Notes under the pieces: generated by a model | Seen by the model: only the letters and a program-made list of their open reading frames with translations | The model's database searches: none | Told to the model about the DNA's origin: nothing | Position numbers and translations under genes: made by a program | Shown: piece after piece, positions 1 through 64,000 of the stretch | How positions within the stretch are numbered: position 1 is the stretch's first letter | Layout of the letters: every line of letters starts with the position of its first letter | Assembly (NCBI GenBank): GCA_963931925.1 | Contig: OZ007579.1 | Coordinates: forward strand, 42,672,357 to 42,736,356 | Length of the DNA: 64,000 nt | From: Onchidella celtica | Lineage: Eukaryota > Mollusca > Gastropoda > Systellommatophora > Onchidiidae | Direction of reading: 5' to 3'

Positions 1-190
1 GTGAGATGAGAGAGAGAGGGGGTGGGAGAGTGAAGGCGTGAGATGAGAGAGAGAGGGGGTGGGAGAGTGAAAGCGTGAGATGAAAGAGAGAGGGGGTGGG
101 AGAGTGAAAGCGTGAGATGAGAGAGAGAGGGGGTGGGAGAGTGAAGGCGTGAGATGAGAGAGAGAGGGGGTGGGAGAGTGAAGGCGTGAG
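1..190. repeat. 37-bp minisatellite, about 5 copies
   Basis: A purine-rich unit of 37 bp, starting GTGAGATGAGAGAGAGAGGG, is repeated about five times with only a few single-base changes. The array starts at or before the window edge. It decays into a plain GA tract near 200. No gene is implied; the short open frame running out of it is low complexity. Confidence 0.9.
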
Positions 191-210
191 ATGAGAGAGA
201 GAGAGAGGGA

Positions 211-1618
211 AAGAAAGAAGACAGAATGTCATTACCAGTATTACTACTCCCTGTATTATCAGATACTTTTCGCTACTGTAGTCAGAGCTTGTGGGAAACC
301 AGAAAGAAAATTGGTCTTTATTAGTTTCTTGCTCCAGCCGTGGAGAGTGATTGACCTAGATTTTGACGTGGACCGGAAGAGGATGGCCAGAACGTAACCT
401 CGCCGCTCTTCTCACTTTGAAGAGCAATTTGTCTTCTTTAATTTCACAATTCCCCCCCCCCCCCCCTGAGCGAGGCTTGTCACTGAGATGTATTGATTAG
501 TTTAATCAGATATTATTTTTCCTTTGCTCATTTCGAAAGCAAATCTTCTCGATATATGAGATGTTTACTGTGAGCAACGATAGCCGTTTTTTTTTTTACC
601 TTAAGTTTTATGGAACATAAAGGTAAGATAATATTGCTTGTGCTGTGCTAGACCACTATATGCTATGATAGACCAGTGGTTCTCGACCGAAAGGAGGGAG
701 GGGGTATTTTCCCCTAATGATTAAGGGGGAGATATACAGAGACTGTGAAATTATGCATATATTATTCCGTTCATCGTGAATGCACCCCGTGGAGTCGGGT
801 CCATTTTTGTTTTTCCAGATTGTGCGTGGTCATTTTTACTGATCCATTCTGTCTCTGTTGGTTAGTTCCATTCACCTATCGGTGTCGTGAAGTTTGTTTG
901 TTTATATGAACTTCCTGAAATGTATTTGTGAAACAAATCCAAGTGACAGAATTTGCCGTTGGAAACAAGAGTTAAAAAGTTTAGAATCACAATGACAGAC
1001 AGACCGATTATAGAGTCGATACTTCCAGGTTATTTGACAAGTTAAGAGATATGCGTTTCACATGAGTTTGCTCATATTACAGTTTCATTGTTGAGGCTGC
1101 TTTCTTATACATAGAGCTTGTAAAATTGCGTGACACGTTGCGTTTTTTTATTGTAAATTTGACCTGCTTGAGAAAAAAAAACGTAAAGATGTTAAAAAGT
1201 TGTATGAAATACGCCATCATAACTGGTGTTTCGATGCCGAATCATTCTTTTGCAATACACGTTTTCCACTATCATCACGGTATGTCAGAATGGACCACAA
1301 TATTCATTACGCGGCCCTTGGAGTATTACTCTGTCTGTTACTGTAAAATACCTGATATTATATTTCTCTATTTCAATGTTGTTTCGTATTAAATATTATG
1401 GCTTTCCAGGTTTTGAAGGGCTCAGACATGATTATTTTCTTGTTTCGTTTTTTTTTTTGTTGCTGAGGATGTGAAAAAAAAAAAAAGTACTAGAAACGGA
1501 TTGAAGTTCATTAAATGTAGCGCATGGGATTCTATTTTATTCATCGCTAATTATGTCAAAATAATTCACTGAATGGACTCCTAGAAGCCCATAGATAAAC
1601 TAGCATGCTCTAGATAAT
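211..1618. other. Non-coding stretch, no gene seen
   Basis: AT-rich sequence with a run of about 15 C near 453-468, a T run near 584 and scattered short open frames that have no recognisable content. A hAT-like terminal motif, CAGTGGTTCTCGACC, lies near 672, but no matching opposite end was found, so no element is called. Confidence 0.6.
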
Positions 1619-1693
1619 AATAATACTAATAATGGATGGCATTTATATAGCGCATATCCATTGCCATTAGAAATGCTCTATGCGCTTTACAGA
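1619..1693 (-). mobile_element. 3' tail of a CR1/L2-type LINE
   Basis: On the minus strand this reads CTGTAAAGCGCATAGAGC, then GATATGCGCTATATAAATGC, and ends in a TAATAATA-rich microsatellite. The same tail ends the LINE at 31,247-31,320. Only the 3' end is present, as expected from heavy 5' truncation at insertion. A SINE that borrows the same LINE tail is an alternative. Confidence 0.75.
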
Positions 1694-1772
1694 AGCTCTC
1701 TCACTCGCTCTTTCTTTCTCTCACCCTCTCTCTCTCTCTACTTCTCTCTATCTCTATCTCTCTCTATCTCAG
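1694..1772. repeat. CT-rich microsatellite
   Basis: Imperfect (CT)n/(CTAT)n tract directly beside the LINE tail. Confidence 0.8.
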
Positions 1773-2238
1773 TGAGCTCAGAGCAAATTGTAACCGCAGC
1801 CTGTTAGGCGCAGTTCACAACTCACAACAGTTCACAACTCACAACTTGTATTCTAAAGTATTATAATAATATTTGAATATCTATTAATATTTATTTAATA
1901 ATGAATTATACATTTTTGGTGGTGATATGGGGGGGGGGAGGGGGTGATATGAGTAAATTTGAATCTATTAATTTTGATTTCAATTTTTCCCCGGGCAATG
2001 TGTTCTCTTTCGCTGTTTTCATCTCTGAATTTCTTTTCATATGGTTCTGTTTCTCCCCCTTTTTGCTTGTTATTTCTCTTTTTTACTTTAAAACTTGATC
2101 AACATCGGAAATGTTTTTCAATCCCTTAAACTTTAATAAAGTTGTAAATTTGAATATTGCATCCATCATTATCAGGAAATATTATATATTTAAAGCAAGA
2201 AAAAATGTTTCATTAAGTTCGATAGGTGTTCGTTTGGT

Positions 2239-2239
<1 letters not shown>
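1773..2239. other. Non-coding stretch
   Basis: AT-rich sequence with a two-copy 18-bp duplication (GTTCACAACTCACAACA-like) near 1811-1843 and a G run near 1930. No gene is supported. Confidence 0.55.
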
Positions 2240-2298
<59 letters not shown>

Positions 2299-2312
2299 TC
2301 TTTCTCTGTCTA

Positions 2313-2349
<37 letters not shown>

Positions 2350-2354
2350 CTCTG

Positions 2355-2387
<33 letters not shown>

Positions 2388-2428
2388 TTCTCCCCTCCTC
2401 TCTCTCTCTCTCTTTCTCCCCTCCACTA

Positions 2429-2461
<33 letters not shown>

Positions 2462-2462
2462 T
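2240..2462. repeat. (CT)n microsatellite with CTAT and CTTT interruptions
   Basis: About 220 bp of almost pure CT with short (CTAT)n and (CTTT)n blocks. The overlapping frames rich in Ser and Leu are products of the repeat, not genes. Confidence 0.95.
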
Positions 2463-3567
2463 GAGTGTGAATCTGTCCATATTATTTAAACTATCTATAA
2501 GATTTTCTTAGAAAATGTTAAAAATAAATATATAGCTTTTCTAATGGAAAACCAAAGAAAAGAATGTCTAATTACTTTAATTATGTCAAAAACATCATTC
2601 ATTTTAATGGTTAAATTTGTCTAATCATCAAAATTTGTTTTCTTCTCAATTTATTACATAATTTGTATGCCCACGTGCGAGCATGCAATGAGCAAATTCG
2701 GAGGATTGTGGATTGCATAATTGGTGTGTCAGCATTTTCATTTTGCCTCTCTTAAAAAGAAATAGCAAAGCGAAAGTACAGACCACTTGGAACATAGCGA
2801 CTTTTGTAACGCTTAGCATAGCCTCTGATGTCTTCAGTGTGGTTTCATATGTATTACAGTATTTGATAATTTTTTATAATGTACTTTCTTGTGGGCAATT
2901 TTCATGTATTTAAAAATGGTCTACTTAATAGTTTTGCTTTGTAATATCACAAAACCTGTCACATGGCATTATGGTGTCATCGATAAAAAAAATCTGACTT
3001 TGAACATAAACAACCTTGATTTCAATATATGACTTTTACATTCCTTCAAAGTTGATTTGTATTTTTCCCCTCGCTTGACAAAATCTTAATCTTTCTTGTG
3101 CTTTGACGAGTTGGACCATCACCGTCATCAGTCTCATTTCGTCATATTGCAACACTTCTGTTGTTCAAGCCCGGTCACACAATCATACAGGCCATGAGGT
3201 GTCATGCGACGGTGGTCACTAAGTTTGGTCAAACATTTGTGAACTAATCTCAAGCAGTATTGGTGTGGAAATCGCAATGCTGGTGTCGCTGAAATAATTA
3301 CCTTTGGGAAGCGCCGCTGGAATTATAACAGGCAGGTGCATAACTAGAGTGAGACAGGTGGGGCAGGTGCCATGGGCGCCAAATTTGGGCCGGGGGAGGG
3401 AGGGGCAATTTCAGAGACAAACAGGTCCTCGTTTATAAGATAAGGTAGAGATAAGATAAGAATCACTTTATTTTTATTATCACAGGAGAGAAATTCACTT
3501 TCACAGGGCGTTTTAAGATCACATACCTGGTACACACATCTTAGGCACCATTACGTAAACATAATTA
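2463..3567. other. Non-coding stretch with a repeat fragment
   Basis: No gene recognised. At 3446-3500 a GATAAGATAAGAATCACTTT tract leads into T-rich sequence and GAGAAATTC. A similar arrangement (GATAAGATAAATTTTATTC, then GGAAATTTG) appears at 25,350-25,395. The two may be ends of copies of one interspersed repeat that I could not identify. Confidence 0.5.
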
Positions 3568-4230
3568 TGAGATTGTGAATAAGAAAACCCGGCTTAAGTC
3601 GGCAAAGCTGATTTTGAGAAAAACGGCGTTGAAGTGAAAATATGGGTCCGACACAAACTTCCAACTTGGCTGTTGTTTAGGGGACCATGGCAGGTTACAA
3701 GGTAAACTGTAGATGAGCAGTGAACACTACTCACTATGATCTCTATAAGGGCTTTGTAATTAGACTACGGTCTCCTAACAAGATCCAAAAACTTCCGACT
3801 TGTCTGTTTCTAGGGGACTGTGGCATGTTACAGGGTAAACTGTAGATGAGCAGTGAACACTACTCACTATGATCTCTATAACAGCTTTGTAATTAGTCTA
3901 CGGTCTCCTAACAAGATCCAAAAACTTCCGACTTGGCTGTTTCTAGGGGACCGTGGCATATTACAGGGTAAACTGTAGATGAGCAATGAACACTACTCAC
4001 TATGAGCACTATAACGGCTTTGTAATTAGACTACGGTCTCCTAACAACAGTCACTCCAATATTACTTGGTCATTTAGCTATTGCCACTTACAGGGTTAAA
4101 TGCCGCTAAATCTTGTTTTAGGGGGATCACTGACTTCAATTTATCAGAAATGTCTTGTCTTTTATTATATGTACAGAGCTCAAAATGTCATGTTGCCGAC
4201 TTAAGCCTGGTTTTCCCATGCACACTCACA
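3568..4230. mobile_element. TA-flanked MITE with expanded interior
   Basis: The ends are inverted copies sharing GAAAACC(C/A)GGCTTAAGTCGGC, each flanked by TA (3566-3567 and 4231-4232). Body and ends match the intact copy at 23,154-23,567. This copy is about 250 bp longer because an internal block is triplicated (3657-4050). There is no coding capacity. TA flanks and long inverted repeats point to a Tc1/mariner-mobilised element, although no transposase was seen to prove it. Confidence 0.85.
3657..4050. repeat. 133/134-bp tandem triplication inside the MITE
   Basis: Three successive blocks start with ACTTCC at 3657, 3791 and 3924. Each contains GTAAACTGTAGATGAGCA and ends with ACTACGGTCTCCTAACAA or a close variant. 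The related MITE at 23,154 carries a single block, so the expansion is specific to this copy. Confidence 0.9.
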
Positions 4231-4588
4231 TAATAAACAGGCATATTAAATGAAGTAACATGGCATGGAACCTAGGTAAGAAGTTAATAGTGGAAAAAAA
4301 TATATGGTAGCAACAATATAAGTTTCTTTTTGTTATTTAACCAAATTTTGTTTGGCCATAAAAATGTATTTACTTTTGTATTTGTTATTCAGTTACGAGC
4401 AATTTAAAGAGCTAGAAGTCACCAGTTTTAGTACTAATATCTTTCAACTTCAGTCAGACTATAAATTTTCAAGGGACACCACTAGTTTTTGATTTGCCCT
4501 AGGCACTATTAACCCTCGTTAATTAGTAGCGCCTGTAGAAACAAGTATTTCTGGGACATCAGTACCTGTATGCCACTACCACACCTGA

Positions 4589-5867
4589 TGTTATAATCCC
4601 ATCCAGATGTTATATATGGTATTTTAATGTTGTGTTGGGGTGTTTGTTCGACTGCATATTTTTAATATTAAATTTAGCCTTCACTTCCAGACCATGCCAA
4701 ATACTAAAGAACAAACTGAATATATTTCAACAATCAGGCCTGCAGGGCCACATTTTAATTACGTTAGTTACACTAACAATTTTGACTAGATCTATTTATG
4801 TAGTAAGGATAAATATCAGCAGCATCAAATCCATAATCAATAATACTTCATTACAAGTCTAGCTCTAGGTTTCCTATAATATCATTTAACTCCTGTTCTC
4901 GCTAATTATCTAACTAATTAGTTCTATATCTAAGATCTGGACTGCTTACTGTATGACAATTAATATACTAATATAGTCTCTGGAAACATAAGTGTCATAA
5001 GGCTATCTCAGATATTTAAACTTATAGGTCTAGCCCGTCAAGGTGACGTCGGCACAGTTAAATATAACTCTAGGATGGGCTGGCAACTCCCAGCCTCACC
5101 CAGACAATTCAATCACAGTTATATATTTCATACATTAACTCTAGTTGCAGCTCTATATGACAGTTTAACTTTGCATCTTGCATTCTCCGGCAATCACTCC
5201 TGGTAGATTCATCAAAACTCTTCTAACGGATAAATGTCACGCTCTTCGCCTTCTTATTCATTGTCAATATCATCAAGAGAATCGATTACTCACGCTTGCC
5301 CTGGCGCTAGGCCAGGGAGCAGTGGACAATAGCGTTGTTTAATTTCAAATCAGCCATATGGATCGATGACTAGATCTTCATCCAGACATATTGTACTTTG
5401 TAAGTAATGATTCGCTCAAGTGGAATCCCCCCTGACTCCATCGCAGTCGAATGCTCTGCTTAGAATGAACAAGAAGTACCACCGCAGGCGCCAGCACGGC
5501 GTTGCGATCTCTACGCTAACCTTCATTGGTTAGCTCTTCAACCCTCAATGACGTCAGCAAAAATATAATCCCCTCTTCAAATTAAAACTGGGGCGCTAAT
5601 CTTCCCTCTAAACCTTAACGGCTTTTATTTAACTCTTTACTAGCTACCAATATACATGTTTACTTTTACTTTTCTTATAATTATCAATATACGAAGATTT
5701 CTGTTCCTGGTGCAAACTTTCTCTATGCTAATTTCCCGTCTATTCTAATTTGTTACAAGTTACAAGTTGACATCGCAGACGACAATGCTTTAAGGCCACT
5801 CCAACAGATATCTTGGTTTTTCACAATAGTTACATTCACTCTTAGGCCAACGTATTTAATCTTGACA
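4589..5867 (-). mobile_element. Solo LTR related to element 2
   Basis: A 1,279-bp segment begins TGTTATAATCCC and ends CTTGACA. It is flanked by the perfect 5-bp duplication CCTGA (4584-4588 and 5868-5872). Blocks such as GTTCGACTGCAT, CATGCCA, and GGATGGGCTGGCAA with CCCAGCCTCA are shared in order with the 1,333-bp LTR of element 2 (48,587-49,919). There is no internal region, so this is what LTR-LTR recombination leaves behind. Strand follows the element-2 LTR, whose coding strand is minus. Divergence from element 2 is high, so it is an older insertion or a sister family. Confidence 0.88.
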
Positions 5868-8039
5868 CCTGAGGTCCAGGGATGAAAACTGCGTTAAACC
5901 GTAATTAGGTCCAGGGAAGGCGATGGTGTCATCATGACCAAACAAAGATTAATTTAATCAGATTTACTGACATGGGACACGGAATGGTTTTCTCTGAGTT
6001 AACGAATAGCATCGAAACATAAATATAGTAGAACTCTCTTGAGAAAAAAAAATAGTGTCCTCACCTTTTTCCGAAACAAAGTGAGATGCAAAGTGCAAGA
6101 TTCCACGCCACAGTGCATAATCTACTACATCGGCTTTACACCAAGGGAAACATGCCTTTGAAAAACTAATTCATGTTGAGAGAATTGTTGTATTTAGATT
6201 GAGGAGAATGAGAGAGGGGGGGGAGTGGTCTGGAGAGATGGTTTATCTCTCACACTGCTCATGTACTTATTAAAGTAATTGACGATCCCACGCAGGGCTT
6301 CGCAACATACAGCTTTTTCTTTTTGCCCAATTTTGACTTGACTTATTAAAGTAATGAAACTTATGGTCCCAAATTCAAATCCGGTCCTGGAAAACCATAA
6401 TTTTACAAAGTTCCCGCGCTCTTTGTAAGGCACATACTGATGGTCGGTTTGCGGGAGCTCAGGCCTCGCCCGTGATGAAATTTCATTTTGTTGTAATAGA
6501 ATTTCTAACCACTTTTCAAATAAATTAATTAAATTAATGAAAATGATTTTTAAAAAAAGACAACACAGGATATCAGCAGGTTTCACCAATACTTGAAGTC
6601 GTCCGTATTAATTATTGTGAAAATTCATCTTCCTCAGCAATTTGGGGTCCATTTCACTGATTCTGGCTAAGTTCTAAACTGAGCTGAGATAGTATGATAT
6701 CTCACAACGCTGTGGATACTGTTGGATACTGTTAACTTACCGCCGATACGCTTAAGAAAACCCATTAAGATTATCTCCCCACCGTGCGGGAATCTCCGTT
6801 TACACAGCTTCCGGTCATCCTCTACCGTGTCTGCTTATCACGTGACGCCGATCACATGGTCAGATAACGTGACAAACCCTCCCTGGAAATGCCTTTGGGT
6901 GCTCGTGTACTGGAGGTCAGGGGCATGGCTCAGGTCTGTTAATTTGAACGACTGGTCCATCTGTTTACTCGCTCAGCGTCCTTGGTGATGATAGTCCTTT
7001 TATTTGTCCTTTTTTATCTTATCCTTCTGTCTTTCACCCAGTTATCACTGATCCATTTTACTCCTGTCCATATGGTTTATAAATTTCATCCTTTTTATTG
7101 GACAATGAAAAATTTTATTACCCGAGAACTGCAGCTGTTGTTAGCTTTCATTTTCTTTTCATGGACAGTACGAAGAAATTTTATCGTGGCGCAGCTACTG
7201 TTTGAGAGCTGCTTATCTGATGCTGTTGTTGCTGGATGGGAGAACTGCAGGTGGGCACTGTTGTTCACAGGCGTTTAGTAGAGATTTGTGGCTTTCCTTA
7301 CCGAGTGACTAGTTTTTCTGAGGATAAGGCATTGAATTTGACGATCCAGCTTAAAATTAACCATGTTAAAGTCAAGCTTGAAACTTGTGAAACTGGGTCA
7401 ATACAGATTCTGGAAGTAAATTCTACCCTGAAAACATTGTGGACACAATTGGCGACTTTAAATGTTGTTTGTTCTATCACCGTTTTATAAAAACGTTTTC
7501 TTTTAGTATTTAGGAGAGGTATAACAAATGTACACTCTGACACGTGTCTAAAATGCATTGTGGTATTTTATCCAGCTGTTTCACAGTTTCGATTTATTCT
7601 AATTCCTTATCATAATACTAAAGCAGGCAATGTTTAACGACGTCTTTCTCAGTTGTGCATAAAGTGGAGTTGGAACAAACAAGAACTAAGGCTTCAACCT
7701 GTGGGCACTGAGCATGACTTGTCTGTGAAATCAGGCTGTGGCTACCTATGAGATTAGAGACACCGTGTTCTCTCGGCGGAAGAGCTATTTGCATTGAGTG
7801 TTTCAGAACTGCATGTAGGTTGAGGGACCTTATGTAGTGAGCATATCCTGAGTCTACCATACTGATGAAGGAGGGAGGGGGTGCATGAAGAGACACAAAA
7901 CACAACGCAATTACTGACTCCAGTGCCATATAATAGGTATAAACCCAGGTATGGTTCAGCTGCGTTGCCGTATTTCTCATTATACAGACGGCTTTTGGTA
8001 TTTACACCAGAGCGACAAGCCTCCATGTTTGTAGCTGGT
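5868..8039. other. Non-coding stretch, no gene seen
   Basis: Mixed AT-rich sequence. Open frames up to about 130 codons exist on both strands, but none has recognisable domains, codon regularity or splice context. No repeat boundaries were found. Confidence 0.55.
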
Positions 8040-8300
8040 ATTGGACTGGGGAAGGAGAGAGCGATACAGAAACAGAGAGAGTGACAGAGGGAGAAAGTGA
8101 GAAAACGAGAGAGAGAGAAGGGGATAGGGAGAGATTGGCAGAGAGAGTGCGAGTCAGAGGTCTGAGAGAGACGGAGACAGAGAAAGTAAACGAGAGAGAG
8201 AACGAGAGAAAGAAGGAGAGACAGCTCTGAGAGAGACACACACACAGTATGACAGCAGAGAAAGAAAGAGAGCGAGAGAGAGAGAGAAGTGCGTAACAGT
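8040..8300. repeat. GA-rich (purine) tract
   Basis: About 260 bp that is almost all purine on the plus strand, (GAGAGA)n with interruptions. The long minus-strand frame across it is Ser/Leu-rich and is a product of the repeat. Confidence 0.9.
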
Positions 8301-8694
8301 GAAGGAAAACAGGGCAGATGGTTAAGTAAGACAGCGGGAAATGTTGAGATTTGCATGCCAACCCGTTCTTTACCTGCAGTAAAAAGTGAAGTTTTTATTG
8401 CACACTCGTCTTTTATCAATATTTCCCTTTGCCGGTCTAGTTTACCTCCGCACCTGTGAGCGCCTACAGAAATAAAGAATTTTATGTTTTTCCTATCTTT
8501 CATTCTCTTGCCATCTTACCATACCTTCAATTATCTGATTGTATCCCAGTTTACTATAATTATTGTCTGTGAATGCAGTTGTTAAATACTATGAGGACCA
8601 ACAGGATTAGAAAGGGAATGGCCTAAGATTGTGGCTGTTTGGGATATTTAACGAAATACTTACAATAGTTTGTTGGTTTGCTCTGGGTTGTTTT

Positions 8695-9075
8695 TTGTTG
8701 TTGTTGTTGTTGTTGTTGTTAGCTTGTTTGTTTGTTTTTGTTACCGCTGTTGTGGTGATGATTGTGGTTGCTGTTGTTGTTGTGGTGGTGGTTGTGGTTG
8801 CTGTTGTTGCTGTTTTGGTGTGGAGGTGGTTGCTGTTGTGGTGTTGCTTGTGGTTGCTGTTGTTGTTGTGGTGGTGGTGGTGATGGTTGCTGCTGTTGTT
8901 GTTGTTGTTGTTGTTGTGGTGGTGGTGGTGGTTGCTGTTGTGGTGGTGATTGTAGTTGCTGTTGTTGTTGTGGTGGTGGTGGAGGTGTTTGTGGTTGCTA
9001 CTGTTGTTGTGGTGGTGGTGGTTGTGGTGCTGGTTGCTGCTGCTGCTGCTGCTGCTGTTGTTGTTGTTGTTGTTT
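8695..9075. repeat. (TTG/TGG)n trinucleotide tract
   Basis: About 380 bp of TTG, TGG, TGC and GGT triplets with strong strand asymmetry: the plus strand is G/T and the minus strand A/C. All three plus frames (poly Val, Cys, Leu/Trp) and two minus frames (Asn/His, Gln/Pro) stay open, so open frames here carry no weight. Runs of GGTGGTGGTGG could form unusual DNA structures. Confidence 0.95.
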
Positions 9076-9189
9076 TGTGACAATGTTATGGCCAGTCAGA
9101 GAAATCATTAGCCCGAGCGAAAGGATTCTTGTGGCTCTTACATCCAATTCTAAACCAAACCTGTAATGTAAAATTTCTGCCAGTTGCAT

Positions 9190-9940
9190 TATGGAAACCT
9201 TAGGCCACTTTAGTCGACGGTCTCAGTAGCCGTTCAGATAAAATAAACATCGGCCGACATGGTTTAAAATGCGTGTCGATTATTTTTATATAACTTCTGA
9301 GTTCAAAGGTTATATTGCGTAAAATGTCGCATTAACTTATTCATGTTTTATTGCTTTTATAACAGCGCATTCATGCATGAAGGAGACGCCGTATCGCTGG
9401 TATAGGCCTACATGTAATGGCAGAATACATTTTTAATCATAATTGCGGAAAACCAGCTCTGTGTTCTCCGAAATGCCACTCAGTGAACTTGTAACATTTC
9501 CACATGCAATATTTTGGCAGTACCAACGAACATTCTCCTGTATAATTCTACACATGCGCACCTTTTGGCACGACGCATAGCGATGGTGTGCAGTTGAAAC
9601 AGTACACACATTCCTCTCTTGTAATAACATTTTTGCTCAGGTCGCCGTAAGCTTGTGTTTACCAGCAGCACGCCAAGCAATGCTTTTCTCTGACGAGCTC
9701 AAGAAAAATGCATCATCAATGGTTATGTATGTTTGTGGCTGTTCTAGACGTTCCTTCCAGAATATTCCGACGGCTTTCAACGTTGTAAGTTTAACGGCCT
9801 ATCGAAGATCCGACGTTTGACTAGGTCACACAGTATAAATGTCTAATGTTTGGGAACAGCATGTTGTTGGGAGGACGGCGACTATCATTGTAAAGCCAAA
9901 ACAGAGAAAGGATGGTTTTAGGGGAACATCGTCTATTTCG
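9190..9940. other. Non-coding stretch
   Basis: No gene, RNA or repeat boundary recognised between the triplet tract and the SINE-like element. Confidence 0.5.
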
Positions 9941-10018
9941 GGGACAAGGTGGTCTAGAGGCAAGGTGCTCGCCTCTCATGCCAAGGGTACCGGGTTCAAA
10001 ACCCGGCCGGTGCAGGCA
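9941..10018 (+). mobile_element. tRNA-derived SINE-like head
   Basis: An A-box-like TGGTCTAGAGGC (9950-9961) and a B-box-like GGTTCAAAACC (9993-10003) have tRNA spacing. The B-box sits in a T-arm that folds CCGGG/CCCGG around a seven-base loop. The acceptor stem does not close convincingly and no CCA-proximal structure is seen, so this is more likely a SINE promoter head than a working tRNA. The 3' limit of any SINE body was not found. Confidence 0.6.
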
Positions 10019-10039
10019 TGTTGGATGTTTGGGATTTTT

Positions 10040-11637
10040 CTCATATTTTCGTGTCCCTCATCTTATTTGGGGGGAAGGGGGGGGGGGGTATGATCGGGGG
10101 TGTCTTATTACAAAACCAAATAGAGAAAATACAGAGATGTGTTCACTGTTCAGCTATAACTTTCTATGTAAAACACTACGCCCCCCTCACAACAGCCCTT
10201 GGAATACGAGCTTTTTTTAAAAGAAGCCTTTGACCACATTGCAGCCAAAGTGTTAACAGTTGGCTTTTTTTTTGTGTCTACTTAGTGACCAACTTCCAAA
10301 TACCTCATTGTGAGCAATTCCACAAGGAAAGGTTATTGTGGCTCGGGCGCCAAACATATTTCTAATCCTGACCTAAAGCCTTGCACTTTATTATCAAAAC
10401 TTCATTGTGTAAACAAAACCCATTTTAGCCATACTCTGGTTTGTTTGTTTTTTTACGGTTTTTTTTTTTTTTTTTAATTGGGACATATTCACGTATGAAT
10501 TTTGAAAACGGATCGAAAGAAAATATTATACCACCTGAAACACAGGATACCAAGACGGATCAATTCGCCAAATTCCGTCCGTTGAGTTGCGGGCGTATCA
10601 TCATGTGAATAATGCAACAATTCGCACCACAGCCGTTCATAATTGAACGAAAAAGACTAGTACTACAGAGCTCTGTGAGTAGCGCTCACCGCGTTTATAC
10701 GCGCGCAAGTATTACAGTAAAAGAAGGAATGATCCATCTGGGTATTCTGTGTCTCGGATACAACTAGTCTATGCATTGTGACACTTTAGAGATCAGCTAT
10801 TATTCTAATGCTGGAAAGCAATTTACCAAACGATAAAAGAAAATAACCCAATTTCAAATTAGGCATTCATTATCAAGGCAAGTGGGGCTGGAGATTTGAA
10901 GACCTTTGCAGAAGCTCGGGAAAGATAATGCCGAGAAGTGATGAAGAAGAAAAAACGGCGCCAAGGGCAAATTTAGAAGAATGAAATTATAAGTTGATCA
11001 TGTATCAAAATTCTCCAAAATAAAACCTTCTGGGCGGACATGAAAGTAGGCCTACTTGCTGTGCCTGTTTAAACCCTTTTTTTCCCCTCGCTGTTGTTTT
11101 CAGGGAACGAAATAGATAAATTAGTTTAAAAGAAAAGAAAGACGGAAAGTCTTTGGGAGAGAGGGAATAATGATACATGGGTTTAGGCGGGTGTGAAAAT
11201 TGACTTTCCTGACTGGTGAGTCAAAGTTGACGTGAATATCACTTAACTAGCACAGGTGTTTTTTTACCAAAGACGTACTCTTCCCAGCATCAGTTTTCCA
11301 GAGCTGGATGTCGGTCAGGCCTGGAGTCTGGAGGGTAAATAGATTTTAAGGCACATTTCTGTTCAAATAGACGTGTGTTTTTTAAACGAGGACTCCGACG
11401 TTGGCAAGTGTCAAGGCAAACGTAACCGGTTTTTTGTTGTACCTTTTCCTTGCCGTGGTTGTTGTTATCATTTTTGTTCTTGTTTTGTTTTTCTCTTGGA
11501 AAGGGGGGGGGGGGATACGGAGGGGAGGGAAGCTATGTTCTATTAAGTCAGCATTCTTTAGCATTGTTTCTACCACCTGACTGAAGTTTAATGACAGTTA
11601 AGAGTAGAAGATGAAGCTGTAATATTGTTGTTGTCGT

Positions 11638-11669
<32 letters not shown>

Positions 11670-13434
11670 TTGGATAGAGGATACGGGGCAAGGAGGGGGG
11701 GGGGGGGTGGAGGGAGAGTCGGACCCGTATTTTGTTGTATCAGTGTTGTTTCTACCATCAGAATGAAGCCAGGTTTAATAGTAACGATAAGCGTAGGACG
11801 GGAATGTTTATCGTTATCGTTGTTGTTGTTAACATCATTATTGTCATGGAGTATGTCCTAGTGAAAATGAAAGAATGCGGTCACTGTATTCTGAGATTTA
11901 GCATTGTTTTCATCACCAGTGCCAACTGTTTTTTGTTTTTTTTTAGTATTTTGATACACAGAATGTAATTTTCTTGCTGTACAGAATGTGTTAAGTTAAT
12001 TTCACAATATTTGACGAAAATTCTTCCCATTAAAACACCTCAAGGCATATAAAAGTATTCGGAAAAGGCGGATGCAGTATCTCCTAACATAATAAGGTAA
12101 TACCTGGAGAGACAGTATCACAATAGAACTGCAAAAATAATGCTGATTTGCTTGAAGCCGCACCAAAGTTTGCTGCTACGCTGTATTGGGGATACGAAGT
12201 AAAAAAAAAAAAAAAATGGAGAAATGGATTTTCGATTGACCTTCCTTAACCTGTTGGTGGTCTTTCGTTTTTTGTTTTGCTTTTGTTTTTTCTGTCCGTA
12301 ATTTTTCAAACTTTTGTTTTTCCGGATCATAAGAAAAAGGGGAGCGCTGCACTCACTTGATTCTTTTCAGGAAAATGCACGGCATTTTTATGTGCTTGTC
12401 TGTGTCTTAATGGGGTGCTTGGAGTACATTTTTTCTTGGGTATGGCGGAAAAATTCGCGGAGTTTAAGGTTATGCAGGACAAAAGAAAAATAACTGCAAG
12501 TTGTGTCTGGCTTGTGTAAACCACTGAGAAAAATAGTGCCTTTTCAGGCAAATTCATTGGATTTTTTTCTGTTGTTGTTGTAGTTCGATCAATATATAAA
12601 AGAGTGTTTATCTCAGGGGAATTCTTGGGTTCATTTTCTTGGGTCTGACAGAAAAAGTTGGAAGTTACAGTAATATAAACACAGAGAATGAGAGAATAGT
12701 ACCTGAACGTGATGTTTTGGGCTGGATAAACCAATAAAAAATGGTACGTGCGTTGATGGGGTGATTGGAGTTCATTCTTCTTGTAGTGTGGAAGCCTTGG
12801 AAATTACAGTAGTACAGGGAAAAGAGGGAAACTGAAAATAAAAGATACGGAAAGGATAACGCAAAACAAATGGTAATGTATGGGAGGGGGGGGGTGGGAG
12901 GTAATACTGACTATGCCCGGGGTGATATTAGACTCTCGGTGAAAGACAATATTCAATGTAAAGCTGGAATGTTTGGAATGTGGGAAATGCCATTAGCGTT
13001 CAGTTTAGTGCTTTGGTTTGGGCTAGCATCACGGTTAACTACAGCAGTAAAAAAAAAAAAAAAAGTAGCATTTCCTTGAGGTGACCCCAACCTCCATAAA
13101 GTTGGTTCTTTCACGCTTTGTCTTTTGTCAGGGTGTCAGATCAGGTCCAATAGGTAACCATGTTCAAACAAATAAATAGAGTTAACTAGACACAAAGTAA
13201 ATAAATATAATACATAAAGAGTGTAATAGAAAATTGGCCGGATGAAAATAGTTTCGGGAAAGGGATCAGTAAGGCCTTAAAGGAAGGAAAGGAAAAAAGA
13301 AACTGAGAATGTAGACGAGAAGAATATTGAAGTAGGTGGGGAAAATAGCAGACAGGAGGTTCAAATTCATCCGTCTACCCTTCCTCAAATATTAAGTAAT
13401 TTACTCCCCTATCCAGATCTGTATCCCTTTTAAG
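10040..13434. other. Non-coding stretch upstream of the large gene
   Basis: No gene recognised. It holds poly(T) near 10,459, (GAT)n at 11,639-11,668, G runs near 11,505, 11,697 and 12,889, poly(A) near 12,200 and 13,049, and AT-rich DNA. It may contain the promoter and 5' exons of the gene at 14,042. A strong donor-like AAG/GTGAGTA lies at 13,432-13,440. Confidence 0.5.
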
Positions 13435-13580
13435 GTGAGTAAAATTATGAAGACGAAAAGGATGGTGAAGGTGACAGGGTAAAATGGATTGCGATAGAAT
13501 TAACTAACGATAGAAAATAGGTTCAAATCCATCTGTCTACTCATCCTCAAATACGTAATTAACTTTTCTCTATACCTCTT

Positions 13581-13597
13581 TTTCTTTTCAATTTCAG
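13581..13597 (+). promoter_or_regulatory. 3' splice site before the large gene
   Basis: A T/C-rich tract (TTTCTTTTCAATTTCAG) ends in AG at 13,596-13,597, with a branch-point-like TAATTAAC about 35-40 bases upstream. The exon would run from 13,598 through the 5'UTR into the start codon at 14,042. If the donor-like site at 13,434 is used, the intron would be only about 163 bp. This is sequence inference without transcript support. Confidence 0.6.
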
Positions 13598-13918
13598 AAA
13601 CACTACTTGACTGCTGCACCAAGCACCAGGGCTTGTCGGAGATCTGTGAAGAGGGGTACGGACTACGGTGCTCCTGCACGTATTGCCTGCTGCGCTTGCC
13701 TCTCTAATCACACAGTAATTAGTGGTTACTGCTCCACGTAGGAAACTTTTTCCACTCACGGGTCACGGTGAAAGACCCCCATCCGCCCAACACCTGCACG
13801 TTTTCAAAGAAAACGAAAAACTGCTTGGAATTATATCATCTGCCGGTGTTCTGAAAACGGCATTTTACCTTGACTCAAGTGGAATAGAAATATACCTTAG
13901 TCTGTTCAACGGTTCGGC

Positions 13919-13987
13919 ATGACGGCTATGCCTAATGAAAAATGGACGCCATACGGAATTTTGTCTACAAATGAAAAACGCTCTTGA
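13919..13987 (+). other. Upstream ORF in the 5'UTR, in frame with the main ORF
   Basis: An ATG at 13,919 opens 22 codons ending in TGA at 13,985-13,987. The frame is the same as the main ORF, whose ATG is 54 bases after the stop. It could dampen translation of the downstream protein. It might instead be chance. Confidence 0.4.
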
Positions 13988-14041
13988 TTTACGAAAGCCT
14001 TCATCAGTTCTTCAAGCGCATCTATCTTTCTTTTGTTGAAA

Positions 14042-17000
14042 ATGAAGCTCAAAGACCTTGTCGCCAACTCTTTACCTCGCGTGAGAGGGAAAAAGAAGAA
14101 AACCGGGGCAGTGGTTGCCGTGGCGACAGTACCGCCATCAGTACCACCTGTGACAGATGTTGTAGCTGCGACTCACATTCCTGGGTATGACAGGAACCAG
14201 AACTGCCATCCAACCAATGGCTCGCGCGGGGCCCGAGAGATATTCATAGATGGTCATGGTGTTGCCGAGGCCAGCTGGAGGGGCAATGCTTTGTATCGAG
14301 GTCTGGAGAGAGATAAATCCATGGAGGTTAACTCTCGAATGATGGCATCTACTTACACGGCATCACGCGGAATAGTGACGTCACACAGCGCGGAGGGATT
14401 TTCCTCCCAACTCATGATGATGTCACGCAGTTACGACTCTCGTATGGCTGTGTCTGAGTATAACGGCTCATGCTCCCAGATGTCTTCTATATCAGAAACA
14501 GGCGTGGAACCCTACACCCCTCAACAGCAGTATTACCATTGCCACTACCACCGCCACAACCACCATCACCATTATCATCACCATCACCTCCATCAAAAAC
14601 CCATGACGCCGCTGGCTCAGAATCAGCAAGAAATGAACTCTAGCGCCTGCCATGTCAAATATTTAGGCTCTTACAAATCTGAAGATGTTCCCTCCAAACC
14701 TGAACCAGGGTTCTTCAGGAAATCTTTTGCTTCTTTTAGAAGTATGCGGAAACACAGCAGTAAAGCCAACAAGGACAGCAACGCCAAAGCGCCTGGGACT
14801 GACCAAATGCGATGTTCCGTGTGTCCCTATCCAGAAACAAATATACCTGAGAGAAAATCTACAGAAAAGAGACCAGCAAAACCAAAGAGAAAAGGTTTGA
14901 AAGGGTTTTCGAGGTTTAAAGAAAACAAAGATTTGTTGGCGTCAGACAAAAGTGATAAATCATGGTACTCAGACAATGATACCTCGACCATTGCAAGTCC
15001 AACCATTGTACGGGGAGAGACTGGTTTACCAGTGTTTGTACCTTACGAGCGATCACGCGTGCGCGAATGTTCCGTGGAGAGCTGTTCATCTCGTCTGTAT
15101 GGTTCTCGCGAGGGCTCCTGTGCTAGAGAAGTGGATCCTACGGGTTTCGATTCCGCATCTCTTTCGGGCTACGAGTCTGACCTTCCACGAGGAAAAGTTC
15201 ATAGGTCAAGGTCAAGGATCAAGACAAACCCTTGGCTGCCATCGCCACAACCGTCCTTGTCTGGAGGACGTCGAGCGGACGGCTGTGATTTGAGAGAGTC
15301 AAAGGAAGATATCGTAGCCATGGAGGAACAGGGAATGCGAGTTCCACGTTCAGCCTCTTTTGAGCACCAAAAACCTGGGCTCACAAGTTTTCATATGCCA
15401 GGGCCGCCAGGCAGTATGAATAGAAACGGCAGTATTCAAAGGCATAGATCCTTAACGCCCAGTGATTTAAAAACTACCCTAAGTTTGGATAGAGCGACGA
15501 AATCACCCGTTGTTGTCAAGAAATCCACATGGTGGCCAGCCGATCATCCGGCAAATTCTGACATATCCAAAATAGCGGCAAGTCAGAGATCTGCCATGAA
15601 TGATCTCAGTTCAGATGCTCCAAGATCTAGGCCTACGTCCATCGTCTCTCCAAACTCTGAATTTGTTATGTTGGCTGATAATCTGGAGCAGCTGGCCAAT
15701 AACATCAGTTTTGAGTATGAGGACATGCTCGACTCTACCTTAGAAAGTGTCTCCGTGTGCCAAGAAGATGGTCAGGCGTCTATACAAGAGTTGCTCACCG
15801 ATGAGGAGAATGGAAATGCAAAGAAAAATATATCTATGTTCTTAAAATCTGATGGAAGCATTCACAATGCACACAGTCCTGATTCTGGTATTGGCGGGCT
15901 TGGTTCTAGCGATGGTGATGACGCCCAGACCCCTGGTGCTCAAACAGAATTGAAAGTTGTGTCGATGGATTGTGTAATGACTCCCCGAGCTGCAGGTCAA
16001 ATGGGACAAACGTTCGGCAAACAGCTGAGTCAAGCTGCCAACTTTCCTGGAGTGAACAAACATCAAGATATTCAGAAATATACATATGGCCCTTGTGGAT
16101 CTTCAAATTCTGAATGTCAAGGACATGGAAATTACACAGCAAAGCAAAACCATAGTAACCACACTGGATATAGAGTTCAAATAAATCCATTCAAGCAAAA
16201 TGTCAGAGCATTCAAATGTTCAGCTACAGATGATGACAGCTCAGCGACAGTTTCAGAATCGGACATTGACAATACATCTTACCAGGACAATTCAAATAAC
16301 TCTTACACATTAGCAGAAAATGCTTCAGGTGCTCAAAAACCAGGCGGGTCTCCTCTACTTAAATGTAAAACTGAAGCTCGCGAAAACAACAGAAATCCTG
16401 CCCTGATGGTTGAAGAACGCTTAGATATTCAATTTCAGCCCATTCATCGGCATTTCCATGGCGCAGGTGTTGTCATGGGAACAGCAAGCGCAGTTCGTGA
16501 TATTTCGGGCTGTTGTAAAGCTAATAGTGCACCCCTGACAAAGCCATGTAGATATTCAGATCCCACAGACGCCATACCCTTGAGAGCGGCACGCCCTAAT
16601 GTACTAAAGACAAACCCGTGTGTCCACAATGGTGCAAGACGATTGAACAACATGGAGAAAGGTGCTGGTACAGAGAAAACTGGTAGACCATGGTCAGACG
16701 AGTTTGATTTTCCAAGAAATATCACATTGATAGAATGTGTGGAATCGCCCACAGAAAACTGGCAATGTGATGGACAATTTTCAATGTGTAGTAGTCAAGA
16801 CACGGTCATACTTGAACAGGCCGTGCGTGATGCAAATGGTAATACTGAAGCTTCAAAGTTCGAGAACCCCAACGGCTGTATTCAGAATGAAGAACTTATA
16901 GTTAAACTCGACGACAATGATGCGGCCAGTACTTCTCAGCACACTGCTGAAATGGCATCAGAAAATACGAGCTTAATGGATTGCAATCTAGACAAGTTAG

Positions 17001-18982
17001 ACACTGAATTGCACGATACAAGTTTTGAAATGAACGATGCCTGCGTCCAAACAGATTTCGATGAGGACTTTTCGAGATGGGACGAGGTGGATACGTTGGA
17101 CAGCCTTGAGGAGAATGCCATAGATCCAGCCGAAAGTACAAGGATCTGGTTGTTGACGGGAAATATGCAAGGTTCCGCTGACACTGGGTACTCTAGTCTG
17201 ACGAGAGACAGTCAAATATTCATGGACGAAGACACTCTGTTTCTTGCGGGTGAGCTGGAAGAGCGAGCAGCTGCAGAGAGATTATCATTCGGTGAATATT
17301 CCAACAAAAGCAATAACTCGGATGACAGAACACCAAGAAATTCGGCTTATTTAGACTTGTCCTTTGATACTTTACCAGTTTCAAACGACAACCGGTCTTT
17401 ACTTCTTGGAGAGGCTGTGTGTACGTCGACTGTATCAACTAATGTTGAAACACCAATAGAAGATAAGAATACAAAAGATACACATGTGGGTCAACAAGGA
17501 ATACCTGCAGTAAAAGCGCAGCCAATTCCACAGCAAAAGTCAAGCACAGCGAGAGCTATTCCGCCATCGACAGTAAACCAGATGTTTTCCAATATTGAGA
17601 CACAATTTGAGGAAATCTTCCAACAAATTCATGAGAGTGACAATTTCTATCCCAGTACGGAAGCTAAGCGAAGTTCCTCTGATAGCTCTGATTCGACTTT
17701 GAAATCCTTTAATTCTACCAGTCCTATCAACATAGCGACTTCACAGAGTTGCCAACAGTCGCAACAGGCTAAAAATTCAGAAACTGGTGGGCGTAAAGCC
17801 TCCAATGATCATAAAAGCGGTGCTGCCGTCTCAGAACAAAATCAATTTGAAGATCATGACTATGTCAATGTTCCTTCATCAAAACTCGAACAGGGTGAAA
17901 TGCAAAAATACAAGCTGCAGAAAAATGTCGTTTCGGCGTCAGCCTTAAAAGATGCTAATGGCAATGTCCTGGTGGCCAAACTCAGGCCCAAAGCTGAGAG
18001 GCCTTCACATTTTGTAGGCATGTGCCAGGCTTCAAAAAGGCAAACGGGCCAGTCTAGTAACACATCATCAGCCCAGGCAAGAGGAGATGTCGTTTCAGAC
18101 AGAGCCGACTATCTGGAGTTTCTCAGGGATGCGCCACTAGATCGTTCACACCTGAAGCGACCTCTATTTCTGGTACCAGGCGTGGGGCCTGTCGACATGT
18201 CCTCCTCTGAGCAAGTCAATATATTTGCACCGATGAGCGTCCCAGCCGCAAGCGCATTGATTGCCACATCTTCTCCATCAATGTCCCCCTCCTCGGTACA
18301 CTGTGGGAAAAAGTTGAAAGGCAAAAAGGGTGACCAGAAACGTTCTGGGCAGCCAGTATGTCTATTGCAATCTCCAGGTGGCGGTCTGCAGGCCGTGAAT
18401 TCTGTAACTGGTCCCAGGGTAGGAGATTATGCAAGATTGCCTCATGTTCATACAGGAAAAAATGAACCCAAAATGCAGATTGATAATGCTCTGGTACCTC
18501 CGCCAGATTCTTGTCAAGAAAACACTAATGGATCAGCTCATGAACTCAAACATCACAAAGGGTTTGTGCATGAACCATCATCATCCAAAGAATCGCCTGT
18601 GTCGTCATTACAAACTACGCCATCATCTGCTGTATCATCGTCGTCGACATCGTCAACCGTCACACTTCCAATTTCATGTGAAGAACTGGCGCAGATTGAC
18701 GACGTCACGAGAAGTCTGGCAGAGCGAGTGATGTCTCTGAGACGTGAGAAAGACATTGTTTATCGCAAAATACAAGAAGCTCAACAGGACGAGGTGCTAC
18801 GTCAAGAACAGAAGAATAAAATACAAAGACACATGCACGTGCAGAGAAAGGATGCCTTGTTGGAGACACTTCATGAGTTGAGAGATCGTTTAGAGGAACA
18901 GAGGCGGCGACTACAACTGGAATCTTCATGTGGACGACAACAAGAGAATGGAGTCTCTGATTTGACAACAAAACCATCGTAA
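14042..18982 (+). CDS. Large disordered protein with C-terminal coiled coil (unrecognised family)
   Basis: One uninterrupted frame from ATG at 14,042 to TAA encodes 1,646 residues, far longer than chance in this AT-rich DNA. An in-frame TGA at 13,985 sets the upstream limit. The N-terminus is basic (KKKK near residue 20). Residues about 165-186 form a His/Tyr-rich run (HHHHYHHHHLH). A Lys/Arg-rich patch lies near 279-296. Most of the rest is Ser/Asn/Gln/Asp-rich and looks disordered. Residues about 1545-1632 are a highly charged predicted coiled coil with repeated Leu/Arg/Glu spacing. No signal peptide, membrane segment or catalytic motif is visible. A CHVKYLGS string near 205 resembles a PTB-domain start, but no PTB domain follows. 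A cytoskeletal or scaffold role would fit the architecture but is a guess. This is the only convincing host gene in the window. Confidence 0.85.
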   Translation: MKLKDLVANSLPRVRGKKKKTGAVVAVATVPPSVPPVTDVVAATHIPGYDRNQNCHPTNGSRGAREIFIDGHGVAEASWRGNALYRGLERDKSMEVNSRMMASTYTASRGIVTSHSAEGFSSQLMMMSRSYDSRMAVSEYNGSCSQMSSISETGVEPYTPQQQYYHCHYHRHNHHHHYHHHHLHQKPMTPLAQNQQEMNSSACHVKYLGSYKSEDVPSKPEPGFFRKSFASFRSMRKHSSKANKDSNAKAPGTDQMRCSVCPYPETNIPERKSTEKRPAKPKRKGLKGFSRFKENKDLLASDKSDKSWYSDNDTSTIASPTIVRGETGLPVFVPYERSRVRECSVESCSSRLYGSREGSCAREVDPTGFDSASLSGYESDLPRGKVHRSRSRIKTNPWLPSPQPSLSGGRRADGCDLRESKEDIVAMEEQGMRVPRSASFEHQKPGLTSFHMPGPPGSMNRNGSIQRHRSLTPSDLKTTLSLDRATKSPVVVKKSTWWPADHPANSDISKIAASQRSAMNDLSSDAPRSRPTSIVSPNSEFVMLADNLEQLANNISFEYEDMLDSTLESVSVCQEDGQASIQELLTDEENGNAKKNISMFLKSDGSIHNAHSPDSGIGGLGSSDGDDAQTPGAQTELKVVSMDCVMTPRAAGQMGQTFGKQLSQAANFPGVNKHQDIQKYTYGPCGSSNSECQGHGNYTAKQNHSNHTGYRVQINPFKQNVRAFKCSATDDDSSATVSESDIDNTSYQDNSNNSYTLAENASGAQKPGGSPLLKCKTEARENNRNPALMVEERLDIQFQPIHRHFHGAGVVMGTASAVRDISGCCKANSAPLTKPCRYSDPTDAIPLRAARPNVLKTNPCVHNGARRLNNMEKGAGTEKTGRPWSDEFDFPRNITLIECVESPTENWQCDGQFSMCSSQDTVILEQAVRDANGNTEASKFENPNGCIQNEELIVKLDDNDAASTSQHTAEMASENTSLMDCNLDKLDTELHDTSFEMNDACVQTDFDEDFSRWDEVDTLDSLEENAIDPAESTRIWLLTGNMQGSADTGYSSLTRDSQIFMDEDTLFLAGELEERAAAERLSFGEYSNKSNNSDDRTPRNSAYLDLSFDTLPVSNDNRSLLLGEAVCTSTVSTNVETPIEDKNTKDTHVGQQGIPAVKAQPIPQQKSSTARAIPPSTVNQMFSNIETQFEEIFQQIHESDNFYPSTEAKRSSSDSSDSTLKSFNSTSPINIATSQSCQQSQQAKNSETGGRKASNDHKSGAAVSEQNQFEDHDYVNVPSSKLEQGEMQKYKLQKNVVSASALKDANGNVLVAKLRPKAERPSHFVGMCQASKRQTGQSSNTSSAQARGDVVSDRADYLEFLRDAPLDRSHLKRPLFLVPGVGPVDMSSSEQVNIFAPMSVPAASALIATSSPSMSPSSVHCGKKLKGKKGDQKRSGQPVCLLQSPGGGLQAVNSVTGPRVGDYARLPHVHTGKNEPKMQIDNALVPPPDSCQENTNGSAHELKHHKGFVHEPSSSKESPVSSLQTTPSSAVSSSSTSSTVTLPISCEELAQIDDVTRSLAERVMSLRREKDIVYRKIQEAQQDEVLRQEQKNKIQRHMHVQRKDALLETLHELRDRLEEQRRRLQLESSCGRQQENGVSDLTTKPS

Positions 18983-21105
18983 TAGTCATTGCTTTTATGC
19001 GATTTGAATAATAGAGCCTGTGTTTGGAGACTTCTGTTTTTGTTTAAGGGCAGGTTTGCCATTGTGTGCAAACCAGAAAGATGAGCCTATCAGTGCAAAT
19101 TCAAACTGTTTGTCAAATCCTTTTTTGTGCAACGCCATAACGAAAATGACATGGAGGATAAGGCAGTAAGAAGTGAAAATCCTAGAACTCAATAAACAGG
19201 CTAAGTAATCACTAGTTTATGTGACTAAATACAAGATATTGTGATATGTAGAAGAGATTCTGTTCTCCTGTATTATTGTCTGTGCTTTTGATGTTATCTA
19301 TTGTTTTCAATTTGGGTATGGATCAACGTAGCTTGCAAACTTGTGATGAAGATTTTCATTTACCTAGGAAATACATGACATATTAGAATTTTATGTAATC
19401 ATTGAACTATTGGAAAACAATGCTAGAAATGGCTTAATATACGTTGTTCTTGGCAGACTTATCCTTCCGTTTTTGCTCTGTGTTCATTCATCTGTCCGTG
19501 GCAATTAATGAGAAGGATCTGGGATTTGAAATGCATAGGTTAGAAATTTAACAGTTTTGACCAGAGAGCAATGTCTGATTTCTGACTACCAAACTATACT
19601 CTCATTTACGGACGGACTAATCTTAACATTTCTACCTTATTATGTTTTGATTTGTTCACATAGATTTCAAAACTCAAATCCAAGAGTATACTAATTTCTG
19701 CTGAAGATCTTGTGTTACAAATGTGAATTTTAAGAGCAAAATACGAAAGCAAAGAACAGCACAAAATTAAAATTTTGCATTACTTGCAAATATGATGATC
19801 TTGATGGAAAAAAAAACATGGTTTCTTCTGTTCCTATTGTTTTCTTTTCACTGAGACAGGAGTTTGTGGATGATAGAATGATCTATGTCGATTTATGATT
19901 TGTGATTATATAGATTTGTATTGTTATGCCTGCAATCCAAACTGTAATTTTCACTGTCGTCTTAGCCATCTTTCACTTCCTGCATCAGGCACTATTGTCA
20001 GTGCAATATGTCATTTGTGTTCATGTTCATTGCACTCACTGCTGGTACAGTAAGTCAGACCACTGTCTATGTGTTGTTACAGTAGAGAGCACCTCTAGGA
20101 ATGGTCTCTGTGTGCTGGGGTCAGTTTAGAAATCTTTACCGACTTTGATCAATGTCAGTCTCCAATTTTATATATATTATGAAAGGAAGGCTATAATTTT
20201 CATCAATTTTGCTACTCTGTAACACATTGGTAACATCAAAACCATCATCATCATCATCATCTCCATCATTATCTATTTTGCCATGTATATGTTTGGATTC
20301 AGTGTTGTAAAACGAAGGTGCAAACCGAAAGTCTGAATTGCCTATAAAATAGCACTTCATGTATTAAATGATACCAGCAGGACAAAAAAAAAAAAAAATT
20401 TAATCTCCTTGAATGTTCCTTGAAGACCCATAGATACTTTTCTGCACTGGAGATCTCAGTATTCCATAGTAGTAGATGAAATAAACAATGGGTCAAAACT
20501 TTGAAATCATGCCTTTCAACATGGTCACCCCAAAACTGATTTGAGACGTCAGAGCAGAGCCATCTTAACGCATGGGCACACAGGTCAGTTTCCCAGGGAC
20601 CCCAAAGGTTTGGTTTAGGGGGCCCCATATGGGATTTCTGGGTAGTTGCGTAAGGGCGGGTCGCAGCTAATTGCTGGCCAAGGGTCCATAGTGACGTTAA
20701 GACAGCCCTGCATAATAGTTCTGCTTTCTGTCAGTATGGAAATGCTTTGGTTGATGCCTGAAGTGAAAAGGCATTTTTTAAAGTATTTTGTGACTGGCTT
20801 TAGAAAGAAAATTGTAATATTCAACAAATAATGATACACTGACAGCTTGGCTGTCTCCATAACTCAAATGGATATTTTATACTTTAATGTAAAAGATTTC
20901 GGTGTCATCACATAGCTATCTTGATAGTTTGTGTTTTGCTTTAAAAAAAATACAAAAAAAACCTATACCACATTTTCTCTAATTGTGATTTGGAAACATT
21001 ATATCATTTACCCTATTGGGCTTGAAGTTACAGGGACATTTTTGTCATTTGATTTGAGAAATCTTTGGATTGTTCCAATAAAGGCTTGAATGTCACTATA
21101 AAAAA
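18983..21105 (+). other. Probable 3'UTR of the large gene
   Basis: AT-rich sequence follows the stop, with AATAAA at 19,191-19,196 and again at 21,077-21,082. Either could direct polyadenylation. No further coding exon was recognised. A small MITE (20,555-20,710) lies within it, so the longer form would carry that element. Confidence 0.5.
20555..20710. mobile_element. Short hAT-like MITE
   Basis: The left end CAGAGCCATCTTAACG and the inverted right end CAGGGCTGTCTTAACG match at 13 of 16 positions and enclose 156 bp. CAG-initiated ends suggest hAT. The 8-bp flanks do not match each other, so the insertion is old or the call is imperfect. Confidence 0.55.
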
Positions 21106-22510
21106 ATATGAGTTATTCATATAAAATGATATCAGCTGATTTAAAAGCCATAACGCTAATTTAAAAAAAAATTTTTTTTTTGGTCCTGTCTGATGTCATA
21201 CTGCCATTTTCATATTGCATCATTGAGCATAAGATGAATGTATCTCATCAAATCCATACTTCACATGTTCCATTTCATTGCTGTAACTGTATCAATCTGA
21301 CTAAAGCCAAACTTACTCTGTGTTCGCTCGTGATTTGAGAACATATTATTATGGTCTTTGTGCATTGTACATCCAGTATTCATTGGTAGATTGTTCTGGT
21401 GTATAATTTTTATTTTCTCTGAATCACTGCAAGAGCAAGGGATCTAAGACATAATTTAAAAACTGTGAAATCTGGATCCCTAGTTTTGTCAATGTATTCA
21501 GTCAAAGCTGTATAAATCATTAATCTCTGGCTGTTAATATTCTGTATTAAAAAATGTTCATGACTGTGATGTTTTTGTCGGGCAAATAATTTATTTCAGC
21601 AAAAAATGTCCATGCGTACAAATTTCTTTTGTTTCCCTGTCTGATTTCTTTGTACTTAATAATTAATTGTGATCTTCTTTTATAATGCTGTGAAATGTTC
21701 TGTGAATTAACTTAAAATATGATCGCTAGTGGGTACAGCACCGCAGATCCTTTGACAGAGAAGTACATAATATATTTTGATCTTTCGGTAACATTTGATC
21801 AACTGTCTTTCTTATCAGCCTATCTAAAATATGAATTACCAATAACGAATTTTTTCATCAGTAAATCAGGCTTTTCATCTGAATTTAATGTAGATCTAGA
21901 CTTGAATATTTCCAAATTAATTTTCTCATATAGTATTTGAACAGATATAAAAAGAAAAGGATCCTCTTATTATTGGTTAAATTTTTGTTTCACACGAACA
22001 TGAAGCCATTTTAATGAATTTTGTAAAAGCTAAATTTTGTGCCTGAAAGTTCATTCTAAATCAGTATTGTATGAGACATTGCTTAGTCCAAGGGAAATAA
22101 CCATGATTTTAGTGTCAATTTCCATGTTTATGTCTTGAATTATCTACCTTCTGTATTGGCATAGGCTATATTTTTATCTGTCATCCTTCTTCGTGATAGC
22201 TCTATACCACCATTTCTTCATTAAAATTGGTCACTGTAGGAACAAGGGTTCTTTTGTGATATTCATTTGTTAAAGAACTTCGTGCAATGTGAGATTGATT
22301 TTTTTTGGCTTCTTCTTCATTCTGTGGTTTGTTCTTTTTTTTTTTTTAATATTTTTTTGTATTTTTCTTGATTCATTATCAAAATGTATTTCCTTCTGTC
22401 ACTGTCTGTACATAAAGCCATACAGAGCTCAGGTTTTCATTAGTGATTCGTAAGGCTGAGGTCTTCGTTGAATATTTTAACAGTGACAAACTTGTTTAAT
22501 TGTTTTATTA
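21106..22510. other. AT-rich non-coding stretch
   Basis: No gene or element recognised. There are T-rich runs near 21,170 and 22,336. Part may be extended 3'UTR of the large gene. Confidence 0.45.
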
Positions 22511-22518
22511 TATTAACC

Positions 22519-22939
22519 CAGGGGTGCTCAACTTTTATTGACATAGGATCTACTTTTACATTTCCCAGCCTTTGGAGATCTACCAGTCTGGCGAAGCCCT
22601 GAAACAAGATTGGCCTCTGATCTATTCGAAATTAGTTGATACCGTAATTTAATGTCGATTATCTTGCACCCATAATGGCAGTTTCAGTGTTGCCAGGTAA
22701 ACTTTTGCCGTCCTGCCACATGTTTTATTTGCAATCCGCCACATTCACAAGGACAAAAGAAGAAAAAACTAACACAAACCCGCCACATCCGAGAAAAACG
22801 ACCCGCCAAAATACAAAGACAAATAAAAAAAATATATATATATATACCTCGCAGGTGTGTCCTACATTCATCCCGCGATCGACTGCCAAGCAATTGAAGA
22901 TCGACCGGTAGATCGCGATCGACTGGTTGAGCACCCCTG
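22519..22939. mobile_element. hAT MITE with 8-bp target duplication
   Basis: Perfect 14-bp terminal inverted repeats (CAGGGGTGCTCAAC) bound 421 bp. The 8-bp direct repeat TATTAACC flanks both sides (22,511-22,518 and 22,940-22,947), the duplication size expected for hAT transposition. No transposase is encoded, so it is non-autonomous. Confidence 0.95.
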
Positions 22940-23153
22940 TATTAACCCTTGAATGACTGGTCAGGGCCACGCGGTCTGAAAAGGAAGTTCAAATGTCACC
23001 AAACGTTACCAAATCTTGATTTGACATCATATAAGATGTGACCTGATGACTTTATTTATTGTCTAATTTGTAAAGTGTTTGCAGAGTTTCAGAAAACAAC
23101 AACAACAACAAAATAATATACTGGTTTTGGTATTTTATTTTTTTTCTAGACAT

Positions 23154-23567
23154 ATATGTGAGTGTGCATGAGAAAACCCACAATAAGTCGGCAGAGCTGA
23201 TTTTGAGAAAAACGGCTTTGAAGCGAAAATTTGGGTCCGACACAAACTCCCAACTTGGCTGTTGTTTAGGGGACCATGGCATGTTATATTACAGGGTAAA
23301 CTGTAGATGAGCAGTGAACACTACTCACTATGAGCTCTATAACGGCTTGGTTATTAAACTACGGTCTCCTAACAACAATCACTCCAATATTACTTGGTCA
23401 ATTAGCTATTGCCACTTATAGGATTAAATGCCGTTTTCTCAAAATCTTGTTTTAGGGGGGTCACTGACTTCAATTTATCGGAAATGTCTTATCTTTTATT
23501 ATATGTACAGAATTCAAAAGGTCATGTTGCCGACTTATTGTGGGTTTTCTCATGCACACTCACATAT
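23154..23567. mobile_element. Intact MITE with a perfect 40-bp inverted repeat
   Basis: Positions 23,154-23,193 and 23,528-23,567 are exact reverse complements over 40 bp (ATATGTGAGTGTGCATGAG and onward). If the outer TA pairs are the target duplication, the element proper begins TGTGAGTG, as in Tc1/mariner-type insertions. The interior matches the MITE at 3568-4230 but with one copy of the 133-bp block. Perfect ends suggest a recent insertion. Confidence 0.92.
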
Positions 23568-26104
23568 GTGTGTCTCTCTGATGAGCACTAAAACAATATA
23601 AAAGACTGAACTGGGACGTGTGGCCCAGATTACATAATAAAATTGAGATACCACAGCTATTTAGCTTCTTGTCCTGTCTCATTACCAATTAGTGCATACT
23701 GCGACCACATCGACACTCGGGGACAAGTTCATCAATGGATGTGGTCTTAATATATTTCTCTTTACCCTGCTTTCTGATGGTCAAACCCCTTTTACCTGAA
23801 ACCAGCTCAACAAACGTATCCTTGTAACTGTACACGCTTACACTTATGGTATTCATACCATAGATGAGATGGATAAAACTGTGGAGGTGTATTGAAAATA
23901 CAAGGCAGATAAGGTCATGATTATTTTCATGTTGTTAGATACAGTGGGATGAGTGTTCACCTGATACTGAGAGGAAGTACTCGGGGAGAATTGAACTGAA
24001 CAGAGCTGTTCAGCAGCGTGCAGAAAGGGGGGGGGGGGGAAGAGGGGATAACCCCCCGGGCATCCATTTCAGGGAAGATCCACCCAAAGAGTGATATTAA
24101 AATTACGTTTTTTGACAAATGAAATTACAACTGTTAACTTCATTGTACAAGCTGCCCTACAGTCCCACAAACGGGTGTGAATGTGATTTGTTTTAATACG
24201 TGACACCGGACTATACTTAGTCTTTGGGCATGGCATACCACCAAGGAGTTAGCTGAGGCATCACCAATCCTCTGCTCAGCACTGCAGCTCTTGCTCTTCA
24301 TTTGACACTGTTCAGAACAAGATCTTTAATCCATTCAAGATTACACAACTTCATCTTTCAGAAAGTAGTAGAAAATGCCTTTGCCTGAATATCAATACAT
24401 GTAGTTGCATGTAATGTTAATTAATAGTTAGATGTAACTTATTTTTACCATCTACCAAGTCTCATCTCATCATGAATTACATTTGCAATTAGCTGGTGTT
24501 TCTGTTCTGTTTGATCTAATGATTTTAAGAGATTAGCAAATGGCTCTAGACTTTGTGGAAAGCATGGTGTATAGCAAGCATACAAGTGTATTTGCTCTTT
24601 TAATTTTAATGTTATTTCAAAAGGAAATGTATTGAAGACTACATGTGATAGTTTCTCAGTGTCGTGGATAAAATTTCACAGCATTTTCCTTTCCTTGCTT
24701 TTTTGTTTAAATAAAGGTATAGATTTATTCAACTGCAGCCCATTTGTCGAAGAGTTATATTTACAACTATGTTGCTGTTTGTTGCTTGTTTGTGTCTCTG
24801 TATTACGTGAGTTGTCTGTATGTCTGTATGAGTGTCTGCCTTTTATTCAGAAACCACAAAATCTGAGATCTTTTGGTTTCACGGGGGCCTCAGCCTAAAT
24901 CTGTTGACCCCCATAGAAACCACAGAGAGAAACGCCTATGACCAAATATTTTGATTTAGCACCACCCAGGGAAGTTGTCCAGGAGTGAGGAAGAGTCAGA
25001 GAACGACAGAGGGAATGGGAGGAGAAGTGGGAGTAAAGAAAACGGAGTAGAACAGGGATGGGGAGCAGAAAGGGACTGGAAGTGATGAGGAGAGACGTAA
25101 GGATTTATCTCGAGCCCCGCAGGAAGTAAAAAATGTGAAACTCAAGGGATCAAACTCCAAAAAATGGCGAACGGAAATTATGCTCTCCTCCCTTGGATAC
25201 CCACTACCTATCTATTTTTGTCTTTCCTCCTAGTGTGTCTTTCTTACTCTATGGACCCGACAAAAGGAAAAAAGAAGACCCCGAGGTACCCATGGAACAA
25301 AGAGGATCCACACCAAGACAGAGAATTGAGAAAAGATAAGCTAAGATAAGATAAATTTTATTCTTCCTTGTACAAGGAAATTTGTTTTGATCATTGAATA
25401 CATAACACTACAGTTACAGAAACAAAAATTATGATATATAGCGCGCACATACATATATACACACACACACTAATAAATAAACAAAATTAACAGTGCACAC
25501 AATATGCTTCCGTTACTAAAACACACTGACCTGACAGGCAGGACACAATTCAACTGTACACAGATTACGATCAAGATGACGGCATCACTGTAACATCCTA
25601 GGCTGAGCCCCCCCCCCCCCCCCCGAGAAACCAAAAGATGTTAAGCCTGGCAGAACGGTAGACTAGCCTTTAAGAAATTGACCTGCATTGCCGAAGAATC
25701 AGTGGAAATTACAGCTTTAGACAAGTTATTTATTAACCTTTGCAGAGCTCGTAAGTTTAGTCCAAAGCTGATGAATACAACTGTCATAAGAATGATTGCC
25801 AGTGCTGCACCCTGCAATAACACAAGTTTCATGACGGTGTGATGATTGGCCTATAGTCATATTATCTATATTAATAAAAGTGAAACCTTACGACAATTGC
25901 AGCGCGCCTTTCGCTACTCCCCTCTTAATGCTGATTCGGTGGCCCTCAGATTTTATACAACGCTTAATATAGACTGTCGTCGTGTCCCCGGCACAGAAAA
26001 TAAAAAAATAATTAATAACTCGCAGAACGTTTGTATTAGTTTCTAGGTTGCGACACATTGGCGTTCGGTCTATTTTTTTGGCAAATTAATGTAACTTTTA
26101 CTAA
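23568..26104. other. Non-coding stretch with simple repeats
   Basis: No gene recognised. It holds a G run near 24,028, a purine-rich block near 24,970-25,110, a GATAAGATAA-led repeat fragment near 25,350-25,395, an (AC)n patch near 25,457 and a C run near 25,607-25,624. AATAAA occurs at 24,710. Confidence 0.5.
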
Positions 26105-27493
26105 AGCTCCATTTACACGTAGCGAATCGTCTGGAGGAACGGTCTCTTGCGGGACAATGCCCTGTCACTGAGGTCCAATCGCGGGTGTTGGGGACTATCC
26201 CCTCGTCCCTGGTACCGAACGCACGTACCCTGGGACCGATCGAGGAAATCAAGCGCTGCTTGAAATTTTGGCGACCGATCCTGCGGTATGAGATTTTATT
26301 TTGAAGTTGCCGCACGGCTAGGATAAATTGTTGAGAATTAAAAGAGGAATTTTATCAAATTAAAAAACTAAGTACACATTCGTAATCAGCGTATGGAAAT
26401 TAATAAAATCTACGCGTACAGGTCGCATTTTGTTGCTTGATATTTTTTTTTTTAACCTAGCCTAGCAATAGCATACTGTATAACTGCATTTATGCAATTT
26501 TTATTCTTTATCAAATACTTGTATTAAAAATATTTAATTAAGCCTTCGTACGACATCGATATATGAGAAAACAACAAATTAGTTGTAAAACGCAAATAAT
26601 TGTTTACAACAAGCGTACCTGTTGGTGATGACAATGGTATTAAATTAATGTTAACGGTGATGGTAATAGTAAATACATGCCATGGTACGATATACCTGTA
26701 GGCTGTAACTTTCATTAACAATTTAATGCAATAGATAGGAAACAGAAATAAAAAACGTTTCAAATTACTTATAAATTAGGGAGGGGTTGGGGTATGTGTA
26801 ACTGTTTTATCAAAAGAAAAACACTCACCTTCATATAATTATTCTTTTACAAGAGAGGATTATAATGGCACGACATGTTTCCGGTATTATTTTTACACAA
26901 TGCAGACGGCGAAATGCACGTTGAGAATTGCAAATCTTGGTACTTTCTTCCTGTAGCAAGAAAGTGTAAAGTAGCAGTCAGTCTCTCATGTGGACTAATT
27001 GCTTCTTGCATCACTGTTGACTGTTTTTCAAATAGAGAGCCTACAATATTCAGGAGGTGAATATAGGTCAACCCATTCATTCTCAAGTACTTTTTGAAGT
27101 CGTCTGTGTAAAAGCTAAGTTCATTCAATAGGTTTATGTGTGTGTAGGTGCGGATTTTTAGCAACCATTTCTTCGCCCAAATCGTTCTTTTTTCTTGAAT
27201 TGCAATGACACATAGAGCTAGCACTTTATCTAAAACTTCATCCGCCATAATTTCACGAACACGCCTACCCGCTACCGGAATCTGCATGTACAACTAGGTT
27301 TGCATAGAATCTAGCAGTAAACAATTGGGCAAAACAACACAGGGTCGACAGACAGAACGCCAGGTGTAAATGTGGCAATCGCAAGGGACAAACGTGAGGG
27401 ATAGACCCAAGAGGAGAAACCTCCGGGCTAGGGGGAAAGGGACATCATTTGGTGACAAACTCTAAGGATCCTACCCGACGTGTAAATGGGGCA
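26105..27493 (-). mobile_element. Internally deleted PIF/Harbinger transposon
   Basis: The ends share GC(T/C)CCATTTACACGT in inverted orientation (left from 26,106; right ending 27,492). They are flanked by TAA on both sides (26,102-26,104 and 27,494-27,496), the TWA-type target of PIF/Harbinger. The 1.39-kb interior contains the first exon of a Harbinger transposase on the minus strand. The exon carrying the DDE catalytic core is missing, so the copy cannot move itself. Confidence 0.85.
26829..27248 (-). pseudogene. Harbinger transposase, N-terminal exon (broken)
   Basis: Reading from the ATG at 27,248 the product begins MADEVLDKVLALC and contains the hallmark segments RTYTHINLLNEL, ISPHERLTATLHFLATGR and YQDLQFST, typical of the N-terminal part of PIF/Harbinger (HARBI1-like) transposases. 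A one-base shift in an A/T homopolymer near 26,890 breaks the frame; the family-typical continuation is readable in the neighbouring frame. The exon ends at a splice donor (ATGAAG/GTGAGT on the minus strand, about 26,829). No DDE-bearing exon follows inside the element. In the family this protein cuts the element ends together with a partner Myb-like protein, which was not seen here. Confidence 0.85.
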
Positions 27494-27604
27494 TAAGATT
27501 GGTTCCGGTATAGACAGTATCACCAGAGAGTATAGATTTAGAGAGAGGGGAAAGCTTCGCTTTTACGCGTGATCGACGTATGCGCTAGCAACCGAAAATA
27601 GAGG

Positions 27605-27655
27605 CCTGATCACACTTAACACTACTCACTGGATCCCCAAAATCAGCTCATGACA
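27605..27655 (-). repeat. Left LTR remnant of element 0
   Basis: The last 50 bp of the LTR match 31,383-31,432 with two or three changes and end in TGACA next to the polypurine tract. Confidence 0.75.
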
Positions 27656-28178
27656 CATCCCCCACCCCAGTTAAAATTTACAATTTTAACGATAAAAAAA
27701 TGTTGGGGAACTTAATGTCATGAGCCCCCAATATAACCGAAGGTTCACGTAACTGAACTTATATTAAAGGTGAAAACTGAACGTGCATTTTTGATGGACA
27801 AAACTTGCATGAGAAATTTACATGCATCGTTCTGTAGCAAGGTCCGTCTGTAACAAATAATGAATCACAAGTTTATCCCTACGGAATATACATCAATGCA
27901 TATATCACAATTTGAATCCTCACTCCACAGCGTACGCCCCGTCGTATGTCTTTCACTTTCTGCGAGTCGATGTCCTGTCCGTTCCTCGTTGTTGTCCACG
28001 GATCAGTGACGAGATGTCCATGCAACGGAAAAAGAACACAAATTAGCGGTATATAAAGATAATATGGTTATAACAATAACTAATCTAAAAAATGTAGTGA
28101 AGGAGTGCCCGGAAAGGTCACAGCACTGGTTTGGTGTCCTCCAACGTCAAGATGATCGCTAGTGTGTCCACAGATTTC

Positions 28179-28190
28179 GGGTCCCCTCCA
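28179..28190 (-). promoter_or_regulatory. Primer-binding-site candidate of element 0
   Basis: On the minus strand TGGAGGGGACCC starts one base after the LTR end. The same 12-base word occupies this position in element 1, and element 2 has a close form. The primer tRNA was not identified. Confidence 0.65.
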
Positions 28191-28346
28191 GTGTCAATGT
28201 TCGAGGTGAGTAAGGTCTTGGGGATAATAGCGCATTCGACTAATCGAAAGGCCACTCACACTCGTCCAGGCACAATCATAATAATTAATAACACACTTGT
28301 TGAATATATATATCAGGCCTGAAGGGCCATACTACTTTATTACTAC

Positions 28347-28487
28347 GGATACAATAGGTATGATTGCAGATACAATAGATAGGATTGCAGATACAATAAA
28401 TATGGTTGCAGATACAATAGATAGGATTGCAGATACAATAAATATGGTTGCAGATACAATAGATAGGATTGCAGATACAATAAATGG
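28347..28487. repeat. 21-bp minisatellite inside the LTR
   Basis: About seven units of 21 bp (GATTGCAGATACAATAGATAG and variants) alternate in two forms, giving a 42-bp higher-order period. Because 21 is a multiple of three, a frame of about 104 codons stays open (ADTIDRIADTIN repeats). It is probably not a gene. Confidence 0.9.
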
Positions 28488-29149
28488 GACTGCATTAATT
28501 AGTGGCTACATCAAAGCCCTATTGTGGGAACTCCAGCTTGTCGCTGAACTTATTAACTGTAATTCAAGAGTTCTAATTTCACATGGGATACAACTAAGGC
28601 ATTCCATATAACATGAGATACAATCTCTACGTACTACGTCTACAAAAGATTATTTTTCTATGAATGACTTCAATACTTCTTTCTTTCCACACACACTATC
28701 ATTCTACACTGTATTAATCCTGTCTCTATTGTGAGGATTGCCAGGTGGCTTTCCTACTACTCAGCTTCGTCACTGGGCTGATCTAGTAATTCCTGTCTCT
28801 ATTGTGTGGACTTATAGATTGCCTACCATTATACGCTCGTAGCCAATGTACGAGCGTAGATCCAAAGGACACGGTTCGTACTTTTGGCCAAGTGCGACGA
28901 GGCGTTTATCAATTCTCTGGATGACGACACGGTCACTCCACTTCGACTTCACTTGTATCTATTCTGTCTGTGCTCGACTCCTATTGTCAGGCCCTGGAGC
29001 TCGAGCCGAGAGGAACCTCACTGGATCGAATGATTTCCACAGCCGTTCTCTGCTTAAACAATGGCGACTTAAGCTTATATACCTCCAGCCAAACCCCGTG
29101 AAAGTTTCTTGTCTCACCTTCCGAAATCATGCCGGGTTCACGTGCCCCG

Positions 29150-31325
29150 TGCATTGCTTAGACCAACATGCTCCGGTAACACCAAGGACAGTATCACATC
29201 GACCATGGTCACCATGGTTCGCCCTTGAAATTAAGGAATTAAAACGTAAAAGACGCCAAGATGAACGGCGATGGAGGAAATCGGAATTGCAAGTTCACAG
29301 TGACATTTTCAAAGAAAGTAAAAACAATGTTGTAAAATTGATTCAGAAACTCAAACGGGGTTATTTTATCCAAAAATTTAGCAGTGTTAAAACGTGTAGA
29401 GATCTTTTTCTGCTCTCTGACAAACTTTTGGGGAAAGAAACAAGTTCGGTTTTTCCACAGGGTGACCATAAAGACTTGTGTGAAATGTTTTCATTGTATT
29501 TTTATGAAAAAATTGAACGTATCAGATCTAATTTTAACAATGTTACCAATTTATTACCTGAACTATGTGTTTTTGAAGGCAGGAAATTGACTGATTTCCA
29601 GATGTTGTCTGAGACTAGGATTAAAGATCTTATCAAAAACTCGCCATCCAAATCATGTGAATTAGACCCATTTCCGATGACATTTGTGAAATTATATCTT
29701 GATGAGTTATTGCCATCCATTACTCATGTAATCAATGTTTCTCTGAGAACTGGTGTTGTACCAGATTCTTTCAAACAGGCAATTGTAAAACCTTTGACCA
29801 AAAAAGCTGGGCTCGACGTAAACAATGTGAAAAATTATAGGCCTGTGTCAAACTTACCAATTGTGTCCAAGATCCTTGAAAAATCAGCGTTGAGGCAAAT
29901 CATGGAGCACATTGAGATAAATAACTTGAATGAGATATTCCAGTCGGCATACAAAAAGGGCCACAGTACTGAGACTGCTATCCTCAGAGTAGTGAATGAT
30001 ATTCTTCTAGAGCTCGATAACAAAAGAGTATGTATTCTTGTACTTCTGGACTTGTCTGCTGCCTTTGATACTTTAGATCATAACATTCTATTACATCGTC
30101 TAGAAAAGACCTTTGGTATTGCAGGAAATGCACTGTCATGGTTTCAGTCCTATCTTTCAAATAGAAAACAATGTGTGAGAGTCAATGATAGTTGTTCTAA
30201 TGTCCAAACACTCAATTTTGGGGTACCTCAAGGTTCTGTTTTGGGCCCAATTCTTTTCACATTATACACCCAACCTCTTGCTGATATTTTCAGAAAATAT
30301 GATCTTCAATACCACCAATATGCTGATGATAGCCAAATATATAAAGCATGTGATCTTGAAAACCTAGATGATACGATAAAAACAATGGAGCATTGCATAC
30401 AAGAAGTTAAGAAATGGATGGATGATAATAAGCTAAAACTAAATGATGAGAAAACAGAAGTTATGCTCATAACAAATCCAAAACAAAAAATCAATCCACC
30501 AGATCTCAATGTAAATGGCCATCTTATTAAAATGACAAGTAAAGTAAAAGATCTGGGCACAATCTTAGATGCAGAGATGTCAATGTCACCATTTATTAGT
30601 CAGCTGTGTAAGAATCTTAATTTCCAGTTACGGAAAATCAGCAGTATACGGCACTGCCTAACTACTGAAGTAACAAAACAGCTTGTAACATCGCTGTTTC
30701 TCTCTAGGCTGGACTATTGTAACATACTGCTAAGTGGTCTTCCAAAAAGTAAAATCAATAAGCTTCAGTTAATCCAAAATAATGCTGCAAGACTAATAAC
30801 AAGAAGAAAAAGGATAGATCACATAACACCAATATTTAAGGAGCTCCACTGGCTACCTATTGAGCAGCGAATAAAATATAAATTGGCTTTATTTTGTTAT
30901 AAATGTGTCAACAACATGTCGCCAGAGTATATTTCAGAACTTATAGAACTGCATCGCCCTGCAAGAGCATTAAGATCATCTTCTGACAACCTTAGACTAA
31001 AAGTAACCCGTAGTGAACCTAAAAAGTTTTGGTGAAAGGGCTTTCAGCCATGTTGGGCCCAGGGTGTGGAATGAGATTCCTTTAGATGTCCGCAGTTCGC
31101 AAGTATTTTCACAGTTTAAAAGGATGTTAAAATGTCATTTGTATGAGAGTTTCTAGTCTATGTAAAAGCTATCTATTATTATTATTATTATGTGTGTATC
31201 AATGTGGGTTGTGTGTGTGAGTTTACCCATGTATTTTTTGACATGTTTCTGTAAAGCGCATAGAGCATTTTTGTAATGGATATGCGCTATATAAATGCCA
31301 TCCATTATTATCCATTATTAACTCA
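29150..31325 (+). mobile_element. 5'-truncated CR1/L2-group LINE
   Basis: A non-LTR retrotransposon lies within the element-0 LTR. It keeps the region before the reverse transcriptase, the RT domain, a C-terminal segment and a 3'UTR. The 3'UTR ends GTAAAGCGCATAGAGC, GGATATGCGCTATATAAATG and a CCATTATTA repeat. The endonuclease region and 5'UTR are absent. The family call rests on the RT motifs and on this characteristic 3' tail. Confidence 0.85.
29155..31156 (+). pseudogene. LINE reverse transcriptase (truncated, frameshifted)
   Basis: The open frame from 29,155 begins in the pre-RT linker (DQHAPVTPRTVSHRPWSPWF). It then shows RT signatures in order: FQSAYKKGHSTETA, LDLSAAFDTLDHNILLHRL, GVPQGSVLGPILFTLY and the catalytic YQYADDSQIY. 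The frame stops at 31,035. The conserved C-terminal segment (HVGPRVWNEIP, ending near 31,156) continues one frame over, so an extra base in the A run at 31,021-31,025 is the likely lesion. Upstream frame back to 28,846 is LTR sequence, not LINE. It lacks the endonuclease domain. In the family, RT copies RNA at a nicked target. Confidence 0.9.
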
Positions 31326-31451
31326 CCGCCTTAAGGCGTGAGTCCACTAACCTATAAAATCCCACCTTTTTATTCTAAGGGTCTGATCACACTTAACATT
31401 ACTCACTGGATCCCAAAAATCAGCTCATGACAGCGGTAAACAATTGGAAAC

Positions 31452-31564
31452 ATGGCGGATCCAAAGAACACGCATTGCAGATGGTGCTCTGCTTTTGGCT
31501 GCCAGAATTCAAAGCACAAAAGACCAGACCTCGCATTTTTGCATTTCCTTTCAGACCCAGAAAG
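31452..31564 (+). pseudogene. THAP zinc-finger exon of the ISL2EU-like transposase
   Basis: ATG at 31,452 opens 37 codons beginning MADPKNTHCRWCSAFGC. The Cys-x-Ala-x-Gly-Cys spacing and the LAFLHFLSDPER end match the first half of a THAP domain, a C2CH zinc-binding DNA-recognition module. The exon ends at a good splice donor (GAAAG/GTAAGG). The second half of the THAP domain must lie in a downstream exon I could not place. Its first in-frame stop is just inside the intron. Together with the DDE segments at 33,700-34,440 it makes up the transposase gene. Confidence 0.8.
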
Positions 31565-33340
31565 GTAAGGGATATTGTTGTTTACAACTATTTAATTTAT
31601 TTTTGTGAAATTGTCAACTGAGACACTGCGACTGCCTCCGTGCCTGACAGACATGACTGTGTTGACGCTGATAAGGTGGTGTTTGTTTACATGAGATCAG
31701 TGACCATTACTACGACTAATAAACTCATTGAGCCCATGGAGAGGGCATAGTCTAATTAAAAAAGAGTAGTGATACAATCACTAGAGACAGAGACACAAGC
31801 TAGAATCTAGATCGAGATCTAGTTTTGATCTCAGAGGCTTAGGCCTGTGATTTTCGTCTTCGATCGTAAGTCTAGGCCACTCTAAGTTTCAAGATCTGGT
31901 GGTCGTCTGTGCATTCTGATCCAAGCCTACCCTCTACTAGATTAATTATTCTAGTCAGATACGGCTGTGCTTTGGATCTTGCTTAAATGATCTATTCTAT
32001 TCAGTTAGACCATGCTCTTTGATATCAAGCCTATATTGAAGGAGATCAGTTTACCGGGTCTTTTCTGATACCAGATTTAGATTTCTAGTACTGATGCTAC
32101 TACAGTGTAGTAGAGGAGCTAATTTGCCTCTAATCAGATACAATGACATGTCTTCTCATCCTTAGTCAAGCTGGGTGGAAGATTTAATGTGTTGTTTTTT
32201 TCAATGCATTTTTGTGCACACCCCCCCCCCTACGGAAGATTGTCATACATGTACTTGACAGAAGTTATAGATCTCTATCTAGATCTAGATCAAGGCTCAT
32301 CACTGTACTCAGACTCAAAAGAAGAGAAAGTGAGGTTTTCATTTGGGAGCAGGCCTAGATCAGTGCTGAACAAGCCAATATCAAATCTCTGCATGATTTA
32401 TATATATGTATATTTAATTTGTACCCTATGTCTTTGTCCCTAGATCAAATCTTCGCACCTCATGGAAAGATTTGGGTTCACCAGCACTCCCCCCATACTT
32501 CCTTCTGTGTTTTCTTCAAGTATTTTGTTCTACTCCACTTTGAGGAAAAAAGGTTGGTTGGGTGGAAATTAATCTAGTGGTCAAAGCTTTTAAAGTTTAA
32601 TCATTTAAGGATTAGAGTGTATTGAATAAATTTTGTTTGCAATTCTTAAGCATAATCACAACCAAAAAAAAAAAGAAAAACAAACAAAACACCATTGAAA
32701 AACTCCTAAGGCACAAGATTAGAGGCAAAGTATCAAATGAAAATTTAATTTTCTGCTTCAAGTATTCATTACAGGCATAAATTATGATTTAACAAGCACA
32801 CACATAGCCAACATGACATGGTTTACAAAATACTTCATTATAATGATGTGATTGATTGACTGGCTCTGTTTGGTTTTAATGGTACCGATAGTGGTCATGA
32901 TAAAAGTTTACAGAGCAATAAATTGTCTCACAGAAATTAATCGAACAATATTACCCAAACACTTTACAGTGCAGTAAAAACATCTTGTTATACACAGAGA
33001 AGTGCATCTATCTAACAAAGTAAGGTTACATTGTTTTTGTCTTGTTGCTCTCAAGCAGCCTGCTAAACTGATTGCTGGATTTCAATTATCTCATTTAATT
33101 GGCAGATCTGGAGTATTTTTCAAGTAAAGAAAGACATCAATATTCATGCCATTGCATTAGATCTTTCATCAGACGGAGAAAACACTCAAGTTATAACTAA
33201 AATAAAAGCCCTTTTAGTGGTCATGTTAGGTCTTTGCCTCAATACAACATTATATTTGTACCTTTCTCAAAACTACATGAATCAGAATAAACAAGAAAGT
33301 AGAAAACAAAACCTGAATTTACAATCATCTTTCATTTCAG
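31565..33340 (+). other. Probable intron(s) of the transposase gene
   Basis: AT-rich sequence lies between the donor at 31,565 and an acceptor with a pyrimidine tract (CATCTTTCATTTCAG, AG at 33,339-33,340). A small exon completing the THAP domain is expected here but was not located. Confidence 0.55.
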
Positions 33341-34440
33341 ACATGGGCGCTTGAAAAAGACAGCAGTTTCCTGCCGTTTCAGCCACAAGCCCCCAAGATG
33401 GTGAAAAGAGAAAGCGAACTTCTGAACCCAAATTTACTACACATGATCTCACATATCATGATAATGATAATCTATTATTCAGAACAAGAGGAGATACAGG
33501 TCAGGTGCACTCGGCTTGAAAATGCCAATGGCATGTTGGAACAAAAAGTAGAACAGCCCATGCGTTTCACCTTCGACTTGAGACTCTGCCACCAGAACAA
33601 ATGAAGCGAGTCAAGTCACCGGTTTCACTTCATCTACCAGTGTTCAAACCATGTTTTCTTTTTTCACTTTACAAACTGTCTTATCTAATAGGAAAAATGC
33701 TGCACTCACACCAATGAATGTTTTCTTCGTGACCGTTTTAAGACTGAGACAAGGTTTGAGTGAAAGTATGCTTGCTCTGTTATTTGATGTTAGTATAACC
33801 ACAATCTGAAATAAATTGAATGACTGCATTGATGCAATTTATCACAAAGGCAAAGCAGTCTCCATCTGGCCTTCAAAGCACACCATACAGTCTTTCATGC
33901 CCCTGCATTTTAAAATGTTTTATCCATCTTGTCGAGTTATCATCGACTGTACAAAATTTTTTGTACAGAAACCATCAAAACCTGAACTTCAGCAAACAAG
34001 ATGGAGTAACTATAAAAACAATAATACCTACAAGTCTCTCCCTGGCACTGCACCTAGTGGTGCTGTGAATTTTATATCTGACCTTTGGAATGGCAGTGTA
34101 AGTGACAAGGAACTAACTCAGAAATGTGGTTTAATGGACAAGCTGGAAGCTGGTGATTTGGTGTTAGCAGTAGCTGACAGAGGATTCACAGTGTTTGAAT
34201 CAGAGTTTGAAAAAAGGGGTATAAGATTATAAACTGCATTCTTTTTGTCAATTAAACAATTTGAGCTTGATGAAAGATCAGAGAATAATGACAGAGTACA
34301 TGTAGAAAGAGCTATTGGACGCATCAAAAACTTTCAAATTCTAAATGGCATTATTCCAACCTCCCTAAAATCCATCAATAAAATTCATTTCATTTGTGCT
34401 TTCCTAACCATTTTTTCAGGGGAACCCTTGATTCAGTCCC
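33341..34440 (+). pseudogene. DDE_Tnp_4-type transposase core (broken)
   Basis: After the acceptor come a charged linker (GEKRKRTSEPKF), a short coiled-coil-like segment (RLENANGMLEQKVEQ), then pieces of a DDE_Tnp_4 endonuclease in changing frames. These include LTPMNVFFVTVLRLRQGLSE at about 33,709, VIIDCTKFFVQKPSKP (first catalytic Asp), WSNYKNNNTYK, LVLAVADRGF (second Asp), and HVERAIGRIKNFQILNGIIP (catalytic Glu) in a third frame. At least three frameshifts or stops separate these pieces, so no working enzyme can be made. In the family the protein binds the element ends through THAP and cuts them with the DDE triad. The call to ISL2EU rests on the THAP fusion plus the neighbouring YqaJ gene. 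Confidence 0.85.
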
Positions 34441-35150
34441 ACAGAGTAGCTTTGGAAGAACATTTGACTCAGATCTTTCATCATTATTTATTATGTCTTC
34501 AAAATGCTGTAAAGTGTAAGGCCCTCAGCACAAATCATGTGTTTTCTTTGTTGAATTTCAACAATCATTGCTCTGTATGATATTAACACAACACTGGTAC
34601 AGCAGTGTTCAAGTCATATAAATTCTGCTACCCTCAAATATAATATGTTACAGTGTGTAAAAAAAAAATAGGGTGAAACATAAATGGGCAAAATGAGAAA
34701 AAAATGAGTTACGGAATGAATACAAGTCAGTTTTAAGAAAGAATAAATAAAATTACAATTTAAACAAGTAAACTTGGCAAACTAAAATATCAAAATCAAA
34801 TTTCTGACTCAAGGGAACTTTCGAACTGTATGAGCAAATTATTTTCATAAATTTACACATATATGCTTTCTCTTTCTATTCTGAATGTATGACCATTGAT
34901 ATTATAATTTATTGTTTCTTACTATTCCCTGTTCATTTTTCAGCTGAATTAGTCATTGCTGCAAAATAAACAATTTTGTTCATTTCATATTCATGTTCAT
35001 GTCATATTATTTCTGTGGCCACCAGACAATACCTTCTAAATCATTACAGATATCAAGAGGACACATTTTCCCAGAATGCACTCAAATCACCCAATCAATA
35101 ATGCAATAATACTGGTCTCATCGACAGTCAGACACCAATTCTTTCCTTCT
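34441..35150. other. Spacer between the convergent transposon genes
   Basis: AT-rich tail of the transposase frame (to 34,580) and non-coding sequence. Nothing else was recognised. Confidence 0.6.
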
Positions 35151-36185
35151 TCAAACAAACTGTGGAAGGAAATAATTGAAATAAAATTGCTTCAGCTTCT
35201 CAAGGATTGGTTTCCAGCCCTCATAATCAAACATTACTATTTCCATGTGCAAAGGCTTCAGCTGATGATGCATCAAAACAAACAAACATTTTGACACATT
35301 AGCACAAAAAACTGACCCTGAATTTGTAAATAATATCTATGGTATTTCTTGAGTTTGAAAACATCAGAGTCTGCAATGTATGAAAGACGAAAATCTTTCC
35401 TCTCCTCACACAGCTTCCTTAAATCAACATTAAGATTTTTATTGTAAACACATTTGATCTCTACAATCATGGGGTATCATCATTATGGAGATAGCCATCA
35501 GGAGAGGCAGCAAATATACGGATGTTTCTGACTGACAATGAGACCTGTGCTCCTAAATGTATGGTTCCTGAACTTGAACCGCAAAACATTCTTAATGGAG
35601 GGCTCATTTAAGCGCCCAAACTGAATAGGCTTAGTGTCACTTAAGTCTCATCCTGGTTTTGAAAGCTTCAAAAAGTCCCCTTGCCTGTAGACCACACGAT
35701 GTAAAGTCTATGCTGTCAACCTTTTCAGCCTTTCGGTATGCCACTGGGAGGCATTGTTGAAAATTCAAGGGCCTGTATTTCAGCGAGACTCATTTTAATG
35801 TGTTTCTGGTAATACAGGATAGCATCCAGGGACAGGGACTCAACTGTGCTGCCTGCAATAGCCCCTTCATCTTCGGCTGGGACTGGGAGTGGTGATGTGC
35901 TGCTGTAAAATATTTCGTCTACTGCAAGGGGTGGAGACGACTCCCCATACAGTCCATGGTGTTCACAGCACAGTCAAACGATAGCTCAGATTCTGTGTAC
36001 ACGTCTTTCACTTTCATTATCGGCACAGGGGTGGGTTTGGGCTGAGGCCACTGTTGCAGCTTTTCAGTAGGGGCTTTGTATAGCTGCAGCCTGCTGTAGT
36101 CTTATAAGGCTACCAGTAAAACAAAGACATGCTTGCAGCAGGCCGGTTGCTTCCCACCCGGGCATTTGCACTCTGCATTAGTGAC
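35151..36185 (-). pseudogene. SWIM finger + YqaJ nuclease exon (broken)
   Basis: Reading leftwards from a 3' splice site at 36,185 (TTTTTAACAG/GTCAC), the frame opens VTNAECKCPGGKQPACCKH, a Cys-x-Cys...Cys-x-His SWIM zinc finger, followed by VFVLLVAL and a stop. Further on lie LNFQQCLPVAYRKAEKVDSI and, at 35,470-35,273, YqaJ-type nuclease signatures (VEIKCVYNKN and YYLQIQGQF). The C-terminal FDYEGWKPILEKLKQFYF with stop at 35,151 is in a neighbouring frame. Several stops and frameshifts are present. YqaJ domains are lambda-exonuclease-like; in ISL2EU elements this second protein accompanies the transposase with an unproven role. Confidence 0.85.
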
Positions 36186-36524
36186 CTGTTAAAAACAATA
36201 TTGAAAGAAATAGGTTATTACACGAGAGAAAGAAATCACAGCTGAACAGCCAGAATGGAAAAACTAGTTTGAAATCTGTAGCCAAAATGACATTTCAGAT
36301 AATTTACAATAATTACATAGATCATGAATGTGGTATGAATTTTTCTCATTAATTTATGAAGGACAGGCACTGTGTACCACTCCCATGGATTGTCTGCTGG
36401 CTATCATTAGTATCAATGATCTTCTACCATGGATTTTGGATATAAAACATTCTGGCTGATAAACTTTAGATATGGAGCTATGAAAATATTCTTTAAAATT
36501 GTATCAACTGATCTTCTACACTAG
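36186..36524 (-). other. Intron of the YqaJ gene, left part
   Basis: AT-rich sequence between the SWIM exon and the solo LTR insertion point. Together with 46,530-47,682 it forms one intron whose ends are AG at 36,186 and GT at 47,682 on the minus strand. Confidence 0.6.
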
Positions 36525-37051
36525 TGTCATGATTCGGATGTTGTTAAAACTCACGCAGAGAGTGAGTTGTTGTTGTTTTACCAGGGCCATGAGAAATTGG
36601 CTGGTGGCCCTTGAACGGCCCTCGCGAATTATAGTTGGTGAGTAAATAAATGTAAAGTTAAACTGTTAGATTCACGCTTGTCGGTTTTAATGTTCGTGAT
36701 TAATAAGTAATGGAGTAGGGGTGAAACAAGGTGAGGATAGTTGACATTGTTAAGTATGACTAGACAAGTTTTTGCACGTTAACTGGCTGGTAGAATAGTG
36801 CAGACGTATTACTACAATTAAAATGGTGGGAGGTTTCGGCCAATGAGATAGCTAAACTAATTGGGCCAGCGGACTAGCACTGCTGGGTAGTTAGATAGTA
36901 TAAAACATCGTGTAACGTTCAGATTTATGGAATACAGACGAGCAGAAGCATCGTGTCGTGAAGTATCTCCGGTTGGCCAGTACCTGAACTGTGATTTGAA
37001 GACTAGAAGTCCTTGCTAACGGACTGACTGAGCTCTAGAAAGAAAGGTCTG
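36525..37051 (+). mobile_element. Solo LTR (part 1 of 2), split by element 1
   Basis: It starts TGTCATGATTCGG. The first 527 bp are the reverse complement of the left part of the element-1 LTR family. The remainder resumes at 45,816-46,529. The 5-bp duplication ACTAG flanks the whole LTR (36,520-36,524 and 46,530-46,534). A TATAAAA box lies at 36,899-36,905. The orientation is opposite to element 1. Confidence 0.93.
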
Positions 37052-38276
37052 TGTCACGAGCAGAGTTAGGGTCTTGGGGATGTTACGACTGCACGAGAGG
37101 CAGCTAACTCACACTCGGACACAACCACACAAGAAAAGTATTAAATAACTAGAGCGTATATATGTCAGGCCGGTCAGGCCATAGTTTACATAAATATTAA
37201 TAACAAAACAAAAGACAATAGGGGTATATATTCAAACCAAAAAAACTCTAATTAATAACTTAACCAATGATATTCATGTAACTATGGAGGTACTGCAGTC
37301 AATAGCAAATAGGTATATTATACGAAACTAGATATCAATTTAAAGTGACAGTTGAGTCGCCACTGGCCAGTCGCCAGGCAAACTCTCCATAAATCACATG
37401 GGCTTGAATGTTAGGAGAGCCCAGTACGTTCCAAGCCTACAGAAGCACACTTCGGCTTGTAGGTAATTTAAGCAGTTGCCAAAAGACTATATTTTATGCA
37501 CAATCACTATTCAATTCATCAACAATGTGCTATATTATTCCAATCATACTATGGCAATAGATCTATGATACAGGACACTCGTGGTCGAGTGCCAGCTGGG
37601 GTTTCTTTAGTCTTCCTATGAGGCTGTAGTTCTCTCTCTATCTCCGATCTCTATTATGCTTGAACAAATAAGATATATTACCATTGGTCACGCCTACTGG
37701 TAGGCGCGAACATCAATATAGCGCAGCGTGGGCTTTCAAAGGTCAGCCCACTCAGACCTTTCTTTCTAGAGCTCAGTCAGTCCGTTAGCAAGGACTTCTT
37801 GTCTTCAAAGCACACAGTTCAGGTACTGGTCAACCGGAGATACTTCACGACACGATGCTTCTGCTCGTCTGTATTCACCAAATCTGAACGTTACACGATG
37901 TTTTATACTATCTAACTACCCAGCATGCTAGTCCGCTGGCCCAATTAGTTCAGCTATCTCATTGGCCGAAACCTCCCCCCATTTTAATTGTAGTAATACG
38001 TCTGCACTATTCTACCAGCCAGTTAACGTGCAAAACTTGTCTAGTCATAATTAACAATGTCAACTATCCCCACCTTGTTTCACCCCTACTCCATTACTTA
38101 TTAATCACGAACATTAAAACCGACAAGCGTGAATCTAACAGTTTAACTTTACATTTATTTACTCACCAACTATAATTGGCGAGGACCGTTCAAGGCCACC
38201 AGCCAATTTCTCATGGCCCTGGAAAAAAAAACAGCTCACTCTCTGCGTGAGTTTTAACAACATCCGAATCATGACA
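37052..38276 (-). repeat. Element 1 3' LTR
   Basis: TGTCACGAG...CATGACA on the plus strand, 1,225 bp. A TATA-like box (TTTTATA on plus, 37,901-37,907) matches the box in the solo LTR. TCAGGCCGGTCAGGCCA lies at 37,165-37,181. Confidence 0.95.
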
Positions 38277-38293
38277 CATCCCCCACCCCAGTT
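38277..38293 (-). promoter_or_regulatory. Element 1 polypurine tract
   Basis: On the minus strand AACTGGGGTGGGGGATG abuts the 3' LTR, the expected primer for plus-strand DNA synthesis. It is identical in element 0 and nearly so in element 2. Confidence 0.85.
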
Positions 38294-38885
38294 AAAATTT
38301 GCAATTTTAACGATATAAATGATTATCGTAAGGGGAAGGCATGAGTCGAGAAATTGCTCGAAAGGTGAACTTAACTAGGTAATCACTAAGACTACTACAA
38401 AAGTTGAAAAAAACCTACAGGACGGGTATCCTTGATGGACAAAACTTCATGAAAATCTTAAGGCTCCGTCCAAAAGTATATATCTCTCTGAGGATTAAAT
38501 CTTACCTCTAAATACGTAGACATTAACAATCATAACTCTAAAATTTTAGAGTACAACAATGATCCTGTGCGAATGTTATCAGGAATGCATACATACAATG
38601 AATAATACTCAAGAAAAGATAACTATAGTAGCATCGATGGCATTAGTGGATCTGGACTCCTGGTCTGCCATGACTTCTCGTCCTCGACCCTGGGCAACAA
38701 CGTCTGGTGTGGCCAAAATACGGGTCGACGTCAGTAAAATAGCTGTTGGATCAAAGGAAAGCAAAGGGGTAGGTGAAAAGTGTTCACAATGGGTGAACAA
38801 TATGTGATACCATCCCTCGGTCTCTGAATGAGGTGCTAATCAGTATCCAACGCCAATACATATGACAGACTAAAATACAACAAGA
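38294..38885 (-). other. Element 1 3' untranslated region
   Basis: About 590 bp between the pol stop and the polypurine tract. No further gene, such as an env, is seen. Confidence 0.7.
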
Positions 38886-41800
38886 TTAAGGTAACCGTGA
38901 TAATAGGTCGGCATGGACATTATCTCCACCAGGAATGGCCTTTATAATGAAGCGGTATTCCTGAAGGGCCAGACTCCATCTGGTCAAACGAGCGTTCTTG
39001 GCTCGGTTCGATTTTAAAAATAACAACGGTTTATGGTCTGTCTCCATGACGAATTCCGTCATAAGTAGGTAGCGGGAAAACGCGTCTACGGCGTATACAA
39101 TCGCCAGGCATTCTCGCTCTATAATAGCGTATCTCTGCTCTCTCGGAAGTAATTTCCGGCTAGCGTACATACAAGGGCGCAATAAGCCATCTCTTTCCTG
39201 AAGCAAAACAGCTCCAATTCCTTGGTCCGACGCGTCAGTTCGGACGGTGAAGGTGCGTCTAATATTCGGTAGGATAAGCAGCGGCGAACTGGAGAACAGT
39301 TGCTGCACTGTCGCGAGCGCGGTGGCGCACTGCGTATTCCAGGTAATTTTGTTGGGTCTGTCTTTTCTTGTAAGATCGGATAACGGGGCCGTAAGGGCCG
39401 AAAAATTAGGAACGAATTTCCGATAATAGCTTAAGAAGCCTAACAGGCTACGAACCTGCTTCTTAGTATGAGGAGCCTGGAGTTTTAAAATCTTACTTAT
39501 CTTACTGTCGTCCGGTGTTTGGACGCCTTTGGCGATAGTATGTCCCAGAAAGTTAATCTGCGTATAACCCAGGAAGACTTTGCTAGGCTTAGCGGTAAGC
39601 CCGGCATCTCGAAGTTTACTAAGCACTTGACGAAGTGCTTCTAAGTGGCCTTTCCAATCCGTATGGAAAGCGCAAATGTCGTCAAAGCAGCTTAGGACGC
39701 ATGGTGTCTGCTGCAATAGGATGTTCATCATCCTCGCAAATGTCGCTGGTGCCGTTACGAGACCGAATGGCATGAATCTCCATTGCATGAGACCCATAGG
39801 TGTCTGAAACGCTGTGTACTGTTTACTGGCCTCTTCCATTGGGATTTGCCAGTAGCCTTTAGCCAAATCTATTTTCGAAAACACGGACGACTCGGCCAAT
39901 CGCGCAAATAGATCTTCCTGATTCGGGATAGGTTCAGCATCGTAAATGGTTAGAGCGTTAAGGTTCCTGTAATCGATACAAAATCTAACGGAACCGTCTG
40001 TTTTCTTTACTAGTACAATCGGCGAGCAGTAAGGGCTCGTCGAGCGCTCAATGACTCCCAAGCTGAGCATCTTTTCCACCTCGGACTGTATGGTGTCGTG
40101 CGCTTGCAGCGGGCGCGGGTAGGGTTTGACAAACACGGGTACGTCCGAGTGCAACCGGATGACGTGTTGAACTAAGGATGTTTTACCCGGCAAATCAGTG
40201 AATACTGGCGAAAACTCCCGAACAAGATTCATGATGACCTGTGTCTTACTTTGATCCAGCTCTGGATTAATATTAACGGAAGTCGGGTCCTCTGTGGCTT
40301 GCAAGGATAGGAGCGATCTAGTCATAGATAATGGCTCCCGGTCGTTGTCATCGATAGTGACCATCGCTGCGTTTGCTTGGGCCACAACATGGCATGAATG
40401 ATCGTGATGAGTTTGATCATCGGTAGGATACTTTTTCAACATATTAATATGGTACACCTTATCGTTACCACGTATGGTAATGAGATAATTAACTCTCGAG
40501 AGTCGCTTTTTAACTAGAAAGGGGCCTTTCCAAGTGAGGAGTAGCTTGTTATTCGTTTCTGGTAGCAGCATCAATGCCCGATCTCCGACTGACAGGGTTC
40601 TTAACCGGCTACCCCGATCGCGATATCCTATAAATGACCTGGTCCGTACGCATGCAAATTGTCGAGCCAGGTCGCATGCATTAACTATTCTATGTCGGAG
40701 ATCGACTATGTACTGATACGCGGATCGCGTATCAGGAACGTCGGTATCAGAACCGGCGTATAAATCGCGTAAAATGGCCATCGGGCCACGTGGTTTTCGA
40801 CCGTATAAAAGTTCAAACGGGGAAAAACCCGTTGTCGCATTTGGGAGTTCCCTATATGCGAACAAGATGGCCGGAAGTCGACGGTCCCAGTCACCAGGTC
40901 TATCGGCGGAAACGCGTGCCAGCATAGTTTTCATGGTGGCATTCCAGCGCTCGCAACAGCCATTGGACTGTGGATGGTATGGCGACGTAAGTTTCTGCCT
41001 AATGCCCGTGAGTTCCAATACTTTCCTGAAAAGGTCAGAGGTGAATTGCGGACCTCTATCGGACAATAATTCGGACGGGAATCCGACACGTGTGAATATG
41101 GTCACCAATGCCTCGGCGACGTGATCGGCCGATATTTCCTTTAAAGGGACAGCCTCAGGCCAACGGGTGGCATAATCGATTACTGATAGAATAAACCGAT
41201 GGCCTCTATCCGACTTCGGTAATGGGCCGACGATGTCGACGGCAACTCGCTGAAATGGAGTGGAAACCGGCGGCATCTCTTGTATAGGTGCCCGCGAAGT
41301 TTTTCCTTTGGAGGTTCTTTTCTGGCATGTATCGCAACGCGACACATAGCTATTTATGTCCCCGTAAACCCCGGGCCAAAAAAACTGAGACAGGACTCTC
41401 GATTTTGTTCTCGCTTTGCCTTGGTGGCCCGCCAATGGCGTGTCGTGCGCGAGGCGGGTGATGTCTCGGCGAAATGATCTCGGTATGACCAATTGCAAAA
41501 TAGTTTCGCGCTTTCCCCGAAAAACGCGATATAGGAGGTCGTCTTTAAGGCAGAACCTGGATGTATCCGGGTTGTCCGGATCAATCTTAGCAAAGAGGGG
41601 CTTTAGTGATGGATCTGTGCTCTGTTCGTTACGAAAAATCTCGGGGGTTACATCCAAATCGACGACAGGTGATCGTAATGTGTCGTCACTCTGGCGACGC
41701 GATTGTTGTCTTGTCGTGACACACGCAATGTCGTTATCATCCCAAATCCCGAGTTCGCAATCGGAGACGTCCTTTAAGTGGGGAATATTCCCAATGATTA

Positions 41801-42758
41801 GGTCGGCGACCGGATTTGGTAGCACGCAGGCCGTGACAACACCAGTTATAAACGGTGTGTCAACATATATTTCCGCCAAACGAAAATGTTCAACTGAACC
41901 ACCAAAAGTAATGCATGTCGCATCGCGATCCAGGAGTTGTGCAGGACGGACCAGTGATTCACGTACACCGACGGTCGTACAGCCTGAATCTCGCAATACG
42001 GATGCTCGTATGGCGTTTACTCGTCCCCCATACAATGTCAGCTCGCCTCGCTCGTGGAGGGCGGACATAACTGGAATAACTTTATCTACGGTTTCGGCAT
42101 TCCTAGTTCTGTAACCGCGGTTTTCGGTGAATGCTACAGAGCATGCATTTGCCGCATCTAATCTAACTCTGCATTGTCGCGCAATGTGGCCTCCGGCGCC
42201 ACATCTATAACAGTAGACTGGATTATCATCCCTTCGAGGTGTACCTCGATAAGAAGGAAATGTGGGCGCTTGATAGTAGTTGTTACGCGGTCCTCCGGTA
42301 GGGAAAGGACGTGTATATCGGGGTTCCCAGTCCCGAGAAAATTTATGGGGATTCGTTTGCCTCCTGCTAACCGGCGGCTCGGACCGTGGACGAACCTGCG
42401 GCGACTGTCGAAAGGGCTGTCTTGATTGTCTCGACGGTACCGGTGTCTTAGTAGCAGCGCCGGCGTAACACGGTTCGCTTACTTTAGCTTTAGCTAACGA
42501 TCGATTAGGGTGAGCCGCAGCATACCGTTCCGCTATCGATGTTATCTCGACGGTAGTTTTGGGGGCTTGTTCCTTAAAATGCGCCACCAGGTCCGTGTGG
42601 CAGGACATATATATTTGGTCTTTAATTATCAAATCATATAGTTTCTTGTAGTTTCCCTCTTCCACACCGGCTGAGTAGGTGGCGGAGGCGGTCCACGTAA
42701 GTAGAGAAATTCTCAGATGCCTCCGGCTTGCAATCGCGGAAACGCTTATGAAATCCAT
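38886..42758 (-). CDS. Element 1 pol (late gag, protease, integrase, RT, RNase H)
   Basis: A 1,290-codon frame. In order it holds the rest of gag with a zinc knuckle (CYRCGAGGHIARQC), a protease active site (VLRDSGCTTVGV) and the integrase HHCC finger (LAHDTPLAGHQ ... CDTCQKRT). The integrase core follows with VAVDIVGP, LSDRGPQF and NGCCERWN (DDE), then a GPF-type module (WKGPFLVKKRLS). Last come the RT (FCIDYRNLN, MPFGLVTAPATFARMM) and RNase H (RTDASDQGIGAVLLQE). Integrase precedes RT, unlike most Ty3/gypsy. The RT box reads SCFDDICAF where element 2 has SYFDDICIY, so the first aromatic is lost. The first codons overlap gag in another frame and are not the true start. Confidence 0.95.
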   Translation of the reverse strand: MDFISVSAIASRRHLRISLLTWTASATYSAGVEEGNYKKLYDLIIKDQIYMSCHTDLVAHFKEQAPKTTVEITSIAERYAAAHPNRSLAKAKVSEPCYAGAATKTPVPSRQSRQPFRQSPQVRPRSEPPVSRRQTNPHKFSRDWEPRYTRPFPTGGPRNNYYQAPTFPSYRGTPRRDDNPVYCYRCGAGGHIARQCRVRLDAANACSVAFTENRGYRTRNAETVDKVIPVMSALHERGELTLYGGRVNAIRASVLRDSGCTTVGVRESLVRPAQLLDRDATCITFGGSVEHFRLAEIYVDTPFITGVVTACVLPNPVADLIIGNIPHLKDVSDCELGIWDDNDIACVTTRQQSRRQSDDTLRSPVVDLDVTPEIFRNEQSTDPSLKPLFAKIDPDNPDTSRFCLKDDLLYRVFRGKRETILQLVIPRSFRRDITRLAHDTPLAGHQGKARTKSRVLSQFFWPGVYGDINSYVSRCDTCQKRTSKGKTSRAPIQEMPPVSTPFQRVAVDIVGPLPKSDRGHRFILSVIDYATRWPEAVPLKEISADHVAEALVTIFTRVGFPSELLSDRGPQFTSDLFRKVLELTGIRQKLTSPYHPQSNGCCERWNATMKTMLARVSADRPGDWDRRLPAILFAYRELPNATTGFSPFELLYGRKPRGPMAILRDLYAGSDTDVPDTRSAYQYIVDLRHRIVNACDLARQFACVRTRSFIGYRDRGSRLRTLSVGDRALMLLPETNNKLLLTWKGPFLVKKRLSRVNYLITIRGNDKVYHINMLKKYPTDDQTHHDHSCHVVAQANAAMVTIDDNDREPLSMTRSLLSLQATEDPTSVNINPELDQSKTQVIMNLVREFSPVFTDLPGKTSLVQHVIRLHSDVPVFVKPYPRPLQAHDTIQSEVEKMLSLGVIERSTSPYCSPIVLVKKTDGSVRFCIDYRNLNALTIYDAEPIPNQEDLFARLAESSVFSKIDLAKGYWQIPMEEASKQYTAFQTPMGLMQWRFMPFGLVTAPATFARMMNILLQQTPCVLSCFDDICAFHTDWKGHLEALRQVLSKLRDAGLTAKPSKVFLGYTQINFLGHTIAKGVQTPDDSKISKILKLQAPHTKKQVRSLLGFLSYYRKFVPNFSALTAPLSDLTRKDRPNKITWNTQCATALATVQQLFSSSPLLILPNIRRTFTVRTDASDQGIGAVLLQERDGLLRPCMYASRKLLPREQRYAIIERECLAIVYAVDAFSRYLLMTEFVMETDHKPLLFLKSNRAKNARLTRWSLALQEYRFIIKAIPGGDNVHADLLSRLP

Positions 42759-43398
42759 CTTCCGTATGTTGGAAACGCTTTAATAGCGCGGTCTTTAGAA
42801 TGTCATAGTCCCTAGCGTCATCAATAGTGAGGCTATGGAAAACTTCCAACGCTCTCCCTGTCAAAAGATTGGCGAGGCATGACGTGTACTCACTACGCTG
42901 CCATCCCGCGCAAACGGCATGGAGTTCGAAGCGGTGTAGGTAGGAATCAATACGATCAACCTTATCATTAAAGGTTGGCAATTTAGGCTTCGTTTTATTA
43001 TTGGAAGTAACTTCCGGAGCCCCGGTAGGTTGGGCTTGCTTCGCTTCTAACTGTTTCAAAGCGAGCTCGTACTCTCTTTGAGCCTGTTTTTCCGCGCGTT
43101 CCGCGGCTCTATCGTCTCGTTCCGCAGCTTTTTCTTGGCGTAATATCTCCGCGGCCTTTTCTTGGCGTAATATCTCCGCGGCCTTTTCTTGGCGTAATAT
43201 CTCCGCGGCCTTTTCTTGGCGTAATATCTCCGCGGCCTTTTCTTGGCGTAATATCTCCGCGGCCTTTTCTTCTCGTAATCTCTCCGCGGCCTTTTCTTCT
43301 CGTTCTTCTTTCAGTTTCTGGTCTACCCAAGAAGCACGCTGAGCTTCCAGTATGCCAAATGATTGGGCTAGTTCCAAATGTTTCTGTAGTTCGGCCAT
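42634..43398 (-). CDS. Element 1 gag, N-terminal part (frameshifted into pol)
   Basis: ATG at 43,398 starts MAELQKHLELAQSFGILEAQ. A Glu/Lys/Arg helix follows, with five exact EKAAEILRQ repeats, and then the capsid-like core (YLHRFELHAVCAGWQ, LLTGRALEVFHSL, ALLKRFQHTEDGFHKRF). The frame ends soon after STYVDRLRHLLSR, where element 2 continues uninterrupted. The homologous continuation is in the pol frame, so a small deletion near 42,665-42,672 separates them. Gag forms the particle that packages the element RNA. Confidence 0.9.
   Translation of the reverse strand: MAELQKHLELAQSFGILEAQRASWVDQKLKEEREEKAAERLREEKAAEILRQEKAAEILRQEKAAEILRQEKAAEILRQEKAAEILRQEKAAERDDRAAERAEKQAQREYELALKQLEAKQAQPTGAPEVTSNNKTKPKLPTFNDKVDRIDSYLHRFELHAVCAGWQRSEYTSCLANLLTGRALEVFHSLTIDDARDYDILKTALLKRFQHTEDGFHKRFRDCKPEASENFSTYVDRLRHLLSRCGRGKLQETI
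43134..43268 (-). repeat. 27-bp tandem repeat in element 1 gag
   Basis: Five copies of a 27-bp unit (CTTGGCGTAATATCTCCGCG and onward on plus) encode EKAAEILRQ in frame. Confidence 0.92.
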
Positions 43399-44570
43399 GA
43401 TATCGGTCGATAATGCGATATAATAATGTCCTAATCGAGGACAGCTTCTGAAAAATCTCTAACTTTATTCTCCCTTGAAGCAATTTATCAATTGCACTCT
43501 GCGGGTGTTCGTTCCTGCAGTATGAACGAAATTAACGAAATCAACAACAAACTGTACGTCTTAGTCAACCAAGTAGTGGTTGAGCTATCTCAGTGATCAC
43601 TTAACTCCACGTATTTCTCCTAATCCTCAAGCAGTCAGTCTACTGCTTCCGTGATTGGTCGTTAACTAACGATACCAATGTAATATTCCCAGTGTATTTT
43701 CCGTACACTCCTATCAGCGTTCCCTCTGCTATAAATCGGAATAAATCAATATTCACGATATTAACTTCCTTGGCTATACAGGCCTAACAACTCTAATATC
43801 CAGATTATCTCTCAACGTGCCCTAGACACGTGATTTATCCCAGGCAATAATATAGCAAGTATGAATACAAAATATAATAATGCAACACTATAATGGAAAA
43901 GAATTACATGGAGAGTAAGACGAGACTAACAGAAAGAACAAACGACAACAGACCTGACTAACCTGAAACTATCTACAAAAAGGTAAGAAAAAGAACAGGA
44001 GAGACGTCTTCCTAAAATACGAGGAAGATAGAACGCTAACAATCTATACGAATAACAGGTCCCTACAGAACTATTCAAGGCAAAGCATATCTCCTATCCG
44101 TTTTAAACGCCATCTAGATCTGCTAGTCTGGCAAAAAGAGGTATGCTGAGTCTCGATCCCTTCCAACCACCCGCCTATCTAATCTAACACAAAAGAAAAA
44201 TAATGCCTGTCAAAAGTAGGGGAGCTGGAACGACGAACCCCTCAAACGAAGACAAATACAGATGGTTCACTTAACTGGGCAAAATGGACTGGCTCTTTCC
44301 TTTGGTCCACAGCGCTGGTCTTGTCTTTTCCTGATGCTAGCTGTCAGGCCCTCGTAGTGGTCCCAGGATCAATGACGAGAGGACATGCCAGACATGTGGG
44401 GGAGAAACAAAAAAAAAAATCAGCAGTATACAAAACTATAAACTACAAAAATGACATAAATAACAGTGGAGTCTAGAGTGGTCGAAATGCAGCTGTTGAC
44501 GGGGTCCTCTTCAGATGATAGTAGTGTCCTCTAGATGTCAGAGGGTGACGGGTCCTCTTCAGATGTCAGT
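43399..44570 (-). other. Element 1 leader
   Basis: About 1.17 kb of untranslated leader between the primer-binding site and gag. It contains near-duplicated GGTCCTCTTCAGATG words at 44,500-44,570. No gene seen. Confidence 0.7.
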
Positions 44571-44583
44571 GGGGTCCCCTCCA
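44571..44583 (-). promoter_or_regulatory. Element 1 primer-binding-site candidate
   Basis: TGGAGGGGACCCC on the minus strand, two bases after the 5' LTR. The word is shared with element 0 and nearly with element 2. The primer tRNA was not identified. Confidence 0.7.
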
Positions 44584-44585
44584 GA

Positions 44586-45810
44586 TGTCACGAGCAGAGT
44601 TAGGGTCTTGGGGATGTTACGACTGCACGAGAGGCAGCTAACTCACACTCGGACACAACCACACAAGAAAAGTATTAAATAACTAGAGCGTATATATGTC
44701 AGGCCGGTCAGGCCATAGTTTACATAAATATTAATAACAAAACAAAAGACAATAGGGGTATATATTCAAACCAAAAAAACTCTAATTAATAACTTAACCA
44801 ATGATATTCATGTAACTATGGGGGTACTGCAATCAATAGCAAATAGGTATATTATACGAAACTAGATATCAATTTAAAGTGACAGTTGAGTCGCCACTGG
44901 CCAGTCGCCAGGCAAACTCTCCCTAAATCATATGGGCTTGAGTGTTAGGAGAGCCCAGTATGTTCAAAGCCTACAGAAGCACTCTTCGGCTTGTAGGTAA
45001 TTTAAGCAGTTGCCAAAAGACTATATTTTATGCACAATCACTATTCAATTCATCAACAATGTGCTATATTATTCCAATCATACTATGGCAATAGATCTAT
45101 GATACAGGACACTCGTGGTCGATTGCCAGCTGGGGTTTCCTTAGTCTTCTTATGAGGCTGTAGTTCTCTCTCTATCTCCGATCTCTATTATGCTTGAACA
45201 AATAAGATATATTACCATTGGTCACGCCTACTGGTAGGCGCGAACATCAATATAGCGCAGCGTGGGCTTTCAAAGGTCAGCCCACTCAGACCTTTCTTTC
45301 TAGAGCTCAGTCAGTCCGTTAGCAAGGACTTCTTGTCTTCAAAGCACACAGTTCAGGTACTGGTCAACCGGAGATACTTCACGACACGATGCTTCTGCTC
45401 GTCTGTATTCACCAAATCTGAACGTTACACGATGTTTTATACTATCTAACTACCCAGCGTGCTAGTCCGCTGGCCCAATTAGTTCAGCTATCTCATAGGT
45501 CGAAACCTCCCACCATTTTAATTGTAGTAATACGTCTGCACTATTCTACCAGCCAGTTAACGTGCAAAACTTGTCTAGTCATAATTAACAATGTCAACTA
45601 TCCCCACCTTGTTTCACCCCTACTCCATTACTTATTAATCACGAACATTAAAACCGACAAGCGTGAATCTAACAGTTTAACTTTACATTTATTTACTCAC
45701 CAACTATAATTGGCGAGGACCGTTCAAGGCCACCAGCCAATTTCTCATGGCCCTGGAAAAAAAAACAACTCACTCTCTGCGTGAGTTTTAACAACATCCG
45801 AATCATGACA
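44586..45810 (-). repeat. Element 1 5' LTR
   Basis: A 1,225-bp copy matching 37,052-38,276, with a TATA-like box at 45,435-45,441 (minus strand) that would drive the element transcript. Confidence 0.95.
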
Positions 45811-45815
45811 GTCTG

Positions 45816-46529
45816 AGTGGGCTGACCTTTGAAAGCCCACGCTGCGCTATTTTGATGTTCGCGCCTACCAGTAGGCGTGACCAATGGTAATATATCTTAT
45901 TTGTTCAAGCATAATAGAAGATCAGAGATAGAGAGAGAACCACAGCCTCATAGGAAGTCTAAGGAAACCCCAGCGGGCACTCGACGACGAGTGGCCTGTG
46001 TTATAGAATTATTTCCATAGTATGATTGAAGTAATATGGCACATTGTTGATGAATTGAATAATGATTGTGCATATATATAAATAGTTTTTTGCAACTGCG
46101 TAATTACCTACAAGCCGAAGTGTGCTTCTGTAGGCTTGGAACGTACTGGGCTCTCCTAACATTCAAGCCCATATGATTTAGGGAGAGTTTGCCTGGCGAC
46201 TGGCCAGTGGCGACTCAACTGTCACTTTAAATTGATATCTAGTTTCGTATAATATACCTATTTGCTATTGATTGCAGTACATCCAATAAGGAACCATAAT
46301 TACATGAATATCATAGATTAAGTTAGTAATTAGAATTTATTGCTTTGAATATACCTCTATTGTCTTTTGTTTTGTTTATTAATATTTATGTAAAACATGG
46401 CCTGACCGGCCTGACATATATAGATACTCTAGTTGTTTAATACTTTTCTTGTGTGGTTGTGTCCGAGTGTGAGTTAGCTGCCTCTCGTGCAGACGAATGC
46501 TCCCCAAGACCCTAACTCTGCTCGTGACA
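45816..46529 (+). mobile_element. Solo LTR (part 2 of 2)
   Basis: Continuation of 36,525-37,051 after element 1 and its GTCTG duplication. It ends CTCGTGACA and is followed by ACTAG. The total solo LTR is about 1,241 bp. Confidence 0.93.
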
Positions 46530-47682
46530 ACTAGTTCCAAACAGTAACACACTTAACAGAAAACCAAGGTCATGTACATGTATGTGTTGTCTGGAGACCA
46601 ACTACACAAGCACCTGACTGACGTTGTACACACCTCATTGCTACTACATGTATTACTAAAAGTATAAGGTATTTTTAATCCTGCAGCCAAGAACAAAAAA
46701 TGTTCTTTTTTAAACTATCTCTAAAACTGGGTCATCCCTGTTGCACATCTAATATTAAGTATATATTGATTTTAATCTATAAATTTACTTTGCTACTTAA
46801 TCACAAAACCACAATTATACATGAACATGTAATTAGTGAACAAATATGCTTTTAATCAAACATTTCATTCTGTCCTCTGCCTCAAACTGTGGATCAGAAA
46901 CAACATCTGAAGTTGATGACGATATTTTTAATAGGAGAATGCATAGAGAGCTTCCATAGCACAGAGTGTGATTACATGAATTGCAGGGAATATTTCAGGT
47001 GCCTCGCTGTTAACTTCATAGTACATGTAATAGGAAGCTTTTACAGAGAATTACTCCATTCAACAAGACACAAAACTGGTTGATTTCAAACTCAAAGCCA
47101 AAAGTTCCTCCCCAGAAATCATTTTAATATGACACACTCATATCTCCAATAAAAATAAAATGCACAACCAACTCTAAATCTTAACAATTTGTACATTGCA
47201 TCCTGTTAGTATCAGCTTACACTTGCAGTAGTTACAGCCCTACAGTGGGCGCTGACAGTAGGCTTGAGTAGTCTAACACTGTCTACAGACAGGCCATAAC
47301 CTCAAAACTTTCATTTTCTAAATCGAATGAGCCAAACTCCATCATCATCAGTCTGGGTTATATTTTACAAAGTGATGGTTGAAATCTATAGCCTGCCACA
47401 TACAGTTTCATTTATTATTTAAAATCAGTAGCAGTCAGTAGCAATGGCCTACTTACATATCGATCTTGATGTTGTGCCTGTGCAGAGACAAACTCCATGC
47501 ATGTAGATCTACATTCTAGATATCTACCATCTAGAAATCTAGATCTAGATCTATGTAATGTCATTAATTTAGGCTGGCCACATGCACGTGTGTCCTGCAG
47601 GATGCCGTTATTCATAACTGTGACACAGTTTACAAAAATAGTGTAGCCTACTTAGATCTAGAGCTAGTTTAGGTTTACTTAC
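46530..47682 (-). other. Intron of the YqaJ gene, right part
   Basis: AT-rich sequence up to the splice donor (ACT/GTAAGT on the minus strand, GT at 47,681-47,682). Short open frames are without recognisable content. Confidence 0.55.
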
Positions 47683-47751
47683 AGTGTTGTTGTTGTCAAT
47701 CCATACAGTCAGGTCATATGCCTCCCTCTTCTTCATCTCTGCCTTCACTCG
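47683..47751 (-). pseudogene. YqaJ/SWIM gene exon, 3' part (cut by element 3)
   Basis: The minus strand reads VKAEMKKREAYDLTVWIDNNT and ends at a splice donor. Joined in frame to the SWIM exon at 36,185 it runs straight into VTNAECKC, the expected order for YqaJ/SWIM proteins. Its 5' part lies across element 3 at 63,721 onward. Confidence 0.8.
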
Positions 47752-48371
47752 TGCAACAGCTGAGGTTGTTCTAGCACGTTATAGTAGGGGGGAGTTAGTT
47801 GATCTAACTACAACCCTTTAGAAAACGAAACTATTACAGCTGTAAAATAAATAAACACGAGAGCCGACGATAGATTAAATAATACTAAAGTTTAATAACT
47901 GTATAGTGAACAATAAATTACCAGGAAGACACCAGCGAAACTAAATATCTACGCCACACAAAAGGAAACTCACTTACTCACCGACCAACCACTCACACAG
48001 GTCTATATATATAAACATTCCTACAGAAAGTTCCCGAAATAAACGTTACCTTTGCCCTCGCACAAACTAACCAATCACGCATCAATACGTCATCAGGTTA
48101 CATCACTCAAGGCCAAATCTGGCGTAAACATTCGTATCCACAACGTTATCGAATATTCGGGAACATACTAATATTTACTGAACGAGTCAAAACACCTGAC
48201 AACAAGCGAGCGAGGAAACAAACTACTCACTAGAAAAGAAGGTCAGGTCACGGAGTACAGTACACTGTGGCGGTTGTCAACAATAAAATGGAAAAAGTAG
48301 TGGACACATGCTCAGCCACCAGCACAACAACAAAACCGGGGGAGGGCAAGGGGTAGCCCGCAGATGCTACA
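47752..48371 (-). repeat. Element 3 3' LTR
   Basis: 620 bp, TGCAACAGCTGAGG...GATGCTACA on plus; the other LTR begins TGTAACAG. TATATATA lies near 48,005-48,013. Confidence 0.93.
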
Positions 48372-48586
48372 CAACTCCCCAATTTAAGTTGAATATCTTT
48401 CAACTCCAAAAACATTATACAGCGTCTGCACTATCGTGAAATAATCTTATAGCACTCCCAATCTCACAAAGGTAGTTGCTAATTCTATTACAATTAATAA
48501 CAATTTCAGTGTCTTCCCGAATGTCATCACAAATACAATACAATGCAGTGTACTTTGCATCACTAATACCATAACTAATACAATAC
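48372..48586 (-). other. Element 3 3' region, distal to element 2
   Basis: It holds the polypurine-type stretch AATTGGGGAGTTG beside the LTR (minus strand), then untranslated sequence up to the element 2 insertion. Confidence 0.7.
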
Positions 48587-49919
48587 TGTTACGGGTTCGC
48601 CAAGGGGTGTGCCCTGCAGTGTTACGAGCTGGGTCCTCGAGTGTTACGAGTTCAAAGAAGGGTGTTACGTTGGGGATTACTAAATTATGGAATTTAGGTG
48701 TTCGACTGCATTTTTAATAAATATCGAGAGGTTTTAGAGATTACTCTGCCATACCATGCCACATACACTAATAACAATTTCGAGTAGGTTATATCAAGGA
48801 CCTTGTAGGGCCACAAATTTATTACTTAAAATTCCTAACAATTTCGTCTATCGTTTACATATTAAAAGACAACATTGCAGCATCAAATGAAAATACTAAA
48901 ATACATAACTATAAATCTCCTCTAGATCCTTAAGAGATTTGAAACTCTATATCATTCTGATTCATACACAGTTTACTTAGTAATTATTTATCTTCAGAAA
49001 TATAGACTGCCTACTATCTCACAAATGATATACTTAGGTCTCAGACGACAATATTAACTCATTTAACTGCTTATAAAGGATCAAACCGTCAAGACACACT
49101 GACGTAGTTAAGATAGATCTAGATCTGTTCTAGGATGGGCTGGCAATCCCCAGCCTCATCCAGACACATCAATTACAATTTCCAAATGTGTATATCAGTC
49201 ACTCTTTCTAGATCTTAATTGCAAGTAAAACTTTATGGTCTTGCATTCCTTTGGTCGCACTTCTACTGGAAAGTTAGGGTCAGATTCACATCATCTCGAA
49301 TCATTGTGATGAAACTTACGATTGGTTCCCTGAAACGATTCAGGGAACTGGAGAAAATAGCTGTGGGTAATTTTCATTGTCTATCCAGGACATAGACATG
49401 ACTTAACAGTCTGTTGGTTCTCTCTGGCTGAACCCCTAGCCGACGACCTTCGTAGCTGGAAGATCTACATGGAAGTGAGGTAGCATAAACATGTCACCGC
49501 TTATCTTCTGCAACTCACGTGACTGCTCAAATTTGATTGGTGCATCCACTTCGAGCTCCGCTCGCAGCGCCAATAGATTCTATTAATAGTAACAGACAAA
49601 GTCAGACCTAGGATGTCAAAACCTTTCGCAAAGTCTCTACACCCTAAACGTTTTATGTACGAATTTCTTCACTCCTTATTCGCCCCGTCTTTCCCTGTTA
49701 AAGTACACCCAAACCACGGGGTCGAAAACTGCATCGTCACTTGTTAATTTATCCATTCGTTCTATCTTGCCCCACTTTCTTTCCATCTCTAAGAAAAGCG
49801 TTACAAAAACAAACTGTCCACGGAAATAGTTCAAGGACGTTTGGACTGGCTAAAATCAATGATGCCATGTAATAAACAATGCGTGACCTAGCACGGCAAT
49901 TCAAATTCAAACCCTGACA
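48587..49919 (-). repeat. Element 2 3' LTR
   Basis: TGTTACGGG...CCCTGACA on plus. Four GTGTTACG words sit within the first 90 bp. Confidence 0.95.
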
Positions 49920-49935
49920 TATCCCCCACCCCAGT
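49920..49935 (-). promoter_or_regulatory. Element 2 polypurine tract
   Basis: ACTGGGGTGGGGGATA on the minus strand, next to the 3' LTR. Confidence 0.85.
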
Positions 49936-50600
49936 GAAAATTTTAAATAAAATTTACACGATAAGATCCAAGAAATCTCAAAGTTATTGTGGTAGGGGCT
50001 TAAGCAGTACTGTAGAAAGATGAGCCTTACTTGAGAAGAAAAATCTAACTAAGAACGTGCATATTGGATGGACAAAAAGCATACAATTATTGATGCCACG
50101 TTCTATAGAATTTATTCTATTTAAACATTCCTACTGCACACAATCAAAATTCTCAGAAACATCTATAATAATAATGAGTATATCACTGTATACTGCTGGA
50201 TTAAAGTATAACTATTATGAAATAATGAAGCCTTACTGAAGGAATAGGCTTATAATTATATAGTCAACACACACAATTGCTGCTTATATACACATTCACA
50301 CACAATATATTGTTAATTAAAATACTGTGGTATCCAATGGCAGCAGTAGCTCTGGTAGCTTGGTTTGCCATGTCTTCATCTCATTGACCCGCTGACAAGG
50401 GCGTCAGGTTTGCCAGAAGTTCAGGTCACAGTCAGGAATGACGCTGGTGGAAAAAAGGATATTCACAAAAAAAAGAAAGGTGGTAAAAATGGTTCATAAC
50501 GTAATGAACAAGATAAATGTGAATCCATCCACCGTCTAGAATTGAGGGGGACAAGCACTATCCAACCCCAATACAAGACACAACACTCTTTAATAGGAAA
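49936..50600 (-). other. Element 2 3' untranslated region
   Basis: 665 bp between the gag-pol stop and the polypurine tract; no additional gene seen. Confidence 0.7.
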
Positions 50601-53600
50601 TTAAATGAGACGTGACAAAATATCAGCTTGGGAATTGTCACCGCCAGGGATAGTACGGATTACAAACCGGTATTCCTGGAGTGCAAGACTCCATCTCGTT
50701 AATCGAGCATTTTTAGCCCTGTTAGTCTTTAAGAATAACAACGGACGATGGTCCGTTTCAATTATAAATTCAGACATGAGTAGATATCTCGAAAATGCGT
50801 TTACAGCAAAAATGATAGCGAGGCACTCTCGCTCGATAATTGCATAGCGGCATTCCCTATCTAGCAACTTGCGGCTGGCGTATAGACATGGCCGCAAGGT
50901 ATCGTCTCGTTCCTGTAATAACACAGCTCCCAATCCCTTGTCCGACGCATCAGTGCGGACAATAAATATGTGGTTTATGTCTGGTAGTATGAGAATGGGG
51001 GAAGTGGAAAACAATTGTTGAACGGTACGAAGTGTATCAGCACATTCGGTTGTCCATTTCACTTTATTAGGAAAATTCTTTCTTGTGAGGTCCGACAACG
51101 GAGCTGTAAGCGAAGAAAAATTTGGAATGAATTTCCTATAATAGTTAAGAAAGCCCAATAAACTACGAACTTCTTTCTTAGTTCGAGGTGGTTGGAGCTT
51201 TAAGATGGTAGTTATCTTCTTGTCATCAGGAGTCTGAACGCCGTGGGCAATTGTATGGCCCAGAAAATTAATTTTATTGTAGCCTAAAAATACCTTACTG
51301 GGTTTCGCCGTAAGGCCAGCTCGACGAAGAGCAATAAAAACTTGTCGTAGGGCTGCGAGGTGGCCCGACCAATCGGCTTCATAAATACAAATGTCGTCAA
51401 AATACGACAATACGGAACTCATACCCTGGAGCAATATTGTCATCATACGGGCGAAAGTAGCAGGGGCTGTAACTAACCCGAAAGGCATATAGCGCCACTG
51501 CATAAGACCCAACGGAGTCTGAAAAGCGGTATATTGCTTGCTATTCTCATCAAGCGGAATTTGCCAATAACCTTTGGAAAGATCAATTTTAGAAAAAATC
51601 GTTGCCCTAGCTAACTGAGCAAAAAGATTCTCCTGGTTGGGAATCGGTTCCGCGTCATATATCGTAACCTCATTAAGTTTACGATAGTCAATACAAAAAC
51701 GCACGGTATCATCTTTTTTTTTCACTAAGACGATGGGTGAGTTATATGGACTCGTCGATCGCTCTATCACTCCCAGGTGAAACATGTTACGTACCTCGGT
51801 TATTATAGTCTGTTGTGCGTGCTGCGGACGCGGATATGGTTTAACAAAGACGGGTACATCCGTCTTTAATCTTATAACATGCTGTACCAAAGAAGTATTA
51901 CCTGGTAGATCAGTAAAGACAGTAGTAAACTCGTTAAGCAAATCTCTTAAATCTTGCCTTTGCGATTCAGATAAATCTGGATTTATATTCACATCCGAAG
52001 TGTTTTCAGAAGATCGAAGTGCGGGGATTGAATTCTCTATCTTAATAGGATCATCATCGTCAACTGAAACCAAGGCCGCATTGGCCTGAACAATGACATT
52101 TCGGCGATTATTCTGGCGATTATCATCGTCGGACAGGTACTGCTTTAACATATTTATATGGAAGACTTTGTCCTGTCCTCGAATCTTGATAAGATAATTT
52201 ACTCGAGAAAGTCTCTTTAGAACTTTAAAAGGTCCCTTCCATGTAAGAAGGAGTTTATTTTTCGTTTCCGGAAGGAGAACAAGAGTTTGGTCTCCGACGG
52301 TCAAGGTTCGCAATCGGCTACCTTGATCACGATATTGTTTATAAAGACTGGCATGCGCAGCCGAAGATTTTTGTGCGAGCTGACATGCGTTAAGAATTCG
52401 ATGGCGCAAGTCTACAACGTATTGATATGCAGACCGCGTATCATTGTCGTCGGTGTCTGATCCGGCGAATAAATCATGGAGTATGGCCATTGGACCACGC
52501 GGTTTACGACCATACAATAATTCGAAGGGAGAAAAACCCGTCGATGCGTTCGGTAGTTCTCGGTATGCAAAAAGAATAGCGGGGAGTTGTCGATCCCAAT
52601 CACTCGGTTTGTCGGCGGAAACTCGTGCAAGCATACTTTTCATAGTAGCATTCCACCGTTCACAGCAGCCATTAGACTGTGGGTGGTATGGAGATGTCAA
52701 TCTTTGTTTAATCCCGACCAATTCCAAGACTTTCTTAAAAAGCTCAGAGGTAAACTGTGGACCTCTGTCCGATAAAATTTCAACTGGAAACCCAAGACGC
52801 GAAAAAACAGTAATAAGAGCTTCAGCGACATGATCAGCTGAAATGTCTTTTAGCGGAATGGCCTCTGGCCAACGGGTTGCGTAGTCAATGACAGAAAGTA
52901 TAAAACGATGTCCTCTGTCTGACTTGTGTAGAGGACCAACTATATCTACGGCAACGCGCTCAAATGGTCTGGAAACCATTGGCATCTCCTGCAGAGGAGC
53001 TCGCGATGCTCTTCCTTTAGGAGTACGTCTCTGACATACGTCACATGTTGATACAAACCGGTTTACATCTGCGTAAATACTGGGCCAAAAAAATTGCGAT
53101 AGTATTCGAGACTTAGTTCTGGCCTTTCCCTGGTGACCCGCCAAGGAAGTGTCATGCGCGAGACGAATAATGTCGCGACGAAAAGATCTCGGTACTACAA
53201 GCTGCATAATGGCCTCTCGCTTATTCCGAAAATTACGATATAATAAGTCATCTTTAATAAGAAACTTAGAGGTATCCGGTGCGGTAGGATCAACCTTAGC
53301 AAACAAATGTTTCAATGTGGGATCTGAATGTTGCTCATCATGAAATGCACTAGACGTTATGTTCACTTCAATAGTAGGATTACTCAATGGACTGTCTGCT
53401 CGTCGAATCGATTGTAGGCGTGTTGTCGCACAAGCAACACTCTCATCCTCAGTCCAAATTTCCAAGTTACCGATAGGAAACTTATTTACTTGAGGTACAT
53501 TCCCTATGATTACATCAGCCACTGGATTAGGCAGTACACATGCAGTAACAGTACCTGTGAGAAAAGGTGTATCAATATAAACTTCTGCAAGACGGAATCG

Positions 53601-55097
53601 CTCTACAGATCCGCCAAAAGTAATACAAGTTACCTCCTTGTCCAAAAATTGTGTTGGACGGACTAGTGACTGTCGAACGCCGATAGTCGTGCATCCGGAG
53701 TCACGTAGAACAGAAGCGCGAATCGCGTTCACGCGGCCCTGGTAAAATGTTAATTCCCCCAGTTCATGTAGGGCGGACATGACTGGAATAGTCTTTGATT
53801 GCGATGAAGATTTATTAGTATAACCAACATCTGTATAGGGTGTAGATTGTACAGAGCAGGCATTTGCCGCTCCCATTTTTACGGTACAAAATCTTCGCAT
53901 GTGGCCGAACTGATTACACTTGAAGCACATAATACGGTGTGAGTTGTGTCCACGATAAGGCCGATCCTGCGGTCTATTATAATTATGATTATCATCAAAA
54001 TACACTCGTCGAGGCGGTCTCTGAGGCCGGTTATATTGTTGGCCTGTGTAGTTGCCACGATAATATGGGCGAGGCTCGTAAAAAGAATAAGTCTGATATC
54101 CTCGACGCGGGGATACATTACCTCGATTCGGAAAATCTCTCTGTCTACAAAAAGGCGGCTCTGATTGAAAGCGTGAATTTGGGGCCTGACGACGAGTCGG
54201 CCTTGAACGATCGTGTCCGGTTGGCGCTCCTTTGCCTACGTTGGCATAACACGGTGTTGTAGTTGAAGGCTTTGCCAAAGGACGATTTGGGTGGGCGGAC
54301 GCGTATCGTTCGGCGCACGATGTGATTTCTTCAGAGGATGTCGGAGCCCTCTCTTTAAGGTGGGCGACTAAATCGGAATGACATGCGGTATAGATTTGGT
54401 CCTTTAAGACCAAATCGTAAAGTTGGGAATAATTTCCGGTAGTTACGTTCGCGAGCTCAATCCAGCGATCTAAATAATGTTTCAACCGATTGACATAAGT
54501 TGAGAAATTTTCAGATGGCTCAGGTTTACATGAGCGAAATCTTTGATGGAAGCCATCCTCGGTATGCTGGAATCGCTTAAGCAGTGCTGTTTTAAGCTTG
54601 TCATAATCGTTGGCATCTTCTACTTTAAGGCTGTGAAATACCTCTAAAGCCTTACCTGTTAATAAATTGGACAGGCATGAACTGTACATCGCCTGCTGCC
54701 ATCCGACGCATTTAGCGTGTAACTCGAACCGATGTAAATATGCGTCGATCCGGTCGAGTTTTTCATTAAATGGTGGTAGTTTTGGTTTAGTAGCATAAGA
54801 ATTGGTGGCAGTAGTGGGTGTTACAAGCGATTGTTGCTCTAACTTTTTCATTGCGAGTTCATGCTGTCTTTCCTTTTCTCTCTCTCTTTCTTTCTCCCTT
54901 TCTCTTTCTCTTTCCTTTTCTCTTTCTACTTCTTTTTCTCTTTCTCTTTCTTCTTTTTCTCTTTCTCTTTCTCTTGCTTCTTTTCGATCCTCGCGCTCTC
55001 GGTCTTGTTGTACGTGTCGTTCGCACCACGCGGCGCGTTCTTCCTCTGGTATGCCCAGAACTTTGGCAGATTCTAAATATTTAAGAAACTCAGCCAT
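50601..55097 (-). CDS. Element 2 gag-pol polyprotein
   Basis: ATG at 55,097 to the stop at 50,601 gives 1,498 residues in one frame. Order: Arg/Glu-rich helix (about 32-78); capsid-like gag (about 105-280); one zinc knuckle CFKCNQFGHMRRFC (391-404); protease DSG (466-468); integrase HHCC finger (H648, H655, C685, C688); DDE core D718, D777, E813 with 35 residues between the last two; GPF module near 953; RT about 1080-1290 with SYFDD (Asp 1234-1235); RNase H from about 1379 to the end. Integrase lies before RT, the Gmr1-type order. All catalytic residues checked are present. With no stop between gag and pol, the Gag:Pol ratio must be set some other way, for example by protein processing. Confidence 0.97.
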   Translation of the reverse strand: MAEFLKYLESAKVLGIPEEERAAWCERHVQQDREREDRKEAREREREKEEREREKEVEREKEREREREKEREREKERQHELAMKKLEQQSLVTPTTATNSYATKPKLPPFNEKLDRIDAYLHRFELHAKCVGWQQAMYSSCLSNLLTGKALEVFHSLKVEDANDYDKLKTALLKRFQHTEDGFHQRFRSCKPEPSENFSTYVNRLKHYLDRWIELANVTTGNYSQLYDLVLKDQIYTACHSDLVAHLKERAPTSSEEITSCAERYASAHPNRPLAKPSTTTPCYANVGKGAPTGHDRSRPTRRQAPNSRFQSEPPFCRQRDFPNRGNVSPRRGYQTYSFYEPRPYYRGNYTGQQYNRPQRPPRRVYFDDNHNYNRPQDRPYRGHNSHRIMCFKCNQFGHMRRFCTVKMGAANACSVQSTPYTDVGYTNKSSSQSKTIPVMSALHELGELTFYQGRVNAIRASVLRDSGCTTIGVRQSLVRPTQFLDKEVTCITFGGSVERFRLAEVYIDTPFLTGTVTACVLPNPVADVIIGNVPQVNKFPIGNLEIWTEDESVACATTRLQSIRRADSPLSNPTIEVNITSSAFHDEQHSDPTLKHLFAKVDPTAPDTSKFLIKDDLLYRNFRNKREAIMQLVVPRSFRRDIIRLAHDTSLAGHQGKARTKSRILSQFFWPSIYADVNRFVSTCDVCQRRTPKGRASRAPLQEMPMVSRPFERVAVDIVGPLHKSDRGHRFILSVIDYATRWPEAIPLKDISADHVAEALITVFSRLGFPVEILSDRGPQFTSELFKKVLELVGIKQRLTSPYHPQSNGCCERWNATMKSMLARVSADKPSDWDRQLPAILFAYRELPNASTGFSPFELLYGRKPRGPMAILHDLFAGSDTDDNDTRSAYQYVVDLRHRILNACQLAQKSSAAHASLYKQYRDQGSRLRTLTVGDQTLVLLPETKNKLLLTWKGPFKVLKRLSRVNYLIKIRGQDKVFHINMLKQYLSDDDNRQNNRRNVIVQANAALVSVDDDDPIKIENSIPALRSSENTSDVNINPDLSESQRQDLRDLLNEFTTVFTDLPGNTSLVQHVIRLKTDVPVFVKPYPRPQHAQQTIITEVRNMFHLGVIERSTSPYNSPIVLVKKKDDTVRFCIDYRKLNEVTIYDAEPIPNQENLFAQLARATIFSKIDLSKGYWQIPLDENSKQYTAFQTPLGLMQWRYMPFGLVTAPATFARMMTILLQGMSSVLSYFDDICIYEADWSGHLAALRQVFIALRRAGLTAKPSKVFLGYNKINFLGHTIAHGVQTPDDKKITTILKLQPPRTKKEVRSLLGFLNYYRKFIPNFSSLTAPLSDLTRKNFPNKVKWTTECADTLRTVQQLFSTSPILILPDINHIFIVRTDASDKGLGAVLLQERDDTLRPCLYASRKLLDRECRYAIIERECLAIIFAVNAFSRYLLMSEFIIETDHRPLLFLKTNRAKNARLTRWSLALQEYRFVIRTIPGGDNSQADILSRLI
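54871..54990 (-). repeat. Arg/Glu repeat in element 2 gag
   Basis: TTTCTCTTTC-type simple sequence on plus encodes an Arg/Glu/Lys helix (EREREKE units). It is at the same place as the charged repeats in elements 1 and 3 but with a different unit. Confidence 0.85.
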
Positions 55098-56610
55098 GAT
55101 ATGTTAAAGTCTGTAAAGTTAGTAAATATTTACCCAATGTTACGGTATATCGCGGTATCACTATCTTATATGAACAGATATTGTCTGTTAATATTAATTC
55201 AGTGTCTTATGTTAGCACTGCTTCGCGAAAAGAACGTTCTATCTCTCTCTCTCAAATTTATAGGCAGTATCACTTAAACTGCAAACACTTTATCTCTCTC
55301 TGAAAATTACAAGCAGTATCACTTAAACTGCAAACACTTTATCTCTCTCTGAAAATTACAAGCAGTATCACTTAAACTGCAAAAACTTTATCTCTCTCTC
55401 TCTCAATATAAATTCTAGTAAGGCAGTGCCGTCTATCCGTTGCTCCCACTGCAATAAAATACTATATATCGCCTTTACTGCGATAAATTAATGTCTCGAG
55501 TGATCACTCTCAAAATTTACGTCTCTCTCAACGCGACGAACCAGTGTCCTCTGTTATCACTGTCAAAAACGAATCGCTCTCTCAATGCGATGAATCAAAA
55601 ATATATCTCTCTCTCAACACGACAAATTTGAAATATCTCTGTGTTCTCAAAACACTCTCAAAATTCTCTCTCTTCTCAAAACACGTACACGCAGTGTCTT
55701 CTGTTACCACTGCAAAATTATTCTCTCTAGATCTATCTTCAACGTGAAATTGTCACGTGAACCAAAAATTTATTATATTCCTCTCTCACATATGTCAATA
55801 CCAGATTACAATTCAACGTGGTTTTAGCACGTGAAACACCTCAGGCATATATTGTAAACATATCAATGTTAGTATAGTAGTTTAAAGTTTATAAGCAAAA
55901 AAAATACAATAAACAGGACGTATACTGACGAGTAAAACGAACGATAACAGACCCTACAAGTCCTAACTTATATTACAGATAGTTTAAGAAGAAAACAGGA
56001 GAGACATCTTCCTAAAGAAATGTGAGGAAGGAAAAGAACGCCACAATCTATACGAATAATGGATCCCTAATAGAACTATTCACAGAGAAGCAAATCCCCC
56101 CGAGTTATTTTAAATAGCCACCAAGGCCTCCAATATCCTTCGTAATGGCAAAGAAGATATGCTAACCTATGATCCCAACCAACCTCCCGCACTTAAACTA
56201 AACATATAGTAAATAGTAAAATGGCCTGGAACAATACACACAGAGCGGAAAGTACGTCGCCCTCCCCAAGACTGTTAGATAGATGGTTCACTTAACTTCG
56301 TTTTTTTGAGGAATTCAGATGTTAATATCCTCAATCCATAGCTCCAAGCCCAAAACTGTATTTCTGTCTGAGGTAGATCTGGATGATGAAAGGGTTCCCT
56401 CGCCGGTGTCCACGGGTCAATGGGATGTTGAATTCACCATATGAAATTGAAACACAATATTAAATTAGTACAAATTGTCTAACATCGATAATAAAAAGGC
56501 CTGAAAAGATAATATTACAAGAGTACAATATTAAATGATGGAATAAAAAAAATACAATAGGTTTTAAAATAATCTAACTAAGTGGCATGGCGTTATTAAA
56601 GTTCTTTTAA
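55098..56610 (-). other. Element 2 leader
   Basis: 1.5 kb of untranslated leader, rich in TCTCTC and containing a 49-bp tandem repeat. No gene recognised. Confidence 0.7.
55264..55400. repeat. 49-bp tandem repeat in element 2 leader
   Basis: Three copies start at 55,264, 55,313 and 55,362 with GCAGTATCACTTAAACTGCA, a unit with short inverted ends (GCAGT/ACTGC) that could form a small hairpin. Confidence 0.9.
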
Positions 56611-56623
56611 GGGTCCCTCTCCA
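56611..56623 (-). promoter_or_regulatory. Element 2 primer-binding-site candidate
   Basis: TGGAGAGGGACCC on the minus strand, one base after the 5' LTR; close to the word in elements 0 and 1. Confidence 0.65.
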
Positions 56624-56624
56624 G

Positions 56625-57957
56625 TGTTACGGGTTCGCCAAGGGGTGTGCCCTGCAGTGTTACGAGCTGGGTCCTCGAGTGTTACGAGTTCAAAGAAGGG
56701 TGTTACGTTGGGGATTACTAAATTATGGAATTTAGGTGTTCGACTGCATTTTTAATAAATATCGAGAGGTTTTAGAGATTACTCTGCCATACCATGCCAC
56801 ATACACTAATAACAATTTCGAGTAGGTTATATCAAGGACCTTGTAGGGCCACAAATTTATTACTTAAAATTCCTAACAATTTCGTCTATCGTTTACATAT
56901 TAAAAGACAACATTGCAGCATCAAATGAAAATACTAAAATACATAACTATAAATCTCCTCTAGATCCTTAAGAGATTTGAAACTCTATATCATTCTGATT
57001 CATACACAGTTTACTTAGTAATTATTTATCTTCAGAAATATAGACTGCCTACTATCTCACAAATGATATACTTAGGTCTCAGACGACAATATTAACTCAT
57101 TTAACTGCTTATAAAGGATCAAACCGTCAAGACACACTGACGTAGTTAAGATAGATCTAGATCTGTTCTAGGATGGGCTGGCAATCCCCAGCCTCATCCA
57201 GACACATCAATTACAATTTCCAAATGTGTATATCAGTCACTCTTTCTAGATCTTAATTGCAAGTAAAACTTTATGGTCTTGCATTCCTTTGGTCGCACTT
57301 CTACTGGAAAGTTAGGGTCAGATTCACATCATCTCGAATCATTGTGATGAAACTTACGATTGGTTCCCTGAAACGATTCAGGGAACTGGAGAAAATAGCT
57401 GTGGGTTATTTTCATTGTCTATCCAGGACATAGACATGACTTAACAGTCTGTTGGTTCTCTCTGGCTGAACCCCTAGCCGACGACCTTCGTAGCTGGAAG
57501 ATCTACATGGAAGTGAGGTAGCATAAACATGTCACCGCTTATCTTCTGCAACTCACGTGACTGCTCAAATTTGATTGGTGCATCCACTTCGAGCTCCGCT
57601 CGCAGCGCCAATAGATTCTATTAATAGTAACAGACAAAGTCAGACCTAGGATGTCAAAACCTTTCGCAAAGTCTCTACACCCTAAACGTTTTATGTACGA
57701 ATTTCTTCACTCCTTATTCGCCCCGTCTTTCCCTGTTAAAGTACACCCAAACCACGGGGTCGAAAACTGCATCGTCACTTGTTAATTTATCCATTCGTTC
57801 TATCTTGCCCCACTTTCTTTCCATCTCTAAGAAAAGCGTTACAAAAACAAACTGTCCACGGAAATAGTTCAAGGACGTTTGGACTGGCTAAAATCAATGA
57901 TGCCATGTAATAAACAATGCGTGACCTAGCACGGCAATTCAAATTCAAACCCTGACA
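56625..57957 (-). repeat. Element 2 5' LTR
   Basis: A 1,333-bp copy practically identical to 48,587-49,919; the one difference noticed is A/T near 49,367/57,407. Confidence 0.95.
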
Positions 57958-57962
57958 AATAC

Positions 57963-58445
57963 CGTCATTGCTTCCCAATAGTAAACAGTAGGCCTACTAG
58001 TCAAAATAACACAACGCCACCACTGTGGTGAAACAATGGTCAATGATATTATTACAAATCATATAAGGTGAAACGATGGCCCATCGTTTACATAATGCTT
58101 CGTGCACGAATCATAGCATATAACTTGTTGTACATAACATGGTTATCTCCATCATATTAGGTCAAAACAAGTTACAACATTGCAATATAACACAAACACT
58201 GCTTGCTCGCAGTCCCCATTTGGGTTACATTTTCCAAAAATTACACCAAGTTCCATTGGTAACTAATATGACATAGCATAAAATCAAAATGTGACTAACA
58301 CATCATGACTCTCTATCAGCCATCAATTCAATATTCAGTCACAGATGAATTATGTCCCCAATTACAGTACAATACTGCCGTCCTAGAAATTCATCTAGTA
58401 GGCAAAAGTATGGGTTACAATGCATTTTACTGATAGTGTACTACT
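57963..58445 (-). other. Element 3 3' untranslated region, proximal to pol
   Basis: Untranslated sequence between the pol stop and the element 2 insertion point; no gene seen. Confidence 0.65.
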
Positions 58446-61265
58446 TTAAAATACCCTGCTCAGGAAATCGGCACAGACATTTTCTCTGCCTTTTACATGG
58501 TGAATCCTGAATCGATAAGACTGTAAAAATAAACTCCATCGTAATAACTTTGGGCTGTCAAACTTGGCAGAGTTCAAAAACTCTAATGACCGATGGTCAG
58601 TTTGGAGCACAAACTCCTTTCCATACAAATACAAAGTAAACTTTTTTACAGCCCAAACAATAGCTAAACATTCGCGCTCTGAGACCGAATATTTTGTCTC
58701 ACGAGGCAATAGCTTACGACTAGCATATGCCACAGGGTACAACTTTCCCTCGTGTTCCTGCATAAGACTAGCGCCTAATCCGCGATCTGATGCATCAGTT
58801 GCTAAGACAAAATCTTTGGGAAAATCTGGCAAACATAACACGGGTTTGGAGATAATGACATTCTTCAAAGAGGTGTACGCTTTCTCCTGCGTTTCATCCC
58901 ACTGAACTATATTGGGCTGACCCTTTCTAAGTAAATCAGACAATGGTGATGCAATCGCTGAAAAGTTAGGAATAAATTCATGGTAATATCCCACTAATCC
59001 TAAGAATGCTTTCACTTCCTTCTTAGTGGTGGGTCTGGGTGCGTCTCGTACCTTACATACATTCTCTTCTAACAGGCCAATCATACCTTCTCCCACTAAG
59101 TGTCCAACAAAGTCTACTTCAGACGTTCCAATCAGACACTTCGATGGTCTTGCAGTTAATCCAGCTTGGTCCATCCTCTGCAGTAAGTCCTTGAGAGTCT
59201 TCACATGCTCGTCGAATGTCTCTGTATGAATCAGCAGGTCGTCCACATATGCTGTCACATTGTTCATTCCACGGATCAATGGCTTTACGATCCTGTTCAG
59301 CGTGGCTCCTGAGTTCATCATCCCAAAAGGCATCCGAATGAATTCATAGTGTTCGCCCATGGTGACGAACGCCGTCTTGGGAATGTCTTGCTCTCGAACT
59401 TTCACTTGCCAGTATCCCTTGCTCAGGTCAATCCGAGAGAATAATTTTCCTCTCGAGAGACTCTGAAACACTTCTAATGGCGCTGCTGTCGGATGAGGGT
59501 CGAATACTGTGATCTTGTTTAACCTCCTGTAGTCGATGCAGACTCGGTTGGATCCGTCCTTCTTCTTGACGACAACAATAGGTGAAGCATAAGCTGATGA
59601 GCTCCTTCGAATGATGCCCAGCCGTTCCATGGTGCTAAGCTCCTCCTTCAAGGAGTCGCGCATAGCGTAGGGCACCGGGTATGGTCGTTGACGAACTGGT
59701 ACTTCTGTCGTCAGGTCGATGCGATGTTCACCCAACTGACAGCATCCAGGGAGATTGGTGAAGACGTGCTGGTAATTCTTCACCACATCGCAGAGTTCTT
59801 GACGTTGTTCCGATGTCAGTTGCGTTCCATACTGGACATCTCTGTAGCCTTCATTCTGGTTCCAGCTTCCTAGGTCGGCAAGGTCCTCCGTCGTTCCACC
59901 GTTGTCGCCTTCCAGGTCGCAGTCCTCGATGATTGTCATGCCAGCTGACTCCACGGGTTGACTCTTGTCCATCATGTCGTCCTCTGCCAGTACAGTCTCA
60001 GCACTATCACCGCCGCCGTCCTTTATGGCGTTGACATGTTCAGGCGTGGTATCTCTCCTACTGTTGTCCATCCCACACATCTCGGTCACAATAGGTCTCG
60101 GTTCCATTGCCACTGCTGCTGCTTTTGACGTCCTTGGAATGTATCTCTTGAGGAGGTTGGCGTGCAAGGTCTTTTCTTTTGCACCCATCTTGACTCTATA
60201 GTCGTTAACACCGACAACTGAGACTACCTTATATGGTCCCTTCCATTGGACTAGGAGCTTGTTAGTGTTCGTCGGCAGTAGCACCAACACTTCATCTCCG
60301 GGGCGGAACTTCCTCTCTCGCGCCTTCCGGTCGTAGTAGGTCTTCTGTCTACCTTGAGCCTTGGAGAGTTCTTCCGTCGCTAACTTCCATGTGTCCTCCA
60401 GCCTCTCACGTAGTTCCATGACGTACTGGTAACTGGTCTTCGTTTCCGGCTCCTCTACGACCTTGGTCCATAGTTGTCGTAAGATGTGCATTGGTCCTCT
60501 CACAGTTCTCCCATACAGCAACTCGAATGGGGCAAACTTGGTCGACTCTTGGGGAACTTCACGATATGCGAAGAGCAGCGGGTTGATGTATCTGTGCCAC
60601 TGCTTGGGTTGCTCTGCGCACAGTCGTCTCAATGTTTTCTTCAGCGTGCCGTTGAATCGCTCCACCAACCCGTTGCACATAGGGTGGTAGACTGTAGTGG
60701 TCGACTGTCGAATTCCCAGTAGTCTATTCGTTTCCTTCATGACATCTGACATAAACTGGGTCCCATGGTCCGACAAGATCTCTTCGGGCACACCCAAACG
60801 GCTGTAGATGTTCACTAAGGCTTCTGCTACCGTTTCTGCGTCGAGCTTCTTCAAGGGTGTGGCTTCGGGGTAACGAGTAGCGTAGTCTATGTACACCAGG
60901 ATATACCGATGTCCACCTTCACTTGGGGGGTCGATATGTCCTACTAAGTCCACGGCCACTCGCCTAAATGGTACGTCCTCTACTGGCATACTCTGCAAGT
61001 GCACCTTTGGGGTCGCTCCTTTGTTCACCGTCCTCTGGCATATGTCGCATGAGCGGCAGTATCTCGCGACGTCACCTTCAATTCCAGGCCAATAAAAATT
61101 GCTCATAACTCTGTCTTTGGTTTTCTTCACGCCGAGGTGTCCTCCGACGATCGAGTCGTGGGCTACATTCAATACATACTCCCTCAGTTTCTCGGGTAGT
61201 ACCACTTGCCTTATAACCGTCGCCTGTCTCAGGTCCTTGTAGATCCGGTACAGTACTCCTCATGT
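58446..61265 (-). CDS. Element 3 pol (integrase, RT, RNase H)
   Basis: The open frame runs upstream of its first long recognisable part (61,205) to about 61,265, where it overlaps gag. Counting from 61,205: HHCC finger (H16, H23, C53, C56), DDE integrase with D86 (VAVDLVGH), D146 (LSDHGTQF) and E182 (NGLVERFNGT), and a GPY/F-type module (WKGPYKVVSVVGVNDY). An acidic spacer follows, then RT (VCIDYRRLN, MPFGMMNSGATLNRIV, AYVDDLLIH) and RNase H (ATDASDRGLGASLMQE, QTDHRSLEFL) to residue 919. Integrase again precedes RT. Catalytic residues look complete. There is no ATG at the frame start, so expression depends on a shift from the gag frame or the frame is damaged. Confidence 0.94.
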
Positions 61266-62986
61266 TTCTCAAAATGAACAGATTTATTGCCTCTATTAGT
61301 TGGGATCTTCTTCTGCTCTAACTTCCTAATGACTTCGTCTTCTTCTTGGAGTCGGATAAGTTCCTCTCTATCCACTCCCGCGTGCCGTTCTGCCCTCGGC
61401 ACCTTCAGCGACGTAGACCGGTCCTTCCTCTTCTCCTGGGCCCTCGTGGTCACCGCTCCTACCATCACCTCAGTATCAGGGTCGTACGGATCCTTTGCTC
61501 CGTCCAAGTTCCCGACTACTAGGTCGCAGATGGTCTCCGGGAGACACAGCGCCGTCACTTTGCCCGTCAGGTAAGGCGTCTTCACGTCGATAACGGCTTC
61601 CTCCGCCGCTAGCAAGGAGTTATCGATCCTCGCGATAAGTTTCTTCCCACCGGTGAGCTGTCCGTCGTCCACCAGTGCTCGCCGCACCACTACACCTTCA
61701 CAGCCGGTATCTCTTAGGACGTCTACTGCTCGATTTCCAATCAAGCCCTTCATCACTGGTAACTTCAGCTTCTCCACGGTCCTTCCGTCACTGCATCCTC
61801 CGCAAGTAACAGGCACCGCTAACTGTAGCTTCCCGTCCTTCATTACCGCTTGAACGTTGATGCTGATGTCAGCCGTCGTCGCATCCTGTCTCGACGACTC
61901 GTCCGCCGCTATCACTACGGCCGCCGCCGCCTTGTTCGGCTTGCCTCGTCCCATATCCTTCTGGGCTGGACACATCCTCCGAACGTGGCCTGGCTTTCCA
62001 CAAAGGTAACATTTCAACTCACCTTTGTCGTTTAACTTTGCACGACACTCCGTCGCCTTGTGTCCCGGCCTCTGGCACCTATGGCAGACCTGTGGGCTTC
62101 TGTCTCCGTTGGGCCTCTGTCGCACTGGCCGGCTCTGCAGTCTGGCGCTCCCGCTGAGCGTCCGGTTCCTCGCTACCAGGTACGCCTCCGCTGAATCTGC
62201 GATGTCCTGTAGCGTCTTTGGTTTCCTCTCCCTCACATGGGTTGCAAGGTCTGGTGGGCAGGCATCCATGAATTGCTCTCTGACGAACAGATCTCTCACT
62301 CCTTCGTAGGTCTCCTCCGTCTTCGACAGCTTTATCCACCTCTCTAGATAGGTCTTGATCCTGGTCAAAAACATTCCAACATCTTCTCCATCTTCAGGCT
62401 TACCTTGTCTGAACATGAGTCTGTATCCGTCCTCTGACAGGTTGTACCTCTTCTGCAACGCTTCCTTGACCTTGTCGTAGTCCTTGGCTTCGTCGATCGG
62501 TAGTCTGCAGAAGCACTCCAAAGCTCTCCCGGTCAGCAGGGCAGACAGTGATGTCGTCCAGGTGGATCTGGGCCATTCAGCTGTCTCGGCAAACCTCTCA
62601 AACCGCAGCAACCAGCTATCCAGATCGTCCTTCTTGTCCTGAAATGCAGGTAGCTTGGGTCTCTTAGAACTGGCGTGGTCGTCGGTCTTCTGCGCTGAGT
62701 CGTTGCCTCCACGTTGCTGGCGCATCCTCTCTATCTCCAACTCGTGGTTCATCTTTTCCCTTTCCAGCTGTCGTTCAGCCTCCTTCTCATGAGCCTGTCG
62801 TTCAGCCTCCTTCTCCTGTCGTTGAGCCTCCTTCTCATGAGCCTGTCGTTCAGCCTCCTTCTCCTGTCGTTGAGCCTCCAGCTGTCTTTCTCTTTCTAGG
62901 CCTTCACGGTGGTAGTCCCGTCTCTCCTGCCCAGTGAGCTCCATAGCGTCCGCTTCCTGGCTAAGCCTTCCAATAACCTCCGACAT
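61229..62986 (-). CDS. Element 3 gag-protease
   Basis: ATG at 62,986 opens 585 residues. A charged helix with QEKEAERQAHEKEAQR-type repeats is followed by a capsid-like region (LDSWLLRFERFAETAEW, LLTGRALECF, FRQGKPEDGEDVGMFL). Then come two zinc knuckles (CHRCQRPGHKATEC and CYLCGKPGHVRRMC) and a protease site (VLRDTGCEGVVV). The frame ends in TGA at 61,229, just inside the pol frame, which continues in another register. This may be a programmed frameshift or a one-base mutation; element 2, with no shift, argues slightly for mutation. Confidence 0.94.
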   Translation of the reverse strand: MSEVIGRLSQEADAMELTGQERRDYHREGLERERQLEAQRQEKEAERQAHEKEAQRQEKEAERQAHEKEAERQLEREKMNHELEIERMRQQRGGNDSAQKTDDHASSKRPKLPAFQDKKDDLDSWLLRFERFAETAEWPRSTWTTSLSALLTGRALECFCRLPIDEAKDYDKVKEALQKRYNLSEDGYRLMFRQGKPEDGEDVGMFLTRIKTYLERWIKLSKTEETYEGVRDLFVREQFMDACPPDLATHVRERKPKTLQDIADSAEAYLVARNRTLSGSARLQSRPVRQRPNGDRSPQVCHRCQRPGHKATECRAKLNDKGELKCYLCGKPGHVRRMCPAQKDMGRGKPNKAAAAVVIAADESSRQDATTADISINVQAVMKDGKLQLAVPVTCGGCSDGRTVEKLKLPVMKGLIGNRAVDVLRDTGCEGVVVRRALVDDGQLTGGKKLIARIDNSLLAAEEAVIDVKTPYLTGKVTALCLPETICDLVVGNLDGAKDPYDPDTEVMVGAVTTRAQEKRKDRSTSLKVPRAERHAGVDREELIRLQEEDEVIRKLEQKKIPTNRGNKSVHFEKHEEYCTGSTRT

Positions 62987-63074
62987 GTTGTAGATAGCTT
63001 GTCGATGATATTCTTACAATAAATTATGTAAATAAATCTAGTAATTTTGATCTGGTCCGCTCGAATATGGTCGG
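62987..63074 (-). other. Element 3 leader
   Basis: A very short untranslated leader (under 110 bp between LTR and gag ATG), in contrast to more than 1.1 kb in elements 1 and 2. Confidence 0.75.
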
Positions 63075-63092
63075 ATCCCGGACGAGCCCCCA
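63075..63092 (-). promoter_or_regulatory. Element 3 primer-binding site, tRNA-Pro type
   Basis: The minus strand reads TGGGGGCTCGTCCGGGAT, 18 bases, three bases after the 5' LTR. From knowledge, this is the tRNA-Pro complement used as primer site by murine leukaemia-type retroviruses, so tRNA-Pro is the expected primer. This fixes strand and LTR boundary. Confidence 0.93.
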
Positions 63093-63095
63093 ATA

Positions 63096-63715
63096 TGTAA
63101 CAGCTGAGGTTGTTCTAGCACGTTGTAGTAGGGGGGAGTTAGTTGATCTAACTACAACCCTTTAGAAAACCAAACTATTACAGCTGTAAAATAAATAAAC
63201 ACGAGATCCGACGATAGATTAAATAATACTAAAGTTTAATAACTGTATAGTGAACAATAAATTACCAGGAAGACACCAGCGAAACTAAATATCTACGCCA
63301 CACAAAAGGAAACTCACTTACTCACCGACCAACCACTCACACAGGTCTATATATATAAACATTCCTACAGAAAGTTCCCGAAATAAACGTTACCTTTGCC
63401 CTCGCACAAACTAACCAATCACGCATCAATACGTCATCAGGTTACATCACTCAAGGCCAAATCTGGCGTAAACATTCGTATCCACAACGTTATCGAATAT
63501 TCGGGAACATGCTAATATTTACTGAACGAGTCAAAACACCTGACAACAAGCGAGCGAGGAAAAAAACTACTCACTAGAAAAGAAGGTCAGGTCACGGAGT
63601 ACAGTACACTCTGGCGGTTGTCAACAATAAAATGGAAAAAGTAGTGGACACATGCTCAGCCACCAGCACAACAACAAAACCGGGGGAGGGCAAGGGGTAG
63701 CCCGCAGATGCTACA
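63096..63715 (-). repeat. Element 3 5' LTR
   Basis: 620 bp, TGTAACAG...GCTACA on plus. TATATATA near 63,348-63,357 could serve as the promoter box. Confidence 0.94.
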
Positions 63716-63720
63716 ACTCG

Positions 63721-63760
63721 TCTGGAGACTGTGAAGCCCAAGCTTGGTGAGTTGGGCTTG
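63721..63760 (-). pseudogene. YqaJ/SWIM gene exon, 5' part
   Basis: With element 3 and one ACTCG copy set aside, the frame here (LGFTVSRR) reads directly into VKAEMKKREAYD at 47,751. The upstream exon border was not fixed. Confidence 0.6.
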
Positions 63761-64000
63761 GTTGTCTTTAACTTGGAATTTTATATAATACAAAACGATC
63801 ACTGAACAGCAATCTGCCTTTCCTCGGTTCATGATTATAGTTATTATCACATTTGTGTTAAACGTTCAACAGATCGCAAAAATCGATAATGTTGACGATT
63901 GAGAAGTCGTGCAATTCAAGCGGATCTTCGATCAGTCTTACGTATACTTCGCCATCTTTCTCACGTCACGTGACTTCCTGTACCAGCTGATTGGCTTCAT
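63761..64000 (-). other. Upstream part of the YqaJ gene or ISL2EU right end
   Basis: Mostly AT-rich. Near 63,940-63,955 the minus strand has AAGATGGCGAAGTATAC followed by GTAAGAC, which looks like a short first exon with a donor site. The transposon's right terminal repeat would lie at or past the window end. Confidence 0.4.

Follow-up and report, generated by a model that had tools for sequence, protein, structure and literature searches.

In retroviruses, BEL/Pao elements and most Gypsy elements, the reverse transcriptase (RT) is encoded before the integrase, and in Ty1/copia elements the integrase is encoded before the RT. Cod Gmr1 and its deuterostome relatives were reportedly described by Goodwin and Poulter in 2002. 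In the available portions of three papers, Gmr1-type Gypsy elements are characterized by an integrase located upstream of the RT (PMC6238403, PMC8220671, PMC3587641). Similarly partial texts place Gmr1 elements in decapods, where they were reported as the first in protostomes (PMC3587641), in the annelid Lamellibrachia (PMC8220671), in frogs (PMC4131045), and in tetraodontiform fish (PMC11117352). An initial annotation of the DNA studied here had stated that the group was first described mainly from deuterostomes, a picture that is dated in view of the decapod and annelid elements. Another paper, in its accessible part, counts Gmr1 among the clades present in several phyla; its own search of annelids did not recover it (PMC8556966). 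For molluscs, a survey of 989 Gypsy elements (a total given in PMC8556966) names, in its accessible portions, a C-clade, an AB-clade, CsRN1, Cigr-1, Tor2, and 16 MolGy clades, with Gmr1 appearing in the background and not among the clades listed (PMC6238403). Among the papers listed in literature searches for Gmr1, none was found to report a member from a mollusc.

Three LTR retrotransposons from a gastropod

The window is a stretch of 64,000 nucleotides from the gastropod Onchidella celtica. Three LTR retrotransposons, designated E1, E2, and E3, were delimited in it, with the following features.

36525-37051 and 45811-46529 (span 36525-46529), forward strand: lone LTR of the E1 family, 91-96% identical to the E1 LTRs
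37052-45810, reverse strand: E1, LTR retrotransposon of 8759 bp (self-comparison and flank reading); perfect 5-bp target duplication GTCTG
37052-38276 and 44586-45810, reverse strand: E1 LTRs, 16 mismatches in 1225
38955-40010, reverse strand: E1 RT and RNase H (Pfam)
40431-41486, reverse strand: E1 integrase (H2C2, rve, p58_C), upstream of the RT (Pfam and motifs)
42634-43398, reverse strand: initial part of E1 gag (Retrotrans_gag), in a frame different from the pol frame at 38886-42758
47752-63715, reverse strand: E3, LTR retrotransposon split by E2 (self-comparison and flank reading); perfect 5-bp target duplication ACTCG
47752-48371 and 63096-63715, reverse strand: E3 LTRs, 7 mismatches in 620
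48587-57957, reverse strand: E2, LTR retrotransposon of 9371 bp nested in E3; perfect 5-bp target duplication AATAC
48587-49919 and 56625-57957, reverse strand: E2 LTRs, 1 mismatch in 1333
50601-55097, reverse strand: E2 gag-pol, one unbroken frame of 1498 codons from gag to RNase H
50670-51725, reverse strand: E2 RT and RNase H (Pfam)
52143-53195, reverse strand: E2 integrase, upstream of the RT (Pfam and motifs)
58515-59570, reverse strand: E3 RT and RNase H (Pfam)
60144-61196, reverse strand: E3 integrase, upstream of the RT and in a frame other than that of gag-protease (Pfam and motifs)
61229-62986, reverse strand: E3 gag and protease site; the gag has a SCAN-like capsid and two zinc knuckles, and the protease site reads LRDTGC
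63072-63092 (ends approximate), reverse strand: E3 primer site TGGGGGCTCGTCCGGGATCC, 3 bases from the 5' LTR

The range first annotated, 38886-61265, contains the pol genes; the whole elements extend beyond it to the limits listed above. Translations and Pfam matches gave the order gag, protease, integrase, RT, RNase H for E1, E2, and E3 alike. In the E1 pol frame (1290 residues), H2C2/rve matched residues 425-596 and RVT_1/RT_RNaseH residues 917-1268; the corresponding ranges were 635-806 and 1125-1476 in E2 (1498 residues) and 4-175 and 546-897 in E3 (919 residues). The initial annotation had claimed an integrase before the RT in all three elements, and the Pfam order in each pol frame confirms this; its HHCC/DDE/GPF block was likewise found ahead of the RT in 3 of 3, as an HHCC motif, a D2-E spacing of 35, and WKGPF/Y. 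All LTRs start with TG and end with CA, which, together with a tRNA primer site, a polypurine tract, and a short target duplication, is the structure of a Ty3/Gypsy element, as are the Gypsy-type RT-RNase H and the integrase with a GPF/Y module.

The elements fall into two lineages, as had been proposed. E1 and E2 are 77% identical in the RT and 78% in the integrase, each encode one zinc knuckle and the protease site LRDSGC, and carry TGGAG-type primer sites 1-2 bases from the LTR (TGGAGGGGACCC in E1 and TGGAGAGGGACCC in E2), whereas E3 is 43-46% identical to them in these two domains, encodes two knuckles, and has a primer site that we take to be of the tRNA-Pro type. The RT active site reads CFDD in E1 versus YFDD/YVDD in E2 and E3.

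E2 sits in E3 past the end of the RNase H and ahead of the 3' LTR; its whole frame and near-identical LTRs suggest that it moved recently. Self-comparison and flanks placed E1 within the lone LTR of its own family, in the opposite orientation; ACTAG is the flanking repeat of that lone LTR itself. The frame change inside E1 gag was found to be a broken frame from translations and flank reading. In E3, the frame changes between protease and integrase, just ahead of the integrase. A programmed frameshift was considered and rejected: no slippery heptamer was found at 61201-61320 and the nearest relative, P0002, has one frame, which makes a broken frame the likelier reading of the sequence.

All three elements contain a tandem DNA repeat near the gag N-terminus, with a 27-bp unit in E1 (43121-43298), a 6-bp unit in E2 (54867-54975), and 27/48-bp units in E3 (62768-62879); the encoded stretch is charged and rich in E/K/R/A. 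Just inside the 5' LTR of E1 (44501-44590), a decayed 22-bp unit, which covers the region of the primer site as well as the bases that begin the LTR edge, is repeated about four times.

Relatives, module order, and trees

Relatives were gathered by RT similarity, taking the best 120 of 2841 proteins from one search and the best 120 of 4100 from another. Among these 240 best matches, a sampling in which rarer RT-first relatives could be missed, 221 were integrase-first, 3 were RT-first (from Cordylochernes, Solea, and Ascaphus), and 16 had an RT without an integrase. If an integrase match of at least 200 residues was required, the counts among the 240 were 199 integrase-first versus 3 RT-first. 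Integrase-first proteins among the best matches came from the molluscs Littorina (25 of 26), Plakobranchus (7 of 10), Ylistrum (2), Physella, Pecten, Haliotis, and Argopecten (1 each), from the deuterostomes Lytechinus (2), Saccoglossus, Asterias, and Diadema (1 each), and from the coral Oculina, Amphibalanus, and Armadillidium (1 each), the last carrying a warning of possible contamination in its source record. The single proteins listed from Elysia and Pelmatolapia (0 of 1 integrase-first each) contained the RT only. One apparent integrase-first protein, P0144, proved to be a gene model in which RT-first elements are fused and was counted as RT-first. Four E3 relatives (P0074, P0078, P0081, and P0103) encode gag and RT with no detectable integrase between them, and a fifth (P0110) retains only the last 80 integrase residues; judged from their sequences, these are possible integrase-less derivatives.

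For E1, E2, and E3, the top integrase-first relative among the best matches clearly outscored the top RT-first relative in both domains; for E3, the scores were 608 versus 304 bits in the RT and 599 versus 236 bits in the integrase. Proteins from the other molluscs resemble the three elements in being integrase-first (Plakobranchus, Littorina, Physella, Pecten, Ylistrum, Haliotis, and Argopecten) and belong to different families, with RT identities among the best matches of up to about 60% to E1/E2 and about 66% to E3. The closest solved relative is Ty3 of yeast, which matched the RT part at 1.4e-75 and, in the same chain, the integrase part at 5.1e-30; it differs in having the RT before the integrase.

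Control Gypsy loci were fetched using an RT alignment of E2, E3, and three less related matches, two of which are known to have the RT followed by the integrase (P0052 and P0196) and one of which contains the RT only (P0129). This search resulted in 38 loci. A single one came from viral contigs; the other 37 were in records of prokaryote genomes, where they probably represent eukaryotic contamination. All 30 of the loci with both domains were RT-first and the other 8 had the RT only. RT-first references were also sought in viral contigs with three single sequences, none of which yielded a relative. The residue preceding the catalytic D in the protease was surveyed in 157 integrase-first proteins, 25 of which had no recognized site; an arginine was present in 122 of the remaining 132, versus 0 of the 8 sites recognized in 12 RT-first records.

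Trees of the RT and of the integrase were built from 43 of 193 integrase-first and 22 of 31 RT-first sequences with both domains, with preference given to spread and to named hosts. Ty3, the only named reference, fell on the RT-first side of both, and P0137 was omitted as a likely chimera. One branch separated integrase-first from RT-first sequences, with support values of 100/99 (RT) and 99/95 (integrase), and a single change of order sufficed in 100% (RT) and 98% (integrase) of 200 bootstrap trees. In both trees, E1 and E2 were sisters near P0122, P0124, and P0123 (Plakobranchus), E3 was sister to P0002 and then P0005, and the integrase-first sequences from Saccoglossus, Asterias, and Lytechinus shared the branch with all three elements. 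The trees are not rooted outside Gypsy, the attachment of the outgroup differs between them, and the integrase tree contains many long RT-first branches, for which joining of long branches is a concern. P0133/P0143 and P0189 were placed differently by the two domains. An exchange of integrases within the group, involving these sequences and Littorina rows, was considered; when two groups from the RT tree were imposed on the integrase data, AU tests gave p values of 0.065 and 0.053, near rejection, and so narrowly retained a shared history. A conflict between the two trees is thus not established, though not far off.

Origin of the order and probable affinity to Gmr1

We consider it very likely that E1, E2, and E3 are Ty3/Gypsy elements and that they represent two lineages within a single old group, in whose ancestor one rearrangement put the integrase between protease and RT. 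The trees of two genes favor a single origin of the order, and the protease arginine, from a third part of pol, agrees with them; the initial annotation had taken the order as ancestral to both lineages, and the one supported branch in each tree upholds this. In the RT trees, the elements did not scatter among RT-first clades. Two separate moves of the integrase, one in the E1/E2 lineage and one in the E3 lineage, would fit the low identity of 43-46% between the lineages and the differing attachment of the outgroup, but one change is enough on both trees at high support and the protease arginine is common to both lineages, which makes two moves very improbable. That the order is an artefact of assembly or rearrangement might be suggested by the broken frames of E1 and E3; we give this next to no credence given the unbroken frame of E2, the three LTR pairs each with a 5-bp duplication, and the 221 like-ordered proteins from other records among the 240 best matches. 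An error of assembly in pol, raised in the initial annotation, is implausible on the same grounds. Assignment to Ty1/copia, whose module order is alike, is practically negligible: Pfam gave RVT_1 and RT_RNaseH, a different RT family, the copia-type RVT_2 was absent from the match lists of E1, E2, and E3, and the best solved relative is Ty3.

We infer that the three elements belong to the group named after Gmr1, which was compared by description. They share with it, as far as the accessible texts describe it, a Gypsy-type RT and an integrase upstream of the RT, and in both domains they group with integrase-first elements of deuterostomes, apart from RT-first Gypsy; they differ in their gastropod host and in falling into two diverged lineages whose primer sites are not alike. 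It is possible, if unlikely, that they form an integrase-first group distinct from the one containing cod Gmr1: Ty3 is the one named reference in the trees, Gmr1 being known here by description, and the kinship of many Gypsy clades is unclear in the available portions of the mollusc survey (PMC6238403). Against such a separation, integrase-first elements of sea urchin, starfish, and hemichordate fall inside the same branch, and the papers, in the parts available, call Gmr1 the integrase-first Gypsy clade.

Under the favored reading of a single ancestral rearrangement, Gag-Pol would be made as a polyprotein and presumably cut apart by the aspartic protease, so that the integrase could change position without loss of function, and the new order would have been inherited by the whole integrase-first group. 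Primed by a tRNA, the RT would copy the RNA, and the integrase would insert the DNA, giving the 5-bp target duplication; insertions with such duplications are present at E1, E2, and E3, and cleavage of Gag-Pol and activity of the elements are presumed. From the order usual in retroviruses, BEL/Pao and most other Gypsy elements, the integrase-first arrangement would be derived within Gypsy, not ancestral.

The novelty is modest, as the kind itself is already known: a mollusc that harbors two diverged Gypsy lineages of the integrase-first type next to one another. Two genes and a protease signature point to a single origin of this order. The results suggest that module order in pol is stable once changed and that surveys based on the RT alone can overlook the integrase-first group. 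The case is about evenly balanced for a broader proposal, in which integrase-first Gypsy elements would make up a major, old, and largely unrecognized part of mollusc retrotransposons, each genome holding several lineages; some of the published mollusc Gypsy clades defined by RT-RNase H alone would be integrase-first, and either the swap would have occurred before corals, molluscs, arthropods, and deuterostomes diverged or the group would have moved between them since.

Elsewhere in the window

A host frame at 13988-18982 spans 1664 codons from stop to stop. It has 16 protein matches, the best named being from Physella (53%), Lymnaea (50%), Bradybaena (46%), and Aplysia (45%), carries no Pfam label in these relatives, and is common to heterobranch snails and slugs. 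These matches mark the host as a heterobranch gastropod. By eye, a 730-codon frame at 28843-31035 encodes a LINE-type reverse transcriptase, and two adjoining frames at 33810-34580 appear to be the remnant of a Harbinger-type transposase. A 133-bp tandem repeat is present at 3655-4047, and the sequence at 23147-23566, 19 kb away, is 86-88% identical to it.
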